From: Thelephora terrestris
Lineage: Eukaryota; Basidiomycota; Agaricomycetes; Thelephorales; Thelephoraceae
DNA: 64,000 bases
NCBI GenBank assembly: GCA_015956445.1
Contig: WIUZ02000013.1
Location: 1,116,001 to 1,180,000, forward strand
Reading direction: 5' to 3'
Shown here: one piece after another, positions 1-64,000 of the stretch
Layout of the letters: the number at the start of each line of letters is the position of its first letter
Numbering within the stretch: the stretch's first letter is position 1
Made by a program: the position numbers and the translations under genes
Notes under the pieces: model-generated
What the model was told of the DNA's origin: nothing
Seen by the model: the letters and a program-made list of their open reading frames with translations, nothing else
Databases searched by the model: none

Positions 1-552
1 GCCCAGCGGCTGAACGACGCGCGGCACCAGAATAATGATATTTCCCACGGATGGGAATCCTACCGGAATTAATTGATGCGAGCGAACCGCGTGGGGAAGC
101 CCGGGGAAGCCAGCGGGTGACGCGTGATGGGAGGAAAAGCGAAATTCTCACGATTGCAACATCCCAGACACGTGATCGGTCAGGGATGCCACCAGGTCAT
201 CCCCTACGCGAGGGGAATAGGTCGTGGGAATCTCCTGGGAATGGTAAAACCCCGCCGTGAGCCAAGGTAAGCCTGGGGAATAGGTTTTACCCTGTCCATG
301 GAATTTTATTCCCCTGCTCTGGGACAAAGTCCCGGAGAAAAGTACTATTTGAGTAAGGACTACTGGCAACGGGGACCATACGCGATCACTGAAGTTGGCA
401 GGGGGAGGTTACCCATCCATTTTAGGTTATGCGTATTCTAACTTTATTGGAAGATCCGTCCTTCATTTTCTGTTGGCTCAGAGGGATATTTTGTTCCATG
501 TAGTAATGGCTACAGCTTTGTGTGCGAGTGGTTTGCAAGAAAATGCGCCCGC
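1..552. other. No supported gene; flank of the outer LTR element
   Basis: Only short overlapping reading frames are present, without recognisable motifs. The last four bases (CCGC, 549-552) recur directly after the far LTR (30561-30564), so this is the left flank of the outer retrotransposon insertion. Confidence 0.5.
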
Positions 553-1972
553 TGTCGAGTTAGCTGAGGTTGTAGTGAAGAGGTCTATAAGAACTCTTAC
601 TAGTCCTTCTTGGTTTACTTAGAAGCTAAGCGTTAACAACTAAGTAGGCTGGTTGAGAAGTCAGTTATCCCGACTATCAACTCCACAGGGTGGGCGGGGT
701 TTCGTACTTTCCGGCTCCTTGTCCTGATGAGTTCGCTGAAGGAGGTTGTAGGTCCTTCAGATGTGTTCAGAGGGGTTCAGTAACCTTTATCACTACTGCA
801 CGTATATTCCCTGGTCCAAACACCTAGTAAGAATGTAAAGGGGGTTGCTGATCTTGATAAGAATGGAGTTCCTGATCTACGCTGATGATCGGGAATGGAG
901 ATAATGATGTGTGAAACTGATACGATCGAGGCTGTGTATGAGGCTGTGAAGAAGGCTGTGTAGAATGCTGTGCACTGTGGCTGTGTAAGTGGCTGTGCTG
1001 TGGCTGTGTTAAGGGGGTGGCTGTGCTAATACTTCTGAGGCTGTGCTGATATGTCTGAGTAGTTTTGATGATCTGTCAATATACTGCTGAGGTACGTCCA
1101 AATGCTGCTGAGATATGTCTGATAACTTGATACTGCTGAAACTTGAGAACCTGTCTTGATAAGATAAACTTCTTGATATGTCTGAGATACTGATACGTCG
1201 GATACCAATGTGGTACTATTACTAAATCTGTCTGTCACCTAGTCAGTCACTAGTCTGAGGTAGAATACTCTCTGCCTGAAGGGTCTGCCTTCAGCACTAA
1301 CAGAGATAAGGATATTGCTACGTCACAGAGTCAAGTGTACTAAGCTTATTCAGAAGTCCAAACTTAGAACTTATTCACACAGAGGTGGGGCTCAAAATGG
1401 TATGTGATTACTGAAAATCACTCAACCACTCAGGCCTAAGGAGGTGAGGCAAAGTAGGGGTCTTGGTGAAAAGGGGTAGAGTAAAAGAGGGTGGGTTATA
1501 GAGAGAAGAGGGGATAGAAGGGACAACTACTGGCCAGTGGCCAACAGCTGTTGGGTAGAGAGAGAGGGGGGTAAAAGGTTATGGGTGAGTTGCCTTTCCT
1601 TAGAACTGGGGGTGAGTTCTTTATATACTTTTTCATGTGAGATTATTCTAGAACGTTCTATGGCCTTCTACTGTATTCTATGGTAATTAATGGTGTGACA
1701 GACGTCACAAGTGTGACAAAATGTCACAAAAGCGTGACCGATGTCACATGGGGTGTGACGTTCCGTCACCTTCTAGAATATTCCGGCAAGTTCCAGGATG
1801 TTCCAGCGCATTCTAGGATGTTCCTGAACTTTCTGTAACATTCTGTAACATTCCATGAGTTTCTTGTCCTTATCTAATCTAATCTTATCTGATAAGACTG
1901 TTATCTTATCTAATCTAATCTTGTTGTGGTGAATTATCATAAATAATGACATGGTTGTTCTCATGTCCGACA
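553..1972 (-). repeat. 3' LTR of the outer element
   Basis: This is 1420 bp and matches 29151-30560 essentially throughout. It is the 3' LTR because the element reads on the minus strand. It contains a GGCTGTG-rich stretch (about 930-1035), and near its U3 side a dense set of short repeated motifs listed separately. Confidence 0.93.
1619..1925 (-). promoter_or_regulatory. Putative LTR promoter: TATA box, heat-shock-type elements, GTGAC and GATA arrays
   Basis: Read on the minus strand, a TATATAAAG box lies at 1627-1619. Upstream of it are two perfect three-unit heat-shock elements of the TTCnnGAAnnTTC type (1646-1658 and 1771-1783). Between them is an array of alternating GTGAC/GTCAC half-sites (about 1693-1770), and beyond them an array of TTATCT/GATAAG motifs (about 1866-1925). 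More isolated TTCC/GAA units lie at about 1784-1857. The same set occurs in the other LTR copy. Function is inferred from motif identity and position only. Confidence 0.6.
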
Positions 1973-2044
1973 TCCGCGGGGAACTTTTAAACGATCGTCC
2001 CTGATCGCAATTATCCCAACTAGTCTAGAACAATAATGACTTAT

Positions 2045-2365
2045 TTATGATAATGCACATAAGGTAGCTGAAATACCTTGAATGGAATAGTCTTGAGGGA
2101 TTACAAACCCCACGCCTTGGAGGAGACATTCAATGTGCTGTAGGAATGATTTGTCGGTTTGCCCAACTGTGAGGCGTATGGAAAAGGGGTCGCAGCGGTG
2201 GTAGATAATGAATTGTTGGCCGTGTTGGCCTCCTAGCTGATTGATCATGGTTTGTAAGCGGGTTCGTTCGCTTTTGTTGCTATACAGATAGCAGTAGAGT
2301 TCGAGGGCGGTTGTCCAATACGTATCCAGTGCTTGAGGGATGACGTAGTACATGATGACTCGCAT
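2045..2365 (-). CDS. Small unknown protein, paralogue 4 of the outer element
   Basis: This is a 106-residue frame ending about 70 bp before the 3' LTR. I do not recognise the family. Its second half has an aromatic/YH motif, a proline, a short strand-like stretch and then a charged helix, the same order as in the frames at 2599-2838, 15158-15412 and 15846-16142. It is therefore probably the most divergent member of a four-copy tandem set. It lies in the sense orientation of the outer element, so it could be expressed from the element's own transcript or a spliced subgenomic RNA. Alternatives are a decayed gene or chance similarity. The start codon is uncertain. Confidence 0.45.
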   Translation of the reverse strand: MRVIMYYVIPQALDTYWTTALELYCYLYSNKSERTRLQTMINQLGGQHGQQFIIYHRCDPFSIRLTVGQTDKSFLQHIECLLQGVGFVIPQDYSIQGISATLCALS

Positions 2366-2598
2366 ACTGAAAGGGAGGTAGGGTGTGATAGTGAGATGGT
2401 TTTGCCGTTGAAGGCGATGTGCTGGCAGACTCGGTTGCCATCACGTCAATTTGTTTGTGTCTGTGGGTCCAATCATGTTGAGACGCCGATTTGGGTTATA
2501 ACAGTTGGTGTGTCCGTCTTTCCTTATTTGGGTGAGCTTTTTCTCACGATGTCATCAACATGGTGGGTTAGGTGAGGCGAAGTACATGTGCATAATTT

Positions 2599-2838
2599 CT
2601 AACCAGCGCGGACTCGTTGTTTGGCGGCTAGCCTATCGTTAATTAAATCTACGAACTCGTCATCACTGAGGTAGATATCAAGGCGTAATGGTGGGTTAAG
2701 GAGGGGGTGGACAATGTAGGTAGTGTCCCATCCTGTGAGCAGGATGTCTTCGGATATTTTACGGAGGAGGCGCCTGGCGCTCTGGTTTTGCTGGAGGTAT
2801 TCGAGGATGTCTTCGGGGGTTGCCCAATTTAATCCCAT
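2599..2838 (-). CDS. Small unknown protein, paralogue 3 of the outer element
   Basis: This 79-residue frame has an EDILEYL helix, an S-A-R-R-L-L stretch, a Y-I-V-H-P-L core and a D-D-E-F-V-D-L-I-N-D-R-L tail. The same pattern occurs at 15158-15412 and more weakly at 15846-16142 and 2045-2365. A short upstream segment (2963-3019, minus) contains a D-P-x-T-x-Q-W motif shared with a segment upstream of the 15158-15412 frame. An N-terminal module may therefore sit ahead of this block. Family and function are unknown. It belongs to the outer element, and the chromovirus inserted just upstream, after base 3262. Confidence 0.5.
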   Translation of the reverse strand: MGLNWATPEDILEYLQQNQSARRLLRKISEDILLTGWDTTYIVHPLLNPPLRLDIYLSDDEFVDLINDRLAAKQRVRAG

Positions 2839-3734
2839 GTAGTCGACTACAAGGATTTCTTCGTAGAAATAGGGGTGGTGGTGTACCTTCCAGGGCGTTT
2901 CCCAGGAAAGGCTGAGCGCGCGTCAAAAATCTTGATAAAAAATACGTAAGAAAACGAGCGTACGTGCTTCTCCATTGGCGGGTGCAGGGGTCTAAAATAA
3001 AGCAGTGTTGCGTGTCCATGAGGGTACACCGTAGAGTAAGCAGTGTTCTGGGGGGGGATAAGAACTAGGGGAAGGGAGAAAGAGAAAGGAAAGCGAGAGG
3101 AACACGCTGGTGAAGCAATGCGAATGACAAATATTAAACGTGGGGAAGAAGGAAGCCATATACGTAATAAGTAATGATCCGGTGCCGAAAAGAAGGAGGC
3201 ACCAGGGTCTCGATCGAAACATTGTGATATACTAAAATAAAGTTTGATGGCTTGGTGAACTGTGTCAGGGCCACTCTTCGCCCTTCAGGTACCAGTGCTG
3301 TTGGTGAGTCGCAACTCCAACCAACAAGAAACAATGGGGCAAAGGGGGAACGACTTCCCTATATCCACCCAAAGTCTTCGTGGTCCAAAACGCGATGGAC
3401 GAGCGTTCTCCGGTAGGTTGTCCGAATTCACAGCAGGAGTGCCGAGCCTCTATCAGGTAGATCCCTATCGTCTTCTGAGGGCAGATACAAGAGCCCGAGG
3501 ATGGCGCCTCAAACTGATGACTTGATCCAAAGAGCAGTGCGGAACTCGATGTCGTGTCCGAGCTCGCTTCAAACACCGGTTAAGGATCAAGACTGAGTGA
3601 GAGAGGAGAGCGAACGGTTCAAGGAGTTACTCGATAAGCTCTTCAGTGGCCTACAGCAAATACACCGATGCTGCAAGGAGAAGAGGACTTCCCGAGATAT
3701 CAAAGATGGGGAGTCCTCAGCTACTCTACTGGTA

Positions 3735-3744
3735 CTTATATAAG
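3735..3744. promoter_or_regulatory. Palindromic TATA box CTTATATAAG in the LTR (copy at 12534-12543)
   Basis: This perfect 10-bp palindrome could position transcription in either direction: rightward for the LTR-borne gene or leftward for the retroelement. The related solo LTR keeps a similar block at the matching place (about 28050-28065, minus strand), including the shared AGTGGCC that follows. The role is inferred. Confidence 0.4.
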
Positions 3745-4193
3745 AGAGTGGCCGGGACATAGATAACCCTATCTAATAATAACTCGGAACAAAGAAGGGC
3801 CGAGAGTAAGCACGAACAGTAAGCGGCCCGGAGTATAGAATTGAAATGATAAAGGAATGACTAATGGGTCAGGGTTCGTGAGAGAATAAGAAAGGGGTCA
3901 TGACGTCGTGTGGGAAAGGAATGACAAAGGATAATATCACATGCAAGGGTGAACCAATGAGGGGACGACGCGTCAGCTCGTCCGATCGGGACAACAAAGG
4001 ACCGAGTGGGGCTTGAATATCGAGGGCGAATGTATAAGGAGTCTGGACCGGTGAAACGATGGGCCGAGCCAATGGCGAATAGGGCGCGAGCGCTGTCGAG
4101 GGTCGAATAAAGCGTAGTGCGAACCGGCCATTGGATCCATCAACCTCCCTTCTTCCCAAGTCAACAATCTCACCAACCAACTACTCATCCACT

Positions 4194-5944
4194 ATGCCCA
4201 TGATCTCCGACCGTGTCTTCCGTGCTGAGAACAGCACCGCTACCATCGAGTCTGCGGATCCGCGCTCCGTACAGAACAAGAGTTACTTCCTTCCGAACGC
4301 CAACGTGGCGTACCCTAGTTATCGCGAGGTGCGACGTCATGTGTCGCTGTTTGCTGGCAACAACTGACATCGCATCGTAGATCTTCGCGGTTGCCGCCAA
4401 AGTGGATGCTCGACAACTGGAGGCGACGATAGCCAAGCCTCCCAACTACTTGACCATAGACGACGAGCTGTGGTACCACAACTTGATCGACCACAAGTTG
4501 CAAGAGTCTATGCGCGGGGTCACGTTTGACACCGAGTTGCGTATGCCATGGGAGACTCCGGTGGCGTCATCGTTGTGGGGTCTTTTGAAGATGGGAATCT
4601 ACGATCTCGGAAACGGCGAGGGAAGGTGGCCGGGGGCGACTCGCTCGCAACATTATACAGCAGCCGTTGGTCACCGTCTTTGGTTCCTTTTGAGGACAGA
4701 ACAGAAAGCGGTGAGTCGGTCTGTGCATCCCGCTTGTGGGATAACACTGACAGGCTTGTAGAATGAGCGGCTGAAGCGTGAAGTGAAGGAAGCGAAGGAT
4801 GATGCCCGTAGGATGTATTCAGAAGCGTTGGACACGAAGAAGATGCTGCTCCTGATGAACGACACGCTTCGCGTCACGTTTGAGAGCGAGATGCTGGCGA
4901 TGCGTGAGGAACACAATCGATTAGTCGAGTCCCTGAAGGAACGGGATGACACCATCCAGCGGGACCTGATCGAGGTCGACCGACGGCTCAACCGTCATAG
5001 AAGGGCTTTGAATGAGCTCGACACCAAGGTCGGTGCGACTTCTCCTGGTCTTTATCCAAGAGAGCTCATGCCACTCCTAGGTTGATACGTTGGACGACGC
5101 CTTGCCATTATTGGGTGCTCGAGTCGAATCGATGAGCGAGCGGTTGTGCCATTGCCGCACTCGTTCGGTAGCTGCGGTTCGCGACGAGTCCGAGGATGAG
5201 TCGATACCCGATCGGATGGCTTCTCCCATAGGTGGGATGTCGGTTGACATATTTGGCTTGTCCACTGACATCTCTTCTTAGCTTCCGATGGGTCGTACCG
5301 CACACCTGCGCATACTGACGGCGGGGAGGAGGTCGTTCGCGAGACGTCCGAGGAGACGGCCGTGAATCCGGTTAGCAGTTCTCCCGAGTTGGAGTACGCG
5401 GGGGAGAACGAAGTGGCTGTTCCGATTCCGCCTCCGTCGATCTCGCCGGTGCGTGGGCAACGTTCTATCCGTGCTCGTCGTTGGGTTCCTTATCGCGGGG
5501 CACTTCGTCCAGTGCACCGCATGCGTCCCAGTAACCCCAACGCTGTCCGCCAGGGTGGAGACATTGAATCCACCGTCCTATTCCGATGCGATGACGCTAC
5601 AGTGTCGCGTGGATCGCGGCGAGCTGATTCCGGTGGAGTCCGTCGACGTGAACGGCTTAACCGACCTTACGCTCTTGTCGGTCCAGCGTGCAGCGGAGGC
5701 CGTTCGCCTGGTGGCTCAACTGACCGAGAGAGTGGAGGGTTGGTCAGTCCAGAGGACTCTGGATCAGACTATGGTCGATTCAGCGAGGAACCGCCTTCGC
5801 GCCGAGGTTCAGTTGGCCGTCGCTCATCGTCTGGAGGAAGCTCGGGTCGTCGAGATGGTCGACGAGGAAGTCGACGAGAATGCCTCGGAGGGGACGGAGG
5901 AGGAGGTTGCCAGTGCTGAGGAGTACTGGCAGACCAGGTCTTGA
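4194..5944 (+). CDS. LTR-borne antisense gene, coiled-coil protein of unknown function (copy 1)
   Basis: This is a series of open blocks on the plus strand, opposite to gag-pol. The blocks are separated by gaps of about 50-64 nt that begin GT and end AG with plausible branch sites. The first block starts at ATG 4194. A middle block is strongly charged and helical (E-V-K-E-A-K-D-D-A-R), predicted coiled coil. The last part is acidic and low complexity and is open in two frames, ending at 5919 or 5944. I recognise no known domain. The same order of blocks, with recognisable protein similarity, is present in the different LTR at 25215-28514, which argues that it is a real conserved gene rather than chance. 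Because it is antisense to the element's genomic RNA, its introns would survive retrotransposition. Exact splicing is unproven. Confidence 0.65.
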
Positions 5945-6319
5945 CGACCAGGGTTTGTACGCCTTAGTCCTCGTTCATAGAGTCTGGGCGGATTCAACTC
6001 CGTCGGTTTGGTAGTCTCATGTCTTCGCCGCGCGCCTTGTGTAATATCATCAGTGTCCTTGTCTGTGTTCCTTGATGACGTGTGAGTCGTGATAAAGGAA
6101 ATGATAAGATAAGAAAGGGGTATAGGTAAGGAAAGTGGGCGCAAGTTGGGTGTAAAAATGGTTCAAAAAGGGAATAAAATTCAGCACGCTGACAGGATCC
6201 TCCTTCTAGATTGACGCGTCTCGAGTCAATGGTCCAGTAGGCCAACTTGAGACTTCTGTGAGAGGACGTAAGGGAACGAATTCCATCTCGATGGCGTTGA
6301 TCTTTTTCTTTCCTCTTCT

Positions 6320-9300
6320 TCATCGCTTGGTAAGCTGTTGACCGGATTTGGAACCGTCGGCTAGTCGTCGCGGGGCGCTCGGGTGTTCCTGATAGAATTC
6401 CGAAACCATGTCCTGAGCGTTCTCGAGATCGACTTCGTCTTGCCACGAGTTTTCCGAATCGGGCCAGCCCAACCACTTGACCAAGAACTTGAGTTTCTTC
6501 CCAATGAACTTTGCGTCGAGAACCTTTTCGACTTCCCATTCTGGTTCTCCTTCGACAATGTCTGGAGGTGGACTGGGATGATTGGGGTTCTTTGGGTCTT
6601 CGTGATAGGCGTCAAGCTTTGAGACGTGGAAAACGGGGTGAACGTTCTTCCACTGTTGAGGTAACTCGAGTCGGTATGCGTGTGTTCCGACTTTGGCGAG
6701 GATCTTGAAGGGGCCAGATCTTCGCTCGGCGAGTTTCCGGGAAGGACGATTGATTGAGAGATCAGCGTTGTCGAGCAGGACCTTCTGACCTATTTCGAAC
6801 TGGGGGGTAGGACCTCGGTGTTTGTCATAGAAGCGTTTCATGTCGACTGCGGCTTGTTCGAGGGCTTTGGCGGTATCCTTCTGTACTTGATGAAGGTGTT
6901 CCACAAAGTCTTCGACCGATTCGATGGGAGAGTCAATCCGGGGTAGAGAACCAATGTGAGGGTGGTAACCGTAATTCGCATAGAAGGGGGTAGTTTTGAG
7001 TGACTTGTGATAACGGTTGTTCAGTGCGAATTCGATCACAGGTAACCAGTCGACCCAGTCGTCCTGATGAAAGGAGATGACTGTGCGTAAGGCTTGTTCG
7101 ACTTCTTGGTTGGTTCTCTCGGATTGTCCATCGGTCTGCGGGTGGTAAGCCGTAGAAAGAGCAGTCTCGATTTGAAGGTTGCGGTTGGCTTCTTTGGCAA
7201 AACGCGATGCGTATTGGGGTCCTCGATCAGAGATGATCTTGTCCGAAATTCCATGGAGTCTCCAGACGTTCTGAAGGTAAAGGTGGTACAGGCCTTCGGA
7301 ATCCAGGGTAGTGGTGGTGGGAGCTACGTGAACGATCTTGCCACGTTTGTCCGTAACGGTCCAAATTGCGTCGTAGCCTTTGCAGGGAGGCAAGCCGGTG
7401 ATGAAGTCGGTGGTAATGACTCCCCAGGGTCGTGGAGTTGGATCGATTGGCTTCAATTCTCCGTGAGGCTTCCTGCGGTGTATTTTGGTCCGTTGGCAAA
7501 TATCGCAATTACGTATCCACTCATCCACATCGTTGTAGAGACGCGGCCAGTAGTAGTCTCGTCGTACGGCCTGGAGTGTTGTGTCTCGTCCTGGATGTCC
7601 TGCTTCAGGTTCGGAATGGAGGGCGCGGAAGACGGTCTGTCGAAGGTGTTCCGGAATGTAGATCTTTCCTCGATAGGTCCATAGATCATGTGCTTTTCCC
7701 CAACCATCAGGGATTTTCGCGGTTTCTCCTTCCTTAGTGGTGTTAAAGGAAAGGATGAGAGGGTCCAATGCTTGAGCGTTGTACAGCTCTGTGAGTATGG
7801 TGGACTTAACTATCCGTAAAGCTGCGATGCGGTGGTCGGTGGTGATCTTTTCCGGGGGGATCATGACAATTTCCGGTTTGGGTACGTCTTCCCGTTTGTG
7901 GTCCATGCGTCGTGAGAGGTGGTCAGGGACTGAAGATTGTTTTCCGGGACGATAGACTAGCTTGTAGTCAAACTCCGATAGTAGATGATACCATCGAGTT
8001 TGTCGGTCGTCCAGTTGTTGCTTGTCCATAAAATAAGTTAAATTCTTGTGGTCCGTAAGAATCATAAAGGGGGTCTTGGTTCCGGACAGCCAGTGTCGGA
8101 ATTCCTTGAGGGCGTTAATGATTGCGAGTAGTTCGCGGTCGTGAACGGCATAACGTGTTTCTGCATCATGGAATCCTTTCGATAGGCAACCCACTGGACG
8201 CCATTTGCCATCGTCTTGTAGCTGAGAAAGCATCGCTCCCCAGGCGTACGCCGAAGCGTCGGTCTCTAGGAGGAACGGTTTTTCTTGGTCGGGGTGAGCA
8301 AGGCAAACGTCGTTAAGCAGGGTGTCCTTGAGTTTCTGATAACTCTGTTGTTGGGTAGGAGTCCAGGACCAGGGCACGTCTTTTCGTAAGAGGTCGTTAA
8401 GGGGTCGTGCGACATTAGAGAAATCGCGGATGAAACGTCGATAGTAGTTCATCATTCCCAGATAGGAACGAAGTTCGGAGACAGTGGTGGGGATCGGCCA
8501 ATCGCGAATACCAGAAAGTTTGACGGGGTCGGGACGGATACCGTCACCGGAGATTATGTGACCAAGGTAAGGGATTTCCGATTGGAGGAATTCGCACTTT
8601 TCGGCTTTCAGCGACAAGTGGTGTTCTCGGAATACCTTTAAGATCTCTTTGACGACTTTAATATGAAAGTCTTCGTCAGAAAGTTTTCCGGTGGGGTCAG
8701 ATCCAGTTCCGATTCCGACGTCGTCAATGAACGTGCTGGTGTCGCCTCGACGAATGTAGACAATGAAGATGGAGTTCATCATTGCCTGGAAGGTTGCCGG
8801 CGCATTGGTAAGACCAAAGGTCATGACCAACGATTCGTAGAGTCCTCGGTTGGTAATGAACGCAGTTTTCCATTCGTCGCCCTTCTTCATACGGATGTTG
8901 TAATATCCCGACCGAACGTCCATGGCGGAGAAGTATTTGCAGCCTTTCCATTTCTGGATAAGCTCGTCTATTCTCGGCAGGGGGTAGACGTTCTTGACGG
9001 TGATGTCGTTCAACTTGCGGTAGTCGATGACCATCCGTTTCTTTCCGTCTTTCTTGTTGATGAAGAAGACCGGGGAGGCAAGGGGCGAATCAGAAGGTCT
9101 GATACGTCCGTTCTTGAGGTTCTCGTCGAGAAATACGTCGAGTTCCTTTTGTTCGTCGTAAGAGAGGGGGTAGATTCGGGGTTTCCACTTCTTGGTTTCC
9201 CAATCGTCCTTGAGCTTGATTTCGTGATCGTATTCACGGTGTGGGGGGAGAGCCTGATAATTGGATTCTTCGAATACGTCGACGAACTCTTGAAAGGGGC

Positions 9301-10042
9301 CGGCTCGGATGTCTTCAACAGTTAGAACTTTCTTTTTCTTGAAGTCTTCCATAGCCCAGGTTGTAGCGTTGTGGCCTTTCGAGTGAGGGTCGTGATAGAC
9401 GTGTCGAATGTACTCGGAGACAGCAGGTTCTGCCGTGATGGAAGCTCGATCTAGTTGTTCCTGGAAACGTTGGAGTGGGGATACACCGTTTCTGCAGCTG
9501 GAAGGACAACGGGTGAATTCCAACTTTCCGGAACGCCAGTCGATAAGAGGATTGTGGGAGCGAAGCCAGGTCATTCCAACGATTAAGGGTTTGGTACCGA
9601 TATCGGTGACGAAATACCATTCCTGTGACGTATGTCCTTGGATCTTGGAGGTAAGTCTGGCCTCGTGAGTGATAGCGGAAGCGTTAGGTGAATCATCGGC
9701 GTTAAAAGCGTACACCGGGTAGTTCAGCTTGCGAGTGGGGATAGAGTTGTCTTCAACGAACGATTTGGAAATGTAGAGGGATTGAGCGCCTGAATCGAGG
9801 AGCGCTTCGGTGATGAATTTGTGACCACGAGTATCTGTGATCTCGAGTTTCAACGTAGGAAAATCCACGGTGTGTCGTGACGGTGTTCTGTAGAGGGCTT
9901 TGGAGGCAATCGCTGCGAGTTGTGTGGAGAGGGGAAAACATGATTGCAACTTCTTTTCCATAACGGATACTAGTACATCGGGAGTGGGAAAAGAATCATA
10001 TAACGCGCGCGATTGTGTAGATAAAATGGAGGGGGGACTCAT
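6320..10042 (-). CDS. Pol polyprotein of the chromovirus, with chromodomain
   Basis: This is a frame of 1240 residues. An aspartic protease motif D-S-G-A lies near residue 82. It is followed by reverse transcriptase (Y-R-K-L-N-D block, F-I-D-D active site), RNase H (E-T-D-A-S), the integrase zinc-binding HHCC region and a D-D-E catalytic core. A C-terminal chromodomain (E-W-E-V-E-K-V-L-D, then V-K-W-L-G-W) follows at roughly residues 1150-1205. Protein functions are proteolytic processing, cDNA synthesis and integration. The chromodomain is thought in this clade to guide integration to particular chromatin. Gag lies immediately upstream in a separate frame. Confidence 0.95.
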   Translation of the reverse strand: MSPPSILSTQSRALYDSFPTPDVLVSVMEKKLQSCFPLSTQLAAIASKALYRTPSRHTVDFPTLKLEITDTRGHKFITEALLDSGAQSLYISKSFVEDNSIPTRKLNYPVYAFNADDSPNASAITHEARLTSKIQGHTSQEWYFVTDIGTKPLIVGMTWLRSHNPLIDWRSGKLEFTRCPSSCRNGVSPLQRFQEQLDRASITAEPAVSEYIRHVYHDPHSKGHNATTWAMEDFKKKKVLTVEDIRAGPFQEFVDVFEESNYQALPPHREYDHEIKLKDDWETKKWKPRIYPLSYDEQKELDVFLDENLKNGRIRPSDSPLASPVFFINKKDGKKRMVIDYRKLNDITVKNVYPLPRIDELIQKWKGCKYFSAMDVRSGYYNIRMKKGDEWKTAFITNRGLYESLVMTFGLTNAPATFQAMMNSIFIVYIRRGDTSTFIDDVGIGTGSDPTGKLSDEDFHIKVVKEILKVFREHHLSLKAEKCEFLQSEIPYLGHIISGDGIRPDPVKLSGIRDWPIPTTVSELRSYLGMMNYYRRFIRDFSNVARPLNDLLRKDVPWSWTPTQQQSYQKLKDTLLNDVCLAHPDQEKPFLLETDASAYAWGAMLSQLQDDGKWRPVGCLSKGFHDAETRYAVHDRELLAIINALKEFRHWLSGTKTPFMILTDHKNLTYFMDKQQLDDRQTRWYHLLSEFDYKLVYRPGKQSSVPDHLSRRMDHKREDVPKPEIVMIPPEKITTDHRIAALRIVKSTILTELYNAQALDPLILSFNTTKEGETAKIPDGWGKAHDLWTYRGKIYIPEHLRQTVFRALHSEPEAGHPGRDTTLQAVRRDYYWPRLYNDVDEWIRNCDICQRTKIHRRKPHGELKPIDPTPRPWGVITTDFITGLPPCKGYDAIWTVTDKRGKIVHVAPTTTTLDSEGLYHLYLQNVWRLHGISDKIISDRGPQYASRFAKEANRNLQIETALSTAYHPQTDGQSERTNQEVEQALRTVISFHQDDWVDWLPVIEFALNNRYHKSLKTTPFYANYGYHPHIGSLPRIDSPIESVEDFVEHLHQVQKDTAKALEQAAVDMKRFYDKHRGPTPQFEIGQKVLLDNADLSINRPSRKLAERRSGPFKILAKVGTHAYRLELPQQWKNVHPVFHVSKLDAYHEDPKNPNHPSPPPDIVEGEPEWEVEKVLDAKFIGKKLKFLVKWLGWPDSENSWQDEVDLENAQDMVSEFYQEHPSAPRRLADGSKSGQQLTKR

Positions 10043-10208
10043 CGGGGCCTCTGTGACGACAAGTCCTTTTAAAAATCCTGTTCTTCGACGGGGGTGTCGA
10101 AGGGTCCTTCTTCAGCGAGGTACGTGCTGTAAGGATCTTCTTCTTCGTCGACTTGTGAGATGGGGGGTTCTTCTTCTTCCTGATCCTCCTCCTGGGCTTC
10201 GACATCCC

Positions 10209-11768
10209 CTACTTCAGCCGCCTCGAACCTTTCGACCAGTTGAGCGATATGGTGCTCGGAGATCTGGGCGAGGGGCGTGGTACAGGCGTTCTTGAAGTGG
10301 CCGGGTTGGCGAGGGGCGTGGTACAGGCGTTCTTGAAGTGGCCGGGTTGACCGCAGCGATAACAGACAGATCTGCTGGCAGAGTCTGGACGCTGGTATCC
10401 GGTCTTTCCTGGCTTGGAGGAATCCTTGCCTTGAGAGGGTTTAAACTGTCCTTTCTCTCGTGGCTTCGAGGTCTGCTGAGGACGTTGCGGATGAGAGTAA
10501 CTTGGGCCTGGTGCTCCGACTTTCTGAGGGGCAGGACGACCTTTCCTGTTGAACGTGGGTTTGATGTGGGTGGACTGCACCGCACTGATGTCCATTGGTT
10601 CACCGTAGTAAACCTGGTCATTCTGGGGAGCCGCACGTCGAGGAGTGTACTGGAAGCTTTGTCCTCGGTTAAGATTGTCCCTGGAGGTCCCGTGGTTGAA
10701 CGTCTTCATCTGTCGTTCCGACATGATGTTTTGGTAATGGGAGTTGGCGCGTGTGCACCAATCCAGATAGGTGGTCGGGATTGGGAGTTGTCGACAGATG
10801 AGTGCCTTCAAGTAGGGGTTTGTAGCCGCCTTGAGGTACATGAAAGCTTGGGCCTGCTGGGTGCCCGATTCGCGTGTGAGTCGATCGAACTCGGCTTGGA
10901 AGGAGGGCCATGGCATCTTCCCTTGTTGAAGCTGGGTAAGCTGTACGAAGTAATTCTGCTTCTTTTCGGGGACGCCAAAGTGTTCGTCGAATGCCGCAGC
11001 GAACAGGGACCAGTCGTCAAAGTAATAGTCGTTGTCTCTCATGCTGGTGACTGCTCCAGCGACTTGTTGAGCCCATTGAGATTCTGGCCATCCGTTGATC
11101 AAAGAACAGGCCGTAAGGATCCTGGTTTTGGCTGCCTTCATCGATTCCGGCTTCTGAGCGAAGTAGGTCTCGAGGGATTGGATGAAGGGATCGGCATGGT
11201 TGGCTCTACCGTTGAAAGGGTCCGGTAGTTTAATCGCCTTGATGTCCTTGCCGGTGCCAGGGTATTCCTTGAAGTTCGTGGGGACGCCTAGTCGTGCCGT
11301 AGTGATAGGATTTGGTACAGGAGCGGGTGGCGCACGTCCTTGTTGAAGCGCAGTAAGGAGGTTTTGCCACTGGTCGGGAGCAGGAGGGTTAGCCGCATTT
11401 AGTTGTTGTTCTAGCCCTTCGATGCGTTGGCGGGCTTGCTCGGCTACATCCGCGTGGCCTATTAATCCTGCCTCGAGTTGTCTCCTGTGTCTGGTTTCTT
11501 CTGCCAGGGTCTGCCCAAGTAAGCCTAGGAGGGTTACTGACTGTACGGGGTCTCGAAGGTCGTATCGTTGGCCTTGACTGTCTTCGAACTCGTAAGGTTG
11601 CAGTTCTGGGCGTTCTGGTCGATCCATGGCAGGTGGTAAGGAGGTAGTACGGACGAGAGGGGTAGGAGCTCTTGACGTGTGTTGGGAGGAAGGAAGTCCG
11701 GTGCGTAATCGCCTCGGAGTGGGAGGTTGCCCGCTTTGGTAAGGGTTTTCCCACGGTCGGTCTGACAC
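10209..11768 (-). CDS. Gag of the chromovirus
   Basis: A 519-residue frame just upstream of pol on the minus strand. The central part carries the Ty3/gypsy gag capsid-like region (around residues 160-330), followed by a basic, glutamine- and proline-rich stretch. A CCHC zinc knuckle (C-Y-R-C-G-Q-P-G-H-F-K-N-A-C) lies near residue 470. It forms the particle and binds the genomic RNA. How pol is expressed relative to gag (separate initiation or recoding) cannot be told from sequence. A coiled N-terminal segment precedes the capsid-like part. Confidence 0.93.
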   Translation of the reverse strand: MSDRPWENPYQSGQPPTPRRLRTGLPSSQHTSRAPTPLVRTTSLPPAMDRPERPELQPYEFEDSQGQRYDLRDPVQSVTLLGLLGQTLAEETRHRRQLEAGLIGHADVAEQARQRIEGLEQQLNAANPPAPDQWQNLLTALQQGRAPPAPVPNPITTARLGVPTNFKEYPGTGKDIKAIKLPDPFNGRANHADPFIQSLETYFAQKPESMKAAKTRILTACSLINGWPESQWAQQVAGAVTSMRDNDYYFDDWSLFAAAFDEHFGVPEKKQNYFVQLTQLQQGKMPWPSFQAEFDRLTRESGTQQAQAFMYLKAATNPYLKALICRQLPIPTTYLDWCTRANSHYQNIMSERQMKTFNHGTSRDNLNRGQSFQYTPRRAAPQNDQVYYGEPMDISAVQSTHIKPTFNRKGRPAPQKVGAPGPSYSHPQRPQQTSKPREKGQFKPSQGKDSSKPGKTGYQRPDSASRSVCYRCGQPGHFKNACTTPLANPATSRTPVPRPSPRSPSTISLNWSKGSRRLK

Positions 11769-12061
11769 GTTGGAAGAACAGGGGGTGAGAGGGTTGTAAA
11801 GGAGGTGGGAGCCGAATTAGAAAAAGATGAGTGCTCCGATGGTGAGGAAGAGAAACATTGTGGAAAGAGGGGGGGGGTTAAGAAGGTTGTTGTCCTAGAT
11901 CAGTTCTAGTGGACTGTTTGACGTGTTCGATTCCTCTCGAGCTATTCCTAGCAGCGATCTGCTTCTTCTGCTACCAGTCGTTAGTCGTCGACCAATTTAT
12001 CTGCAGTGAGCGTGATCCAGTAGTTTGGTGAACAGGGTACTGGCTGGTATCTTTGATATAA

Positions 12062-14993
12062 TGTCAGGGCCACTCTTCGCCCTTCAGGTACCAGTGCTGT
12101 TGGTGAGTCGCAACTCCAACCAACAAGAAACAATGGGGCAAAGGGGGAACGACTTCCCTATATCCACCCAAAGTCTTCGTGGTCCAAAACGCGATGGACG
12201 AGCGTTCTCCGGTAGGTTGTCCGAATTCACAGCAGGAGTGCCGAGCCTCTATCAGGTAGATCCCTATCGTCTTCTGAGGGCAGATACAAGAGCCCGAGGA
12301 TGGCGCCTCAAACTGATGACTTGATCCAAAGAGCAGTGCGGAACTCGATGTCGTGTCCGAGCTCGCTTCAAACACCGGTTAAGGATCAAGACTGAGTGAG
12401 AGAGGAGAGCGAACGGTTCAAGGAGTTACTCGATAAGCTCTTCAGTGGCCTACAGCAAATACACCGATGCTGCAAGGAGAAGAGGACTTCCCGAGATATC
12501 AAAGATGGGGAGTCCTCAGCTACTCTACTGGTACTTATATAAGAGAGTGGCCGGGACATAGATAACCCTATCTAATAATAACTCGGAACAAAGAAGGGCC
12601 GAGAGTAAGCACGAACAGTAAGCGGCCCGGAGTATAGAATTGAAATGATAAAGGAATGACTAATGGGTCAGGGTTCGTGAGAGAATAAGAAAGGGGTCAT
12701 GACGTCGTGTGGGAAAGGAATGACAAAGGATAATATCACATGCAAGGGTGAACCAATGAGGGGACGACGCGTCAGCTCGTCCGATCGGGACAACAAAGGA
12801 CCGAGTGGGGCTTGAATATCGAGGGCGAATGTATAAGGAGTCTGGACCGGTGAAACGATAGGCCGAGCCAATGGCGAATAGGGCGCGAGCGCTGTCGAGG
12901 GTCGAATAAAGCGTAGTGCGAACCGGCCATTGGATCCATCAACCTCCCTTCTTCCCAAGTCAACAATCTCACCAACCAACTACTCATCCACTATGCCCAT
13001 GATCTCCGACCGTGTCTTCCGTGCTGAGAACAGCACCGCTACCATCGAGTCTGCGGATCCGCGCTCCGTACAGAACAAGAGTTACTTCCTTCCGAACGCC
13101 AACGTGGCGTACCCTAGTTATCGCGAGGTGCGACGTCATGTGTCGCTGTTTGCTGGCAACAACTGACATCGCATCGTAGATCTTCGCGGTTGCCGCCAAA
13201 GTGGATGCTCGACAACTGGAGGCGACGATAGCCAAGCCTCCCAACTACTTGACCATAGACGACGAGCTGTGGTACCACAACTTGATCGACCACAAGTTGC
13301 AAGAGTCTATGCGCGGGGTCACGTTTGACACCGAGTTGCGTATGCCATGGGAGACTCCGGTGGCGTCATCGTTGTGGGGTCTTTTGAAGATGGGAATCTA
13401 CGATCTCGGAAACGGCGAGGGAAGGTGGCCGGGGGCGACTCGCTCGCAACATTATACAGCAGCCGTTGGTCACCGTCTTTGGTTCCTTTTGAGGACAGAA
13501 CAGAAAGCGGTGAGTCGGTCTGTGCATCCCGCTTGTGGGATAACACTGACAGGCTTGTAGAATGAGCGGCTGAAGCGTGAAGTGAAGGAAGCGAAGGATG
13601 ATGCCCGTAGGATGTATTCAGAAGCGTTGGACACGAAGAAGATGCTGCTCCTGATGAACGACACGCTTCGCGTCACGTTTGAGAGCGAGATGCTGGCGAT
13701 GCGTGAGGAACACAATCGATTAGTCGAGTCCCTGAAGGAACGGGATGACACCATCCAGCGGGACCTGATCGAGGTCGACCGACGGCTCAACCGTCATAGA
13801 AGGGCTTTGAATGAGCTCGACACCAAGGTCGGTGCGACTTCTCCTGGTCTTTATCCAAGAGAGCTCATGCCACTCCTAGGTTGATACGTTGGACGACGCC
13901 TTGCCATTATTGGGTGCTCGAGTCGAATCGATGAGCGAGCGGTTGTGCCATTGCCGCACTCGTTCGGTAGCTGCGGTTCGCGACGAGTCCGAGGATGAGT
14001 CGATACCCGATCGGATGGCTTCTCCCATAGGTGGGATGTCGGTTGACATATTTGGCTTGTCCACTGACATCTCTTCTTAGCTTCCGATGGGTCGTACCGC
14101 ACACCTGCGCATACTGACGGCGGGGAGGAGGTCGTTCGCGAGACGTCCGAGGAGACGGCCGTGAATCCGGTTAGCAGTTCTCCCGAGTTGGAGTACGCGG
14201 GGGAGAACGAAGTGGCTGTTCCGATTCCGCCTCCGTCGATCTCGCCGGTGCGTGGGCAACGTTCTATCCGTGCTCGTCGTTGGGTTCCTTATCGCGGGGC
14301 ACTTCGTCCAGTGCACCGCATGCGTCCCAGTAACCCCAACGCTGTCCGCCAGGGTGGAGACATTGAATCCACCGTCCTATTCCGATGCGATGACGCTACA
14401 GTGTCGCGTGGATCGCGGCGAGCTGATTCCGGTGGAGTCCGTCGACGTGAACGGCTTAACCGACCTTACGCTCTTGTCGGTCCAGCGTGCAGCGGAGGCC
14501 GTTCGCCTGGTGGCTCAACTGACCGAGAGAGTGGAGGGTTGGTCAGTCCAGAGGACTCTGGATCAGACTATGGTCGATTCAGCGAGGAACCGCCTTCGCG
14601 CCGAGGTTCAGTTGGCCGTCGCTCATCGTCTGGAGGAAGCTCGGGTCGTCGAGATGGTCGACGAGGAAGTCGACGAGAATGCCTCGGAGGGGACGGAGGA
14701 GGAGGTTGCCAGTGCTGAGGAGTACTGGCAGACCAGGTCTTGACGACCAGGGTTTGTACGCCTTAGTCCTCGTTCATAGAGTCTGGGCGGATTCAACTCC
14801 GTCGGTTTGGTAGTCTCATGTCTTCGCCGCGCGCCTTGTGTAATATCATCAGTGTCCTTGTCTGTGTTCCTTGATGACGTGTGAGTCGTGATAAAGGAAA
14901 TGATAAGATAAGAAAGGGGTATAGGTAAGGAAAGTGGGCGCAAGTTGGGTGTAAAAATGGTTCAAAAAGGGAATAAAATTCAGCACGCTGACA
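12062..14993 (-). repeat. 5' LTR of the chromovirus (2932 bp)
   Basis: Same length as and almost identical to 3263-6194, offset by 8799 bases. It is the 5' LTR because gag starts next to its left edge on the minus strand. I saw no clear tRNA-type primer-binding site in the bases left of 12062, so priming may be of another kind, for example self-priming as in Tf1-like elements. Confidence 0.95.
12993..14743 (+). CDS. LTR-borne antisense gene, coiled-coil protein (copy 2)
   Basis: Second copy of the coding region described at 4194-5944, in the other LTR, with the same block structure and intron-like gaps. A transcript from this copy would read outwards from the element into the flanking outer element, while copy 1 reads inwards against pol. 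The function is unknown. Both copies may be expressed, or only the one with a suitable terminator. Confidence 0.62.
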
Positions 14994-15157
14994 AACTGGA
15001 GAAGGGTGTCATCATCGGAAGTCCCATGATGAGATGATGAAATGTATGAATGATGAAAAGTCCGTTTATTCCTTGGTTGAACGAACGAAGGGGAAGGGAA
15101 TAATGGGGCGTCGTAAACATAGGGGTGGCAAGGTAGGGAATACCGTACATAGGGTAA

Positions 15158-15412
15158 TTAAACGTTCCCAGAGTACTTGTCTGCTGCCCTCTTTAAAGTA
15201 TCCAGCCGTATAGTAACCTTGCGTAATATACTTTCCTCGCTGTCATGGGGGCCAAGGACTAGGGGTACCTCGAAAAGGGGGTGGACGATGTACATTACTC
15301 CTGCTCCTTGATACATGTAAGTCCAAGCTTGACGTGAGATCAGTTTTCGGGCGCTCTTCTTGGTCTTTAAGTATTCCAGGGCTTCGACGTCAGTCTTCCA
15401 GCCCTGTCCCAT
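15158..15412 (-). CDS. Small unknown protein, paralogue 2 of the outer element
   Basis: This is an 84-residue frame with E-A-L-E-Y-L, S-A-R-K-L, Y-I-V-H-P-L-F and a D-S-E-E-S-I-L tail. It is clearly related to the 2599-2838 frame, from which the chromovirus insertion now separates it. Upstream (15531-15590, minus) is a short segment ending in a D-P-K-T-H-Q-W motif matched upstream of 2599-2838. A short N-terminal exon is therefore possible. The family is not recognised. Confidence 0.5.
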   Translation of the reverse strand: MGQGWKTDVEALEYLKTKKSARKLISRQAWTYMYQGAGVMYIVHPLFEVPLVLGPHDSEESILRKVTIRLDTLKRAADKYSGNV

Positions 15413-15845
15413 GTAATCGATGAGAGGTACGGTGTCTTATCGGTGGTACTCGTCTGAGCTTGGTGGGGTAGGGTTGATACTGGGGCCGATTTGAGGTCAG
15501 AGTGTTAAAATGTTGTGCATAGCGTAGAGCTTACGCTAGTTCCCATTGATGCGTTTTGGGATCTTGAACGTAGTAAACCAATTTTACTCCCATGATTTCC
15601 GATGTGTAGGTTTCTGGGTGTGCTGAGTGGGAATATGGAAGGTGGACACAAAGACAAAAATTGTGAGAGGTTGTTTGTTGTAACATGTCGTTTTTTAGTC
15701 GTGACGTGGCATGTTTTATGAAACAATTACTAGTATTCTTATCTTTTTCCAACAAGGTAGCAATTTTAATAGGGAAAAGATAAGATTGGAAGAATGCTCC
15801 GATACTAGTTTGTCAACTAAAAATGTGTGCAATTTTTACTAAGGC

Positions 15846-16142
15846 TTAAGATGGGCGACAATGAGGGGAGGGAAGATTAAGGGACTTCTGGTACTCGATT
15901 TGCTCAACAAAAAATTCCTTGGTGGTTGTGGGGTGGAGAAGGAACGGGCATTCAAGGATTTCGTGATATACCCAAATACTCTCCCAGGTAACTTGGCGTT
16001 GATTGTTGGCCTTCTTGAAAATTTGCTGACGTACATTCGGATTTTCAAGGAGGTAGTCGAGGATGTCAATGGGGGTTTGAGGCTTCATGTTAGAGGGAAT
16101 AGGGATGATGACGCAGTCCCCATTAGTGAAACCAAAGTCCAT
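15846..16142 (-). CDS. Small unknown protein, paralogue 1 of the outer element
   Basis: A frame of about 98 residues from the ATG at 16142; it stays open further upstream to 16328 without another clear start. It shows T-P-I-D-I-L-D-Y-L-L, a basic stretch, W-V-Y-H-E-I-L-E-C-P, then a T-K-E-F-F-V-E-Q-I helix. This is the same order of elements as the other three small frames of this element. The function is unknown. Four tandem diverged copies in one retroelement suggest repeated local duplication and retained usefulness. Confidence 0.5.
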   Translation of the reverse strand: MDFGFTNGDCVIIPIPSNMKPQTPIDILDYLLENPNVRQQIFKKANNQRQVTWESIWVYHEILECPFLLHPTTTKEFFVEQIEYQKSLNLPSPHCRPS

Positions 16143-18436
16143 TTTGTGGTAGGGGGGGAAAGGGTGACGGTGAGATGGCTTTGAGAGGATGAACAAATGA
16201 CTGGCTGAGATGCAGAGGTAAGGTGAGGTAGGGCATTCAAGGTAGGAGGGAATTGTTAGGAGTCCTACCTTTTGGTCAGGTTCTGTTTGGAAAGAGGGGA
16301 GGGCAAAGAGCGTGGAGTGGCGGAGCAACTGGAATAAGTAGGGGTGAGGAAAAGGGGATGTCGCCGTTGAGCGCTCTGCTTCTTGATTAGGTTCTGTGAT
16401 TGGGCGGTGGTTACCTTATTTAGATTAAACTGAATGACATAATTGACATAATTCCATGCAATTCTCTTTTTTTTCCTTGATGTGTTCCATTTGACATACG
16501 TAGACCTGTCTTCATGTGTTTGTGTGGGGCATAATTTCGTTGGGAGTGTTTAGTAGAGAAGGTGGTGGCTTAGCAAATTTGTGGGTCATGGTGCTTCTAA
16601 CAATATGTTTTTCATAAAATCACCTGTACCCACAGGTACCCACAACAAACGGAAAAAAAAAGAAAGAGAAGAAAAAAAAAGATATAAAGCGCAGGGGGGG
16701 GAGGGAAAAAATAAAGGGTGGGTGGGAGGGATGTAGTCTAATTTAATTGAGGGAGAGAGTGAGCAAATTTAAACAGAATTTGAAGAAACGGCGCGTTGAT
16801 TGGAGGGTGTAGCAGTCGTGGGAAAAAATTGATTGAGGGAAAGGTAAGGTGGAGAGGGTGGGAAAAATCGAGAGTGAGAAAAAAAATGAGATGCGAAAAA
16901 CGAGGCCGCGGGGAACTTTTCGGAGCGAAGTTACCCTTAGAAAAGATGTAACTGTAGGAAGAAAATAAAATAAAATACCAGATAGCGGACAACCGCGGGG
17001 AACTTTTCTGAAGTCGAAGTTTACCGGTCCGGAAGTCTTTTCAGAGGAAACGACTCACCGGTAAGCTGGCGGGTCGCACACTGATTAGTTGAGGGTAGAG
17101 GGAACTAGGCTAAATTTCTTTGAGTGATGCGCAGGTAGATAGCGGTGATAGTATCAAACTAAATAAAGGTCCGGCGGGGACACTTGAGACCGTACGCAAA
17201 GAAAAGATAGTAAGTGGAGGAGGGGCGGGCGTAAAAACAAATCGGGACACGGGATAGGGAACACGAGTGTATCGATCGACGGAGGTGGGGTAGAGTCCGG
17301 AAAATTTTATACCAAGGTATGACGCGCGGGGTATGTAGGCGGCGGGGCGGCGGTCAGCAACGGAAGTAGAAGGAGAGGGAGTGGGGAAGTAGAAGGAGAG
17401 GGAGTGGGGAAGTAGGTAGTAAGGAAAAATAAAGTCGGGAGGGAAGTGAACGCTCGAGGTATATGGAAAGAGTGGGCGGCGTATACGGGCGGTGAGAAGA
17501 TAAGGTGGGGTCGATGGAAGGAAGAGGGCGGAGGAGACGGTCTTGAGGCGCGAGTTCGCAGAACTCGGCTGGTCGAGAGAGAGGAAGGAGGTCTTGAGAG
17601 GCAACGAGTCTTGACGTCGCGGAGGTTAGTGAGTCCGGGGAAAGGGGAGAGGCTCGCTGCTTGTCAGGACGAGGCTAGGAGGAAAGTAATAGACGTCAGA
17701 ATATACGCGAGAGGCAATTTGAAACGGGGTGAGGGACGAGAGAGAGAAAGGGAGAGGGTATAGAAAACAGGCAAGATCTACTCAGCAGAAACCCGTTGTC
17801 CCTCCAAATTTTTGCTAGACTTCAAGATGTTGGGGAGACCTGGGACTGAGAGGGTGCCGATTTGCGCGAAGCGGCGAGCTTAGAGAGGGAGGAGAGAGAA
17901 AGGGAAGGGGAGTAGGCAAAGATGAGAGAGAGAGAAAGGAGAGAGGGATTGCTGCTGTTGGAGGCGGCCGTTTGGCGTGAAAAGGGTCGGAAATTGTAGG
18001 TCGGGATCCGTAGATTGAGGAAAGAGAGTTTTGAGGGCAACAGGGGTAAAGGCGGAGGTGTTGAAGGACGAGAGGCAAGGTGCGTTTGAGGCGTGACACG
18101 GTCGACGCGAGGTGGGTACCGGGAATAAACGAGCGAACGTGAGGTCGAGCGGAGGGCAGCAAACGATGCAGAGTTGGACGGCCAGTCGGTTCGCCAGGTT
18201 CCGAGGGGGGAAGAGAGAGATAGTGGAGGGCAGGAAGGAGAAAGGTGAGGGATGTGGGGAGCAGAGTGAAAGACTTTTCGCTTACCAGCGGAAGACGGGT
18301 TCAGGAACCGGAGTTCGGATCAAAGGTTTGACCGAATCCGATCCGGGTGACTGAGATTAGAATAAGTGTTTTGATGGCGCGCGCGATAATGAAAACGTCA
18401 GAGAGGGGGCTGGGAGATTACGAGTTCGTTCTTACT
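16143..18436. other. Non-coding, purine-rich internal stretch of the outer element
   Basis: No supported gene; frames here are short and low complexity. It contains poly-A/GA tracts, a 22-bp tandem duplication near 17365-17410 and two copies of the 15-mer CCGCGGGGAACTTTT (16906-16920, 16993-17007). That 15-mer also occurs next to the 3' LTR (1974-1988). It could be a 3' untranslated or internal promoter region for the small downstream frames. Confidence 0.5.
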
Positions 18437-20527
18437 TTAGAAAACACCGACGGATTTATTGTTAACATAGGAAGGGTGGTTTGCATGGGTGGCGTAGCTT
18501 GCGTTCGAGTTGGCGGCGTTGTCCGGGTAAAGAAGGTGAAGGGCGACTTGATAGAGTTGCTGGTAACGAGTGGTGAGGGCGGTAATTTCGAGGCCGTGTT
18601 GCTTGAGTTGGTGTTCTACGCTGGGTCCGATGGCGAACTTGAGGGACGCGATCTCCGACATTAGGACACTGTTCATGTCGCCTTGAGCCTTGCGCTGATC
18701 CTCAACGGTTTTGGCGAGCTTCTTGACTTCGAATTCTAGCGCCAGAACTTGATCGAGCTTATCTTTGACAGATCTCAATTCGACGCGCAGGGTCTCGACT
18801 TTGACTTCGAGCGCTCTGATCTGATCTGTCAATTGTGACAGCTGCTTCCGTACCTCGTTTGCTCTTTCGTTTGAGTTCGCAGTTACGGACCGGGTCTCAT
18901 AGCGGTGGTTTGCCCTCGGATTGTTCTTCCAGGACCTCTTCTTATCGGCCCGGACTCTGTTCTCCTGCTTCTTCAACTCGTTCGACTTCCAGTTGAGTTC
19001 GGTGAGTAAACATCCGTCTGTGTATACCTGATTTTCGAGCTCCCTCAACCGGGTCGTTAAATCGCTTGTCGTTCCCTCAATTCTTTCTTCGAGTACCACA
19101 ATCTGCTGCTTGACGTCCTCAAGGTCGTCAAATCCGGGTCCGGGTGCGGGCGCGATTTGCTGAACCTTTGGTACGTTAGACGTAATCTCGGCAAAATGAT
19201 TACCCAGAGTTTTCGAGAGTACTTCGGGTGATTCTTCCTTGATCAGGGGGTCGGACGTGGCCGGTTTCAGGGCTTCTTCACGGCGCTTCGCTTCAAGGTA
19301 AGTTGCGATGTGTTCCCTTCGGTTGAACAGAACTTTCCCTATTTCTCCTCCCCAGTATTCGCGTTTTTGCTGAACTCCCTCCAGGTTGTCCTTTGTCATC
19401 TCGTACGTCAACTGGAGGAGTCTGAGTTCGCCTAGGCACTCGAGGACTTCACGGCGATTCTTCCGGTTCTGGAGGCGTTCGAGGTATGGTGCTAAAAAAC
19501 TTAGATTTGCTTGAATTTGCTCCAGAGCCTGCTCGTTTTCTACGGGTGACGAGGGCGGTTCCTCGGGCGGGGAATCAAAGGTAGCAGGGTACAATCTTGA
19601 CCACGCCTTGAGTTCTGCTTGGTGATCCTTGGCGTCCGGCAGTTTCTCGTGATCTTCGGAGAGTTCGTCGGTTTCGATGTCGTCCGGGTAGTATAGCATT
19701 GGTGGAGAATCTGGGGCGAGATCCATAGAGGGATCTAGAACTGCAATAGGTGGGTTTCCGGGTTCTTCGATATCGACCTGCGGATTCAATGTACTCATAT
19801 GTCGGTTTTCTGGATTTTTAGACATGTCACTTGCCTGGATTATTCCGGCCGCAAACGACCTTGCTACGTGGACATCCGAGGTGGTCTTTTCGTTCTGATT
19901 GGGCAAAGGTGGCTCGGGCTCTCCCAAAGCTAAGTCATTTTTCGTTATCTCGCGATTTTGGGATATACCAGTTGATCGCTTACTCAATTTCCCCAGATCG
20001 GGAGCTTCTTTGATGGACTTTTTTGTGGGGTCGACACTTCCTTCGACGTCTCGTAACTTGTCTAGGACGCTGTCCACGGTCATCGGTTCGTCGGCTTTGT
20101 CCTCGACTGGTACGCTCGGGAACCTGTACGGCGGCGCTGAATCAGGTAAGATAACATTGTGGGTAACGGACTGATCGTGAAAGGGGGTATTGCGGGGAAC
20201 TGCTAAGTTTTCTTGGGGCTCCGGTCCGGCTGGCGCATTTGACGCGAAGACTTGGACATGCGCGTTAGCTACGCGGGACGTTGGCGGTGGCCTCGGCGGT
20301 TCATTGAGGTTGGCCGAGCTTGAGGCGTAAAGGCGGACATAGGCTTGTCCCTGGCGTACGTATTGGGAGGGGCCTTCGCCTCCTAGTAGCGTTGCGCCGA
20401 ACGCGAAGAACGAGTGATCTCCGGGGGGTAACATACTCTCTTCTAACTGGACGAGGTGGGCCGCCGCTAACAGTCCGGGAACTTGGTTTTCTGGAGATGG
20501 GATTTCGACGTCCATTACCTCTTCCAT
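18437..20527 (-). CDS. Coiled-coil protein of the outer element, function unknown
   Basis: A 696-residue frame starting 64 nt after the gag-protease frame ends, in the same orientation. The N-terminus has a short hydrophobic motif (H-S-F-F-A-F-G-A-T). The middle is proline-rich and acidic. The C-terminal half is long heptad-like coiled coil (about residues 330-390 and 470-640). No polymerase, nuclease or envelope motif is seen. Its position where other Ty3/gypsy elements carry reverse transcriptase and integrase is striking. It may be a structural or packaging protein. Confidence 0.7.
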   Translation of the reverse strand: MEEVMDVEIPSPENQVPGLLAAAHLVQLEESMLPPGDHSFFAFGATLLGGEGPSQYVRQGQAYVRLYASSSANLNEPPRPPPTSRVANAHVQVFASNAPAGPEPQENLAVPRNTPFHDQSVTHNVILPDSAPPYRFPSVPVEDKADEPMTVDSVLDKLRDVEGSVDPTKKSIKEAPDLGKLSKRSTGISQNREITKNDLALGEPEPPLPNQNEKTTSDVHVARSFAAGIIQASDMSKNPENRHMSTLNPQVDIEEPGNPPIAVLDPSMDLAPDSPPMLYYPDDIETDELSEDHEKLPDAKDHQAELKAWSRLYPATFDSPPEEPPSSPVENEQALEQIQANLSFLAPYLERLQNRKNRREVLECLGELRLLQLTYEMTKDNLEGVQQKREYWGGEIGKVLFNRREHIATYLEAKRREEALKPATSDPLIKEESPEVLSKTLGNHFAEITSNVPKVQQIAPAPGPGFDDLEDVKQQIVVLEERIEGTTSDLTTRLRELENQVYTDGCLLTELNWKSNELKKQENRVRADKKRSWKNNPRANHRYETRSVTANSNERANEVRKQLSQLTDQIRALEVKVETLRVELRSVKDKLDQVLALEFEVKKLAKTVEDQRKAQGDMNSVLMSEIASLKFAIGPSVEHQLKQHGLEITALTTRYQQLYQVALHLLYPDNAANSNASYATHANHPSYVNNKSVGVF

Positions 20528-20590
20528 TTGGTGGTCGCCTTGCCCTGGTAAGTCGTGGTTCAGACTTGGTCGGACTAGGCTGACTACCCT

Positions 20591-23500
20591 TCAAGGGTCG
20601 TTTCGGGACTGCTGTTGAGGATTATTAGGTGCAGGACATTTCCTACAGCCACAATAACACTCACCATTCGAGGTGGGCTCCGTCTTGACTGATTCTTGGG
20701 GTTGTTCTTCGAGGTTTGGTGATATTTCGTCCAAAGTGAGTTCGACCTCTTTTATACCCTCTGGTGCTCCCAATAATTTTATTTCCTTGGTGGTCCTATC
20801 CTTTTCTAGGTGTACAAAGGTTTCTACAGGGTCTCCACCGGTTGTGCACGTTTCCGAGCCCTTTTTCCGTTCCATGTGGGCCTCAGACTCGGACGCGTGA
20901 TCGGAAGTCTGTGGGTCACTTCCTAATTTGGTAAGTGTTTCTTCTTCTGCTTTCTTCGTTTCCTCGTCGGTGTCACTGACATCTTTATCCTCCTTTCCTT
21001 GGTTAGATTTCTCTGGATCCTGGGTTGAGGGCCCGTTACCTCCATTCTTCGCAGGTAGCCCGCGTCGGACTTCGATTGTTCCGTCATCCGATTTACTGAT
21101 TGTGTAAGTTCTTATTTCTTCATTCGCGACCATCAGGTCCCTACTCAATTCATCTAGCACTCCTTCCAGCTCATCCTGCTCCATTACATTCCACATTACT
21201 TCGTTGTCCTCGGGTGTTTTGCTCTTGAATTCTGAGCCGAAGACCCTTATCCGCTTTTTCGGCACTGCAGGTTCCGACGGTTCCGGTACGTATGTTTGTT
21301 CTATGTTGTTATTGTCTGGATCGTAATTAAACGCATCCGGATATTCGCGCAGAATGTCCAATCCGGCTTCCCGCGGGTCTTGTCGGTATTGTTCCCCATA
21401 CACGGCATGGTTACCTCCGGGTAATGATCGACTGCCGGTTCCGAACGTTGTGTCATTCGGTGCCTGGCGCCTTCTTGGCTTCTTGTTATCTTCTTTCGTC
21501 CCTGCTTGGTAAGGTTCCCATTCTTCTACGGGTTCGTGCGCTACTTTTCCTTTATCCAGGGTGGGCCGTTTGTATTTGTCGTTAGGGCCGTTGTTTTCTG
21601 CTGATGTGTATCTTCTCGGGAAAAGTCTCGATATGTTGGACCTGTGTTTTCCGTGATCGGGTAACCACTGTTCTTCATTCTCGTCTTCTTCATCCGTGCT
21701 TGATTCCTCAAATCTATTTGGCCTGGATCCTGGGTCGTCTGACCTGTTCCATTCTTCTTGAATTGTCTCAAGTTTCCCGTATCGCATGGTAAGTTCTGAT
21801 ATGTTTTCTTCATGTTTTCCGTGATCGGTTAACCTGGATTCCGCAGAACTTTCTTCTTCGTCAATGCTGGGTCCTTCGAGGTTATTCGGACTGGATCCTG
21901 GGTCGTTTGACCCATCTCTTTCCATTCCCATCGGTCTCCATACGTTTCTTGTGTCAGTAAGTTCGGATATGTCGTTTTTGTGTTTTCCGTGATCGGTAAT
22001 TTTTTGTTGATTAGACCTTTCGTCGTCTTCTTCGTCTGGCCCACCAGGGCTATTCGGGCTAGATTCCAGGTCGTCTGACCCATCCATGTCCATTCTGCTC
22101 GGTTCTAGAATTTTCTCCACATTGGTAAGTGCGGTCTTATTGAATTCTCTTTCCCACTCATTTTCCAACTCATTGTCTGCGCTATCTAGGTCTGCATGCC
22201 GGTTACCTGGTACTGCTTCCGTCGCAAATGCACAGGCTTCCACAACCACTGGTCGTTTACGGCCTTTGACCTGCTTCTGATCCTGCCGCTCGAACGTTTG
22301 CAAGTACCTTCGGAACTCATCTCCTTGGGCCTTTTCTGTAAGTTTTCTTGTCCGTCGCATTCGCGTTACCTTGGCGATGGTGGACTGATCTTCTTCCTTC
22401 AGGCTCCATCTTCGCTTCCTGGAGGTTGGTAGGGTTGAGGGCGGATCTGGTTCAGGGGTAGCGAGAGTTTGAGAGGGTTGAGGGCTTTCCGGGTGGGGTC
22501 GCGTAGATAGTTCGGCTTCGTGTGGGGCAGGGTCGTTTTTTGCGGCCCTGTCTTCATTCTCCAAGTCTTCACTACATAGCCTTGTCCACGGCTTCTGGTC
22601 GCACGCGGCCTTCTTTCGTTCGAGTTTGCACAGCGCGTTCCATTCCTCGTCGGAAGCTCCTTTCCGGACCATTTTAATATAAGTTTCGTATAGGTCTGAA
22701 CTAATAATATTTTCGTTCGACCATCCATTTATATCCTCATCCGAATATTCTTCCGTCTCCTTTTCCGCGCGTGTTTCCTCCGGCTTCCGTAGATCTTCTT
22801 CCGTCCCGATCCGTCCGATTTCATCGTCTGTCTCGCTTCTTCTGTCGTCTTCATCAAGCACTAGCGCTTCGCGTCGTTGCGCGGGCGTCGGTGGGTCTTC
22901 TCTCGCGATCGTTACTGGTGAGTAAATAAAATCATTTTCTCTTTCCTCCAGGGCTTCCGTTTCGACGTCGGCCATATTACTTCCGATCACGAGGCTTCCT
23001 TCTTCTTCCTCGCTGTCCGGTATCTCGCCTTCTTCAATTTCTTTATTTCCTCCTACTGCATATACTCTTGCTTGATAATCCTTTGGTTGATACCTAAAAT
23101 TCCTGTTGTCTTCTTCATTGTCCCGAGATCCATATGTAGAGGGAAGGGGTCTAATTTTTCGCCAACCTTTATTGGTAATAATTCTCAGATGAGAATTCCT
23201 ACCATCTTCTATCCAAGTGGCTTTATGGTCAACACCCCATTCTCTTCCAAGCAGTAGCTGAAATCCTGCATTCTTCTTTACGTAGAGATTTCCGGGTGCC
23301 ATAACTCTTCCTTTTGTAGTCTTCATTGTCATCTCTGCACAGGGTATCATTCCTGCACATTGGGAGAGATTTCCGTCAACTGACATCATCGGAATCCTGT
23401 GTTCCTCGGCGTTGGACCAAGGTATGCCTGCTGTTTCTATTAACCTTTGATTAACAATGTTGAGTTGGGATCCACTGTCAAAGACTCCAGTCATCATAGT

Positions 23501-25189
23501 CCCTGCCACATTGACTGGTATCTTGATCAATCCATCCCTGGGCACTGTTACTGTAGGCTCCACAAGGTCTGTTTCATCTTCTTGATCATAGTCTTCTTCA
23601 TCTTCTGATTGTTCCTGGACTACAGCTTGAAATGGTTGCTGTTCCTCCTTCTCAATCACCTCGGCGAGGAGGCCAATTTTCTGCTGCATTGGGACAGAGA
23701 CCTCATGCCCTTGTTTCATTGCGCTCACAAGGCCTCGTCGCAAAGAAGGCGCAGCATCGATTGCTTCCTGTACAGTTAGGGTAATGTTGGTGTTTAGTAT
23801 TTTAGTGGCAATTGCTGAACTGTCTGGCTTCTTGGTAGTCCTGGGATTAGTGACTTTGGGACCATTGGTTTGCTCCAAATGCGCCGAGTGCTTCCTATTG
23901 TAGTTAGTAGGCTTTGCAGTGACCTCCTGGTCAACCTCCATTGGAAGCAACTGGTTGTCCGTTTTACCTTTAATTATGCCCTTGTTGGGGTTAGAGGCAG
24001 ACCGGATGTTCCCCGTCTGGTTGCTGTTAAGATTGACGTGATTCTTGATTGGGTGCTGTGGCCTACCAGGACTCTTTGCTTCCCTGCTCCTGGGGAGCTT
24101 CTCCATCCCTTGGGGTCGGCTAGGTAAGACTTGCTGTACCTTCTTCCTGTGTTCCTTGCTGATTTGGGTGGTCCTTTCAACACCAAAAGCTTGACAGTGT
24201 TCTACCTCCCCAGAGGTCCATCCTAATTCCGCTTCTTGTTCATCAGTATCAGCATCGTCTTCATACCTATCCACTCCTATGTAGTTACATGCAGTTTCCA
24301 AAGTAGGGTTGTATGGCAAGGCTTCAGCATAATGGACTTCAGCTGCAACATGTTTAGTAATAGCTTGTATCCATGTCTCATTAGGTGCTCGGTAGATTCT
24401 TGAGTTGTCAGGCCACTGTAACCGTCCTGACGTTGGGTCCTTTACTATCTTCCCAGCTTTTACCAATTTGTAAATTTCCTCACATGCCCTAATGTGGTGA
24501 CCCTGCTGTCCACAACCAAAACAGGTGTAGTTCTGTCCAATTGCGTTGGGGCCTGTTGCCATAGAGAAACTTTGAGGAGGGGGTTGAGACATTCTCTGGG
24601 GTGATGGATTGAAAGGTGGTCGATAGGAGGGATTTGGTCCTTGTCGTGACTGGGGGTTGGTGAATTGTTGGTTGCCAAGGTTCTGATGAGGTGGTAGTTC
24701 CCTCTGGAATGGTCTTCTAGGTTGATTTGGTCTTGCTGAGTTTCGGTTAGGAGGAGGTTCTACGTAATTCTGGAGATGTGGGTACTGCTGAGCAAAGTGT
24801 ACATATTTGACCCAGTACTTGGGGTCATCAATCTTGAGGTTACTCAGGTCGTCCACTAGCTGGTTGAAGTCTTCATCCTGCTTTCCTTTGTGCTTCTTGG
24901 TCTTTGTGGGTAACTTAGGAGGAGATTTAGGTGGAGTCAGGGGTGACTTGTGTTGGATAAGAGGCTTTGGTTCATCATCTGATTCGTCTTCTGAGTTATA
25001 TCCTGAGAGCTTAAATGGCTTAGTGGATTCCTCTTGGTCTGACTCTTCTTCTTCAGAGGACTGGTATCCGCCTTTAGTTGCCAGGTGCTGATCAAACCTA
25101 TAAGGGTTAAGGACTGAATCAGCTCCTTCTACTATGTCTGCAATGCTGAATGGCACTGTCACATCTAAGTGAGGCGTGACCATCCTCAT
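20591..25189 (-). CDS. Gag/protease frame of the outer element
   Basis: A frame of 1532 residues. The first ~60 residues look like the end of a gag capsid region. A CCHC zinc knuckle (C-F-G-C-G-Q-Q-G-H-H-I-R-A-C) lies near residue 225. A retropepsin-like domain with the F-D-S-G-S active site lies near residue 570, with G-R-E-W further on. The remaining ~800 residues are acidic and low complexity, include three imperfect ~50-residue repeats around an H-G-K-H core (about 21640-22100), and end in a cysteine cluster C-Y-C-G-C-R-K-C. No reverse transcriptase follows. The gag region extends upstream beyond the solo LTR insertion at 25215-28514. Confidence 0.85.
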   Translation of the reverse strand: MRMVTPHLDVTVPFSIADIVEGADSVLNPYRFDQHLATKGGYQSSEEEESDQEESTKPFKLSGYNSEDESDDEPKPLIQHKSPLTPPKSPPKLPTKTKKHKGKQDEDFNQLVDDLSNLKIDDPKYWVKYVHFAQQYPHLQNYVEPPPNRNSARPNQPRRPFQRELPPHQNLGNQQFTNPQSRQGPNPSYRPPFNPSPQRMSQPPPQSFSMATGPNAIGQNYTCFGCGQQGHHIRACEEIYKLVKAGKIVKDPTSGRLQWPDNSRIYRAPNETWIQAITKHVAAEVHYAEALPYNPTLETACNYIGVDRYEDDADTDEQEAELGWTSGEVEHCQAFGVERTTQISKEHRKKVQQVLPSRPQGMEKLPRSREAKSPGRPQHPIKNHVNLNSNQTGNIRSASNPNKGIIKGKTDNQLLPMEVDQEVTAKPTNYNRKHSAHLEQTNGPKVTNPRTTKKPDSSAIATKILNTNITLTVQEAIDAAPSLRRGLVSAMKQGHEVSVPMQQKIGLLAEVIEKEEQQPFQAVVQEQSEDEEDYDQEDETDLVEPTVTVPRDGLIKIPVNVAGTMMTGVFDSGSQLNIVNQRLIETAGIPWSNAEEHRIPMMSVDGNLSQCAGMIPCAEMTMKTTKGRVMAPGNLYVKKNAGFQLLLGREWGVDHKATWIEDGRNSHLRIITNKGWRKIRPLPSTYGSRDNEEDNRNFRYQPKDYQARVYAVGGNKEIEEGEIPDSEEEEGSLVIGSNMADVETEALEERENDFIYSPVTIAREDPPTPAQRREALVLDEDDRRSETDDEIGRIGTEEDLRKPEETRAEKETEEYSDEDINGWSNENIISSDLYETYIKMVRKGASDEEWNALCKLERKKAACDQKPWTRLCSEDLENEDRAAKNDPAPHEAELSTRPHPESPQPSQTLATPEPDPPSTLPTSRKRRWSLKEEDQSTIAKVTRMRRTRKLTEKAQGDEFRRYLQTFERQDQKQVKGRKRPVVVEACAFATEAVPGNRHADLDSADNELENEWEREFNKTALTNVEKILEPSRMDMDGSDDLESSPNSPGGPDEEDDERSNQQKITDHGKHKNDISELTDTRNVWRPMGMERDGSNDPGSSPNNLEGPSIDEEESSAESRLTDHGKHEENISELTMRYGKLETIQEEWNRSDDPGSRPNRFEESSTDEEDENEEQWLPDHGKHRSNISRLFPRRYTSAENNGPNDKYKRPTLDKGKVAHEPVEEWEPYQAGTKEDNKKPRRRQAPNDTTFGTGSRSLPGGNHAVYGEQYRQDPREAGLDILREYPDAFNYDPDNNNIEQTYVPEPSEPAVPKKRIRVFGSEFKSKTPEDNEVMWNVMEQDELEGVLDELSRDLMVANEEIRTYTISKSDDGTIEVRRGLPAKNGGNGPSTQDPEKSNQGKEDKDVSDTDEETKKAEEETLTKLGSDPQTSDHASESEAHMERKKGSETCTTGGDPVETFVHLEKDRTTKEIKLLGAPEGIKEVELTLDEISPNLEEQPQESVKTEPTSNGECYCGCRKCPAPNNPQQQSRNDP

Positions 25190-25214
25190 CTGGGCTTCAA
25201 CTTGTCTCCTGAAA

Positions 25215-28200
25215 TGTCAGGAACATGGTATTTTTAAACTTTTTATAACACGCTCTTTCTTCGAACTCTTCTTACCAATCCTTATGTTTTGAATGCTTCG
25301 CCCTCCTTATCCTTCACACCAATCATTCGAAACACACACACGCGCATACTATTCCCAGCGAATCCACAACGAGCTATACAAGTGCTATCCTAATCCCATC
25401 AAAAGTCGACTCTATCTACGGCAGGCCTGAAGGTCATCAACTGTCCATCTCGGAGATCGTAGTGCTGGCCCCTCCTTGCTAGGACCTCCCCGAACATGGC
25501 ATCACCATCTTCGGCACTCAGCTGAACGACCAGTTCAAGCCGATAAGAAGAGATACCTTCGAGCGGACCGATCAGCCTCCCAGATGTCACCGAACTGCTG
25601 AACACCTGGTCCCACATCTCCATCACCGGGTGACTGCTCGACAGTACTGTCGACGTAGTCGGCAAGCGACCCTCCGTCTCCCTCGTCGGACCCCTGGGTG
25701 GGATCCTGTCTTGCGAGTCGAAGCTGGTGGCGAAGCTGGATCTCCGACTCGACCTGTCGGTAGGAACGGTTGACCCGATAGCGGAACTCTCGTCCTCCAC
25801 CTCGACCAGACTGGTCACCATCCGACTCAACTGGACGAGGGTAGGGATTAGCCGATGGAGCCATGCGATGAGCAGGGCGGCGTCGAGAGCGTTTGCATCG
25901 TTGCCCCTTAGTCACCGGACGTACCTCGGCGACCCTCGGAGCATCTTCAGCTCGGTCAACCTCCATGACCTCATCCTCGATCTTCACCAACTGATGGATC
26001 GGCTGCAAGACGCAACGCCCACAGTTCTCCTTGTCGGACGGGGCCAAGGTGGAAGCCGGACCTGGAGTCGGAACGGGAATCGCGTTCTCGATCGGAGGCG
26101 TCGCATAGGACGACGGGTTAGGCGATGGGAGTACCACCTCGTCGGCGTACTCCAACTCGAACGGAACATCGGCTGTCCCCTGACCAACCAATTTGGGACC
26201 CTCCTTACAGTTACAGGTCTTGTCCTGCAAGGACTCGACCTGCGCTGTCAACACAGCCACCACGTTCTCGAGTTCTTCGGTCTAGGAAATGTCAGCTTTC
26301 ATCATTTTAAGCAATGATGAAAGCGGCATTACCTTTTCATCCCTCCTGGCCAACGCCCCCTTAATGTTGTTATCCCTAACCTTCAACCCAGCGATCAACT
26401 CCTGATGGTTGGCGACCATCGCCTCCAACGCCTCGTTCGTCCCTTGCTGAAAGGCAGCCAAGGTCTCCTTCATTTGAAGACCCTCCGCTGACAGACGTAG
26501 GACGTCTGCCTTCGCCTCCTTCACCTCACGCTCCAATCGTTCAACCTAGGCAGTTTGATTAGTCGAGAGTCATACTCGAATATTCAAACGGAGAACCTAC
26601 TTTGCTCTCCCCTTCCCGAACGAGCGACCACAACAACGACGTGGCAGCAGTGGCATGGCGGACGGCCCGAGGAATGGTTGCCCCGTGCTCCAATAGGTCC
26701 TGATCGTAGATTCCCCTCTGCAGGGTGTACCAGAGCTCCTTCTTGATCGGATGCTCCAACTCCCCGAACCTACCCCTCATTCGGAAGGCCACCTTCTCGG
26801 CGATGATCGTACGGACCCAGAGCTCGTCGTCCCAGGTCAATCCCATCAAGTGAGGGATCGTCTCCCGGAGACGTTCGGCGTCCACCTCCGTAATGACCTC
26901 CAAGATCTAGAAGCCGTTAGCTGGACATCAACGCCCAAAAGAACGTAACCTCTACCTAGAGGAAGGCGTTAGTGCTAGTACACGAAGCTCTAGGTCTCCC
27001 CCATACCTGGTCATCCGTGGTATAGGGAGTCCCAGCCGCACAGGCGTAGGACTTGCGGGCGGCGGCACGACGGTCGATGCGAGAGATGGTGGAGATACCA
27101 TTGGCAACTTTGTAGGTATGGTTGTTGGGGAAAGACATGTTGTGGTAAGATGATGGGGAAGTTGCTGGTGTTGCTGATCAAGGATGGCTCCAAGAAGACG
27201 TCCTTCTTATAGCCTAGATCGGTGATCCTTCACGTGACCTACCTCGACGAACCTCATTGGTCCGGGTCACATCAACTTCCGCCCCTGTACCATCATCATC
27301 AGCTTACTACATCAAGCTGACACCTCGGCCCGCGGGACGGCCTTGGAAGAACTTCGTTCCGGAACGCCTAGAACGCGCGCGCACTAAAAATAGGTCTCAA
27401 GACCCTGATGACCCCTTAATGACATCACGAACCCCTTTTACGACCCCTCATGACTTTACGATTACGATCAACCCTGGACCCTGATCACACACGTGGACAG
27501 TCACATCACAGTCTCCTAACCGGAGGAAGGACTCGCCGCTATTCGGAAGCATCGCCTTAGGATCCTTCTGGTTAGCCCAGCACATGTGGAGTAGCCGTTA
27601 GCGTGAAACGCCGGCGAATCTGTAATCCCTCATGTCCCATGAGTCTAGGCTCGACCTCCTCATGTTCGGACGTACGTTGAGGTTGCCACTAGTCCGTGAT
27701 GCTGTTACCGCCTACAGACAACAAGGGATGTTTGCATGGCTCTACTCCCGAATCCGCTGGTACAACTATGTAAAGGGAGATTGCCACCTGACCCTTGGGT
27801 GTGATCCCCAGGTACGAACTTTCATGACCCCATGCCCCTATTTCTTTTAGGACTAGTGTTATCTTTACCCCTATGTTTCATGCGGACATTCCTTATCTTT
27901 TATGCAATCCTTCACACGCTAGTAAGGCCCTTTGTCTTTTATTCTCCCACGCGTCACCTTTGTTCGCTTCCCTTACTTAGCGTTCTCACGCTCCTTATCT
28001 CCCTTTGTTCGGACTTGATAAGGGTATATTAGGGTATTGACGTCATGGCCACTCCTTTAGTATAAGTAGCAACTGTGGCTGTATCGTAGTACCTTAGTTT
28101 TGTTACCTCAGGAAATCCTCTGCCCTTCTCAGCCCAGTTGCAGTTAAGGCCAAGTCAGAGTTTCTTGTTTGATCCAAGACATCCCCCATCTGCTCTCCCT

Positions 28201-28514
28201 CCCGCTCTGCGCGTCAACTGCGCCTCGTAACTATAGACTCCCAGCAGTCATATTAGAACACCTCGAGCGTCCAGTCGATCAACTGGTGGAGTCATCAATC
28301 CTGTCGTAGAGATCAACCCTTGTTTGTTAAACCGAACGAAGTACGGTTTAGGTTGGGTTTCTCTTTAGGATCTCGACCTGACTTGTAGTGACCTCGGACA
28401 ACCTACCGGAAGAATAGAGACGTGATCGTTCTCTCACAAGCTAGTTGGACTAGTGAGTACTCTGCGGAGTCGGCTCAGTGCACTGGTAGTTGTTGGGGTA
28501 GAGTGGCCCTGACA
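25215..28514 (-). repeat. Solo LTR (3300 bp) inserted in the outer gag gene
   Basis: On the minus strand it starts TGTCAGGGCCACTCT, like the chromovirus LTR, and ends CCTGACA. It is bounded by a perfect 5-bp duplication, TGAAA on the plus strand (25210-25214 and 28515-28519). No partner LTR or internal region of this family is present, so it is a solo LTR left by recombination. It is related to, but clearly diverged from, the 2932-bp LTRs at 3263 and 12062, and carries a homologous coding region. Confidence 0.9.
25399..27138 (-). CDS. LTR-borne coiled-coil gene of the solo LTR (homologue of 4194-5944)
   Basis: Open blocks on the minus strand start at ATG 27138 and are separated by short GT...AG gaps. 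The second block (about 26600-26900) shares W-D-D-E-L-W, G-I-Y-D and an aromatic tail with the chromovirus LTR gene. The third (about 26320-26550) is a coiled coil beginning R-E-V-K-E-A-K, identical in those residues to the chromovirus version. The final block contains F-E-L-E-Y-A and is again open in two frames (ending 25535 or 25399). Orientation relative to the LTR ends is the same as in the chromovirus. No known domain is recognised. Confidence 0.62.
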
Positions 28515-29043
28515 TGAAAGAGGCATTCAATCCTTCCCAGAAATATCTATTGACATCTCTAGTGGAGATCTTCCTCATTTCTCTGGCACGTCCTACCAAC
28601 TGATGGAATTTGATTTGGTATTTCTTGAATCTGTCCAGGGTATCCATTCGACGTTTTCTCCATTTGGTGGTGAAAGCCTCAATTTTTCCCACATTCAGGG
28701 ATCCTTGCTTGTCCCCAAAGAAGTAATCGAGCTCAACCAATAGAGTTCCATAGTCCCTTTTGGCATGGGAAGGCCAAGTTCGCAGCAGGTTAGCGATTCC
28801 AGGGCTACAGTATCGAATGAGTCCTTGGTACTTTTCCTTTGATGAGGTGACGTCATAGCGGTTGCATAGGTGGTTATAATTCTCCAAGAAGGGCTCCAAG
28901 GTATTGGCGGCTCCTGTGAAGGTTTCTGGTGCACGTGATTTGTTGGGGGCTGGTAATTCCAAGTAGGAATTTGATTGAGTAAGGAGGTCTTCAACTCCAT
29001 TGAAGGGATGTTGTTCGTTTTCTGTATCTGAGATATAAGTCAT
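28515..29043 (-). CDS. N-terminal gag region of the outer element
   Basis: The frame starts about 110 bp inside the 5' LTR and shows a Ty3/gypsy-type gag capsid region (F-T-G-A, L-E-P-F-L-E-N-Y, Y-F-W-E-G-L). The frame is interrupted by the solo LTR inserted at 28514. The remainder of the gag region lies beyond that insertion. Confidence 0.8.
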
Positions 29044-29130
29044 GTTGGTTGATGTAGAGGAGATGGAGGGTGATGAAGGTGTGATGGTGGGAATGGTGTT
29101 TGTGGTGATAAGATGGTGTTTTATTGAAGC

Positions 29131-29148
29131 CCCTCGCCGTGGGCTCCA
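29131..29148 (-). promoter_or_regulatory. Primer-binding site of the outer element
   Basis: Two bases inside the 5' LTR, the minus strand reads TGGAGCCCACGGCGAGGG. Starting with TGG, it fits the complement of a tRNA 3' end (...CCA). The donor tRNA is not identified. This supports a minus-strand orientation for the element. Confidence 0.6.
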
Positions 29149-29150
29149 GA

Positions 29151-30560
29151 TGTCGAGTTAGCTGAGGTTGTAGTGAAGAGGTCTATAAGAACTCTTACTA
29201 GTCCTTCTTGGTTTACTTAGAAGCTAAGCGTTAACAACTAAGTAGGCTGGTTGAGAAGTCAGTTATCCCGACTATCAACTCCACAGGGTGGGCGGGGTTT
29301 CGTACTTTCCGGCTCCTTGTCCTGATGAGTTCGCTGAAGGAGGTTGTAGGTCCTTCAGATGTGTTCAGAGGGGTTCAGTAACCTTTATCACTACTGCACG
29401 TATATTCCCTGGTCCAAACACCTAGTAAGAATGTAAAGGGGGTTGCTGATCTTGATAAGAATGGAGTTCCTGATCTACGCTGATGATCGGGAATGGAGAT
29501 AATGATGTGTGAAACTGATACGATCGAGGCTGTGTATGAGGCTGTGAAGAAGGCTGTGTAGAATGCTGTGCACTGTGGCTGTGTAAGTGGCTGTGCTGTG
29601 GCTGTGTTAAGGGGGTGGCTGTGCTAATACTTCTGAGGCTGTGCTGATATGTCTGAGTAGTTTTGATGATCTGTCAATATACTGCTGAGGTACGTCCAAA
29701 TGCTGCTGAGATATGTCTGATAACTTGATACTGCTGAAACTTGAGAACCTGTCTTGATAAGATAAACTTCTTGATATGTCTGAGATACTGATACGTCGGA
29801 TACCAATGTGGTACTATTACTAAATCTGTCTGTCACCTAGTCAGTCACTAGTCTGAGGTAGAATACTCTCTGCCTGAAGGGTCTGCCTTCAGCACTAACA
29901 GAGATAAGGATATTGCTACGTCACAGAGTCAAGTGTACTAAGCTTATTCAGAAGTCCAAACTTAGAACTTATTCACACAGAGGTGGGGCTCAAAATGGTA
30001 TGTGATTACTGAAAATCACTCAACCACTCAGGCCTAAGGAGGTGAGGCAAAGTAGGGGTCTTGGTGAAAAGGGGTAGAGTAAAAGAGGGTGGGTTATAGA
30101 GAGAAGAGGGGATAGAAGGGACAACTACTGGCCAGTGGCCAACAGCTGTTGGGTAGAGAGAGAGGGGGGTAAAAGGTTATGGGTGAGTTGCCTTTCCTTA
30201 GAACTGGGGGTGAGTTCTTTATATACTTTTTCATGTGAGATTATTCTAGAACGTTCTATGGCCTTCTACTGTATTCTATGGTAATTAATGGTGTGACAGA
30301 CGTCACAAGTGTGACAAAATGTCACAAAAGCGTGACCGATGTCACATGGGGTGTGACGTTCCGTCACCTTCTAGAATATTCCGGCAAGTTCCAGGATGTT
30401 CCAGCGCATTCTAGGATGTTCCTGAACTTTCTGTAACATTCCATGAGTTTCTTGTCCTTATCTAATCTAATCTTATCTGATAAGACTGTTATCTTATCTA
30501 ATCTAATCTTGTTGTGGTGAATTATCATAAATAATGACATGGTTGTTCTCATGTCCGACA
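29151..30560 (-). repeat. 5' LTR of the outer element
   Basis: 1410 bp, matching 553-1972. The promoter-like motifs are repeated here: TATATAAAG at 30225-30217, heat-shock-type elements at 30244-30256 and 30369-30381, the GTGAC array between, and TTATCT/GATAAG repeats at about 30454-30513. This is the copy expected to drive the element. Confidence 0.93.
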
Positions 30561-30938
30561 CCGCCCCATAGGAGTCGATGATTAAGTGTTTTGGGAGAAA
30601 TCACCCAGATCGAGGACCCCGGAAGTATAGTTCAGACCCACCGGGGTGACAGTCGCGTGTCGCTCGGTGCGCTGCCGCGCCCCCCCTGCAATCAGCCCTC
30701 CGTCGTGCCGGACACCCCGATGATTTGGCGCCAATGTTTGAATGCCTGTTCCAAAAAGGGATGCTCCTGCAGCCAATTGCCACGCTCGAACTATAGTCCC
30801 TGTTTGTCCAGAGAACGTCACTAAGCTTCTGAATCTGATGGAACGTGCACGTTTCGGAGCTCTCCGGATGAGTAGATACGGTGCAATGTCTTGTCGATAA
30901 TTTGACCCAGGCTCAAGTCCGGAAAACAACATGTATGA
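30561..30938. other. No supported gene; gap between two mobile elements
   Basis: Unique-looking sequence between the outer LTR element and the left DNA-transposon copy. I see no coding or RNA feature. Its last nine bases, CATGTATGA (30930-30938), are one half of a target-site duplication. Confidence 0.5.
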
Positions 30939-31173
30939 TAGTCTCGAACCAGACGATCTAGGACAATCTGAGTTTTAAATGCTTGCCGGTGCTGCATCGA
31001 TCAGTCCTAGAACGTCTGGTGAACTATGTATAGGGAGGGCAACGTCACAGTCACGAGGTCCATAAAAGGTCAACCCTAACCCCCCATTGATCGCACAAAA
31101 TATTACCAAAACATTTTATTTATCATCGCTCGAATTCTTTTTTGATGGGATCGATCGTCTTTGCCAGCACACA

Positions 31174-31596
31174 ATGGATGACATAGAAGAAACCGCAGAA
31201 AACCAACCGGAAGTGGGTCACAAGATAAGGGAGCGTACAGAAAGGTTTCGGGTAGCAGCTGGGGACTCAAAAGCCATCGCGATTCGGGTCGGATCCATCC
31301 TCGACCACATCGAAACCGTTGGCCTTGATCTCCCGATATTCCTTGATGCAGTGTGCTGGGGGAACGAGAATTTGCTGGTTCACGGCAAAGGAAAGAGGGA
31401 ACGAAGCGCCCTGGTGAACTCCTGCGAATTACCGCAGATCCTTGAGCGATTGCAAAAAAGATCCCGCCGAGCAAGTTCGGTCTTGAAGAGTCACGCGCTG
31501 TCAATCATCAAAGCAGCAGTCGATACCGAGATGGACTCTGTGGTCTCGGATTTTTTGAGAACTCACATGATCCGCTTGCAAGGCCTTAAGTGGTGA
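31174..31596 (+). pseudogene. DUF6589-like protein, N-terminal fragment (left transposon copy)
   Basis: About 140 residues: I-R-E-R-T-E-R-F-R near the start, then a G-L-D-L-P-I-F-L-D-A block, C-W-G-N, and E-L-P-Q-I-L-E-R-L. This resembles the N-terminal part of the large DUF6589 protein family that is hugely expanded in basidiomycetes and probably transposon-encoded. Similarity stops near 31560, where the sequence becomes the complement of the helicase gene. The fragment is truncated by the internal deletion. Family assignment is from memory of the pattern and is moderate. Confidence 0.5.
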
Positions 31597-31887
31597 GATG
31601 ACTATGCAGCTGTGGCTGCTATATTCATCTAGGAGCAGTGGCATAGCCCATGGGAGTGTCTTGCCAGACCCCGTTCCTGCAACGACTGTAGCATCAAGGC
31701 CGAGGATTAAAGCCTCTGCCACGTCAAGCTGAAAATCGCGGGGTGTATTTTGATTGAATGCAAGTTTTACGGCGTTGGTGAGAGCCTCCCTGGTTGCGTG
31801 TGAGTTGTATTCCTTCCTTGATTTGCGCGCTTCCTCCAGGATTGTAAATGGATTTGGGTGCATGGCCGGATCCCGGTTCCGACTCAT
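31501..31887 (-). pseudogene. RecQ/DEAD-like helicase, N-terminal fragment (left transposon copy)
   Basis: 128 residues from the ATG at 31887. A P-loop A-G-T-G-S-G-K-T and the downstream I-S-P-L-K-A-L block are motifs I and Ia of superfamily 2 helicases, as in the RecQ-like genes abundant in basidiomycete genomes. All later helicase motifs are absent, so it cannot be an active enzyme. It converges with the DUF6589-like fragment. Confidence 0.75.
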
Positions 31888-32363
31888 TCAAAGTGCGAAT
31901 GGGGATACCAGTAATAGTGTACAAACAAAGATAAATAATAAATACATAAGCGCCGTTACTGTGGTTTCGTCCATCAGTAACACATCACCCAGTGTGACTG
32001 TGATCTCCCATCCCCTATACAGAGTTCACAAGACGTTGGGAGCAACTCTCTGCAGCCCCACATGAGATCCGAAATGCCGATTTTCAATGATCGAATCAAA
32101 TAATTCAACTCCGACCGATTACTTCATGAGGCCGCAGAGTCTCGCAGAGAGATTGCTCCCAAACGGCTTGTATCAAGACTACCTGTGTTCTTAATTGAAA
32201 ACCTTGATATTGAGCTTGCTTCACGGTACTATTTACTGAGTTTGCTTTCTGACTATTTTGGCCGTGATCTACCTGAGTCCCCCCTGACATACATGTATTG
32301 TTTTCTCAACTGCCTTTCGAACATTCAATCAACTCCACCACCTTTCGTTCCAGGAGGTCTAGC

Positions 32364-32370
32364 AAAAAAA
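32364..32370 (-). terminator. Pol III terminator of tRNA-Tyr
   Basis: Seven A on the plus strand (seven T in the tRNA sense) directly after the tRNA 3' end, the standard RNA polymerase III stop signal. Confidence 0.75.
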
Positions 32371-32450
32371 TCTCACCAACCGGGTTCGAACCAGTGACCT
32401 TGAGATTATCCAATTACAGTCTCACGCTCTTCCAACTGAGCTATGGTGAG
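32371..32450 (-). tRNA. tRNA-Tyr (anticodon GUA) with a very short intron
   Basis: The minus strand starts CTCACCATAGCTCAGTTGG (7-bp acceptor plus D arm with A box). The anticodon stem is TGAGA/TCTCA, and the T arm has the B box GGTTCGAACCC. The acceptor pairs perfectly with TGGTGAG. Fourteen bases lie between the anticodon stem halves, so a 7-nt intron must follow the C-T-G-T-A-A loop start, as in other fungal tRNA-Tyr genes, which always carry introns. Anticodon loop placement gives GUA. Only the intron limits are uncertain. Confidence 0.88.
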
Positions 32451-34458
32451 TTCCCCATCCTTACAAGTCATGAGAGCATCACTCGGTGATCAGACACAAG
32501 CCCGAGTGCGATGCCTACTGCATCCGCGAACAATCACCTTCGAGTGATCTACGCTGTGGGCTTTTTGTGCCGGGAGGGTCCAGCAGTATTCCAAAACAGT
32601 GGCGACGTATAGATCGACAGTGTGAGGTGAGAGATCGTCACGAGGTGGCCAGGTTGCTCACCTCGGGTAAGGGTCGTCCAGACAGCATGTGAAGTGAGAT
32701 TGAGGATGTTGAATGAGTATCGTGTGGTCACGGAACGTGGCGGGCCATAGCCTGGCTTGTCGTTGTGCTGGTGGGCGTGCGAAGACCATTTCACTTAACT
32801 GTGTTGCTATCGGAACAGAAAGAAAGACTCTCAGAACCTGATTTGCCTCGAGTTAGTTGAATGACAACCCACCTGCCAAGGATACGCCGTCAACTCCAGG
32901 GTGTTTTGTTTGCGGCTGAGAATGCCAATGGATATCTCTGGACAGGCCGAAGGCGGCAAACGTGCTCTTGTCGTTGAAATGCCGTCCTCGTTGCCTATGC
33001 TGGAGAGTTGCGTTCCTTTGGGTGAGGATGTGTGGTACGGCACTCCTTGAATTCCTTGAAATGGCGTTCTGGGCCCCACACCTCTCCCCAAGGAGGCAGC
33101 AACAAAGAGCCCTCGCTCTTACGTCTTCCCCCTCCCTTTTGGAAGGCGGGTTTTGTACACCCTGGGCGTCGCCTGAGCCTGCGTTGGTGGGTGTGAAAAC
33201 ATCGAGAAGCTCCAAAGTCCTAACATCAACGCATATCCAACACGGCCCATCGCGAGAATGGGCTACGCACATCGGTTCCGGGCGAACGGGAGCGACGTAT
33301 GATAGAGAAACGGATTTTCGGGCAGGATGAGCGGAGATAAGTTAGTAGGAGTCTACGTCAAGCGATGACGGGTGTCTGTTGATAACGGCGGTCTCCTATC
33401 TCTTTCCCTGGACGGAGGAAGTATGTAAATGAGGTCGGTTACCCGGGATCTTGAGTGCCACTTCGCGCACGGTCCAAGGCCCAGTGGCGATCGTGGCGCA
33501 TAGAGTGTCGGAAGGTCGTTGTACTTGTGTTGCGAACATCCCCAGTTCGTACTCCGTCCGCGACCTTGCCTCCCGGAAAAGTACTTATGCAACATACAAC
33601 CCAAGTCCCGTTCGAACTCTCACGTCAGAATCTATTTTAAGAACGGTCGTTCCATCTTTAGCTTTTGTGACCAACAGCAAAAGGTGCTGTGGGACCGTGG
33701 ACGACTACGTAGGAATTTTTGTGAGGCTCAAGACGACTCACTGGTTTTGCATGCCCTCCACGGCCTGTGATGTAAGCTTAGGCTGGGAGTGTGAATATTT
33801 GAATCGCCTCGGTCCAAGGAAAATGGAGAGTTCCGCTGATGGCAACAAAGTTTGATGCATGCAGGCGCCTAAGAGCTTTGGCGGGGGGTTTGGCGCCAGC
33901 CGATTACTCCCAACGACCGTCGGCACATAAACCAATAGTCCCAAGTGCAAGCGCAGGCTGCACGATGATGACGGCCCACATGGCCATGGATGGCAGCCCG
34001 GAGGATCGGTGATAAGGGGACTAGAGTCATTACAAGGACGGGGATGAGAGTATACACTTGGAATAGACCATAAAGCTTCTCGTTCCCCTCCTCTTCATTT
34101 ACGCTCGCTTGGCAAGCCCTTTGTCCGTTACGTCGGAGGAAGATGGGCAGAAAATCCTCCGTCTCCGCATGCCCCGCCGAGACCGGCTAACCACGTGAGG
34201 CAAACGTTAAACCTCATATGCCCGTTTAGTTTTCACCCATTCCCTCTTCTTTTTATCGTTGGGTTTCCACTCTTTTCTTTCTCACCCCTCGCCCCTCTGT
34301 AGCGCGATACCTACAATCCGTGAGTCTGTTTTCCTCTGTATCTTTGCCCGGATGTTAAACGAACGAAAGATTCCGAACCGATTTGAACAAAGATCGGTCC
34401 ACATCCGAACACTATCACCCTGGTCGGCGACCTCGACAGCACACCTCCTCGTTCCGAC
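32451..34458. other. No supported gene; intergenic between tRNA-Tyr and tetraspanin
   Basis: Several frames of 80-140 residues overlap on both strands (for example 32853-33272 minus, 32962-33330 plus, 33451-33855 plus), but none has a motif, consistent codon pattern or splice structure. The last ~200 bases are CT-rich and probably hold the tetraspanin promoter and 5' untranslated region. Confidence 0.5.
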
Positions 34459-35705
34459 ATGAGCACGGGCATACGACTCTCCAACTTCAACACACCAACT
34501 CCAAGCTCGCCTTCACCAACTAGCACCGGTTTCCGTTCCGGCTTGGCAGGCAACACGCCGCCCCTCCCTACCGCCGACAGTTCATCGCTATCAATCAATT
34601 ACCTCCCTGCAAAGTTTGGCGCCAGCCTTGTCTCACGGAGACGATATGGAAAGGAGGTTTCTGTCTCGGAAATGCCCAAGCGGGGTGGTGGTCGTGAAGC
34701 GTTCAGAGCGAACGAGCCCCGTATGCCCGGTGCCCATGACGAAGACTACGATGGTGCGCAGGGCGCTTGGTTCGGAACCGATTCGAAGAAGCCGCTTCTC
34801 CGATGGACTAGATTCAAGTGGATCATGTTCGTGGCTAACGTCTCTGTGCGCTCGTTTAATTCCGTCATCTCTCTCCGTTCCCCCCGCTGAGCTTGTCATA
34901 TACAGTTGACGATCTACTCCCTGTCTGCCCTGATTTTCTGCCTGCTCACGTGGTTCCTTGTCTGGGATCGGGCGGATGTTGTCCGAGTCGGGAACAGGGA
35001 AGAACTCATCATTTCCACGTTTGCAGCTTGTATGGGAATCGTCACCTCTCTAATCGGCTGGGCTGGCATTCTTCTCAACAACCGAGGTTTCCTCGCCTGG
35101 TATTCCTTTCTGTTATGGATCTGCTTCGCCTTCCTCGTCACTCCCGGTTACATCACTTACAAGAAGCGTACGTTTAACTTGGAAGGGAAGCTCAACAGTC
35201 AGTGGTCGCAATCCCTTGGCGCTGCCGGTCGACTGTCCATCCAAGATCAGCTCGAGTGTTGCGGATACTTCAGTCCTTTTGTGTTGGCCACGGTCTCGCA
35301 ATCCTGCTACGCGAGGAGCATCCTTCCGGGTTGCAAAGGTGTTTACATGAGGTATGAACGTATTATCCTGCAACGGTGGTATATCGTCGCTTTCTCTCTG
35401 GTGCCACTTCACCTCTTCGTGATGATCTCGGCTCTCCTCTGTTCGAACCACGTCACGTATCGATTCGGGAAGGGGATGACACCTAAGGCGTACCGCCTCG
35501 ATTTGAGTAGTATGGCTGTCCTCATGGACAACTACGCCAAGTACGTCATCTCGCCATCGGTTGTGCCGGAGTTAGTGATCTTGACGAAACCATCCACAGT
35601 CACCTCGTTGAGCAGTATGGAAACGACGTGGCGTCTGAGGTCCTTGCCAAGTCAAAGTCCAACAGCTTGTATCTCGACGCGGCCCCTTACGAAAATCGGC
35701 ACTGA
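34459..35705 (+). CDS. Tetraspanin, Tsp2-like membrane protein
   Basis: Three exons, about 34459-34845, 34906-35540 and 35600-35705, giving 375 residues. A long Ser/Thr/Pro-rich cytoplasmic N-terminus (~125 residues) precedes four transmembrane segments. Three are clustered (around T-I-Y-S-L-S-A-L-I-F, I-I-S-T-F-A-A-C-M-G and S-F-L-L-W-I-C-F-A-F). The large extracellular loop has the family hallmark L-E-C-C-G-Y and further cysteines (S-C-Y, P-G-C-K). The last segment is near V-A-F-S-L-V-P-L. Tetraspanins organise plasma-membrane microdomains; basidiomycete Tsp2 relatives affect cell-surface integrity. The first donor could be six bases earlier (34840) without changing frame. The gene lies inside the inverted segment. 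Confidence 0.85.
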
Positions 35706-36451
35706 GGATGGAAGACCCCCCCCCCCCCCCCCCCGATCCCCATTCTCGCCTGGGAGATTTTCTTTGACACTGTATTTGTAAATTTCTGCACCGCGATCTC
35801 TTGGAAGAGTGTCTAGCTGGCGATTTACGTTCTTTTTCCCACCCATCCCTAATGCCTTTCTTTCTTTGTTTACCTCTCGGAACTGTCATCGATCTCCTTA
35901 CGACCGCCGACACTCCTTCCTCACCCAACGCCGTCTTGCCTGTCCGTGTATATGGTCCGTGTATATGCCCCACGAGCCCCCCGCCTAACCACCACCCACA
36001 TTCATTTCCGATCAAACTACATACCATCAGCATTCTGCATTTATCTCATTCTACTGGACGTTGACCCATCTAACTTACTATACCCTTGCGTCGGTTTCAT
36101 AATCACCCTCTTTTCAACTGGGCGCCATTGGAGAACTTTTTTCATCCTCATTCTTGGAAGATACAAGGGCTCTCGTTGGACACACGACTTCTTTCCTTTA
36201 AACCATCTCTAGTCCATCCGTTTCTCGTCGATTATTACCCTCTACGAAATGTATCACAATACCCTCCGTTTACGTTGTAGAACCCCGAACTCCGGCGAAC
36301 TTGAGCTCACTCGACGATTTCTACCGACGGCAATCGAACTTCGAAGCGTAATGTTGATCGTGCCAGCTCAGAGCCGGCAAAGTCGAAAACCCGCCGTTCG
36401 AACACAATTTATTTGTAGGTTGGTGTGCCAGAAACGCTGCCAAAGGTAAAT
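35706..36451. other. Tetraspanin 3' region and U6 upstream region; poly-C tract
   Basis: No gene seen. A 19-nt run of C lies at 35716-35734, eleven bases after the tetraspanin stop. The rest is T-rich and AT-richer than coding DNA, with a TTTATTT about 40 bases before U6 that may serve as its TATA element. Confidence 0.5.
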
Positions 36452-36474
36452 GTCCTCTTCGGAGTGACATACGA

Positions 36475-36505
<31 letters not shown>

Positions 36506-36570
36506 GGCCCCTGCACAAGGATGACACGCTTTTCCAGAGTGGAAGACCTTCGGGTCTCAATATTTATTTT
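36452..36570 (+). ncRNA. U6: U6 spliceosomal snRNA
   Basis: It contains the nearly invariant U6 core: AAATTGGAACGATACAGAGA, then GATTAGCATGGCCCC and TGCACAAGGATGACACGC. ACAGAGA pairs with the 5' splice site, and the AGCA..GGAUGACACGC region pairs with U4/U2 and forms the catalytic stem. A 5' stem-loop (GTCCTC-TTCG-GAG-GAC) precedes it and a T run (36567-36573) follows as Pol III terminator. No intron interrupts it. It ends about 50 bases before the right transposon copy. The exact 3' end is uncertain. Confidence 0.92.
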
Positions 36571-36917
36571 TTTCCCTCGTTGCGCAATCCTTGTTGTTGG
36601 ATTTCGTTTCATCTCATACATGTAGTCTTGATACAAGCCGTTTGGGAGCAATCTCTCTGCGAGACTCTGCGGCCTCATGAAGTAATCGGTCGGAGTTGAA
36701 TTATTTGATTCGATCATTGAAAATCGGCATTTCGGATCTCATGTGGGGCTGCAGAGAGTTGCTCCCAAACGTCTTGTGAACTCTGTATAGGGGATGGGAG
36801 ATCACAGTCACACTGGGTGATGTGTTACTGATGGACGAAACCACAGTAACGGCGCTTATGTATTTATTATTTATCTTTGTTTGTACACTATTACTGGTAT
36901 CCCCATTCGCACTTTGA

Positions 36918-37304
36918 ATGAGTCGGAACCGGGATCCGGCCATGCACCCAAATCCATTTACAATCCTGGAGGAAGCGCGCAAATCAAGGAAGGAATACAA
37001 CTCACACGCAACCAGGGAGGCTCTCACCAACGCCGTAAAACTTGCATTCAATCAAAATACACCCCGCGATTTTCAGCTTGACGTGGCAGAGGCTTTAATC
37101 CTCGGCCTTGATGCTACAGTCGTTGCAGGAACGGGGTCTGGCAAGACACTCCCATGGGCTATGCCACTGCTCCTAGATGAATATAGCAGCCACAGCTGCA
37201 TAGTCATCTCACCACTTAAGGCCTTGCAAGCGGATCATGTGAGTTCTCAAAAAATCCGAGACCACAGAGTCCATCTCGGTATCGACTGCTGCTTTGATGA
37301 TTGA
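36918..37304 (+). pseudogene. RecQ/DEAD-like helicase, N-terminal fragment (right transposon copy)
   Basis: Identical frame to 31501-31887: P-loop A-G-T-G-S-G-K-T and motif Ia only. Truncated and not functional as a helicase. Confidence 0.75.
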
Positions 37305-37631
37305 CAGCGCGTGACTCTTCAAGACCGAACTTGCTCGGCGGGATCTTTTTTGCAATCGCTCAAGGATCTGCGGTAATTCGCAGGAGTTCACCAGGGCGCT
37401 TCGTTCCCTCTTTCCTTTGCCGTGAACCAGCAAATTCTCGTTCCCCCAGCACACTGCATCAAGGAATATCGGGAGATCAAGGCCAACGGTTTCGATGTGG
37501 TCGAGGATGGATCCGACCCGAATCGCGATGGCTTTTGAGTCCCCAGCTGCTACCCGAAACCTTTCTGTACGCTCCCTTATCTTGTGACCCACTTCCGGTT
37601 GGTTTTCTGCGGTTTCTTCTATGTCATCCAT
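37209..37631 (-). pseudogene. DUF6589-like N-terminal fragment (right transposon copy)
   Basis: Same frame as 31174-31596, ending tail to tail with the helicase fragment. Truncated by the shared internal deletion. Confidence 0.5.
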
Positions 37632-37875
37632 TGTGTGCTGGCAAAGACGATCGATCCCATCAAAAAAGAATTCGAGCGATGATAAATAAAATGTTTTGGT
37701 AATATTTTGTGCGATCAATGGGGGGTTAGGGTTGACCTTTTATGGACCTCGTGACTGTGACGTTGCCCTCCCTATACATAGTTCACCAGACGTTCTAGGA
37801 CTGATCGATGCAGCACCGGCAAGCATTTAAAACTCAGATTGTCCTAGATCGTCTGGTTCGAGACTAGAACACAGG

Positions 37876-38193
37876 TAATATAAGATCGTGTGCAAGCCAA
37901 AAGAGAGGGAAACAAGTAGCAAGTCAACAGAAGAAAGCAGATGCGTGGACAAACCAAGGCCGCGAAAACACGGACCGAGAAATAGATGTACGGCAGAATG
38001 TGGCGCTGCTAACTAGAGATGAAGTGAACGAGAGAGCAGATCAGTCGAACCGAACACCAGTTTGGGGGTATGGACGACGAAATGGGTATCGGGTGCATGT
38101 ACAAGGGTAAGGCCGCCCCGAAAGTGAAGGGTGTTGTCAAAAAGGTCGTAAAGTCGTCGCAGGGCATCGCACGCATCATGTAGGCCAGGTTTA
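37876..38193. other. No supported gene
   Basis: Stretch between the right transposon copy and the 3' end of the small coiled-coil gene, probably including that gene's 3' untranslated region. Nothing else is seen. Confidence 0.4.
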
Positions 38194-38763
38194 CTACAGA
38201 GGCCGACCCGCCCCAGGACCATGGCGATACGGATCACCATAACTCTGTTGTGCTGCTGAGTGTAGGGACTGTAGTCGTTTGATCTCCTCTTCATCGCGTT
38301 CCATACGCCTCATATCAGAAAGGAGCTATATAGATTATCAGATCGCGTTTTCATCGTTCCAAACGGATGCCCGGCCGTACCCTGAACTTCCCAAACTCGA
38401 TTTGGACTTCCTCGGCTTGGCTGGTCAGCCTCGAGATCCTCTTTTCATCCGACAATCTCGATGCTTCTGCGAGCTTGCACGATTCACTAGACGGAAGCAT
38501 AGAAATATATCAGCACTGGGGATAGTTTGATAATGCCGAAGAGGGTAGGCGCACCTGGTGACGTAACGAGAATAATGTTCTTTGAGGCGGCTATCACCTT
38601 CGGTAGCTATAGCGTACTGGAACGCGTTGAGGTAGCTCATGATGAAACTGTGGATCTGGAACCAATCGTCCATCTCGTGAGGAGTCTCGGTAGGAGGAAT
38701 TGGAGGGCTTCCGGTGTGTCTACGACCTAAGATATACCCCCTGCGAGCAGCCATTGCCTCCAT
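38194..38763 (-). CDS. Small coiled-coil protein, function unknown
   Basis: Three exons on the minus strand (38763-38555, 38486-38381, 38325-38194) joined by 68- and 55-nt introns with good GT...AG and branch motifs give an uninterrupted 148-residue protein. The N-terminal third is aromatic and helical (W-F-Q-I-H-S-F-I-M-S-Y-L). The rest is charged heptad-like coiled coil (around E-R-D-E-E-E-I-K). An in-frame stop lies directly upstream of the ATG at 38763; a second ATG nine bases on is possible. The consistency of frame over two introns is the main evidence. No family recognised. It could instead be the 3' part of a larger gene. Confidence 0.5.
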
Positions 38764-39699
38764 TCACATTCGCTGTGTACCTCGGGCAGGCGATCGGAGA
38801 CATGCAAAGCTGTGCGGCGAACTCTAGGTTGCGCAACGGTCATCCCTCCCTGACCGAGGTTCAAACCGAAGCTTTTCAGACTTACATGGATAGCTATTTA
38901 ATTCCGGGAGCCGAGAGGGCCCAAAGAAGCACCCTGAGAGTAGGCAGGACCTACGAGTCGGATAGATAGACCTCAGGAATTAAACATCGTCCGTAGAAGT
39001 GACTGGCAGGAGGTATCAGTGGTGGCGACACGAGTCATGTGGAGTTCCCGTGTAAACGTATGTATGCGTCCACTTGTGTGTCCGCCGAGGTACATATTGC
39101 AATTGTGGGCCTGAACAGTGAACCTCCCCGGTTTGCCGGCTACAACCCGCGATTCTCCCCGCGGCCGACTTATTTGGGCCTCCGGCCATGCTAGAGGTCA
39201 TAATACGAGAAACACACAGCAAAGTGCTAATTTCTCCGGAAGCCCTCCGTTTGCGGACAGGAGTGTCTTCGGGGATCGGGGAGAGGGTGAAGGGAAAGGT
39301 GGAAGCAACTTGTACCGCTACGTCATGAATGCGGGAAGGGGATATATAAAGGATAGCTGTGTCGTCGAATCAGCACAGGAGGTGGATCATAGACGACATG
39401 CGCAGTGTGCAGTGCAAGGTGGGAGGTACACACAATTGAATAGGCGCCGACTGGGCGGCACAGCAAAGGGTGCCTCAGGACCCGGTCCCGGCTATAAGCG
39501 GTCCGGGAAAGTGTGGCGGGACATAACATTTTAATATTTCTTTCTTAGATACGCATAGACATAGTACATATACGAGACGGCCACATAATTGTCCGGTTCA
39601 TCGACTCCATCCAAATGTCCAATCGATCCGCTAGAAACTGCGCTCTATAAGCCCACAGCGGTCAAGGTGCAATACCAGGATCCTCACGAACCTTGTGTG
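38764..39699. other. No supported gene; promoter of the coiled-coil gene and 3' region of the F-box-like gene
   Basis: Frames here, such as 39118-39534 plus, lack motifs and intron structure. Nothing else is recognised. Confidence 0.4.
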
Positions 39700-41260
39700 T
39701 CACGCGTTGTCTCCGTTTTCCTTCTCACCTTCATCATCACCACCTTCGTTTCCTTCGTCCGACTCCTTGTCTCCCTCACCTTCCTCGCGCTCCCCTCCCT
39801 GGACCCCTTTACTTTCATCGCCTCCCGTTGCCGCACTGATTTGTTCCATTTTCTCATCGCTCTCCGAATCGTACTCATACTTCTCGAGGACATCCCTGCC
39901 CATACAAGCCCCCTCGTGTTTCATGTCGTATTCGTAACCGGAGCAGATGTCAAATTCTCCGTCATGGACATGAAGCGAGCCTTCCTCGGAGAACATTTTC
40001 AGAAAGCGCGGGAACCATTTCTTCGCCCTCTGGATAGTATCGTCATCGCACGTCACCTCCACGACGAAGATGAACTTCTTGCTACACCTATCCATTGACC
40101 TCTCCGCGAGCATACAGAGAGTAGAGTCAAGGTTCTTCCAGGATTCCCGATACTCTGGGCGAATTTCAGCCAAGAACAACGGTTTCACGTCCTCGATCTC
40201 GAGGTTTATCTTGAAGAGGTTGGGACAGTTCGCTTCCAAGAGTGTGGCGAAGATAGTAGCAGGTGTTTCGACCATGCAAGAGTAAGAGCCCTTCATATTC
40301 AGCACAAGTTCCGAGAGGTTGACACACAACACAAAGCTAGGCGGAGCGAGCGCTTCCGATACCTCCGGGAGGTCCGCTAGTTTGAGGGTCAGCGAGCTGT
40401 AAAGTAAGCTTGGTTTATAAGGACAACGCACTGAATGAATCGGAGATCACGTTCAACCTAAGAAAAGACAATGTTCCTGCGCTGGCATCGATTAAACACT
40501 GCGTCGCGTCGAGCCACTCTCCGTCTTCGTAGAAGTCAACTTCCAGTCGGCCAAAACTGACAGATAGCCCGGAGAGATCGAGCATAAACTCCTCGCTGGC
40601 ATTCCCGTCACCTCCTATCACAGAGAACGTCCGGTCTTCACTGTGATAGATCGGTTCCCAGTTGATATCCTGCCGGGAGGGGTCACCAGGATGATCCTGG
40701 TCACAGCCCAGGAACGTGACGTTTGCCATGGTGTCCTGAATGGAGAGGATGTCGTGAAGTGGCTCCGGTTCGAAGAGACAAAAACGGAAAGTGATATCCG
40801 AGAGTAGACCAGAAAGAGCGTTGAAGGAGGCGAAAAGTGCAGGACGTGCGCCGAGGGAGAACAACCCTCTATCGATCTGAAGGGTCTCAAGGGGACACAC
40901 AGAGAATACACTCAAGAGATACGAGGTGATGGGGCCTCGGTGAGGATTCTCAGGGGCCACGGCTATCTCCAAGAACTTGATGAACCCCAACGAGGCCGCA
41001 GAAGGCAGAGGCAGATCGTGTATCCCCTCTTCTTCGTTGACAGCAAACACGACTCCCTTGAAAAGGTTCATTTGAGAGCGATGAGTCCAAGATCTTGCCA
41101 CCAGAGCGCAGTTCTTGAGAGTTTCATACACGACGATGTCCGGGTTGGGAACGCTCGAACCCTCTTTGAGCTTGAGGGGTGGTCGATGGACCCGTCCGCG
41201 ACCTCTCCCAACGTCATCGACGATCATCTCGACGAGCTCCTGAGGCACCGCTTCAGGCAT
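39700..41260 (-). CDS. F-box-like protein
   Basis: Two exons, 41260-40432 and 40376-39700, joined by a 55-nt intron (donor GTGCGT, branch CTGAC) give 501 residues. The N-terminus has the pattern of agaricomycete F-box-like proteins: V-P-Q-E-L-V-E-M-I-V, then about 45 residues later N-C-A-L-V-A-R-S-W and a hydrophobic L-F-K-G-V. The middle resembles degenerate leucine-rich repeats. The C-terminal ~60 residues are Glu/Gly/Asp-rich and disordered. F-box proteins bring substrates to SCF ubiquitin ligases; such genes occur in large lineage-specific families in basidiomycetes. The substrate is unknown. The start is the only ATG before the motif. Confidence 0.72.
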
Positions 41261-41437
41261 CGCGGAAAGGGAACCGTTAGAATCCTCGATGTCGGTTAGC
41301 GGTCGGGTGAGGGATGTGGTCGAAGGAAAAGAGGCGGGTGAGGGGGTTTAGAAGCTGGCGTCGCCTTTTATATGGGTCATCAGTAGCTTAGAGTGGGTAC
41401 CCCTGTGGATTGCCGAGAGAAGAGGAGGGCTCATAAT

Positions 41438-41988
41438 ACCCTGAGGCAGCAAACTTTGAGTCTGGGTGTCTCGGAGACGGGGCATCCCCGTGGCCGACCC
41501 TGGCTCGGTGACAGAGTGAGAAGGCCGTGCTTGTTGGTTGCTACGTCGGAAAAAAAGACTGTGTCACCTGTTCAGTACATACCAGGTACTGGGCAGAGAA
41601 TGAGGTTGATTTTTGGCAGTGGTCAGCACTGTTCAGCGTTGAGACGGGGAACAGCCCTGGCTGCCCCTGATGGCCACCAACATTGATTGGATCGGTATTT
41701 GTCAGTGCCATGCGGCAAGGCCGTTGCCAATGCACGATTTTGCCCCCAGCCGCCGCAGTACATTTGCCCCCGAGGCCTGCGAATGCCCTGACGCAACAGG
41801 CTTCAAGTTTGGGTGTCTCGGAGGTTGGTAACCCTCGCGCATGCACATGGATGATCCTAGCTCGTTGACAGGGCGAGGAGACAAAATGTTGGTTGCTCCG
41901 TCAGATCAGAAAAACTATCATTCCATCCGTTCAGCACCGGACAGAGACAGATCGATTTTTGGCACCGGTCAGCACCCGACAAGCACAG
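41438..41988. repeat. Two diverged direct repeats of about 200 bp
   Basis: Segments at about 41438-41638 and 41786-41988 share ordered blocks: CCTGA.GCA.CA, GGGTGTCTCGGAG, GATC/GCTCG.TGACAG, TTGGTTGCT.CGTC, TTTTTGGCA..GGTCAGCAC. They are strongly diverged and separated by about 150 bp. They look like an old tandem duplication or remnants of a non-coding element. Confidence 0.5.
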
Positions 41989-42119
41989 GGCATTTAGTCC
42001 TCTTCTATGCTAATAGCTGAATTTGAACACCTCAATCATGAGAACGACTCTGAGGGGGTCAGGTTGGATTCAAACCCACCCCATATGATATTCCTAGATG
42101 ATCGTTACGGAGGGGTTAG

Positions 42120-44160
42120 TTACGTCGTTACCACAAGGAGGATACGCGTACGAACCACCTCAAAACTATCTTTATTGTTCTCCTCCACGAATGCTGTCCT
42201 TCCGGCCAGCAATGCCTCCCTGTACTTTTCAGCTTCTAATCGACTCATCGTCCGGTCAATATACTCCGCGATCATCGCGAGGATTTCGTCAGGAAGTCTC
42301 GCAAACAGCGAGTTCGCGCCCGCCCCTCGCATTGCGTCGACCACCCAGTCTCGCTGTTGGGGCGCAACGTCTGAGGCGGAGGGGATCCTCCGGATCGGAT
42401 CAACCAAGAAAAGGAGGAGGATCTTTCTGTGACCGAGTCTGGTGGGATCTTGCAATTCGAATGGTTCGACCCGATGTTGGTACAGGTTCGGGAAGGCGAC
42501 ACATCTATGGGGCTTGATGATAACATCACCGACATCTTGGACCAGAGGCGACCCCCTGCAGGGCATTTTTAGTCTACTTTGTAGTTTTGGACACCGCACA
42601 CGCTTGAAACTCACGGAACCATGTTATAAAGTACCCTCATGCACATCACGTCGTCTTGCTCGTGGACAAGGGGCCCGGATGTCGCCCTCCTGAACGCCAG
42701 TCGACTCTCCGTGACGTTCTCCGAATCGTAGTACTTGGAGAGTATCAAGCCTGGCTAACAACACTCAGGGTGAAGGCTTACGTATGCGAAATTGGCAACA
42801 ATTGACTCGCTCCTCATGCCTTGGGATGGAAACTTCAGCTTACAGTGGCACGGCATAAGGAAAGTTAATGCAAACCTTCAACGTGCCATTTTCCGCCAGG
42901 GCAACGAGGGTTCTCCGGAGTGAGAACAATATTCACGAGCTTGACGATGACCTGGAGCGTCCGGCCTCTCAATGAAACTCGATCCTTCATGACCTCTAGG
43001 TCTCCATCGTAGTGCTCCCGCGCGTTAGGGGTCCTCAAAGTAGGCTTTGTAAGCCATTTCTCTGGATGGTCTTCGTGTTCCTCTTCGCTGAAGGAATTTG
43101 GGTGAAAACCGTCACCTTCCCAGATACAATCTGCGTTCTCTTCCTCGGCCTGCCCACGTTTAGCCGATGTAGCGATCCTCATCCGAAGAAGCGGCCTAAT
43201 CATGTCGGACAAGACCCGTTCGAACATCGGGAGCGCGAGCTGTAATACCTCCGGAATGACAGAGTAAAGCCCTTTGTCCCGGGTTGGGTGGACGTTGTTT
43301 ATGTACGGAGATTTGAGGGAGACTTTCCCATCAAGATCCACGTAGAAATCAGAGGGCAACAACTGGAACATCCAGGGAGTATGCACCTTACTCCACGGAT
43401 ATTCTGGACGCCTTGGAGCACGCCTTTGGACTCTCGGATATAAAGATGGATCCACAAGGTCGAGGACGAGGCCACCAGAACCAGAACGCCAATCCTTTTT
43501 GGAATTAGGAACGTCTTCGAGACAATCGACGGCTCCCAGCAATTTCTCTCGCAAAGAACTCGGGATAAGCTTGTCGGACTTCCAGATGCGTTCTGCAGGG
43601 CCAGCCTGGAATTGCACGTCATCAGCCAAGCGAACGTGACACCGCGAACTGAATCTTGCCTCTATCCCAGTCTCAAGATCACGCAGATCTGCATACCCCT
43701 GAAGCTCCTCTAGCACGTAGCTGACCTTCAGATATTGAATTGAGGATGTTTTCGGCGGTCCGAAGACAGGAGGCAAGATATACCATTTGTAGGGTCAGCT
43801 TCCACACCTGCTGCTCATCGCCGTCGTTTTCCGCTCGTTGCAAAGCCTCTTGTCTCCACCTCTCAACGTTAGTTTCGTCCTTCATCTCCTCCCACCAAGC
43901 AGGCATTTCTCTGATGCGATGAGAGAGAGCGCACATCCGTAGCTCTACGATCTGACGACGAAGAATGGTTATGACATCAAGGGGAGACACAGGGAGAAAC
44001 CGCTCACAGTCCTTGGATGTTCCTTCGCTTCCAATTGCCCGTGATCAGAAGACGACATGTGGAAGGGGTGGCTAAAACCGCGTTTTGGAAACTCAATCGG
44101 CGGCGGGGGCCATCTCCATTCGTACGGTCTTGTTCTTATTCTTGCGCTTGTTTTCGCCAT
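42120..44160 (-). CDS. DUF4246 family protein (tandem copy A)
   Basis: Six exons (44160-44008, 43951-43784, 43725-42876, 42819-42782, 42733-42615, 42555-42120) keep one frame for 587 residues, within the usual range of this fungal family. Family landmarks are Y-V-L-E-E-L-x-G-Y-A-D-L-R-D, S-P-Y-I-N-N-V-H-P, V-K-L-x-N-I-V-L-T-P-E, Y-Y-D-S-E-N-V-T-E-S-R-L and R-C-V-A-F-P-N-L-Y-Q-H-R. These are spread across the exons in the right order, which confirms the splicing, including a 38-nt exon. DUF4246 proteins are conserved in fungi but have no established function. A diverged tandem copy lies upstream at 44687-46745. Confidence 0.85.
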
Positions 44161-44686
44161 GGAGAAGGCCGTTGGTCAACGTTTATTTTAACCCACGTTT
44201 ATCAATGGTTATCTTTCCATTATGCATAGCGCTCTGGCGCGGGTCTTGTCTCATAACGCAATCGCGATAACACTTGTACCGATATGGAAGTCACCCGGTC
44301 ACCGAGGCCAACTTTGATGGCTACTTCACATGGTTTTACACGCATATGTACGACTGATGAGACAATACACCAAACGAAGGAGGCCCACATATGTGGGGTC
44401 GCTGAACGACCCCCAAGAAACGCGTTTCTGCTATGTCAATATCAAATGAAGCCTACTATGATGACCCAATGATTGTTTGGATACAACGGACGTCAGAAAT
44501 GGACAGAGTACTTTTAAGTCGATGGCAATACTCCCCAAACGCTTGAGTGCTTCAGTCTCCATACGTGCAGCAGCACCGTTCGACCTAAGTCACGGCCTCA
44601 ATTCCCGCTATGAACCCCGATCGTGAGAACGGCTCTCAGCAATTGAAGTCAAGGTTGAAATTTAATACTCACTTCAAACGATATTC
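44161..44686. other. Intergenic between the DUF4246 copies
   Basis: Holds the promoter of copy A and the 3' region of copy B; the bases just after each gene's stop are similar, so the duplication included some flank. No other feature. Confidence 0.4.
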
Positions 44687-46745
44687 CTAAAAGACCGCCA
44701 CGGTGGAATCAGTTACGGGGTCTACGCCGGACGGAATGCGCGTACGGACCACTTCAAAGATATCTTTGTTATTCTCCGTCACGAACGCGACGCTCTCGGC
44801 CCCCATCTTATCCCTGTACTTTTCAGCCTCCGATCGACTCATCTTCTCGTCAAGACGCTCCGCGATCACCGCGAGGATCTCGTCGGGAAGTCTCGCGAAC
44901 AGAGAGTTCGCGCCCGCCCCTCGCATCGCGTCAATCACCCAGCTTTGTTGCTGTGGTGCAACGTCTGAGGCCGAAGGGACCCTCCAGGTCGGATCGACCA
45001 GGAAGAGGGAGAGGATCTTCATGTGACCAGGTTTAGTAGGATCTTGTAACTCGAATGGTTGACACCGGCGTTGATATAGGTTTGGAAAAGCAACACATCT
45101 ATGGGCCTTCGTTATCACATCACCGACATCTTGGACCAGGGGTGAGCGTCTATGCGACGTTCTCAGCGCACTGTGCGGTTTTTGACATTGCACACAACCG
45201 AAACTCACGGGACCATGTTATAAAGCACCCTCATGCACGCAACGTCGCCTTGATCATGATCACGGGGCTTAGATATCGCCCTTCTGAACGCCATTCGACT
45301 CTCCGTGACGTTCTCCGAGTCGTAGTACTGGGATACTTTCAGGAATGGCTAGCAACGCTCACGGTGGGGACTCACGTATACAAAATTGGAAACGATCGTC
45401 TCGTTTGGCATACCTTTGAATGACAACTTCAGCAGCAGCCACCCGTCATAGAGAACTACAAGTGCGGACCTTCAACGTGCCATCCTTCACCAGAATAACG
45501 AGGGCTCTCCGGGGTGAGGACAATATTCGTAAGCTTTACAATGACCTGGAGCGTCCGGTCTCTCAACGAGATCCGATCCTTCATGACCTCTAGGTCTCCA
45601 TCGTAGTGTTCCCTCGCATCAGGGGTCCTGAAGCTATGCTTTGCGAACCATTGTTCCGGATGATTGTTGTATTCATCTTTGCCCGATGGATTTGGGCAAA
45701 CGACATCACCGTCCCAGATGCAATCTGCGCTCTCTTCCACGAGCTGCCCACGTTTAGCCGATGTGACGATCCTCATCCGAAGAAGCGGCCTAATCGTGTC
45801 GGACAAGACCCGCTCGAACATCGGGAGCGCGAGCTGTAATGCCTCCGGAATGACAGAGTAAAGTCCTTTGTCCCGGGTTGGGTGGACGTTGTTTATGTAC
45901 GGAGATCTGAGGGTGACTTTCCCATCGGGATCGACGAAGAAATCAGAGGGCAACATCTGGAACTTGCCAGATGTGGGCCTGCCACCCCTAGCGTATCCTA
46001 TACCTTGGGCCTTCGTACGCCCCAAGACGATCGGATATAAAGACGGATCCACAAGTTTGAGGACGGAGCGATCAGAACCAGGGCCCCAATCCTTTTCGGG
46101 ATCAGGCACGTTTTCAAGAGAAGCAACGGCCGAGAGCAATCTCTCTCGCAAAGAGCTCGGGATAAGCTTATCGGACTTCCAAATGCGTTCCGCAGGGCCG
46201 ACCTGGAAATCGCACGTCATCAGCCAAGTAAACGGGACACCAGGAACTGAATCGTGCCTCTATTCCAGTCTCCGGATCACGCAGATCTGCGTATCCCTTG
46301 AGCTCCTCTAGCACATAGTCGACCTTGAGATATTGAGTTGAGGACGGTCGTGATAACCATAAGCCAGGGAGCAAGACACACCATTCGTGGCGTCAGCTTC
46401 CAAATTTGTTGCCCATCGACATCGTTCTCCACTTCTTCCAAAACGTCTTCTCTCCACCTCTCAGCGATTCTCATTTCCTCCCACCAGCGAGGTATTTCTC
46501 TGATACGATGGGAGAGGGCACACATTCGTAGCTCGAGGATCTGATGAAAGAAATGTTGACAAACAAAGGGGCGAAGTTAGGGAGGAACAGCTCACAGTCC
46601 TGGGATGCTCCTTTGCCGCTTCCGATCGCCCACGATTAGGCCATGGCGCTTGGAAGGGATGGCTGAAGCCCCGTCTTGGAAACCCAACCGGTAGCGGTGG
46701 CCATCTCCACTCGTACGGGATCCCATTTGCGTTTGCTCTCGACAT
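44687..46745 (-). pseudogene. DUF4246 family gene (tandem copy B), one-base frameshift
   Basis: Same six-exon layout as copy A: 46745-46596, 46540-46382, 46323-45470, 45413-45376, 45327-45209, 45149-44687, with the same splice phases. Exon 3 has one extra base relative to copy A, near 46205-46215 (twelve bases instead of eleven between CAGGGCC and GCACGTCATC on the plus strand). This shifts the frame after D-D-V. All other exons and splice sites are intact, so it is either a very young pseudogene, an allele, or a sequencing error. No intron of normal size can bypass the shift. Confidence 0.7.
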
Positions 46746-47762
46746 GGTGAGGGTCGGCGGTAAACCCAGGTCCATCGGTTGTCATCTCCCCATATAACGG
46801 CGCCACATGCGCGGCGTTCCGCCCGGTGTGCTGGCAAGCTGACCTAAATGAACCTTAGTTGGTTAGGTTGACCGCCCATATCCAAGTACTTTCGGTGGAA
46901 CGTCCTCGCGCGAGCGACGGGCGAGTGAGCCTTTCGAGTCCGCCGAGAACACTCTACAAGTCGAGCACCTCATGCGTGAACCTCCCCAGTATCTTCTTGA
47001 GCCAGGAAAGTCACAATCGGTCTCGCGGTATGGATCTGGCCCAACCCCGGTCAACAGCGACCGTGGTTAACGACCCGGGGTTTGAGGAGTGCTTTTCGGA
47101 GAACGAATTGCCCGGGTGTCGGAGCGTCGAGTGCCAGTAAGATAGGAAACGGCATTGGACGGGACGCTCAACGTAAAGCATACGGCACTGGAGAGCTGGA
47201 GATCGATTTCAACGTAGCCTTTTCCAGCTTTGAACTAAGCAATATACACTTTTGATGGGATCATTTGTGAGCATTTCACTACCGGCCCGAAGTTACTGTG
47301 CGCATTATCTGTTTCGTTTACATAAAACATAGAATAAGATAGATGCAGAAGGAAGTCTCTCGCGTATGTGATACGCGCATATGGCTGCCTGTGATGATGA
47401 AGAGTGCCGACAAAAATACAAGGGCTTTTTTTGTAAAATTTTCCAGGTATTTATTCAAGCTGGGACGAAGGTAGGAAAATATGGAAAAAACCATGGGAAT
47501 GATAGGATCAAGTAATTGACAAAAATACGCAAAGAAATATCATACATGAAGCTGGAGAAGAAACCAACGCGCCAACAGGAAAACTGGAAGTTGGCGAGAG
47601 CGAACACAAATGCACGAGGTCCAGTAGCCGACATGGCGGTGATGTATATCGGGTGGACAGGTAAAGGGAGTATGCAAGCGGGTCCGAAGGAATCATCATG
47701 GACGGTTTTTGACCCGACAGGAGTGGAGCGGGTGAGGAGACAGCGGAGAAAACGATGTCGGC
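46746..47762. other. No supported gene
   Basis: Region between the start of DUF4246 copy B and the 3' end of the C2H2 gene. Short frames only; the part next to 47762 is probably 3' untranslated sequence of the C2H2 gene. Confidence 0.4.
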
Positions 47763-49268
47763 CTAGGAATGTGCCAATGCCCGCTTGCAAGCCTTGATCC
47801 GCTTTTCCTGAGCGATCTTTGCGTCGTTCATCATCCTCTCAACGAGACGGTCCACGCGAGCATCGTCATCCTCCTCCACATCCTCACCGGCAGCGGTCCC
47901 GTCGGTTGAAGACTTGCCGTGCACATCCTCGTACCACTTCTGGCACCCTTTGGTCCTCATGTGCTGGAACAAATTGTCCCGTCGACTAAATGTGTTCTTG
48001 CACTCGCACCGATAATCTGAATATGTGGGAACACCCAATGAGCACTTCAACGCCACCAGGCGGAGTAGAGAAGTCTCACCTTTGTCGTGGGTGTGGATGC
48101 TCTTGATGTGCCTCTTCAAGTGCTCCCCTCTGCTGAACATCTTGTTGCAGTTCTGGACGCTGCACCAGAATGACCTAGTCCCATCAACGTAGACGACTCC
48201 CGGCGTTCCCGTGGGGACGCTCCTTCCTCGGCTATTCTTAGTCAACCCGGGGACGGGGACAGGAATCTCGAGCGTTGCCCGACGTTTGTCCTTGGACTTC
48301 GATGCAGGTTTGAGATACGGGTGTGCGGCACATGAAACACGAGCAGAGCGGTTCTTCTTCCGGTTCGAGGGCGCCCCGTAGTCGTAGTCGTTCTCGTCCT
48401 CGACTTCGCTCTCACCACTGGGAGCATAGTCGCTATCGACGACAGGTGCAGAGTAAGTGGGGGGCCTGCTGCGACGAGACTCCTCCACCTGAACCGACAG
48501 TCCAGCCTGGATGATGGGCTGCTCAATATCTACGGGGGAGCCTAACGCCTGGGGGTCGCAAACTTGAATTTGCTGTGGCTGAGACATCTGGATCAAAGTG
48601 GGGGAGGATTCAACGCTTGCGGCGAAGAATGGGGAGGAAACTGGAGACGAGATGGACAATTCTGCAATTCCAGCGCTGAGTTTGTACGCTGAAGTATCGC
48701 CTTCAGGGGGACCGAAGGTAGCGGAGGGTGCAACAGTGGCATAGGGAGTGGAATCTGCCAGTGCGTTGGCGAGGCTGCTGATAGTGCTCGGGGGAACCAG
48801 GTAGTTGAAACCTGCGGAAGCACGTTCTTGAGCAGTATACCCAATCGGCTGTCGATAGGTGGGCAACGAAGAGGTGACGCCACTGCCAAACATCATCTGG
48901 GAATCGTAGCCGAATGGATCCTCGTGCTTGACGGCGGCACTTGGAGAAGAGTGGTCGTCGGCTAGAGACATGAAGTTGTTCGCGGAGCTAAGATACACGT
49001 TCGGTCAGTTAAGACATGGGGTGTCGCTAACAACACCAACGTACTTCTCATTGTAGGGGCTGTAGATGGCTGAAGGCGAATGGTCGTAACCGAAGAGGCC
49101 ATACTGGGCAGAGTCGTCGGCGAGAGAGTCAGAACCTTCCGAAGATACTGGTGATGCCGATAAGGATGGAGGCTGAGACTCCGAAGATAGGAAGGGCGAG
49201 GCGGTGTGGGCCTGCTGAGAGTACATAGAGTGTGAGAGGGCATCGAGGTAGTTTGTGTATTGGTCCAT
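47763..49268 (-). CDS. C2H2 zinc-finger transcription factor
   Basis: Three exons (49268-49045, 48987-48080, 48016-47763; introns of 57 and 63 nt) give 461 residues. The first ~330 are Ser/Pro-rich and disordered, with basic patches (S-N-R-K-K-N-R, K-S-K-D-K-R-R) as possible nuclear signals. Two adjacent C2H2-type fingers follow: C-S-V-Q-N-C...H-L-K-R-H-I-K-S-I-H, and C-E-C-K...N-L-F-Q-H-M-R-T-K-G-C. The second ends in Cys rather than His. The linker reads H-D-K-D-Y-R-C only after splicing. The fingers resemble fungal stress and development regulators of the Msn2/Crz1 kind, but the target is unknown. A coiled acidic tail follows. Divergent from RIO1 with 602 bp between. Confidence 0.85.
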
Positions 49269-49870
49269 AGTGTGTGGGGGGGAAGGTGAGGCTGGGGAGA
49301 TAAACGAGTGGATGGTGGTTCGGTTTATAAACCAACTAGAGGTAAAGTGAGCCGGCGAACCATTGGGAACGGGCGTCGATCTCCTTGCGCAGATGCGTGA
49401 TCTTTCGAAGCTTCCGGATAAGCGGATATGACAAACGACGAGCTAGGGATGGGGGTATCTCCACAGACTTATCCTTTCGCAAAAAAAATTCCGTCGGAAG
49501 ATGAATAACGACAAATGCGACTAGAGGGCCCAGACGTCCAAGAAACACGGAATAACATCGGATTCCAAGGAGCACGGTCTCAAGAAAATTAGAGTCGGTG
49601 TCTTCCTAGACACGGTTAGTCGGCGAACGTTCTCGACCGAAGGACGAGGGTGTGGAGGAGAAACAACCCTCGAACGTGCCCAGCGCACAGATAAGTGAGA
49701 GGACAAGCCAGGCCCAAAGCAAGAATAGGTCACAAGAGATCCGAACAGACGGTCCTAACCGTAGTCAGCCACATAGAATCTGAGTCTTCCCCTGTGTCTA
49801 CGTATGCTGTGGTGCTGGACGGGAAGCGAGCCCCGTGTTTATCACCTTTCCATTTATGGTAATCCAAACA
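49269..49870. promoter_or_regulatory. Shared intergenic region, C2H2 gene and RIO1 (divergent)
   Basis: 602 bp between two divergent start codons. It must contain both promoters. I do not see a convincing TATA or known factor site to single out. Confidence 0.4.
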
Positions 49871-51961
49871 ATGTCATCCTCCACTCGACAACAAGACCTC
49901 TTTGATCATGCGACGGATGGCCGGGCAGCAAGCGACCGTGCATACATCGACCAGGTAGACTCGGCCACCGACGAAGAAGAAGAACCGTTGTCCGATTCTG
50001 ATGATGACGATTTTCTCGACCAACTCGACGATCTGAGGGTTGAAGACGAAGATTGGGAGGCCACCGAACGAGGCTTGTCTATCTTTTTTCGAGCCCTTTT
50101 TGCCTTTGCCTCATACCTTGGTCTTTCAAATCTATCTCTGCAGACTTTACTAAGCAGTACAATCGGCTTCGGCAACACGTCGCAGTACGATCCAGAAACG
50201 ATTCCGCAAAAACAATCCCTGCGTCCCTCACGAAATCCACTGTCGCTCATTTGCCCGCCATAAACAGACCAACAACTACAGACAGAGCCGCCGGTCTCCC
50301 TAGAAAAGACAAGACAGTAGATCAGCTCACCGCCTTGTCAAAATTCTCATCTCGAATATCAAGGATCGACCAACCGTACGACCTTGGTGTCAGCGTAAAC
50401 CGTAAAGGTCCAAGTCAGTATGCAAATCTCAAGGACAAGTCGGACAGAGCCACCAACGAGCAAGTATTGGATCCTCGTACCCGGATCATTCTTTACAAAA
50501 TGATCGGCAGAGAGATCATCTACGAGGTCAATGGATGTGTTAGCACGGGAAAAGAAGTCGGTGTATTCATCCCTTCCTCTTTCGTCGAACAATTGTACTC
50601 AAGCCCATTGTCCTCGACCTTACCATTCCCGAACGTCTAGGCCAATGTCTATCACGCGCTCACGCCTTCAAAGACCCACCTCGCCCTCAAGATCTACAAA
50701 ACTTCCATTCTCGTATTCAAGGACCGAGACCGGTATGTAACCGGTGAACATCGTTTTCGCCGTGGCTACTCCAAGAATCCACGGAAGATGGTCAAGCTGT
50801 GGGCCGAGAAGGAGATGCGGAACCTTCGAAGGCTAACTGCTGTTGGAATCCGTTCTCCCGAGCCTATCGAGGTCAGGGAGAACGTCCTTGTAATGAGTTT
50901 TATTGGGAGCTCGGAAGGATGGTGATCGTCTTTGTCTTGACTTGCTGTGCGTGAATTGACCTTGACTGCCGGATCTCCTAGGGCTTCACCCCGACTGAAG
51001 GATGCGGAACCACAGATACCCTCTTCGTCTTACTCAGACCTCTATGAAGAACTCACCCTCACCGTCCGCAAGATGTATCAAGAGTGCAAACTCGTCCACG
51101 CCGATCTTTCCGAATACAACATCCTCTATCACGATTCCCATCTCCACATTATTGATGTCTCTCAATCCGTCGAGCACGATCACCCCCATGCCTTTGATTT
51201 CCTCCGTAACGATGTGAAAAACACGGAAGAGTATTTTTCCCGGAGGGGAGTGACGACTTTGGGCCTCAGACGCTGTTTCGAGTTTGTCACAAGAGAAACC
51301 TTCGACGCTGATGGGGAAGCCGGTCTCTCTGATTCTGAAGTTCTCAAGCTCTGGCTGGAGAGGGCTCCGCTAGATGTCACTTCCAACAGCGCGGACGAGG
51401 AAGATAGGGAGCGAGCCGCTCAGCAAGAAGATTCGATCTTCCTGAAATCTTATATACCGCGGACTCTCAACGAGGTGTACGACCCCGAAAGAGACCTTGA
51501 GGCGGTCAAGAAAGGCGCGAAGACCATCTATTCGAATACTATTGGGATCGTTAATCATACGTCTGAGGCTATCGCCCTCCGCGCCGAAGAAAACAAGGGA
51601 GCGATCGAAGGCGAAGGGAAGCCGCAGGTCCGCTTCTCAACTGGCGTAGAGTCGGAGGACGAAACTCAGGGCACCGATGAGAGCAGTGGTGATGATGAGG
51701 GTAAGGATAGTGAGGCGGGGGATGCAGAGGGTGAGGACGAAGGCGAGCCCAGGGACAGGAAGCCTCGGGGTCACAAACATGAAGATAAAGAAGCGAAAAA
51801 GGTAGCGCCGAAAGCCCTCCTCGCCGTTTGTATGCGACTGATGGTATTCACTTCAGGAACGAAAGAAAGCCATTAAAGAGGAACAACGGGAGAAGCGAAA
51901 GGTCAAGATGCCCAAGTCGGAAAAGAAAAAGAGGATAAAGGCCACCACCAACAAACGATGA
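49871..51961 (+). CDS. RIO1: RIO1 atypical protein kinase/ATPase
   Basis: Five exons (49871-50072, 50144-50556, 50641-50921, 50982-51801, 51857-51961), 606 residues. RIO domain motifs are the nucleotide loop S-T-G-K-E-A-N-V-Y (formed across intron 2), A-L-K-I-Y-K with the catalytic lysine, [12 protein letters not shown], and I-I-D-V-S-Q-S-V-E with the metal-binding Asp. The G-W-x-x-P-R-L-K-D-A block is formed across intron 3. The C-terminus is acidic, then Lys-rich, as in other Rio1 proteins. Rio1 acts in the final maturation of the 40S ribosomal subunit. Intron 1 appears to use a GC donor (AG|GCTTGT at 50073). An in-frame ATG at 49856 is an alternative start. Convergent with ILV3, 189 bp apart. 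Confidence 0.93.
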
Positions 51962-52150
51962 GACGGGGCTTGTTCACTTTTTCTCCTCATGCTCTGTGGC
52001 ATTGTCGTACTCTCTCGCCATGGAAGATGTAGTGAAAGACTAGAATACGGTTGCATTTTAACACCTGCATTGCATCGGTACTGAAGAGCCTCGCATAGTA
52101 TAAGGGCAGAAACGTTTCTGCAAAACCCCTCCTCCACCGTACAAAGACCC

Positions 52151-55100
52151 TCAAGCATCCGTAATGCATCCCCGACTAGCGTCCGACACCATCTTGACGT
52201 ACTTGTACAACGTACCCTGGTTGACCTTCAGCGGATGAGGTTTCCACCCCTTGCGTCTCTTCTCCAGTTCTTCCTCGGAGACGCGGAGTTCGATGATGTT
52301 CTTGACTGCGTCGACGTGGATGATATCACCGTCCTTTACGAGGGCTATGGGTCCACCGACCTGGGCCTCGGGCGTGATGTGACCGATGCAGAACCCGTGA
52401 GATCTGAGCGTACATGCGCCACGCCAAGAGAGAGAGAAAAAGGGTGCGATCTAAGTTAGCGTCGTGCTTACTGAACGAGAGAGATAAAGATCCAAGTGAA
52501 GATTGGGGCCCTCAAGCTAACGGAAAAGGCTTTATGACGAAAGAGAATGAGGGCCTCGAAAGAAGGGGTGAAGGGCAGACCAGGATTGGGGGAAATTCTC
52601 CCAAACCACAAGGATATCCCTGCCCCACCCCCCTCGCCCGAAGGAATTCTTTTTTTTCCTTCCACGGACGCAGAAGAGGAATAGGGCCATTTCCAAAATC
52701 AAGGGTGTAAATGAAGGTACAGGGGGGGGAGGGAAGTCGCAGAATAGAAACCCATTACGCGCACACTCCAGACCCTCGCTCGAGTGAGAGCCCCTGTACG
52801 AGGCGGACTAAGCGTTAACTCCCTTTCGTTTCGTCCTGTGGGCCACGATCGTTTCCCGTCAAGGCAAACGAATCGGTAAACAAGCAACATGTGCAAATGC
52901 GGTATGGGAGGGGATGATAAAGGCCATGGAGCGGGGGGGAAAAAGGACCACGAAAGAACCCCGAGAAAAGTCCGAACGACCCACTTACCCTCCGCTGAAC
53001 CTTCCGTCCGTGAGACAAGCGACGTCGAGGGAAAGTCCGGCACCGATGATCAAGCTCGTCGGCTTCAACATCTCAGGCATACCTAAACAGCGAACGACCG
53101 ACGATTGTGTGATCGGCGCGGACCGAGGACGAAAACGGGAGAGAGTCAGCAAAGACCGGTCGGGAGCAAAGAGAGCGCACAGGTATACGAGAGAAAGGCG
53201 GGTCAAGACGAAACGGAGGATCGGAACTCCAAAAAGGGTAAATGCCAAAGGCGGTCTGGCGAGGGTGCTTATCACAGGGGAGATAGATAGCGGTGCCACG
53301 ACGAAACCAGCCCGGAAAGGCAGAGATTTGTCGGGCGGGTCATGCGGATTGGCCGACGAGGCCGTGCGTGGAGGCAGAGAGGCTCAGGGGAATGCAGGGA
53401 GGGATTAACGCGCGGGAGATCCGACGCCGAGTGGCAAAGACCCACCCCAGGCGAAGTGGCGATTCAACCTCGTCACCTGCTATCCATGTGATATCCTCCT
53501 TCTGTCATCGTCATCCTCCATGACGGGTCGGCTCTAAGCCAACGGACAAGTAAATGACCAAAAAAGATAAAGACCAGAAGAAGGCCACATGGACCATCAT
53601 AAAGGCAAACTTTGATAAAATTAACAGCCTGCCTCGGGCCGCCCCGCCGTCACAAGATCTGAGATCTCTGTCCATATTGGCGGTAACGGCACTCGATGGA
53701 TCCCCTCATTCTCGTCATTTTGGGTTTGGCATCGCTGCCATAAGAAAGACACTAAAACCAATATGGTCTCCAAAAGAACAAACGACTCGACACTCTCCGT
53801 TCAACGGAGCCTAGACCCGCACCCACCCTTCCTTCCACCAGAATGGGAAAAAACAGGTCGGTGAAGCTGCGGACGGAGGGCCCGGCGGAAAGAGGAGGAT
53901 CGCCTCGAAACGGAAATGAACGGACAAGCGCGTGGAACCAGGAACAGGTGTGGAGCGGAGAGACACGTTTGTATCGTGCGCTCCCAGGAACCAAGAGGGC
54001 AAGAAATGGAAAGGAAACCATAAGATATTGGACTCACCGGGACCACCTTTCGGACCGAGATACCTGAGTACCACGACAGTCTTCTCGCCCTTCTTCATCT
54101 CGCCTTTCTCTACGGCTTCAACAAAGGCGTCTTCAGTGTCGAACGTCCTCGCCTTCCCAGTGAATTCTAGTCCCTCTTTCCCAGTAATTTTAGCGACGGC
54201 GCCGCCAGGAGCAAGGTTGCCCTTCAGGATCCTATGAACGGCGAATCAGGGAAACGAACGTTAATCAGATAACCAAATAACAAAGAGAATATAGTAGGAA
54301 AGGAAGGCCACCAAGGTCTGGCGAATGGGGAAAGGTCGGACAGCGCCACCCTACAACCAGGAAGAAGCACGGGGGGAATCAATCCCACGGGTGAATGACC
54401 TTCCGTACTCAAAAGCCCGATAGAACTGAATAACAAAAGATGTGCGCCCCGTGCCATAGACAGAGCTTCCAATCATCGGAGATCGGAGAATGTACGGACT
54501 TACCTCAGATGCCCTGTCGACTTAATCGGTTGCTCAAGGGGTCTGATAACGTCCTGACTTGTCATCGAGAGCTCTCCATGCTGGTGTACCCATCGTTCCA
54601 GGTTCTCGCCCAACGTCTTCCCGGTGACGGTGAGAGTGTTTCCGTCAATCAGCTTGTTCTTGAGCAGATAATGTAACACCACTTCACAGCAGGTCAGCGG
54701 AACGGATCAAGGAAGAAACATTTGAACGATCAGAAGGGGAGGAACGGTTATGATGCAAAATGAATACGGAAAGGTCGAGGAACCAAACTTCGAAAAAGGC
54801 ACATAGTTTCCAGCAGAAAGGAACGAGGTCCGTCCGAAAAGGGAAGCCAAAAGGGAAGAGGGAAACGACGGACCAGGGATACCGCCAATCTTGTACACGT
54901 CCTCCATAACGTACTTCCCACTCGGTTTAAGATCCGCGATAAATGGAACGCGGTCCGATACCGATTGGAAATCGTCGATTGTGAGGTCAATGCCGACGGA
55001 ATGCGCGATGGCGATTAGATGCAGCACAGCATTTGTGGAACCTCCAAGGATCATCGTCAAAACCTGAAAGAACAATCACGCAGTCAAACAAAAACTTCAG

Positions 55101-56423
55101 GATACTTCACAATGGGAGTGGGAATACGGACCATTGCGTTCTCAAAGGCAGTTCTTGTCATGATATCCCGAGGGAGAATGTTTTTCTCCACGAGGTTTCT
55201 CAATGCCGGTCCCACAGAATCGCACTCATCCCATTTTTCCTTGTACTCTGCGGGGAAGGAGGAATCGCCGGGGAGGGTCATTCCCAGAGCCTCCGCTGCA
55301 CTCGCCATAGTATTCGCCGTGTACATCTGGGAAATCAATGTGAGTAGGGTTAAAACTCGGAGTAACCACGTGCGCGTACTCCTCCGCAGGCACCAGGACC
55401 CGGGCAGGCGTGACGAACGGTGTTGTAACGTTCTCTTTCAGCCGTTTCTGTGCGACCGTCCTGGAGGTATTTACCGTACGACTGGAACGCTGAAACGACA
55501 TCAAGTTGCGGTGCACCCTCACAAGATCCGGGCTTGATGGTGCCACCGTAGACCATGAGACCTGGTCTGTTCAGTCGGCCAACTGCAAAAGAGAAATCAA
55601 CCGTCGCCTAAATAGCATTAGACTCGACAGCCTACGAGCAATCAACACGCCTGGCATGTTCTTATCGCAGCCAGGAATAACGGCCAGCCCATCAAGCCAG
55701 TGACCACCGGCAGCAGTTTCGACCTGATCTGCGATGAGATCCCGGGACTGGAGGGAATACGACATTCCACTCGTGCCCATACTGATGCCATCACTGACGC
55801 CGACGGTGCCAAACTGATACCCAATCATGCCAGCGTCCGTGATAGACTTTTTTACACGTTGCCCGAGCGCAAGCAGATGACGATTACATCTGCATCCATC
55901 AAACGCGCGTCAGAGGAGACGAGAGGATGGGTTGGAGTGGGAAGCAGGGACGTACGGGTTACCTTCGTACCTGTTTGATCCTCATGAGAACAAAGAACGG
56001 ATGGAACTAGAGGAGGAGCGGACGGACCAGACGCTTGCAACACCAATCATTGCCTTTTTGAAGTCGTCATCAGAATTGACGCCTTCGGTGGCGTACAGCA
56101 TGGCCTACATGATGGTGAGAGTCGATAAACGAGGCAAAAAAAAGTTGGCCTCGTGTTTGGGCGTTCAGCGTTCAACTCCGATCCTTTCCCCCGAAAGAGA
56201 AAGACAATAGGAGGGAAACACGAGACTTGGGAGACCGTACCTGACTCGCGCCTTGTGTCTTCGGCTGGGTAATGGTTCTGCTGTACCGATTCATGACCGG
56301 TTTTTGGGAGCCAGCGGAAGCAGCATCGCCGTTGACGTTTCTGACGGGGGTAGAAGAGGAGAGAGACCTCCTCGACGAGAAGGCGAGCCTTGAGCCAAGA
56401 CGATGTTTCGGAGTTGAGAGCAT
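52151..56423 (-). CDS. ILV3: Dihydroxy-acid dehydratase, mitochondrial
   Basis: Eleven exons: 56423-56241, 56104-56028, 55970-55956, 55889-55636, 55582-55380, 55326-55132, 55063-54874, 54681-54504, 54231-54038, 53082-52989, 52403-52151. They keep frame for 611 residues, normal for the enzyme. The N-terminus is rich in Arg/Ser without acids, a mitochondrial targeting signal. Iron-sulfur ligand motifs are present: [12 protein letters not shown] and [10 protein letters not shown]. The C-terminal [11 protein letters not shown] block is formed across the last intron. It catalyses the third common step of valine/isoleucine synthesis. Exon 3 is only 15 nt. The last two introns are 955 and 585 nt, against ~55 for most introns here. 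Confidence 0.95.
53083..54037 (-). other. Unusually long ILV3 intron 9 (955 nt)
   Basis: Clean donor GTGAGT and acceptor TTTAG; the flanking protein is contiguous in the family (G-G-P-G then M-P-E-M-L-K-P), so nothing coding is missing. The intron contains only short low-complexity frames on either strand. Confidence 0.8.
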
Positions 56424-57956
56424 GGTCTCTCGAACAGTCACGCCTGTTCCGTGTGGACGAGGAGAAGGGGTCAAACGCGGTGACTCGTATTGGCTTTTGA
56501 AACCGCGATTAGACGCCCGGGCCGCTTCCTAAAATGGAAGGAGAGTGGGAAAAAGTGGGAATTGAGCAGGAGGAGGCGACGACTGGCGGAGGACAAGAGT
56601 GCACGGCGTCGCACACGCACTTCGTTCGCTCTCACATGTTCCAAGGGATGGGTGAAGGAGTTCGGAGGCTCCGAGGGACTGGCTCAATCAAACTAACCAC
56701 CACGCTCCTCGGCAACGTTTTTAGGGTGAAAAGATTAGGTTCTTCTCGTGAGATTGATTGTGTTTCCTGGCCGAGGCGTGATGTTCAGTTCTTGGTAGAG
56801 TTTTAAGGAGAGCGACTCACATTTGGCGGGGTGGATGGGTAGGGATGGTTACCCATAACGTAAATTAACCGTTCCCTCTCCTTGGAGGTGGGGCAAGGTC
56901 GATAACGTAACGAGATAAGGGCGAGGTACCAATTCTACGGCCCGAGCGAGACTTTCTGGGTTAATTGTAAAGAAGCGTTGATGATTGTCGATCGTCTTTT
57001 CATCTCACTCACGATGCTGCAAGCCCACACCTGGTCAAGGCGCGCTCCAAGAACACGCGTCACCAGCTTTTTCTTTCTTCCCGCTCGAACCTCACATCCC
57101 ACTCCTTGTGAATCATTTCCTTTTTATGTTATCCCTACAACCCGCCTTGCGCCCTTTCCTGGGACTGTTCCGGAGGAATCATGCCCTTTTTACTTCCTCC
57201 CTTGAGTTTCACGTACGAAAATCAAATCAAAGGTGGGAAGGGAAACGGTAACTGGGACTAAGGTCGATGACAAATTCAGATATCCGTGTCTCATTGGACC
57301 GACCCGGGAACCATGTTCTGCTGCCGACGGCCGTTTTGTTCAGGCCACGATCCGCGAATCTACCTGTCCTGCCTCGCGTTCCGTTTAGGACTCGTACTGT
57401 CTGCATCGTGGCGAGAGTCAAAAACCCGGATGGTAAGAACCTCGTGCCACGAGGAGAGCCTGCAGGGGGGGACAGGGACTCGGAGTTTGGTTCCTTCCCC
57501 CCCCTCCCTTCCCCTCAGATCAACCCGTGAAACCTTTTCCTCCCGTTTCCGTTATCCCCTGTTCGCAATCTAAGATTGTTTCCTCTTGAATCCGCCGTCC
57601 CATCCTCTCTCAGTGCGGATGGTATCCTTATTTCATCGCTCCTCTTCAGTACCGGGCGTTTTTCTTCTCGACTGATCCGCCTCCCCTCCTCCGCCCCCGA
57701 CTCTTCCTCCCTTCCCCCTTCCCTTCTCACCTCGCCGTTCAAACGAGGCAGTCGAGCTCCTCCCCGAACATCCCCCCATCCCATCCTTTTCGCGAAACAT
57801 CTTATCGGTACATATCACCCCCCCTCGATTTCTTCCCTTAATCAATAACACGACCCACAAATCAGGCACAAAACGGCAAACCATCATTTTACACGAGCCA
57901 GACGCAAAGCGTTTTACCGCCCCCCACCCCCTCCCGGTCGCAGGCGGTTTTGAGTG
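56424..57956. promoter_or_regulatory. Divergent intergenic region, ILV3 and Zn2Cys6 gene
   Basis: 1.5 kb between divergent start codons. A TGACTC (56481-56486), 58 bases upstream of the ILV3 ATG, and a GAGTCA near 57413 match the core of Gcn4/Cpc1 sites, which control amino-acid genes in fungi. This is short-motif evidence only. CT-rich tracts before 57957 fit a basidiomycete 5' untranslated region. Confidence 0.35.
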
Positions 57957-59873
57957 ATGGACGATCAAGGCGCAGGCGGCTCATCGAGGGATAAAGGTAC
58001 TAATCCTGAAGGACGTCACATTCGTGAAAGCTCCCTACCGGCGACCCTAAGACAACATCTCTATAACGGCCCAAAATACACCAGCTCCCCAAGTATCGCA
58101 CCTCTTATGGTCCCAAATTGGCCCAATCAGCCCACTAGGTCACGCTCGCAGGACCACGGCCGGTCTTTACCCTCTCCATCGCACCTTCTACGGCAGACCG
58201 AATCAGCTTTCGACCCCGACCCCATTATCTTATCGCGATCTCTGGGACGCCAAACGACGTCGCTGACCCCCCAACCCCCACAGCCGCCGCTACGCCGAAC
58301 CGGACCTTCACCGGGGATCCAGGATGTGTTCATGGAAGACGTCGGGGTGTTACCTCAGCCAGAGGTGCCAGTTAGACCTCCTCACGATCCGTTTGCGGAG
58401 TTGAGCCATTCTCCAGGGTTTGCACATGAGCAGAGGAGGGGGAGGACTGAAGTTCGGGGAACTCATACCTCGCGCGGGCAACGTACGCAGGTTCAAGCCC
58501 AGGATCACTTAATGGATCTCGAACAAGGACGGGCTGGGAGGCCTCTGCGAGATCCGCAACGCCAAGTGGAACCATTCCCTTCTCAGTTGATCCGGGGTAC
58601 GTGTCAGATTTTTTTCCTCTTGTTTTCAGCCCCCATGGTTTCGGTTGTCCGGTGCATAGCGTTTATCGCGTCGGGTCCTGGGATTTTTCTTGATCCCGTT
58701 ATCACTGATCCCGTCCTTTTCCTTATTTCAATTGAAGAGCGGATTACTGATCGACGACGTTGTCCATGGCCTGTTCTATTTTACAGACAGACGACCACCA
58801 ACCACGTACCCTACGAACCCATTCGAGGAACCGCTGAGGCTCCAACTCCCACCGTCCCATTCGCAGCGACAGCAAGTCCATCATCAGCCACAACCTCGAC
58901 AGCCGGCTAGATTTTCGCAGCTTCTGAGCGGGCCAGGGTGTCACGGAGGCGCAGGGACTTCCTCAGGTTCACGGTCAGCGTCCACTAGTCAAAGCCAGAC
59001 GAACCCGGGCTCCGCTGGCGAGTTGTATTCCGAAGGTGAACCGGAGATCAAATCAATGAATCAAGAGAGTTCAATGGCGGAACATTCGGCGATCGAAACA
59101 CAAGGGACCGTTCCGGAACGGAAGAAAGCGCAGAGATCACCCTCGATAAAGAGGGAGCCTGGAACGCCGACGGAGGAGGGTGGGAGCACGACAACGAGCA
59201 CTGGCGCGACGACCTCAGCGAGAAGGAAGGCGTCAACGAAGGTCACGGTCGCTTGTGATTTCTGTCGCGGTGAGTGGCCTTGGTCTCTACCTGGCGTTCG
59301 TGTTCGAGGATCTGATCGGGCCGCCGATTGGAATTTTCGCTCTATGCGAAATTGAATCGGTCTTATTTTCCTTGTTGCGGTGGCCGTCTCGTTTTATCAG
59401 GACGTAAACTGCGGTGCAACGGAGAGAGACCGTGTTCCAATTGCTCAGGTCGTGGGACAGAATGCACATACCAGCCTGGGGGACCTCGGCGACGTGGACC
59501 CGGTAAAGCGCCGAAGAAGACAAGGGCAGCGTCGCGCCAGCGCCAGCATCCACAGCAACAACAACAGGCCCAACAACATCCTCCTGATCACAGTCGGATG
59601 TCGATAGGCGCGGGCTCACCTGTTTCTTCCGGACCATCGCCCATTACGATGGCGCCGACCAGTGGGCTCTTCGGGGGAGGGAGTCCGCTCACACCAGGAG
59701 GGAGGGTAACCACCGGTCCTCGGTTCCCCTCCCAATCACCTGGAGCCTCAACGTCCGAAATGGAGACCGGGTCGCAAGCGGGAAGCAGAAGACGGTTGTC
59801 GGGATCGAGCGTGGACGAACCGGAACGGAAGAGGTCTCGTATCCGAGAGTTTGAAGACGAGGAGAGACACTGA
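57957..59873 (+). CDS. Zn2Cys6 transcription factor
   Basis: Three exons (57957-58596, 58787-59269, 59401-59873), 531 residues. The N-terminal ~370 residues are disordered and rich in Pro, Ser and Gln. The zinc cluster is C-D-F-C-R-G-R-K-L-R-C then C-S-N-C-S-G-R-G-T-E-C, about residues 370-400, and is completed only by removing the second intron, which falls in phase 1 right after C-D-F-C-R. The tail has a poly-Gln run and basic patches. It is a DNA-binding regulator with unknown targets. No fungal-specific middle homology domain is evident. Related zinc clusters with the same intron position occur in the next gene. Confidence 0.85.
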
Positions 59874-60216
59874 CCCTTTTTTTATTTCTTCAACTATTTT
59901 GCTTTTCTTCCTAAAGCCGTGTTGTATTTCTTTTGCTTCGTTTTTCATTACTCTGGCTGCTTATAAGTCCTGGTCGAGTACTGTATTTTCGTCCTATTAT
60001 CCACAGAATTAATTCGAGTTCGAAAAAAAAAACATCCGGATCGCATGAAATAAAGCCAAGGACGAAAAGTGAACGCCCTCCCGTCTCCGGTCACTCGAAT
60101 CCAAACGGGCGTTCCCCCGCTCACTCGCTTCCGGCTCTCCTTCCTCCCTTCTCCTCCTCCTCTCTCCTCCGTCCCTCTCCTTTTCTTTCTTCCTCCCTCC
60201 CTCCCCCACGAACCCA
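59874..60216. other. Intergenic, promoter of the septin-like gene
   Basis: AT-rich 3' end of the upstream gene, then a CT-rich stretch (about 60090-60210) immediately before the next ATG, typical of basidiomycete promoters and 5' untranslated regions. Nothing else is seen. Confidence 0.45.
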
Positions 60217-63200
60217 ATGGACTCTCCCGAGCAGAGGCCGAGGTCGCACATCGACGACGACTACAAGGTCTCACTCCCTCCCGTTGGCCCAGCGGGCTTG
60301 GCCCCTCCCCAGTCTTCCCTCAGTGACACCGGGGCTCGGAGGAACAGCGTTTACTCAAATATCCCCGGGTACACTCTTATGGTCGCCGGTCAGCGCAGTG
60401 GCAAGACCTCCTTCCTCCGTCTCCTCTTAGACACCAGCAATATCGCTCCGACCGTCTCCAAGGAACAGCTCACCCCCCTCGCAAAGTTCATTCAGGGCTC
60501 AAACGGTCACACCACCCACATCCGACATGTTTCTGTAGATGTCATCCTCGACTCTCCCGACTCCGGCGCGCCCCAGGCCGTGTCCCTCACCCTCATTGAT
60601 ACTCCCTCTCTCGACTTTTCCGACGAAGTTTCGTCAGAAAGGGTCATCACGGACATCATTGACCACGTTGATTCTAGGTTCGCTGATACCTCCGAAGACG
60701 TGAGTCTCCTCCCTTCAATCCCCCCCCTCTTCCGTTTGTTGTATCCATCATGTGATCCCGACCCTTCATCCTTTCCCCTTTGGCGTTTTGGGTTATAGGC
60801 AACGAACGGGAATCACCACGTTCACCTGTAAGTCTCCCGTCTTCATCTTAGACGCGTATTTCCGCTCTCGCTGTATGCAGTCCGGGCTTATCGACCACTC
60901 TTACCGCACACAGATGTATATACTTCCTGGACCCGGATCAGGTCGTCCCTCCGCAGCAGCTTTCGCCTCAGCACATCGCTCCACCTAGGGCCAGATCCCA
61001 TAGCATGTCACAAGCTGGCCAGCCCATTATTCTGGACCCTCCGGTGACGACACATCCCGAAATGCTTCGCCCCACGCTGCCCGAGGCGGACATTAGAGCA
61101 ATACGGCGTCTTTCCGCAAGAGTCAACGTGTTGCCGATCATCGCCAGAGCCGACATACTCACAAATGAACGGCTGGCCGCTGTGAAGATGGCGATCCGAC
61201 GTGACTTGGCAGAGGCCGGAATTGGTTTCGGAATCTTTGACCTCGACTTTTCCTTGCAGTTATCCAAGAACGAACAACAGAATGTGGGTGCTGGTCCGAG
61301 CGAAGCGCACCCGCCCAAGATCAATGGTGGTAGCGAAACTGGTGGTGGATCCGCTGCGACCTCTCCACAGACGCCTTCCACTCCCTCATTAAGGCTTCCT
61401 TACGCCCTTGTTTCGGCAGATATTTATTCACATAGCGAAGGTTTAGTTCGCGCCCCGCCAACTCGCGACGACCTCATTCTCCTTTACATGCCAGCTCTCA
61501 CGCAGACTCCTATGTTTTCCAACGCCAAGCTCACCAAGGGCAAATTCACGAGGTCCTTCCGGTGGGGGACACTTGACATTTTAGACCAAAACCACTGTGA
61601 CTTTAGACATTTGAGGACCGCCGTCTTCCACCACATGAAGGTATGTTTCGGACAATCTCACAACATACGGCTACGAGTTAAAAAATCCTCAATCAGACGT
61701 TGCAAAAGTATACAAAAGAGTATTTGTATGAGAAGTACAAGCTGGAAGCCCCTTCGCTTGGGCACCCCATTCAACGGCACCAAAATGCCCGCCCCCACCA
61801 CATGCCATTACCCCGTAATCACCGACCGCTCATGGCGATCGACGTCGCCCCTCATTCGAACGGACCCGTACGTCATCCGGCCCTTGTTTTGCCACCTCCG
61901 TCCCTACCGCACAACGGAGAGATGATGAACACCCCCATGCCTATCCGACCCAACTCGACAAAGATGGCAGGGTCAACCGGAAGTAAGTTGTCCATCCGCG
62001 GTCTTGTCGTTTCCAGACTATCTCACATCAATGGCGGTCTAGAATCGCAACGGACTAGGTCGAAGAAGATCACTGTGGCGTGCAATTTCTGCAGGTGTAA
62101 GTCACACCCGCTTGATCGTGATTTCGGATTTTTTTTCTTTTTCGGTCACGGAACAAGCAATTGCACATCGCTGTTTGTGCTGACATCAGAGTTTTCTGAT
62201 TTTTCTCAGCGCGGAAATTGAAATGTGATGGGGGAAAGCCCGCTTGTGGCCAGTGTTTCAAGCGGTCGAATAACTGCGACTACATCCCCCATTCGAAACG
62301 CCGTGGATCTGGCCGGACCCGGAAGCTACCTGAAGATGAGAGCGGAAGCGAGCTAGATAGTGGGGATGAGGGTGGGGGAATGGACGTCGATGGGGGTTCC
62401 GTCTCTCGCTCACCGGAAGTGTCGACAATTTCCGTTAATCGGGTCAACGGCAATCTCGAACCAACGGGAGGCACGGCGAGTTACCTCCCCGAGATCCGCC
62501 GTGTGGCTGGACCTCCGCACCACGATCCACAACAACCACTCCGGCTATCTCCTGTCGTCCATGGTTCGTCGATGTTGCCGAACGATAACGGCAGCCTTCC
62601 AGGAGCTGGCATTAGCCCATCGCACCACTATCGACCCTATCCTGGCTCAAACCACTCTGGGAATCAAGACCTGCCACCAATCACGACGTTACCTGTCAAT
62701 GGGTCAATGAGATCAGAAGATTCAGTCCTTCCGCCCATTATCTCCCTCTCGGATCAACATCAGTCTCGTTCCCCGAATCAGCAGCCATTGTCTCATCCAG
62801 CCTCCGGAACTCCTACGGGACAACTTCCAGACGGTCAACAACTCAGCAGACCGAGAAAGCGGGCGTCGACGACGGGTTCCGGAAGGGGCAGCCGGTCTCA
62901 TTATGCTTCTAAAATCGTTGCCTGTAATTTCTGCCGAGGTAAGTTTTGACCGCTCTTCTGGTGTGGCCCTCCGTGATCGATCTGATCCGGGGGTGACACA
63001 TCTCCGTTTGGAATTTGGACCCTGACTGATGTGATCACTTGGTTTCCCTCTTTTTGACGCTCGGAACGGAAACAGCTCGCAAGACGCGGTGCGATGGTGA
63101 ACACCCAGCGTGTGGTGCTTGTTCTCGAAGATCATTGGCGTGCAGCTACGTCAACGACCCGTCGACGGGAATGGGACCTGGACCTTCGAGTACCGGAAAG

Positions 63201-63620
63201 AGAAAGAGCGTTGGGGATTCTCCAGAACAACGTCCCATGATGGATCATCATCTAGACCGTGAGCATGAACGGGACGATAGGTCTGGGCCTCCGGCTCTGC
63301 CAGCGCTGTCTCTATCTCTTCCGTCCTCGGTGATGCCCACGCCCACATCAGGTGGACATTCTGGGGGAACTTCGGTGAAGAGCTTGTCCCCGCCTGGTGG
63401 ATCACACTTTGGGCTTCATGGACACGGCAACACGTATCCTCCACCGCCTCCCCCACCTCTAAAGACGCCACCGCAACCGTTGGGGATCTCTGGTGAGCGG
63501 GCAAACAAGAGTGGAGGTGCCAGTGACGGTGGTCACAGTGATGGCTCGGATAGTATGAAGAGAGGAGCAGGACCGTTGGATGGGATGGGGCCTGCGAAAA
63601 AGATGAGGTACGGGGAGTGA
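60217..63620 (+). CDS. Septin-like GTPase continuous with two Zn2Cys6 clusters (possible fusion)
   Basis: Exons 60217-60699, 60799-60827, 60914-61640, 61697-62096, 62210-62938 and 63076-63620 share one frame (about 970 residues; 950 if a 60-nt GTAAGT...TAG stretch in exon 4 is also removed). Residues ~45-400 are a septin G domain: P-loop A-G-Q-R-S-G-K-T, V-H-L-C-I-Y-F, I-I-A-R-A-D, and the septin element W-G-T-L-D...H-C-D-F-R-H-L-R. The Y-L-Y-E-K-Y-K helix follows. Without any stop the frame runs into C-N-F-C-R-S-R-K-L-K-C...C-G-Q-C and later C-N-F-C-R-A-R-K-T-R-C...C-G-A-C. Septins form cortical filaments; Zn2Cys6 domains bind DNA. Two separate genes with a hidden stop or alternative splice remain possible. 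Confidence 0.7.
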
Positions 63621-64000
63621 TAATGGAACCCCTACCCATCCGAGGGCCGAATACGGATGGGCACTCGCGACCACTGAAAGTCCGATTTGTGGTTGCTCGG
63701 GTGGTGTTTGTTTTCCTGCCTCTTCAGTGCGTGCACGGATTTATTAGATGGATTCTTCCTCCCTTTCCTTTTACACTCAATTCCTGACGAAACGAGCGAC
63801 TGTTACACGGGCGCGCTCTGTTATCCTCTCACTCTCTTTCTGCCCCACGACCTACACGTCATTAAACGCGCATGTATGCACTGTTCCAACTCCTGGTGTT
63901 CTTTGGTCCTTGGCTTTCCTCTCGGCTCTCGTTGTAACTTACTATTGTCCCCATACCATCTCTCGCTTCCTTTTTCCCTATCTTTCTCTGGTCTTGTGTT
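63621..64000. other. 3' flank, no further gene visible
   Basis: Downstream of the septin/zinc-cluster stop, the sequence becomes T- and CT-rich. A neighbouring gene's promoter may begin here, but nothing can be supported before the window ends. Confidence 0.4.

Follow-up and report, generated by a model that had tools for sequence, protein, structure and literature searches.

An intron-containing coiled-coil gene antisense to gag-pol within the LTRs of two sister chromovirus families of Thelephora terrestris

The window, a stretch of 64,000 nucleotides from the ectomycorrhizal fungus Thelephora terrestris, raises the question of why a spliced protein gene should be found inside the LTRs of a retrotransposon, on the strand opposite to gag-pol. 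Solo LTRs tend to be regarded as promoter debris, whereas many of those considered here are intron-bearing protein genes. The retroelement features of the window are the following.

3263..6194, minus strand: 3' LTR of a chromovirus, 2932 bp, TG..CA, paired with 12062-14993, TSD AACTG
6320..10111, minus strand: pol, with protease, RT, RNase H, integrase and chromodomain (profile search)
10209..11816, minus strand: gag, with a zinc knuckle and a weak Retrotrans_gag match (profile search)
12062..14993, minus strand: 5' LTR of the chromovirus, holding a second copy of the LTR gene (coordinates +8799, from the LTR-LTR alignment)
25215..28514, plus strand: solo LTR of a sister family, 3300 bp long (oriented so that gag-pol would read on plus), TSD TGAAA on both sides

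The two chromovirus LTRs differ at 1 of 2932 positions and are flanked on both sides by AACTG. The pol product matched RVT_1 (2.6e-31), RNase H (9.3e-36), Integrase_H2C2 (8.9e-22) and Chromo (2.8e-11, residues 1192-1241), and the predicted RT, RNase H, integrase and C-terminal chromodomain place the element among the Ty3/gypsy chromoviruses, the integrase core (rve) scoring 25.5 bits, below its cut-off of 32.6. The LTR gene runs on the plus strand in the chromovirus LTRs and on the minus strand in the solo LTR, and the claim of the original prediction that it is antisense to gag-pol was borne out, by strand, at all 11 pol-bearing places. The gene models for the chromovirus of the window (family 1) and for the sister family (family 2) are as follows.

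4194..4328, plus strand: family-1 exon 1 (ATG in 36/36 copies; donor GT in 35/36, GC in one)
4381..4710, plus strand: exon 2, DDELW block (copy alignment, codon tests)
4762..5028, plus strand: exon 3, REVKEAK coiled coil (copy alignment, codon tests, structure model)
5081..5231, plus strand: exon 4 (copy alignment, codon tests)
5282..5448, plus strand: exon 5, ELEY block (copy alignment)
5449..5512, plus strand: intron 5, 64 nt, GT-AG in 36/36, frame A protein-constrained, putatively an optional intron
5513..5944, plus strand: exon 6, frame B, acidic tail, stop at 5942-5944 (frame A here also open to 5919)
12993..14743, plus strand: copy of the gene carried by the 5' LTR (exon coordinates by the +8799 offset)
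27007..27138, minus strand: family-2 exon 1 (copy alignment)
26601..26906, minus strand: family-2 exon 2 (copy alignment)
26333..26545, minus strand: family-2 exon 3 (copy alignment)
25925..26281, minus strand: family-2 exon 4 (copy alignment)
25831..25924, minus strand: family-2 intron 5, 94 nt, frame A protein-constrained
25399..25830, minus strand: family-2 last exon, frame B, stop at 25399-25401 (copy alignment)

The family-1 gene (4194-5944) falls inside the LTR 3263-6194, and its introns measure 50-64 nt and are of the GT-AG type. A homologous multi-exon gene is present in the LTRs of both families (2.93 kb in family 1 and 3.30 kb in family 2). Introns 1, 2, 3 and 5 occupy the same place and phase in both, and intron 4 exists in family 1 only. 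The frame-A protein models of the two families match at 29% over most of their length (E 2e-32), and the annotated protein forms at 31% over residues 1-347 (E 4e-32).

How many such genes the genome holds can be judged from the 581 exact LTR termini found, compared with 11 places matched by a pol probe of 801 nt, which would overlook much pol that has diverged or been lost. These numbers indicate that solo LTRs probably house the majority of the gene copies. Perfect 5-bp TSDs flanked 29/34 and 13/17 of the fetched LTRs, so that most of those sampled are solo. The reading of 25215-28514 as a solo LTR was upheld by its flanks, but it did not extend to the family as a whole, since 8 places in the genome carry pol of family 2, which can therefore be rejected as solo-only. 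The excess of termini and the perfect TSDs are also what would be seen if the solo LTRs were themselves mobile and spread without a full-length stage. We consider this very unlikely: recombination between 3-kb LTRs yields the same picture, and the retained introns give no sign that the gene passed through a spliced RNA of its own. An excess of solo LTRs is usual in fungi, and we know of no route by which a lone LTR could move.

Conservation of the gene was examined in 36 full-length family-1 LTRs and 18 of family 2, all best-scoring matches, among which older broken copies are under-represented. Five partial copies were kept out of the 36 (two of them, L046 and L047, were used in other comparisons). 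The spliced frame, of 493 codons in family 1 and 479 in family 2, was open in 36/36 and 18/18 LTRs, with no real stop and no frameshift in these 54 copies and with the splice sites kept throughout, bar the one GC donor. Exon model A (1521 nt, intron 5 included) contained no indels, whereas 47 events fell in the remaining 1411 nt, 2 of them trimming artefacts. A larger sample for exons 2-4, for which 12 interrupted or partial sequences among 40 extra copies were left out, gave 1 indel event in 747 nt of exon and 8 in 103 nt of intron, and these exons were intact in 59/64 uninterrupted copies. Breakage is found in older copies, namely a frameshift in L065, one real stop each in L103, L107 and L109, a lost acceptor in L097 and a 34-nt deletion in L102; stops are present in 11 of the best 150 family-1 exon-2 matches listed.

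The pattern of substitution points the same way. Shared variants in the spliced frame were 200 synonymous and 33 non-synonymous, and of the variants present in at least 3 of 63 copies 189/212 were synonymous. Over exons 2-4 of these 63 copies the omega-like ratio was 0.54 for variants seen in one copy, 0.34 for those in two, and 0.05 both for those in 3-5 and for those in 6 or more. Stop variants in these counts partly exist on the majority background only, and real codons were checked separately. For shared variants the ratio was 0.08 in the true frame (model A) against 0.17-10 in shifted or reverse frames, the 0.17 belonging to a reverse frame that has the free third positions in common with the true one. 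Of 14 diverged loci, 5 entered the codon-phase analysis and 9, interrupted or partial, were left out. It is conceivable that the open frames are a by-product of constraint on antisense or regulatory DNA that encodes no protein, and the scarcity of shared variants at every codon position over 5622-5921 would fit such an origin. However, third positions vary freely, three-base periodicity switches phase at the introns in both families and frameshifts are absent from the 54 copies, so that this reading, rejected by codon-phase tests that included shifted and reverse frames, is next to impossible. That this is a real gene under selection, as the original prediction had proposed for both families, we regard as practically certain.

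On whose behalf selection acts is suggested by the frequency classes. Singletons gave 0.32 over exons 1-4 of 35 copies and 0.54 over exons 2-4 of 63 copies, with older ones included; the latter value lies between constrained and neutral, singletons still including unsampled inner branches. Because singletons are relaxed and shared variants constrained, selection would seem to act mainly during propagation of the element, and we lean towards selection at that level over selection on each resident copy. Nothing turned up in favour of a control of the host, which the original prediction had named as one option. The alternative that the fungus has domesticated the LTR genes as a multigene family of its own could draw on the intact frame in 54/54 sampled LTRs, mostly solo, and on the intact exons 2-4. 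We find it quite unlikely in view of the singletons, which are relaxed and more so in the larger sample (though this also takes in older copies), and of the stops among the exon-2 matches.

The end of the gene departs from what had been predicted, since the last open block of the original prediction spans two frames, with one more intron, intron 5, between them. Frame A variants within this intron were synonymous in 12/20 cases (p 0.007) and 17/24 cases (p 4e-6) in the two families, and frame B variants further on in 26/35 and 19/29. In the sister family neither frame was clearly constrained over 25830-25731 (p 0.15 and 0.85). We therefore think it likely, from these codon patterns, that an optional intron 5 provides two alternative tails, acidic if it is spliced and arginine-rich if it is retained. 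Past intron 5 frame A stops at differing points among copies, and hence the retained-intron protein would not be uniform. Intron 5 is evident both in the annotated proteins and in a switch of phase, which rules out a single-frame last exon (506 aa) as the only form. A later A-to-B intron, for which candidates existed, turned out to be superfluous.

The protein itself offers few clues. A coiled coil is predicted at residues 151-250 (block-mean pLDDT 80-95), with no confident fold outside it in the structure models. The family-1 protein gave nothing above any family's cut-off in Pfam, the family-2 protein gave weak matches of the coiled-coil kind only (best E 0.0035), no bZIP family appeared among Pfam matches to E 1 for either, and no PDB chain was convincing. 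Among the matches listed, searches with the LTR protein gave T. terrestris only; a gag search was limited in the same way, making this a weak test, and so the silence elsewhere says little. An origin from gag was rejected (no match to the element's own gag, best E 2.0), as was one from pol, to which there is no sequence link. A coiled coil joined in one form to an arginine-rich tail could belong to an accessory of the particle or pre-integration complex, serving packaging, nuclear import or targeting without a role in transcription, and nuclear localisation is on record for some of the antisense proteins that plant elements encode (PMC7264820). As the protein shows no similarity to gag or pol in sequence, we judge such a function unlikely.

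Signals for transcription and priming were located next to the gene.

3736..3743, minus strand (12535-12542 in the 5' LTR): TATA-like box for the genomic RNA (sequence)
3697..3707, minus strand (12496-12506 in the 5' LTR): 11-nt complement of the PBS, probable start of the genomic RNA and U3/R junction
12049..12059, minus strand: PBS of the self-priming type, adjoining the 5' LTR (sequence)
3708..4193, no strand: stretch between two divergent start sites, putative bidirectional promoter
28061..28106, plus strand: family-2 TATA-like box (28061) and 12-nt PBS complement (28095-28106) (sequence)

For family 2 the PBS is that of a different copy, L052. The complements, of 11 and 12 nt, each lie ~30-36 nt below the TATA-like box, and shuffles gave one as long in 4/500 and 1/500 cases. 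Both families thus look self-primed in the manner of Tf1-type elements, the PBS being complementary to the presumed 5' end of their own RNA, and by these putative start sites the gene would lie wholly within U3 in both. Self-priming is described for Tf1-type elements in PMC2864245. The T. terrestris element, which carries a chromodomain, resembles them, by sequence, in its PBS. To our knowledge, the LTRs of Tf1 are short and hold no gene.

The explanation that we favour overall, and consider rather probable, is that of a spliced gene of cellular style, antisense inside U3 of two sister chromovirus families that look self-primed. Pol II would transcribe it from the promoter shared with the genomic RNA start (3708-4193), pointing away from it, and the product would be an oligomeric coiled-coil protein whose tail is set by intron 5. 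Since the gene is the complement of U3, it would be present in antisense in the genomic RNA, where its introns would not be splice sites and would survive reverse transcription; the protection of introns by antisense placement, proposed in the original prediction, would follow from this anatomy and offers a route for introns to pass reverse transcription within an element. Copying of U3 would then give two gene copies per new insertion, and LTR-LTR recombination would leave one in a solo LTR. The protein would most likely act in the nucleus on its own LTR, regulating transcription or relieving silencing, and aid propagation, a role that we hold to be plausible, if slightly short of an even call.

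The opposite role would be that of a self-limiting factor, with the LTR protein restraining its own element and the solo LTRs summing to a copy-number control like that of Ty1 p22. The dose would climb with LTR number (581 termini against 11 pol-probe places), and Ty1 p22/p18 do provide an element-encoded precedent. However, they are gag-derived and on the sense strand, which the T. terrestris protein is not, and strong constraint in a propagating lineage is hard to square with a pure inhibitor; we find this role improbable. Returning to the element-promoting regulator, supply in trans by hundreds of solo LTRs would lead one to expect weak selection on the active copy, and the strong selection observed would mean that most solo copies are silent or that the action is in cis. 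The broader idea that a trans-acting coiled-coil regulator, switched by splicing between acidic and basic tails and made antisense from a bidirectional LTR promoter, is coded in its own promoter repeat, and that intact solo LTRs are several hundred working dispersed genes acting on living elements or nearby host genes, is less likely than not. The system is a natural test case for asking whether an element gains from its antisense accessory gene or is held back by it.

Antisense accessory genes are already known, among them Grande gene23, Boty brtn and HTLV HBZ; what is new is the location wholly inside the LTR, with introns. In plant Ty3/gypsy elements, antisense additional ORFs (aORF-3R) occur in Grande (gene23), RIRE2, Retand and PvRetro13, one of the proteins being nuclear and one having an SMC domain (PMC7264820). 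They resemble the T. terrestris gene in being antisense to gag-pol, conserved in most copies and without clear similarity to other proteins. However, their place is between pol and the 3' LTR, whereas the gene described here occurs twice per element, persists in solo LTRs and is split by four or five introns. The original prediction knew of no such family in fungal chromoviruses. For fungi at large such a statement is not supported, as brtn of Boty / BcGypsy1 in Botrytis cinerea is an antisense additional gene of a fungal LTR element, although between pol and the 3' LTR (PMC7264820). Boty brtn is also the subject of Zhao 2011 (cited in PMC8365987). It is internal by this placement, unlike the gene in the LTRs of T. 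terrestris. Among retroviruses, HTLV-1 HBZ and HIV-1 ASP are antisense genes driven from LTR sequence, HBZ being of bZIP type with spliced and unspliced forms, according to PMC10186651. HBZ is alike in being antisense and would be alike in having such forms, but the T. terrestris LTR proteins have no bZIP match. The coding frames of HBZ and ASP are located outside the LTR. The MMTV sag superantigen is coded inside the LTR as well, on the sense strand, unlike the antisense gene of T. terrestris.

If such genes were common, part of the orphan-gene content of basidiomycetes would be retroelement code. In this fungus, the LTR genes already stand in the depositors' annotation as spliced "hypothetical proteins", which form large groups, with clusters of 51, 40, 37, 31 and 27 members among others.

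The gene carried inside the LTRs of two retrotransposon families of Thelephora terrestris, family 1 (LTRs of 2932 bp) and its sister family 2 (LTRs of 3300 bp), is real. Both families are present in the window:

3263-14993, gag and pol on the minus strand: family-1 chromovirus with two 2932-bp LTRs differing by one mismatch, a C-terminal chromodomain in pol and a 5-bp target duplication (AACTG)
25215-28514: solo LTR of family 2, 3300 bp, with duplication TGAAA

We compared full-length LTRs: 36 from family 1 (34 fetched and the two of the window, out of 44 matches) and, from family 2, the window copy together with 17 fetched ones, 18 in all (out of 50 matches). As anticipated by the original prediction of a conserved intron-containing gene, the spliced frame was open in 36/36 and 18/18 copies, respectively, with in-frame stops in none of the 54. 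The ATG, stop and splice sites were kept across the sampled copies, the sole exception being one copy whose first donor is GC instead of GT. The 1521 nt of the family-1 exon model that reads through intron 5 (model A) were free of indels, versus 47 events in the remaining 1411 nt (two of them trimming artefacts in the copies L037 and L040). Among variants common to at least two of 35 copies, 200 were synonymous and 33 non-synonymous, while the local non-coding spectrum predicts ca. 156 non-synonymous. The ratio for shared variants was 0.08 in the true frame (model A), 2.7 and 5.2 in the shifted frames and 2.3, 0.17 and 10 in the reverse frames, the low 0.17 corresponding to the one that has the same free third positions as the true frame. 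Family 2 shows free third positions that switch phase at the predicted introns, and an indel-free run extends from 26311 to 25399.

The proteins of both families are recognisably similar, as had been proposed, with 29–31% identity and introns 1, 2, 3 and 5 matching in position and phase. At the DNA level the families resemble each other only at the terminus, in a 23-nt piece of U5, in the block around the predicted RNA start and in parts of exons 2 and 3 (E up to 0.08). Protein searches gave matches to annotated “hypothetical proteins” (BJ322DRAFT) of T. terrestris only; the same happened with gag, for which relatives are expected elsewhere, making this a weak test of species range. No Pfam family was above cut-off for the family-1 protein, the family-2 protein gave weak hits to families of coiled-coil type (E 0.0035 at best), and a search of PDB chains gave nothing convincing (best E 0.7). 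AlphaFold predicts a long coiled coil at residues 151–250 (block means 80–95), with poor confidence outside it using either 4 or 25 sequences. The protein did not match the gag or pol of the element.

The annotated proteins (493 aa in a family-1 cluster of 51, 480–486 aa in most large family-2 clusters) have 5449-5512 (family 1) and 25924-25831 (family 2) spliced out, with a change of frame. Even so, intron 5 is under constraint in the unspliced frame, with 12 of 20 variants synonymous in family 1 (p 0.007 for an expected share of 0.31) and 17 of 24 in family 2 (p 4e-6 for an expected share of 0.25). Downstream, constraint is on the spliced frame, with 26/35 and 19/29 synonymous, respectively. 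If retained, intron 5 adds a segment rich in arginine in both families (GQR..R.RR..RP.HRM), with 10 K+R versus 2 D+E in 42 residues in family 1 and 16 versus 6 in 63 in family 2; the pI of the family-1 spliced tail is 4.4. This pattern of variants and composition suggests that intron 5 is optional, giving a basic tail if retained and an acidic one if spliced. Against a full symmetry of the two tails, the unspliced frame past intron 5 terminates at different points among copies, and 25830-25731 is clearly constrained in neither frame. In the alignment of one diverged copy, L047, intron 4 is absent, and judged by eye the frame continues across that place; this copy has a stop in exon 2.

We searched the genome (40.6 Mb, 60 contigs) with an 801-nt pol probe taken from the window and found 11 places, three at 97–100% identity (family 1) and eight at 72–73%, all eight flanked on both sides by family-2 LTRs. 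Family 2 does not consist of solo LTRs only and has full-length members as well. In all 11 places the gene and pol were on opposite strands, in agreement with the antisense orientation predicted. The exact 14-base LTR terminus common to both families occurs 581 times (reversed control, 0), so that LTRs without pol would outnumber pol-bearing copies by roughly 50:1, provided that the probe missed few. Perfect 5-bp flank duplications were found in 29/34 fetched LTRs of family 1 and 13/17 of family 2. In one region (G000:C23:1030848-1049773) three LTR genes alternate with two pol regions, as if two elements had the middle LTR in common. Judged by eye from their flanks, four family-1 LTRs (L010, L013, L034 and L037) appear to be inserted within family-2 LTRs. 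The annotated protein P0002 (718 aa) joins a family-2 LTR gene with the 3′ half of one from family 1, probably nested LTRs annotated as a single gene.

An 11-nt sequence adjoining the 5′ LTR is the complement of LTR sequence at 12506, equivalent to 3707 in the 3′ LTR. The sister family has a 12-nt complement at 28095-28106, using the leader from the flank of another copy (L052). On the gag-pol strand, both PBS complements follow a TATA-like box at a distance of ca. 30–36 nt. Equally long matches were found in only 4/500 (family 1) and 1/500 (family 2) shuffled leaders. Such a layout is that of self-priming as described in PMC2864245, and on this basis the predicted start of the genomic RNA is near 3707 in family 1 and 28095 in family 2. 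The LTR gene (start codons at 4194 and 27138) would therefore be wholly within U3. The two start sites, that of the RNA being predicted, point apart and are separated by 486 bases in family 1 and about 960 in family 2.

With 40 extra copies, minus 12 interrupted or partial, we had 64 copies over exons 2–4 (63 for variants); 59 of the 64 were intact, although drawing from the best matches under-counts broken copies. Variants confined to a single copy had an omega-like ratio of 0.54, against 0.34 for those in two copies and 0.05 for those in at least three (189/212 synonymous), which bears out the proposed selection on the gene. There was one indel event in 747 exon nt versus 8 in 103 intron nt. 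The ratio for singletons rose from 0.32 (exons 1–4, 35 copies) to 0.54 in the larger sample (exons 2–4, 63 copies), which contains older copies as well. Exon-2 stops were found in 11/150 family-1 and 0/150 family-2 copies (the best 150 of 568 and of 601 first-look candidates). The simplest reading is that constraint acts in the propagating lineage and relaxes after insertion.

With the gene antisense, its introns would survive reverse transcription, as the genomic RNA carries their complement, and the copying of U3 to both ends would provide two genes per insertion and one per solo LTR. Since constraint is strong before insertion and fades afterwards, its job would serve the propagating copy, preferably in cis, because several hundred solo LTRs would otherwise supply the protein. 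The best fit, held tentatively and at somewhat less than an even chance, is a regulator of the LTR that is nuclear and oligomeric. The main alternatives, both in our opinion improbable, are a self-limiting factor and a component of the particle.

Plant elements and the fungal Boty are described as having antisense additional ORFs between pol and the 3′ LTR, with nuclear localisation reported and function given as unknown (PMC7264820). The Boty gene is brtn, as cited in PMC8365987; HBZ and ASP are driven from the 3′ LTR (PMC10186651), and Retand is treated in PMC11963269. In contrast to the Boty and plant ORFs as these sources place them, the gene described here is wholly inside the LTR. Our literature search, light on subscription journals and mostly at listing level, found no case of a protein gene with several exons lying entirely within an LTR. 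Given these precedents and this negative, an antisense accessory gene is of a known kind, while its placement and multi-exon architecture look new.

Other repeats were found in the window. A 1.43-kb direct repeat (545-1977 and 29143-30564, 99% identical) surrounds both LTR insertions and also long minus-strand frames of 1541 and 717 aa with a weak zinc knuckle. No reverse transcriptase was found in the four frames scanned. The repeats together with their interior are possibly a large pol-less element, although the repeat ends are not TG..CA. Inverted repeats of ca. 1.25 kb (30939-32186 and 36618-37866, 99.8% complementary), with 4.4 kb between them, enclose a tetraspanin-like frame (34891-35781). 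Finally, a tandem duplication (42029-44180 and 44614-46765, 77% identical) contains a DUF4246 frame in either half.
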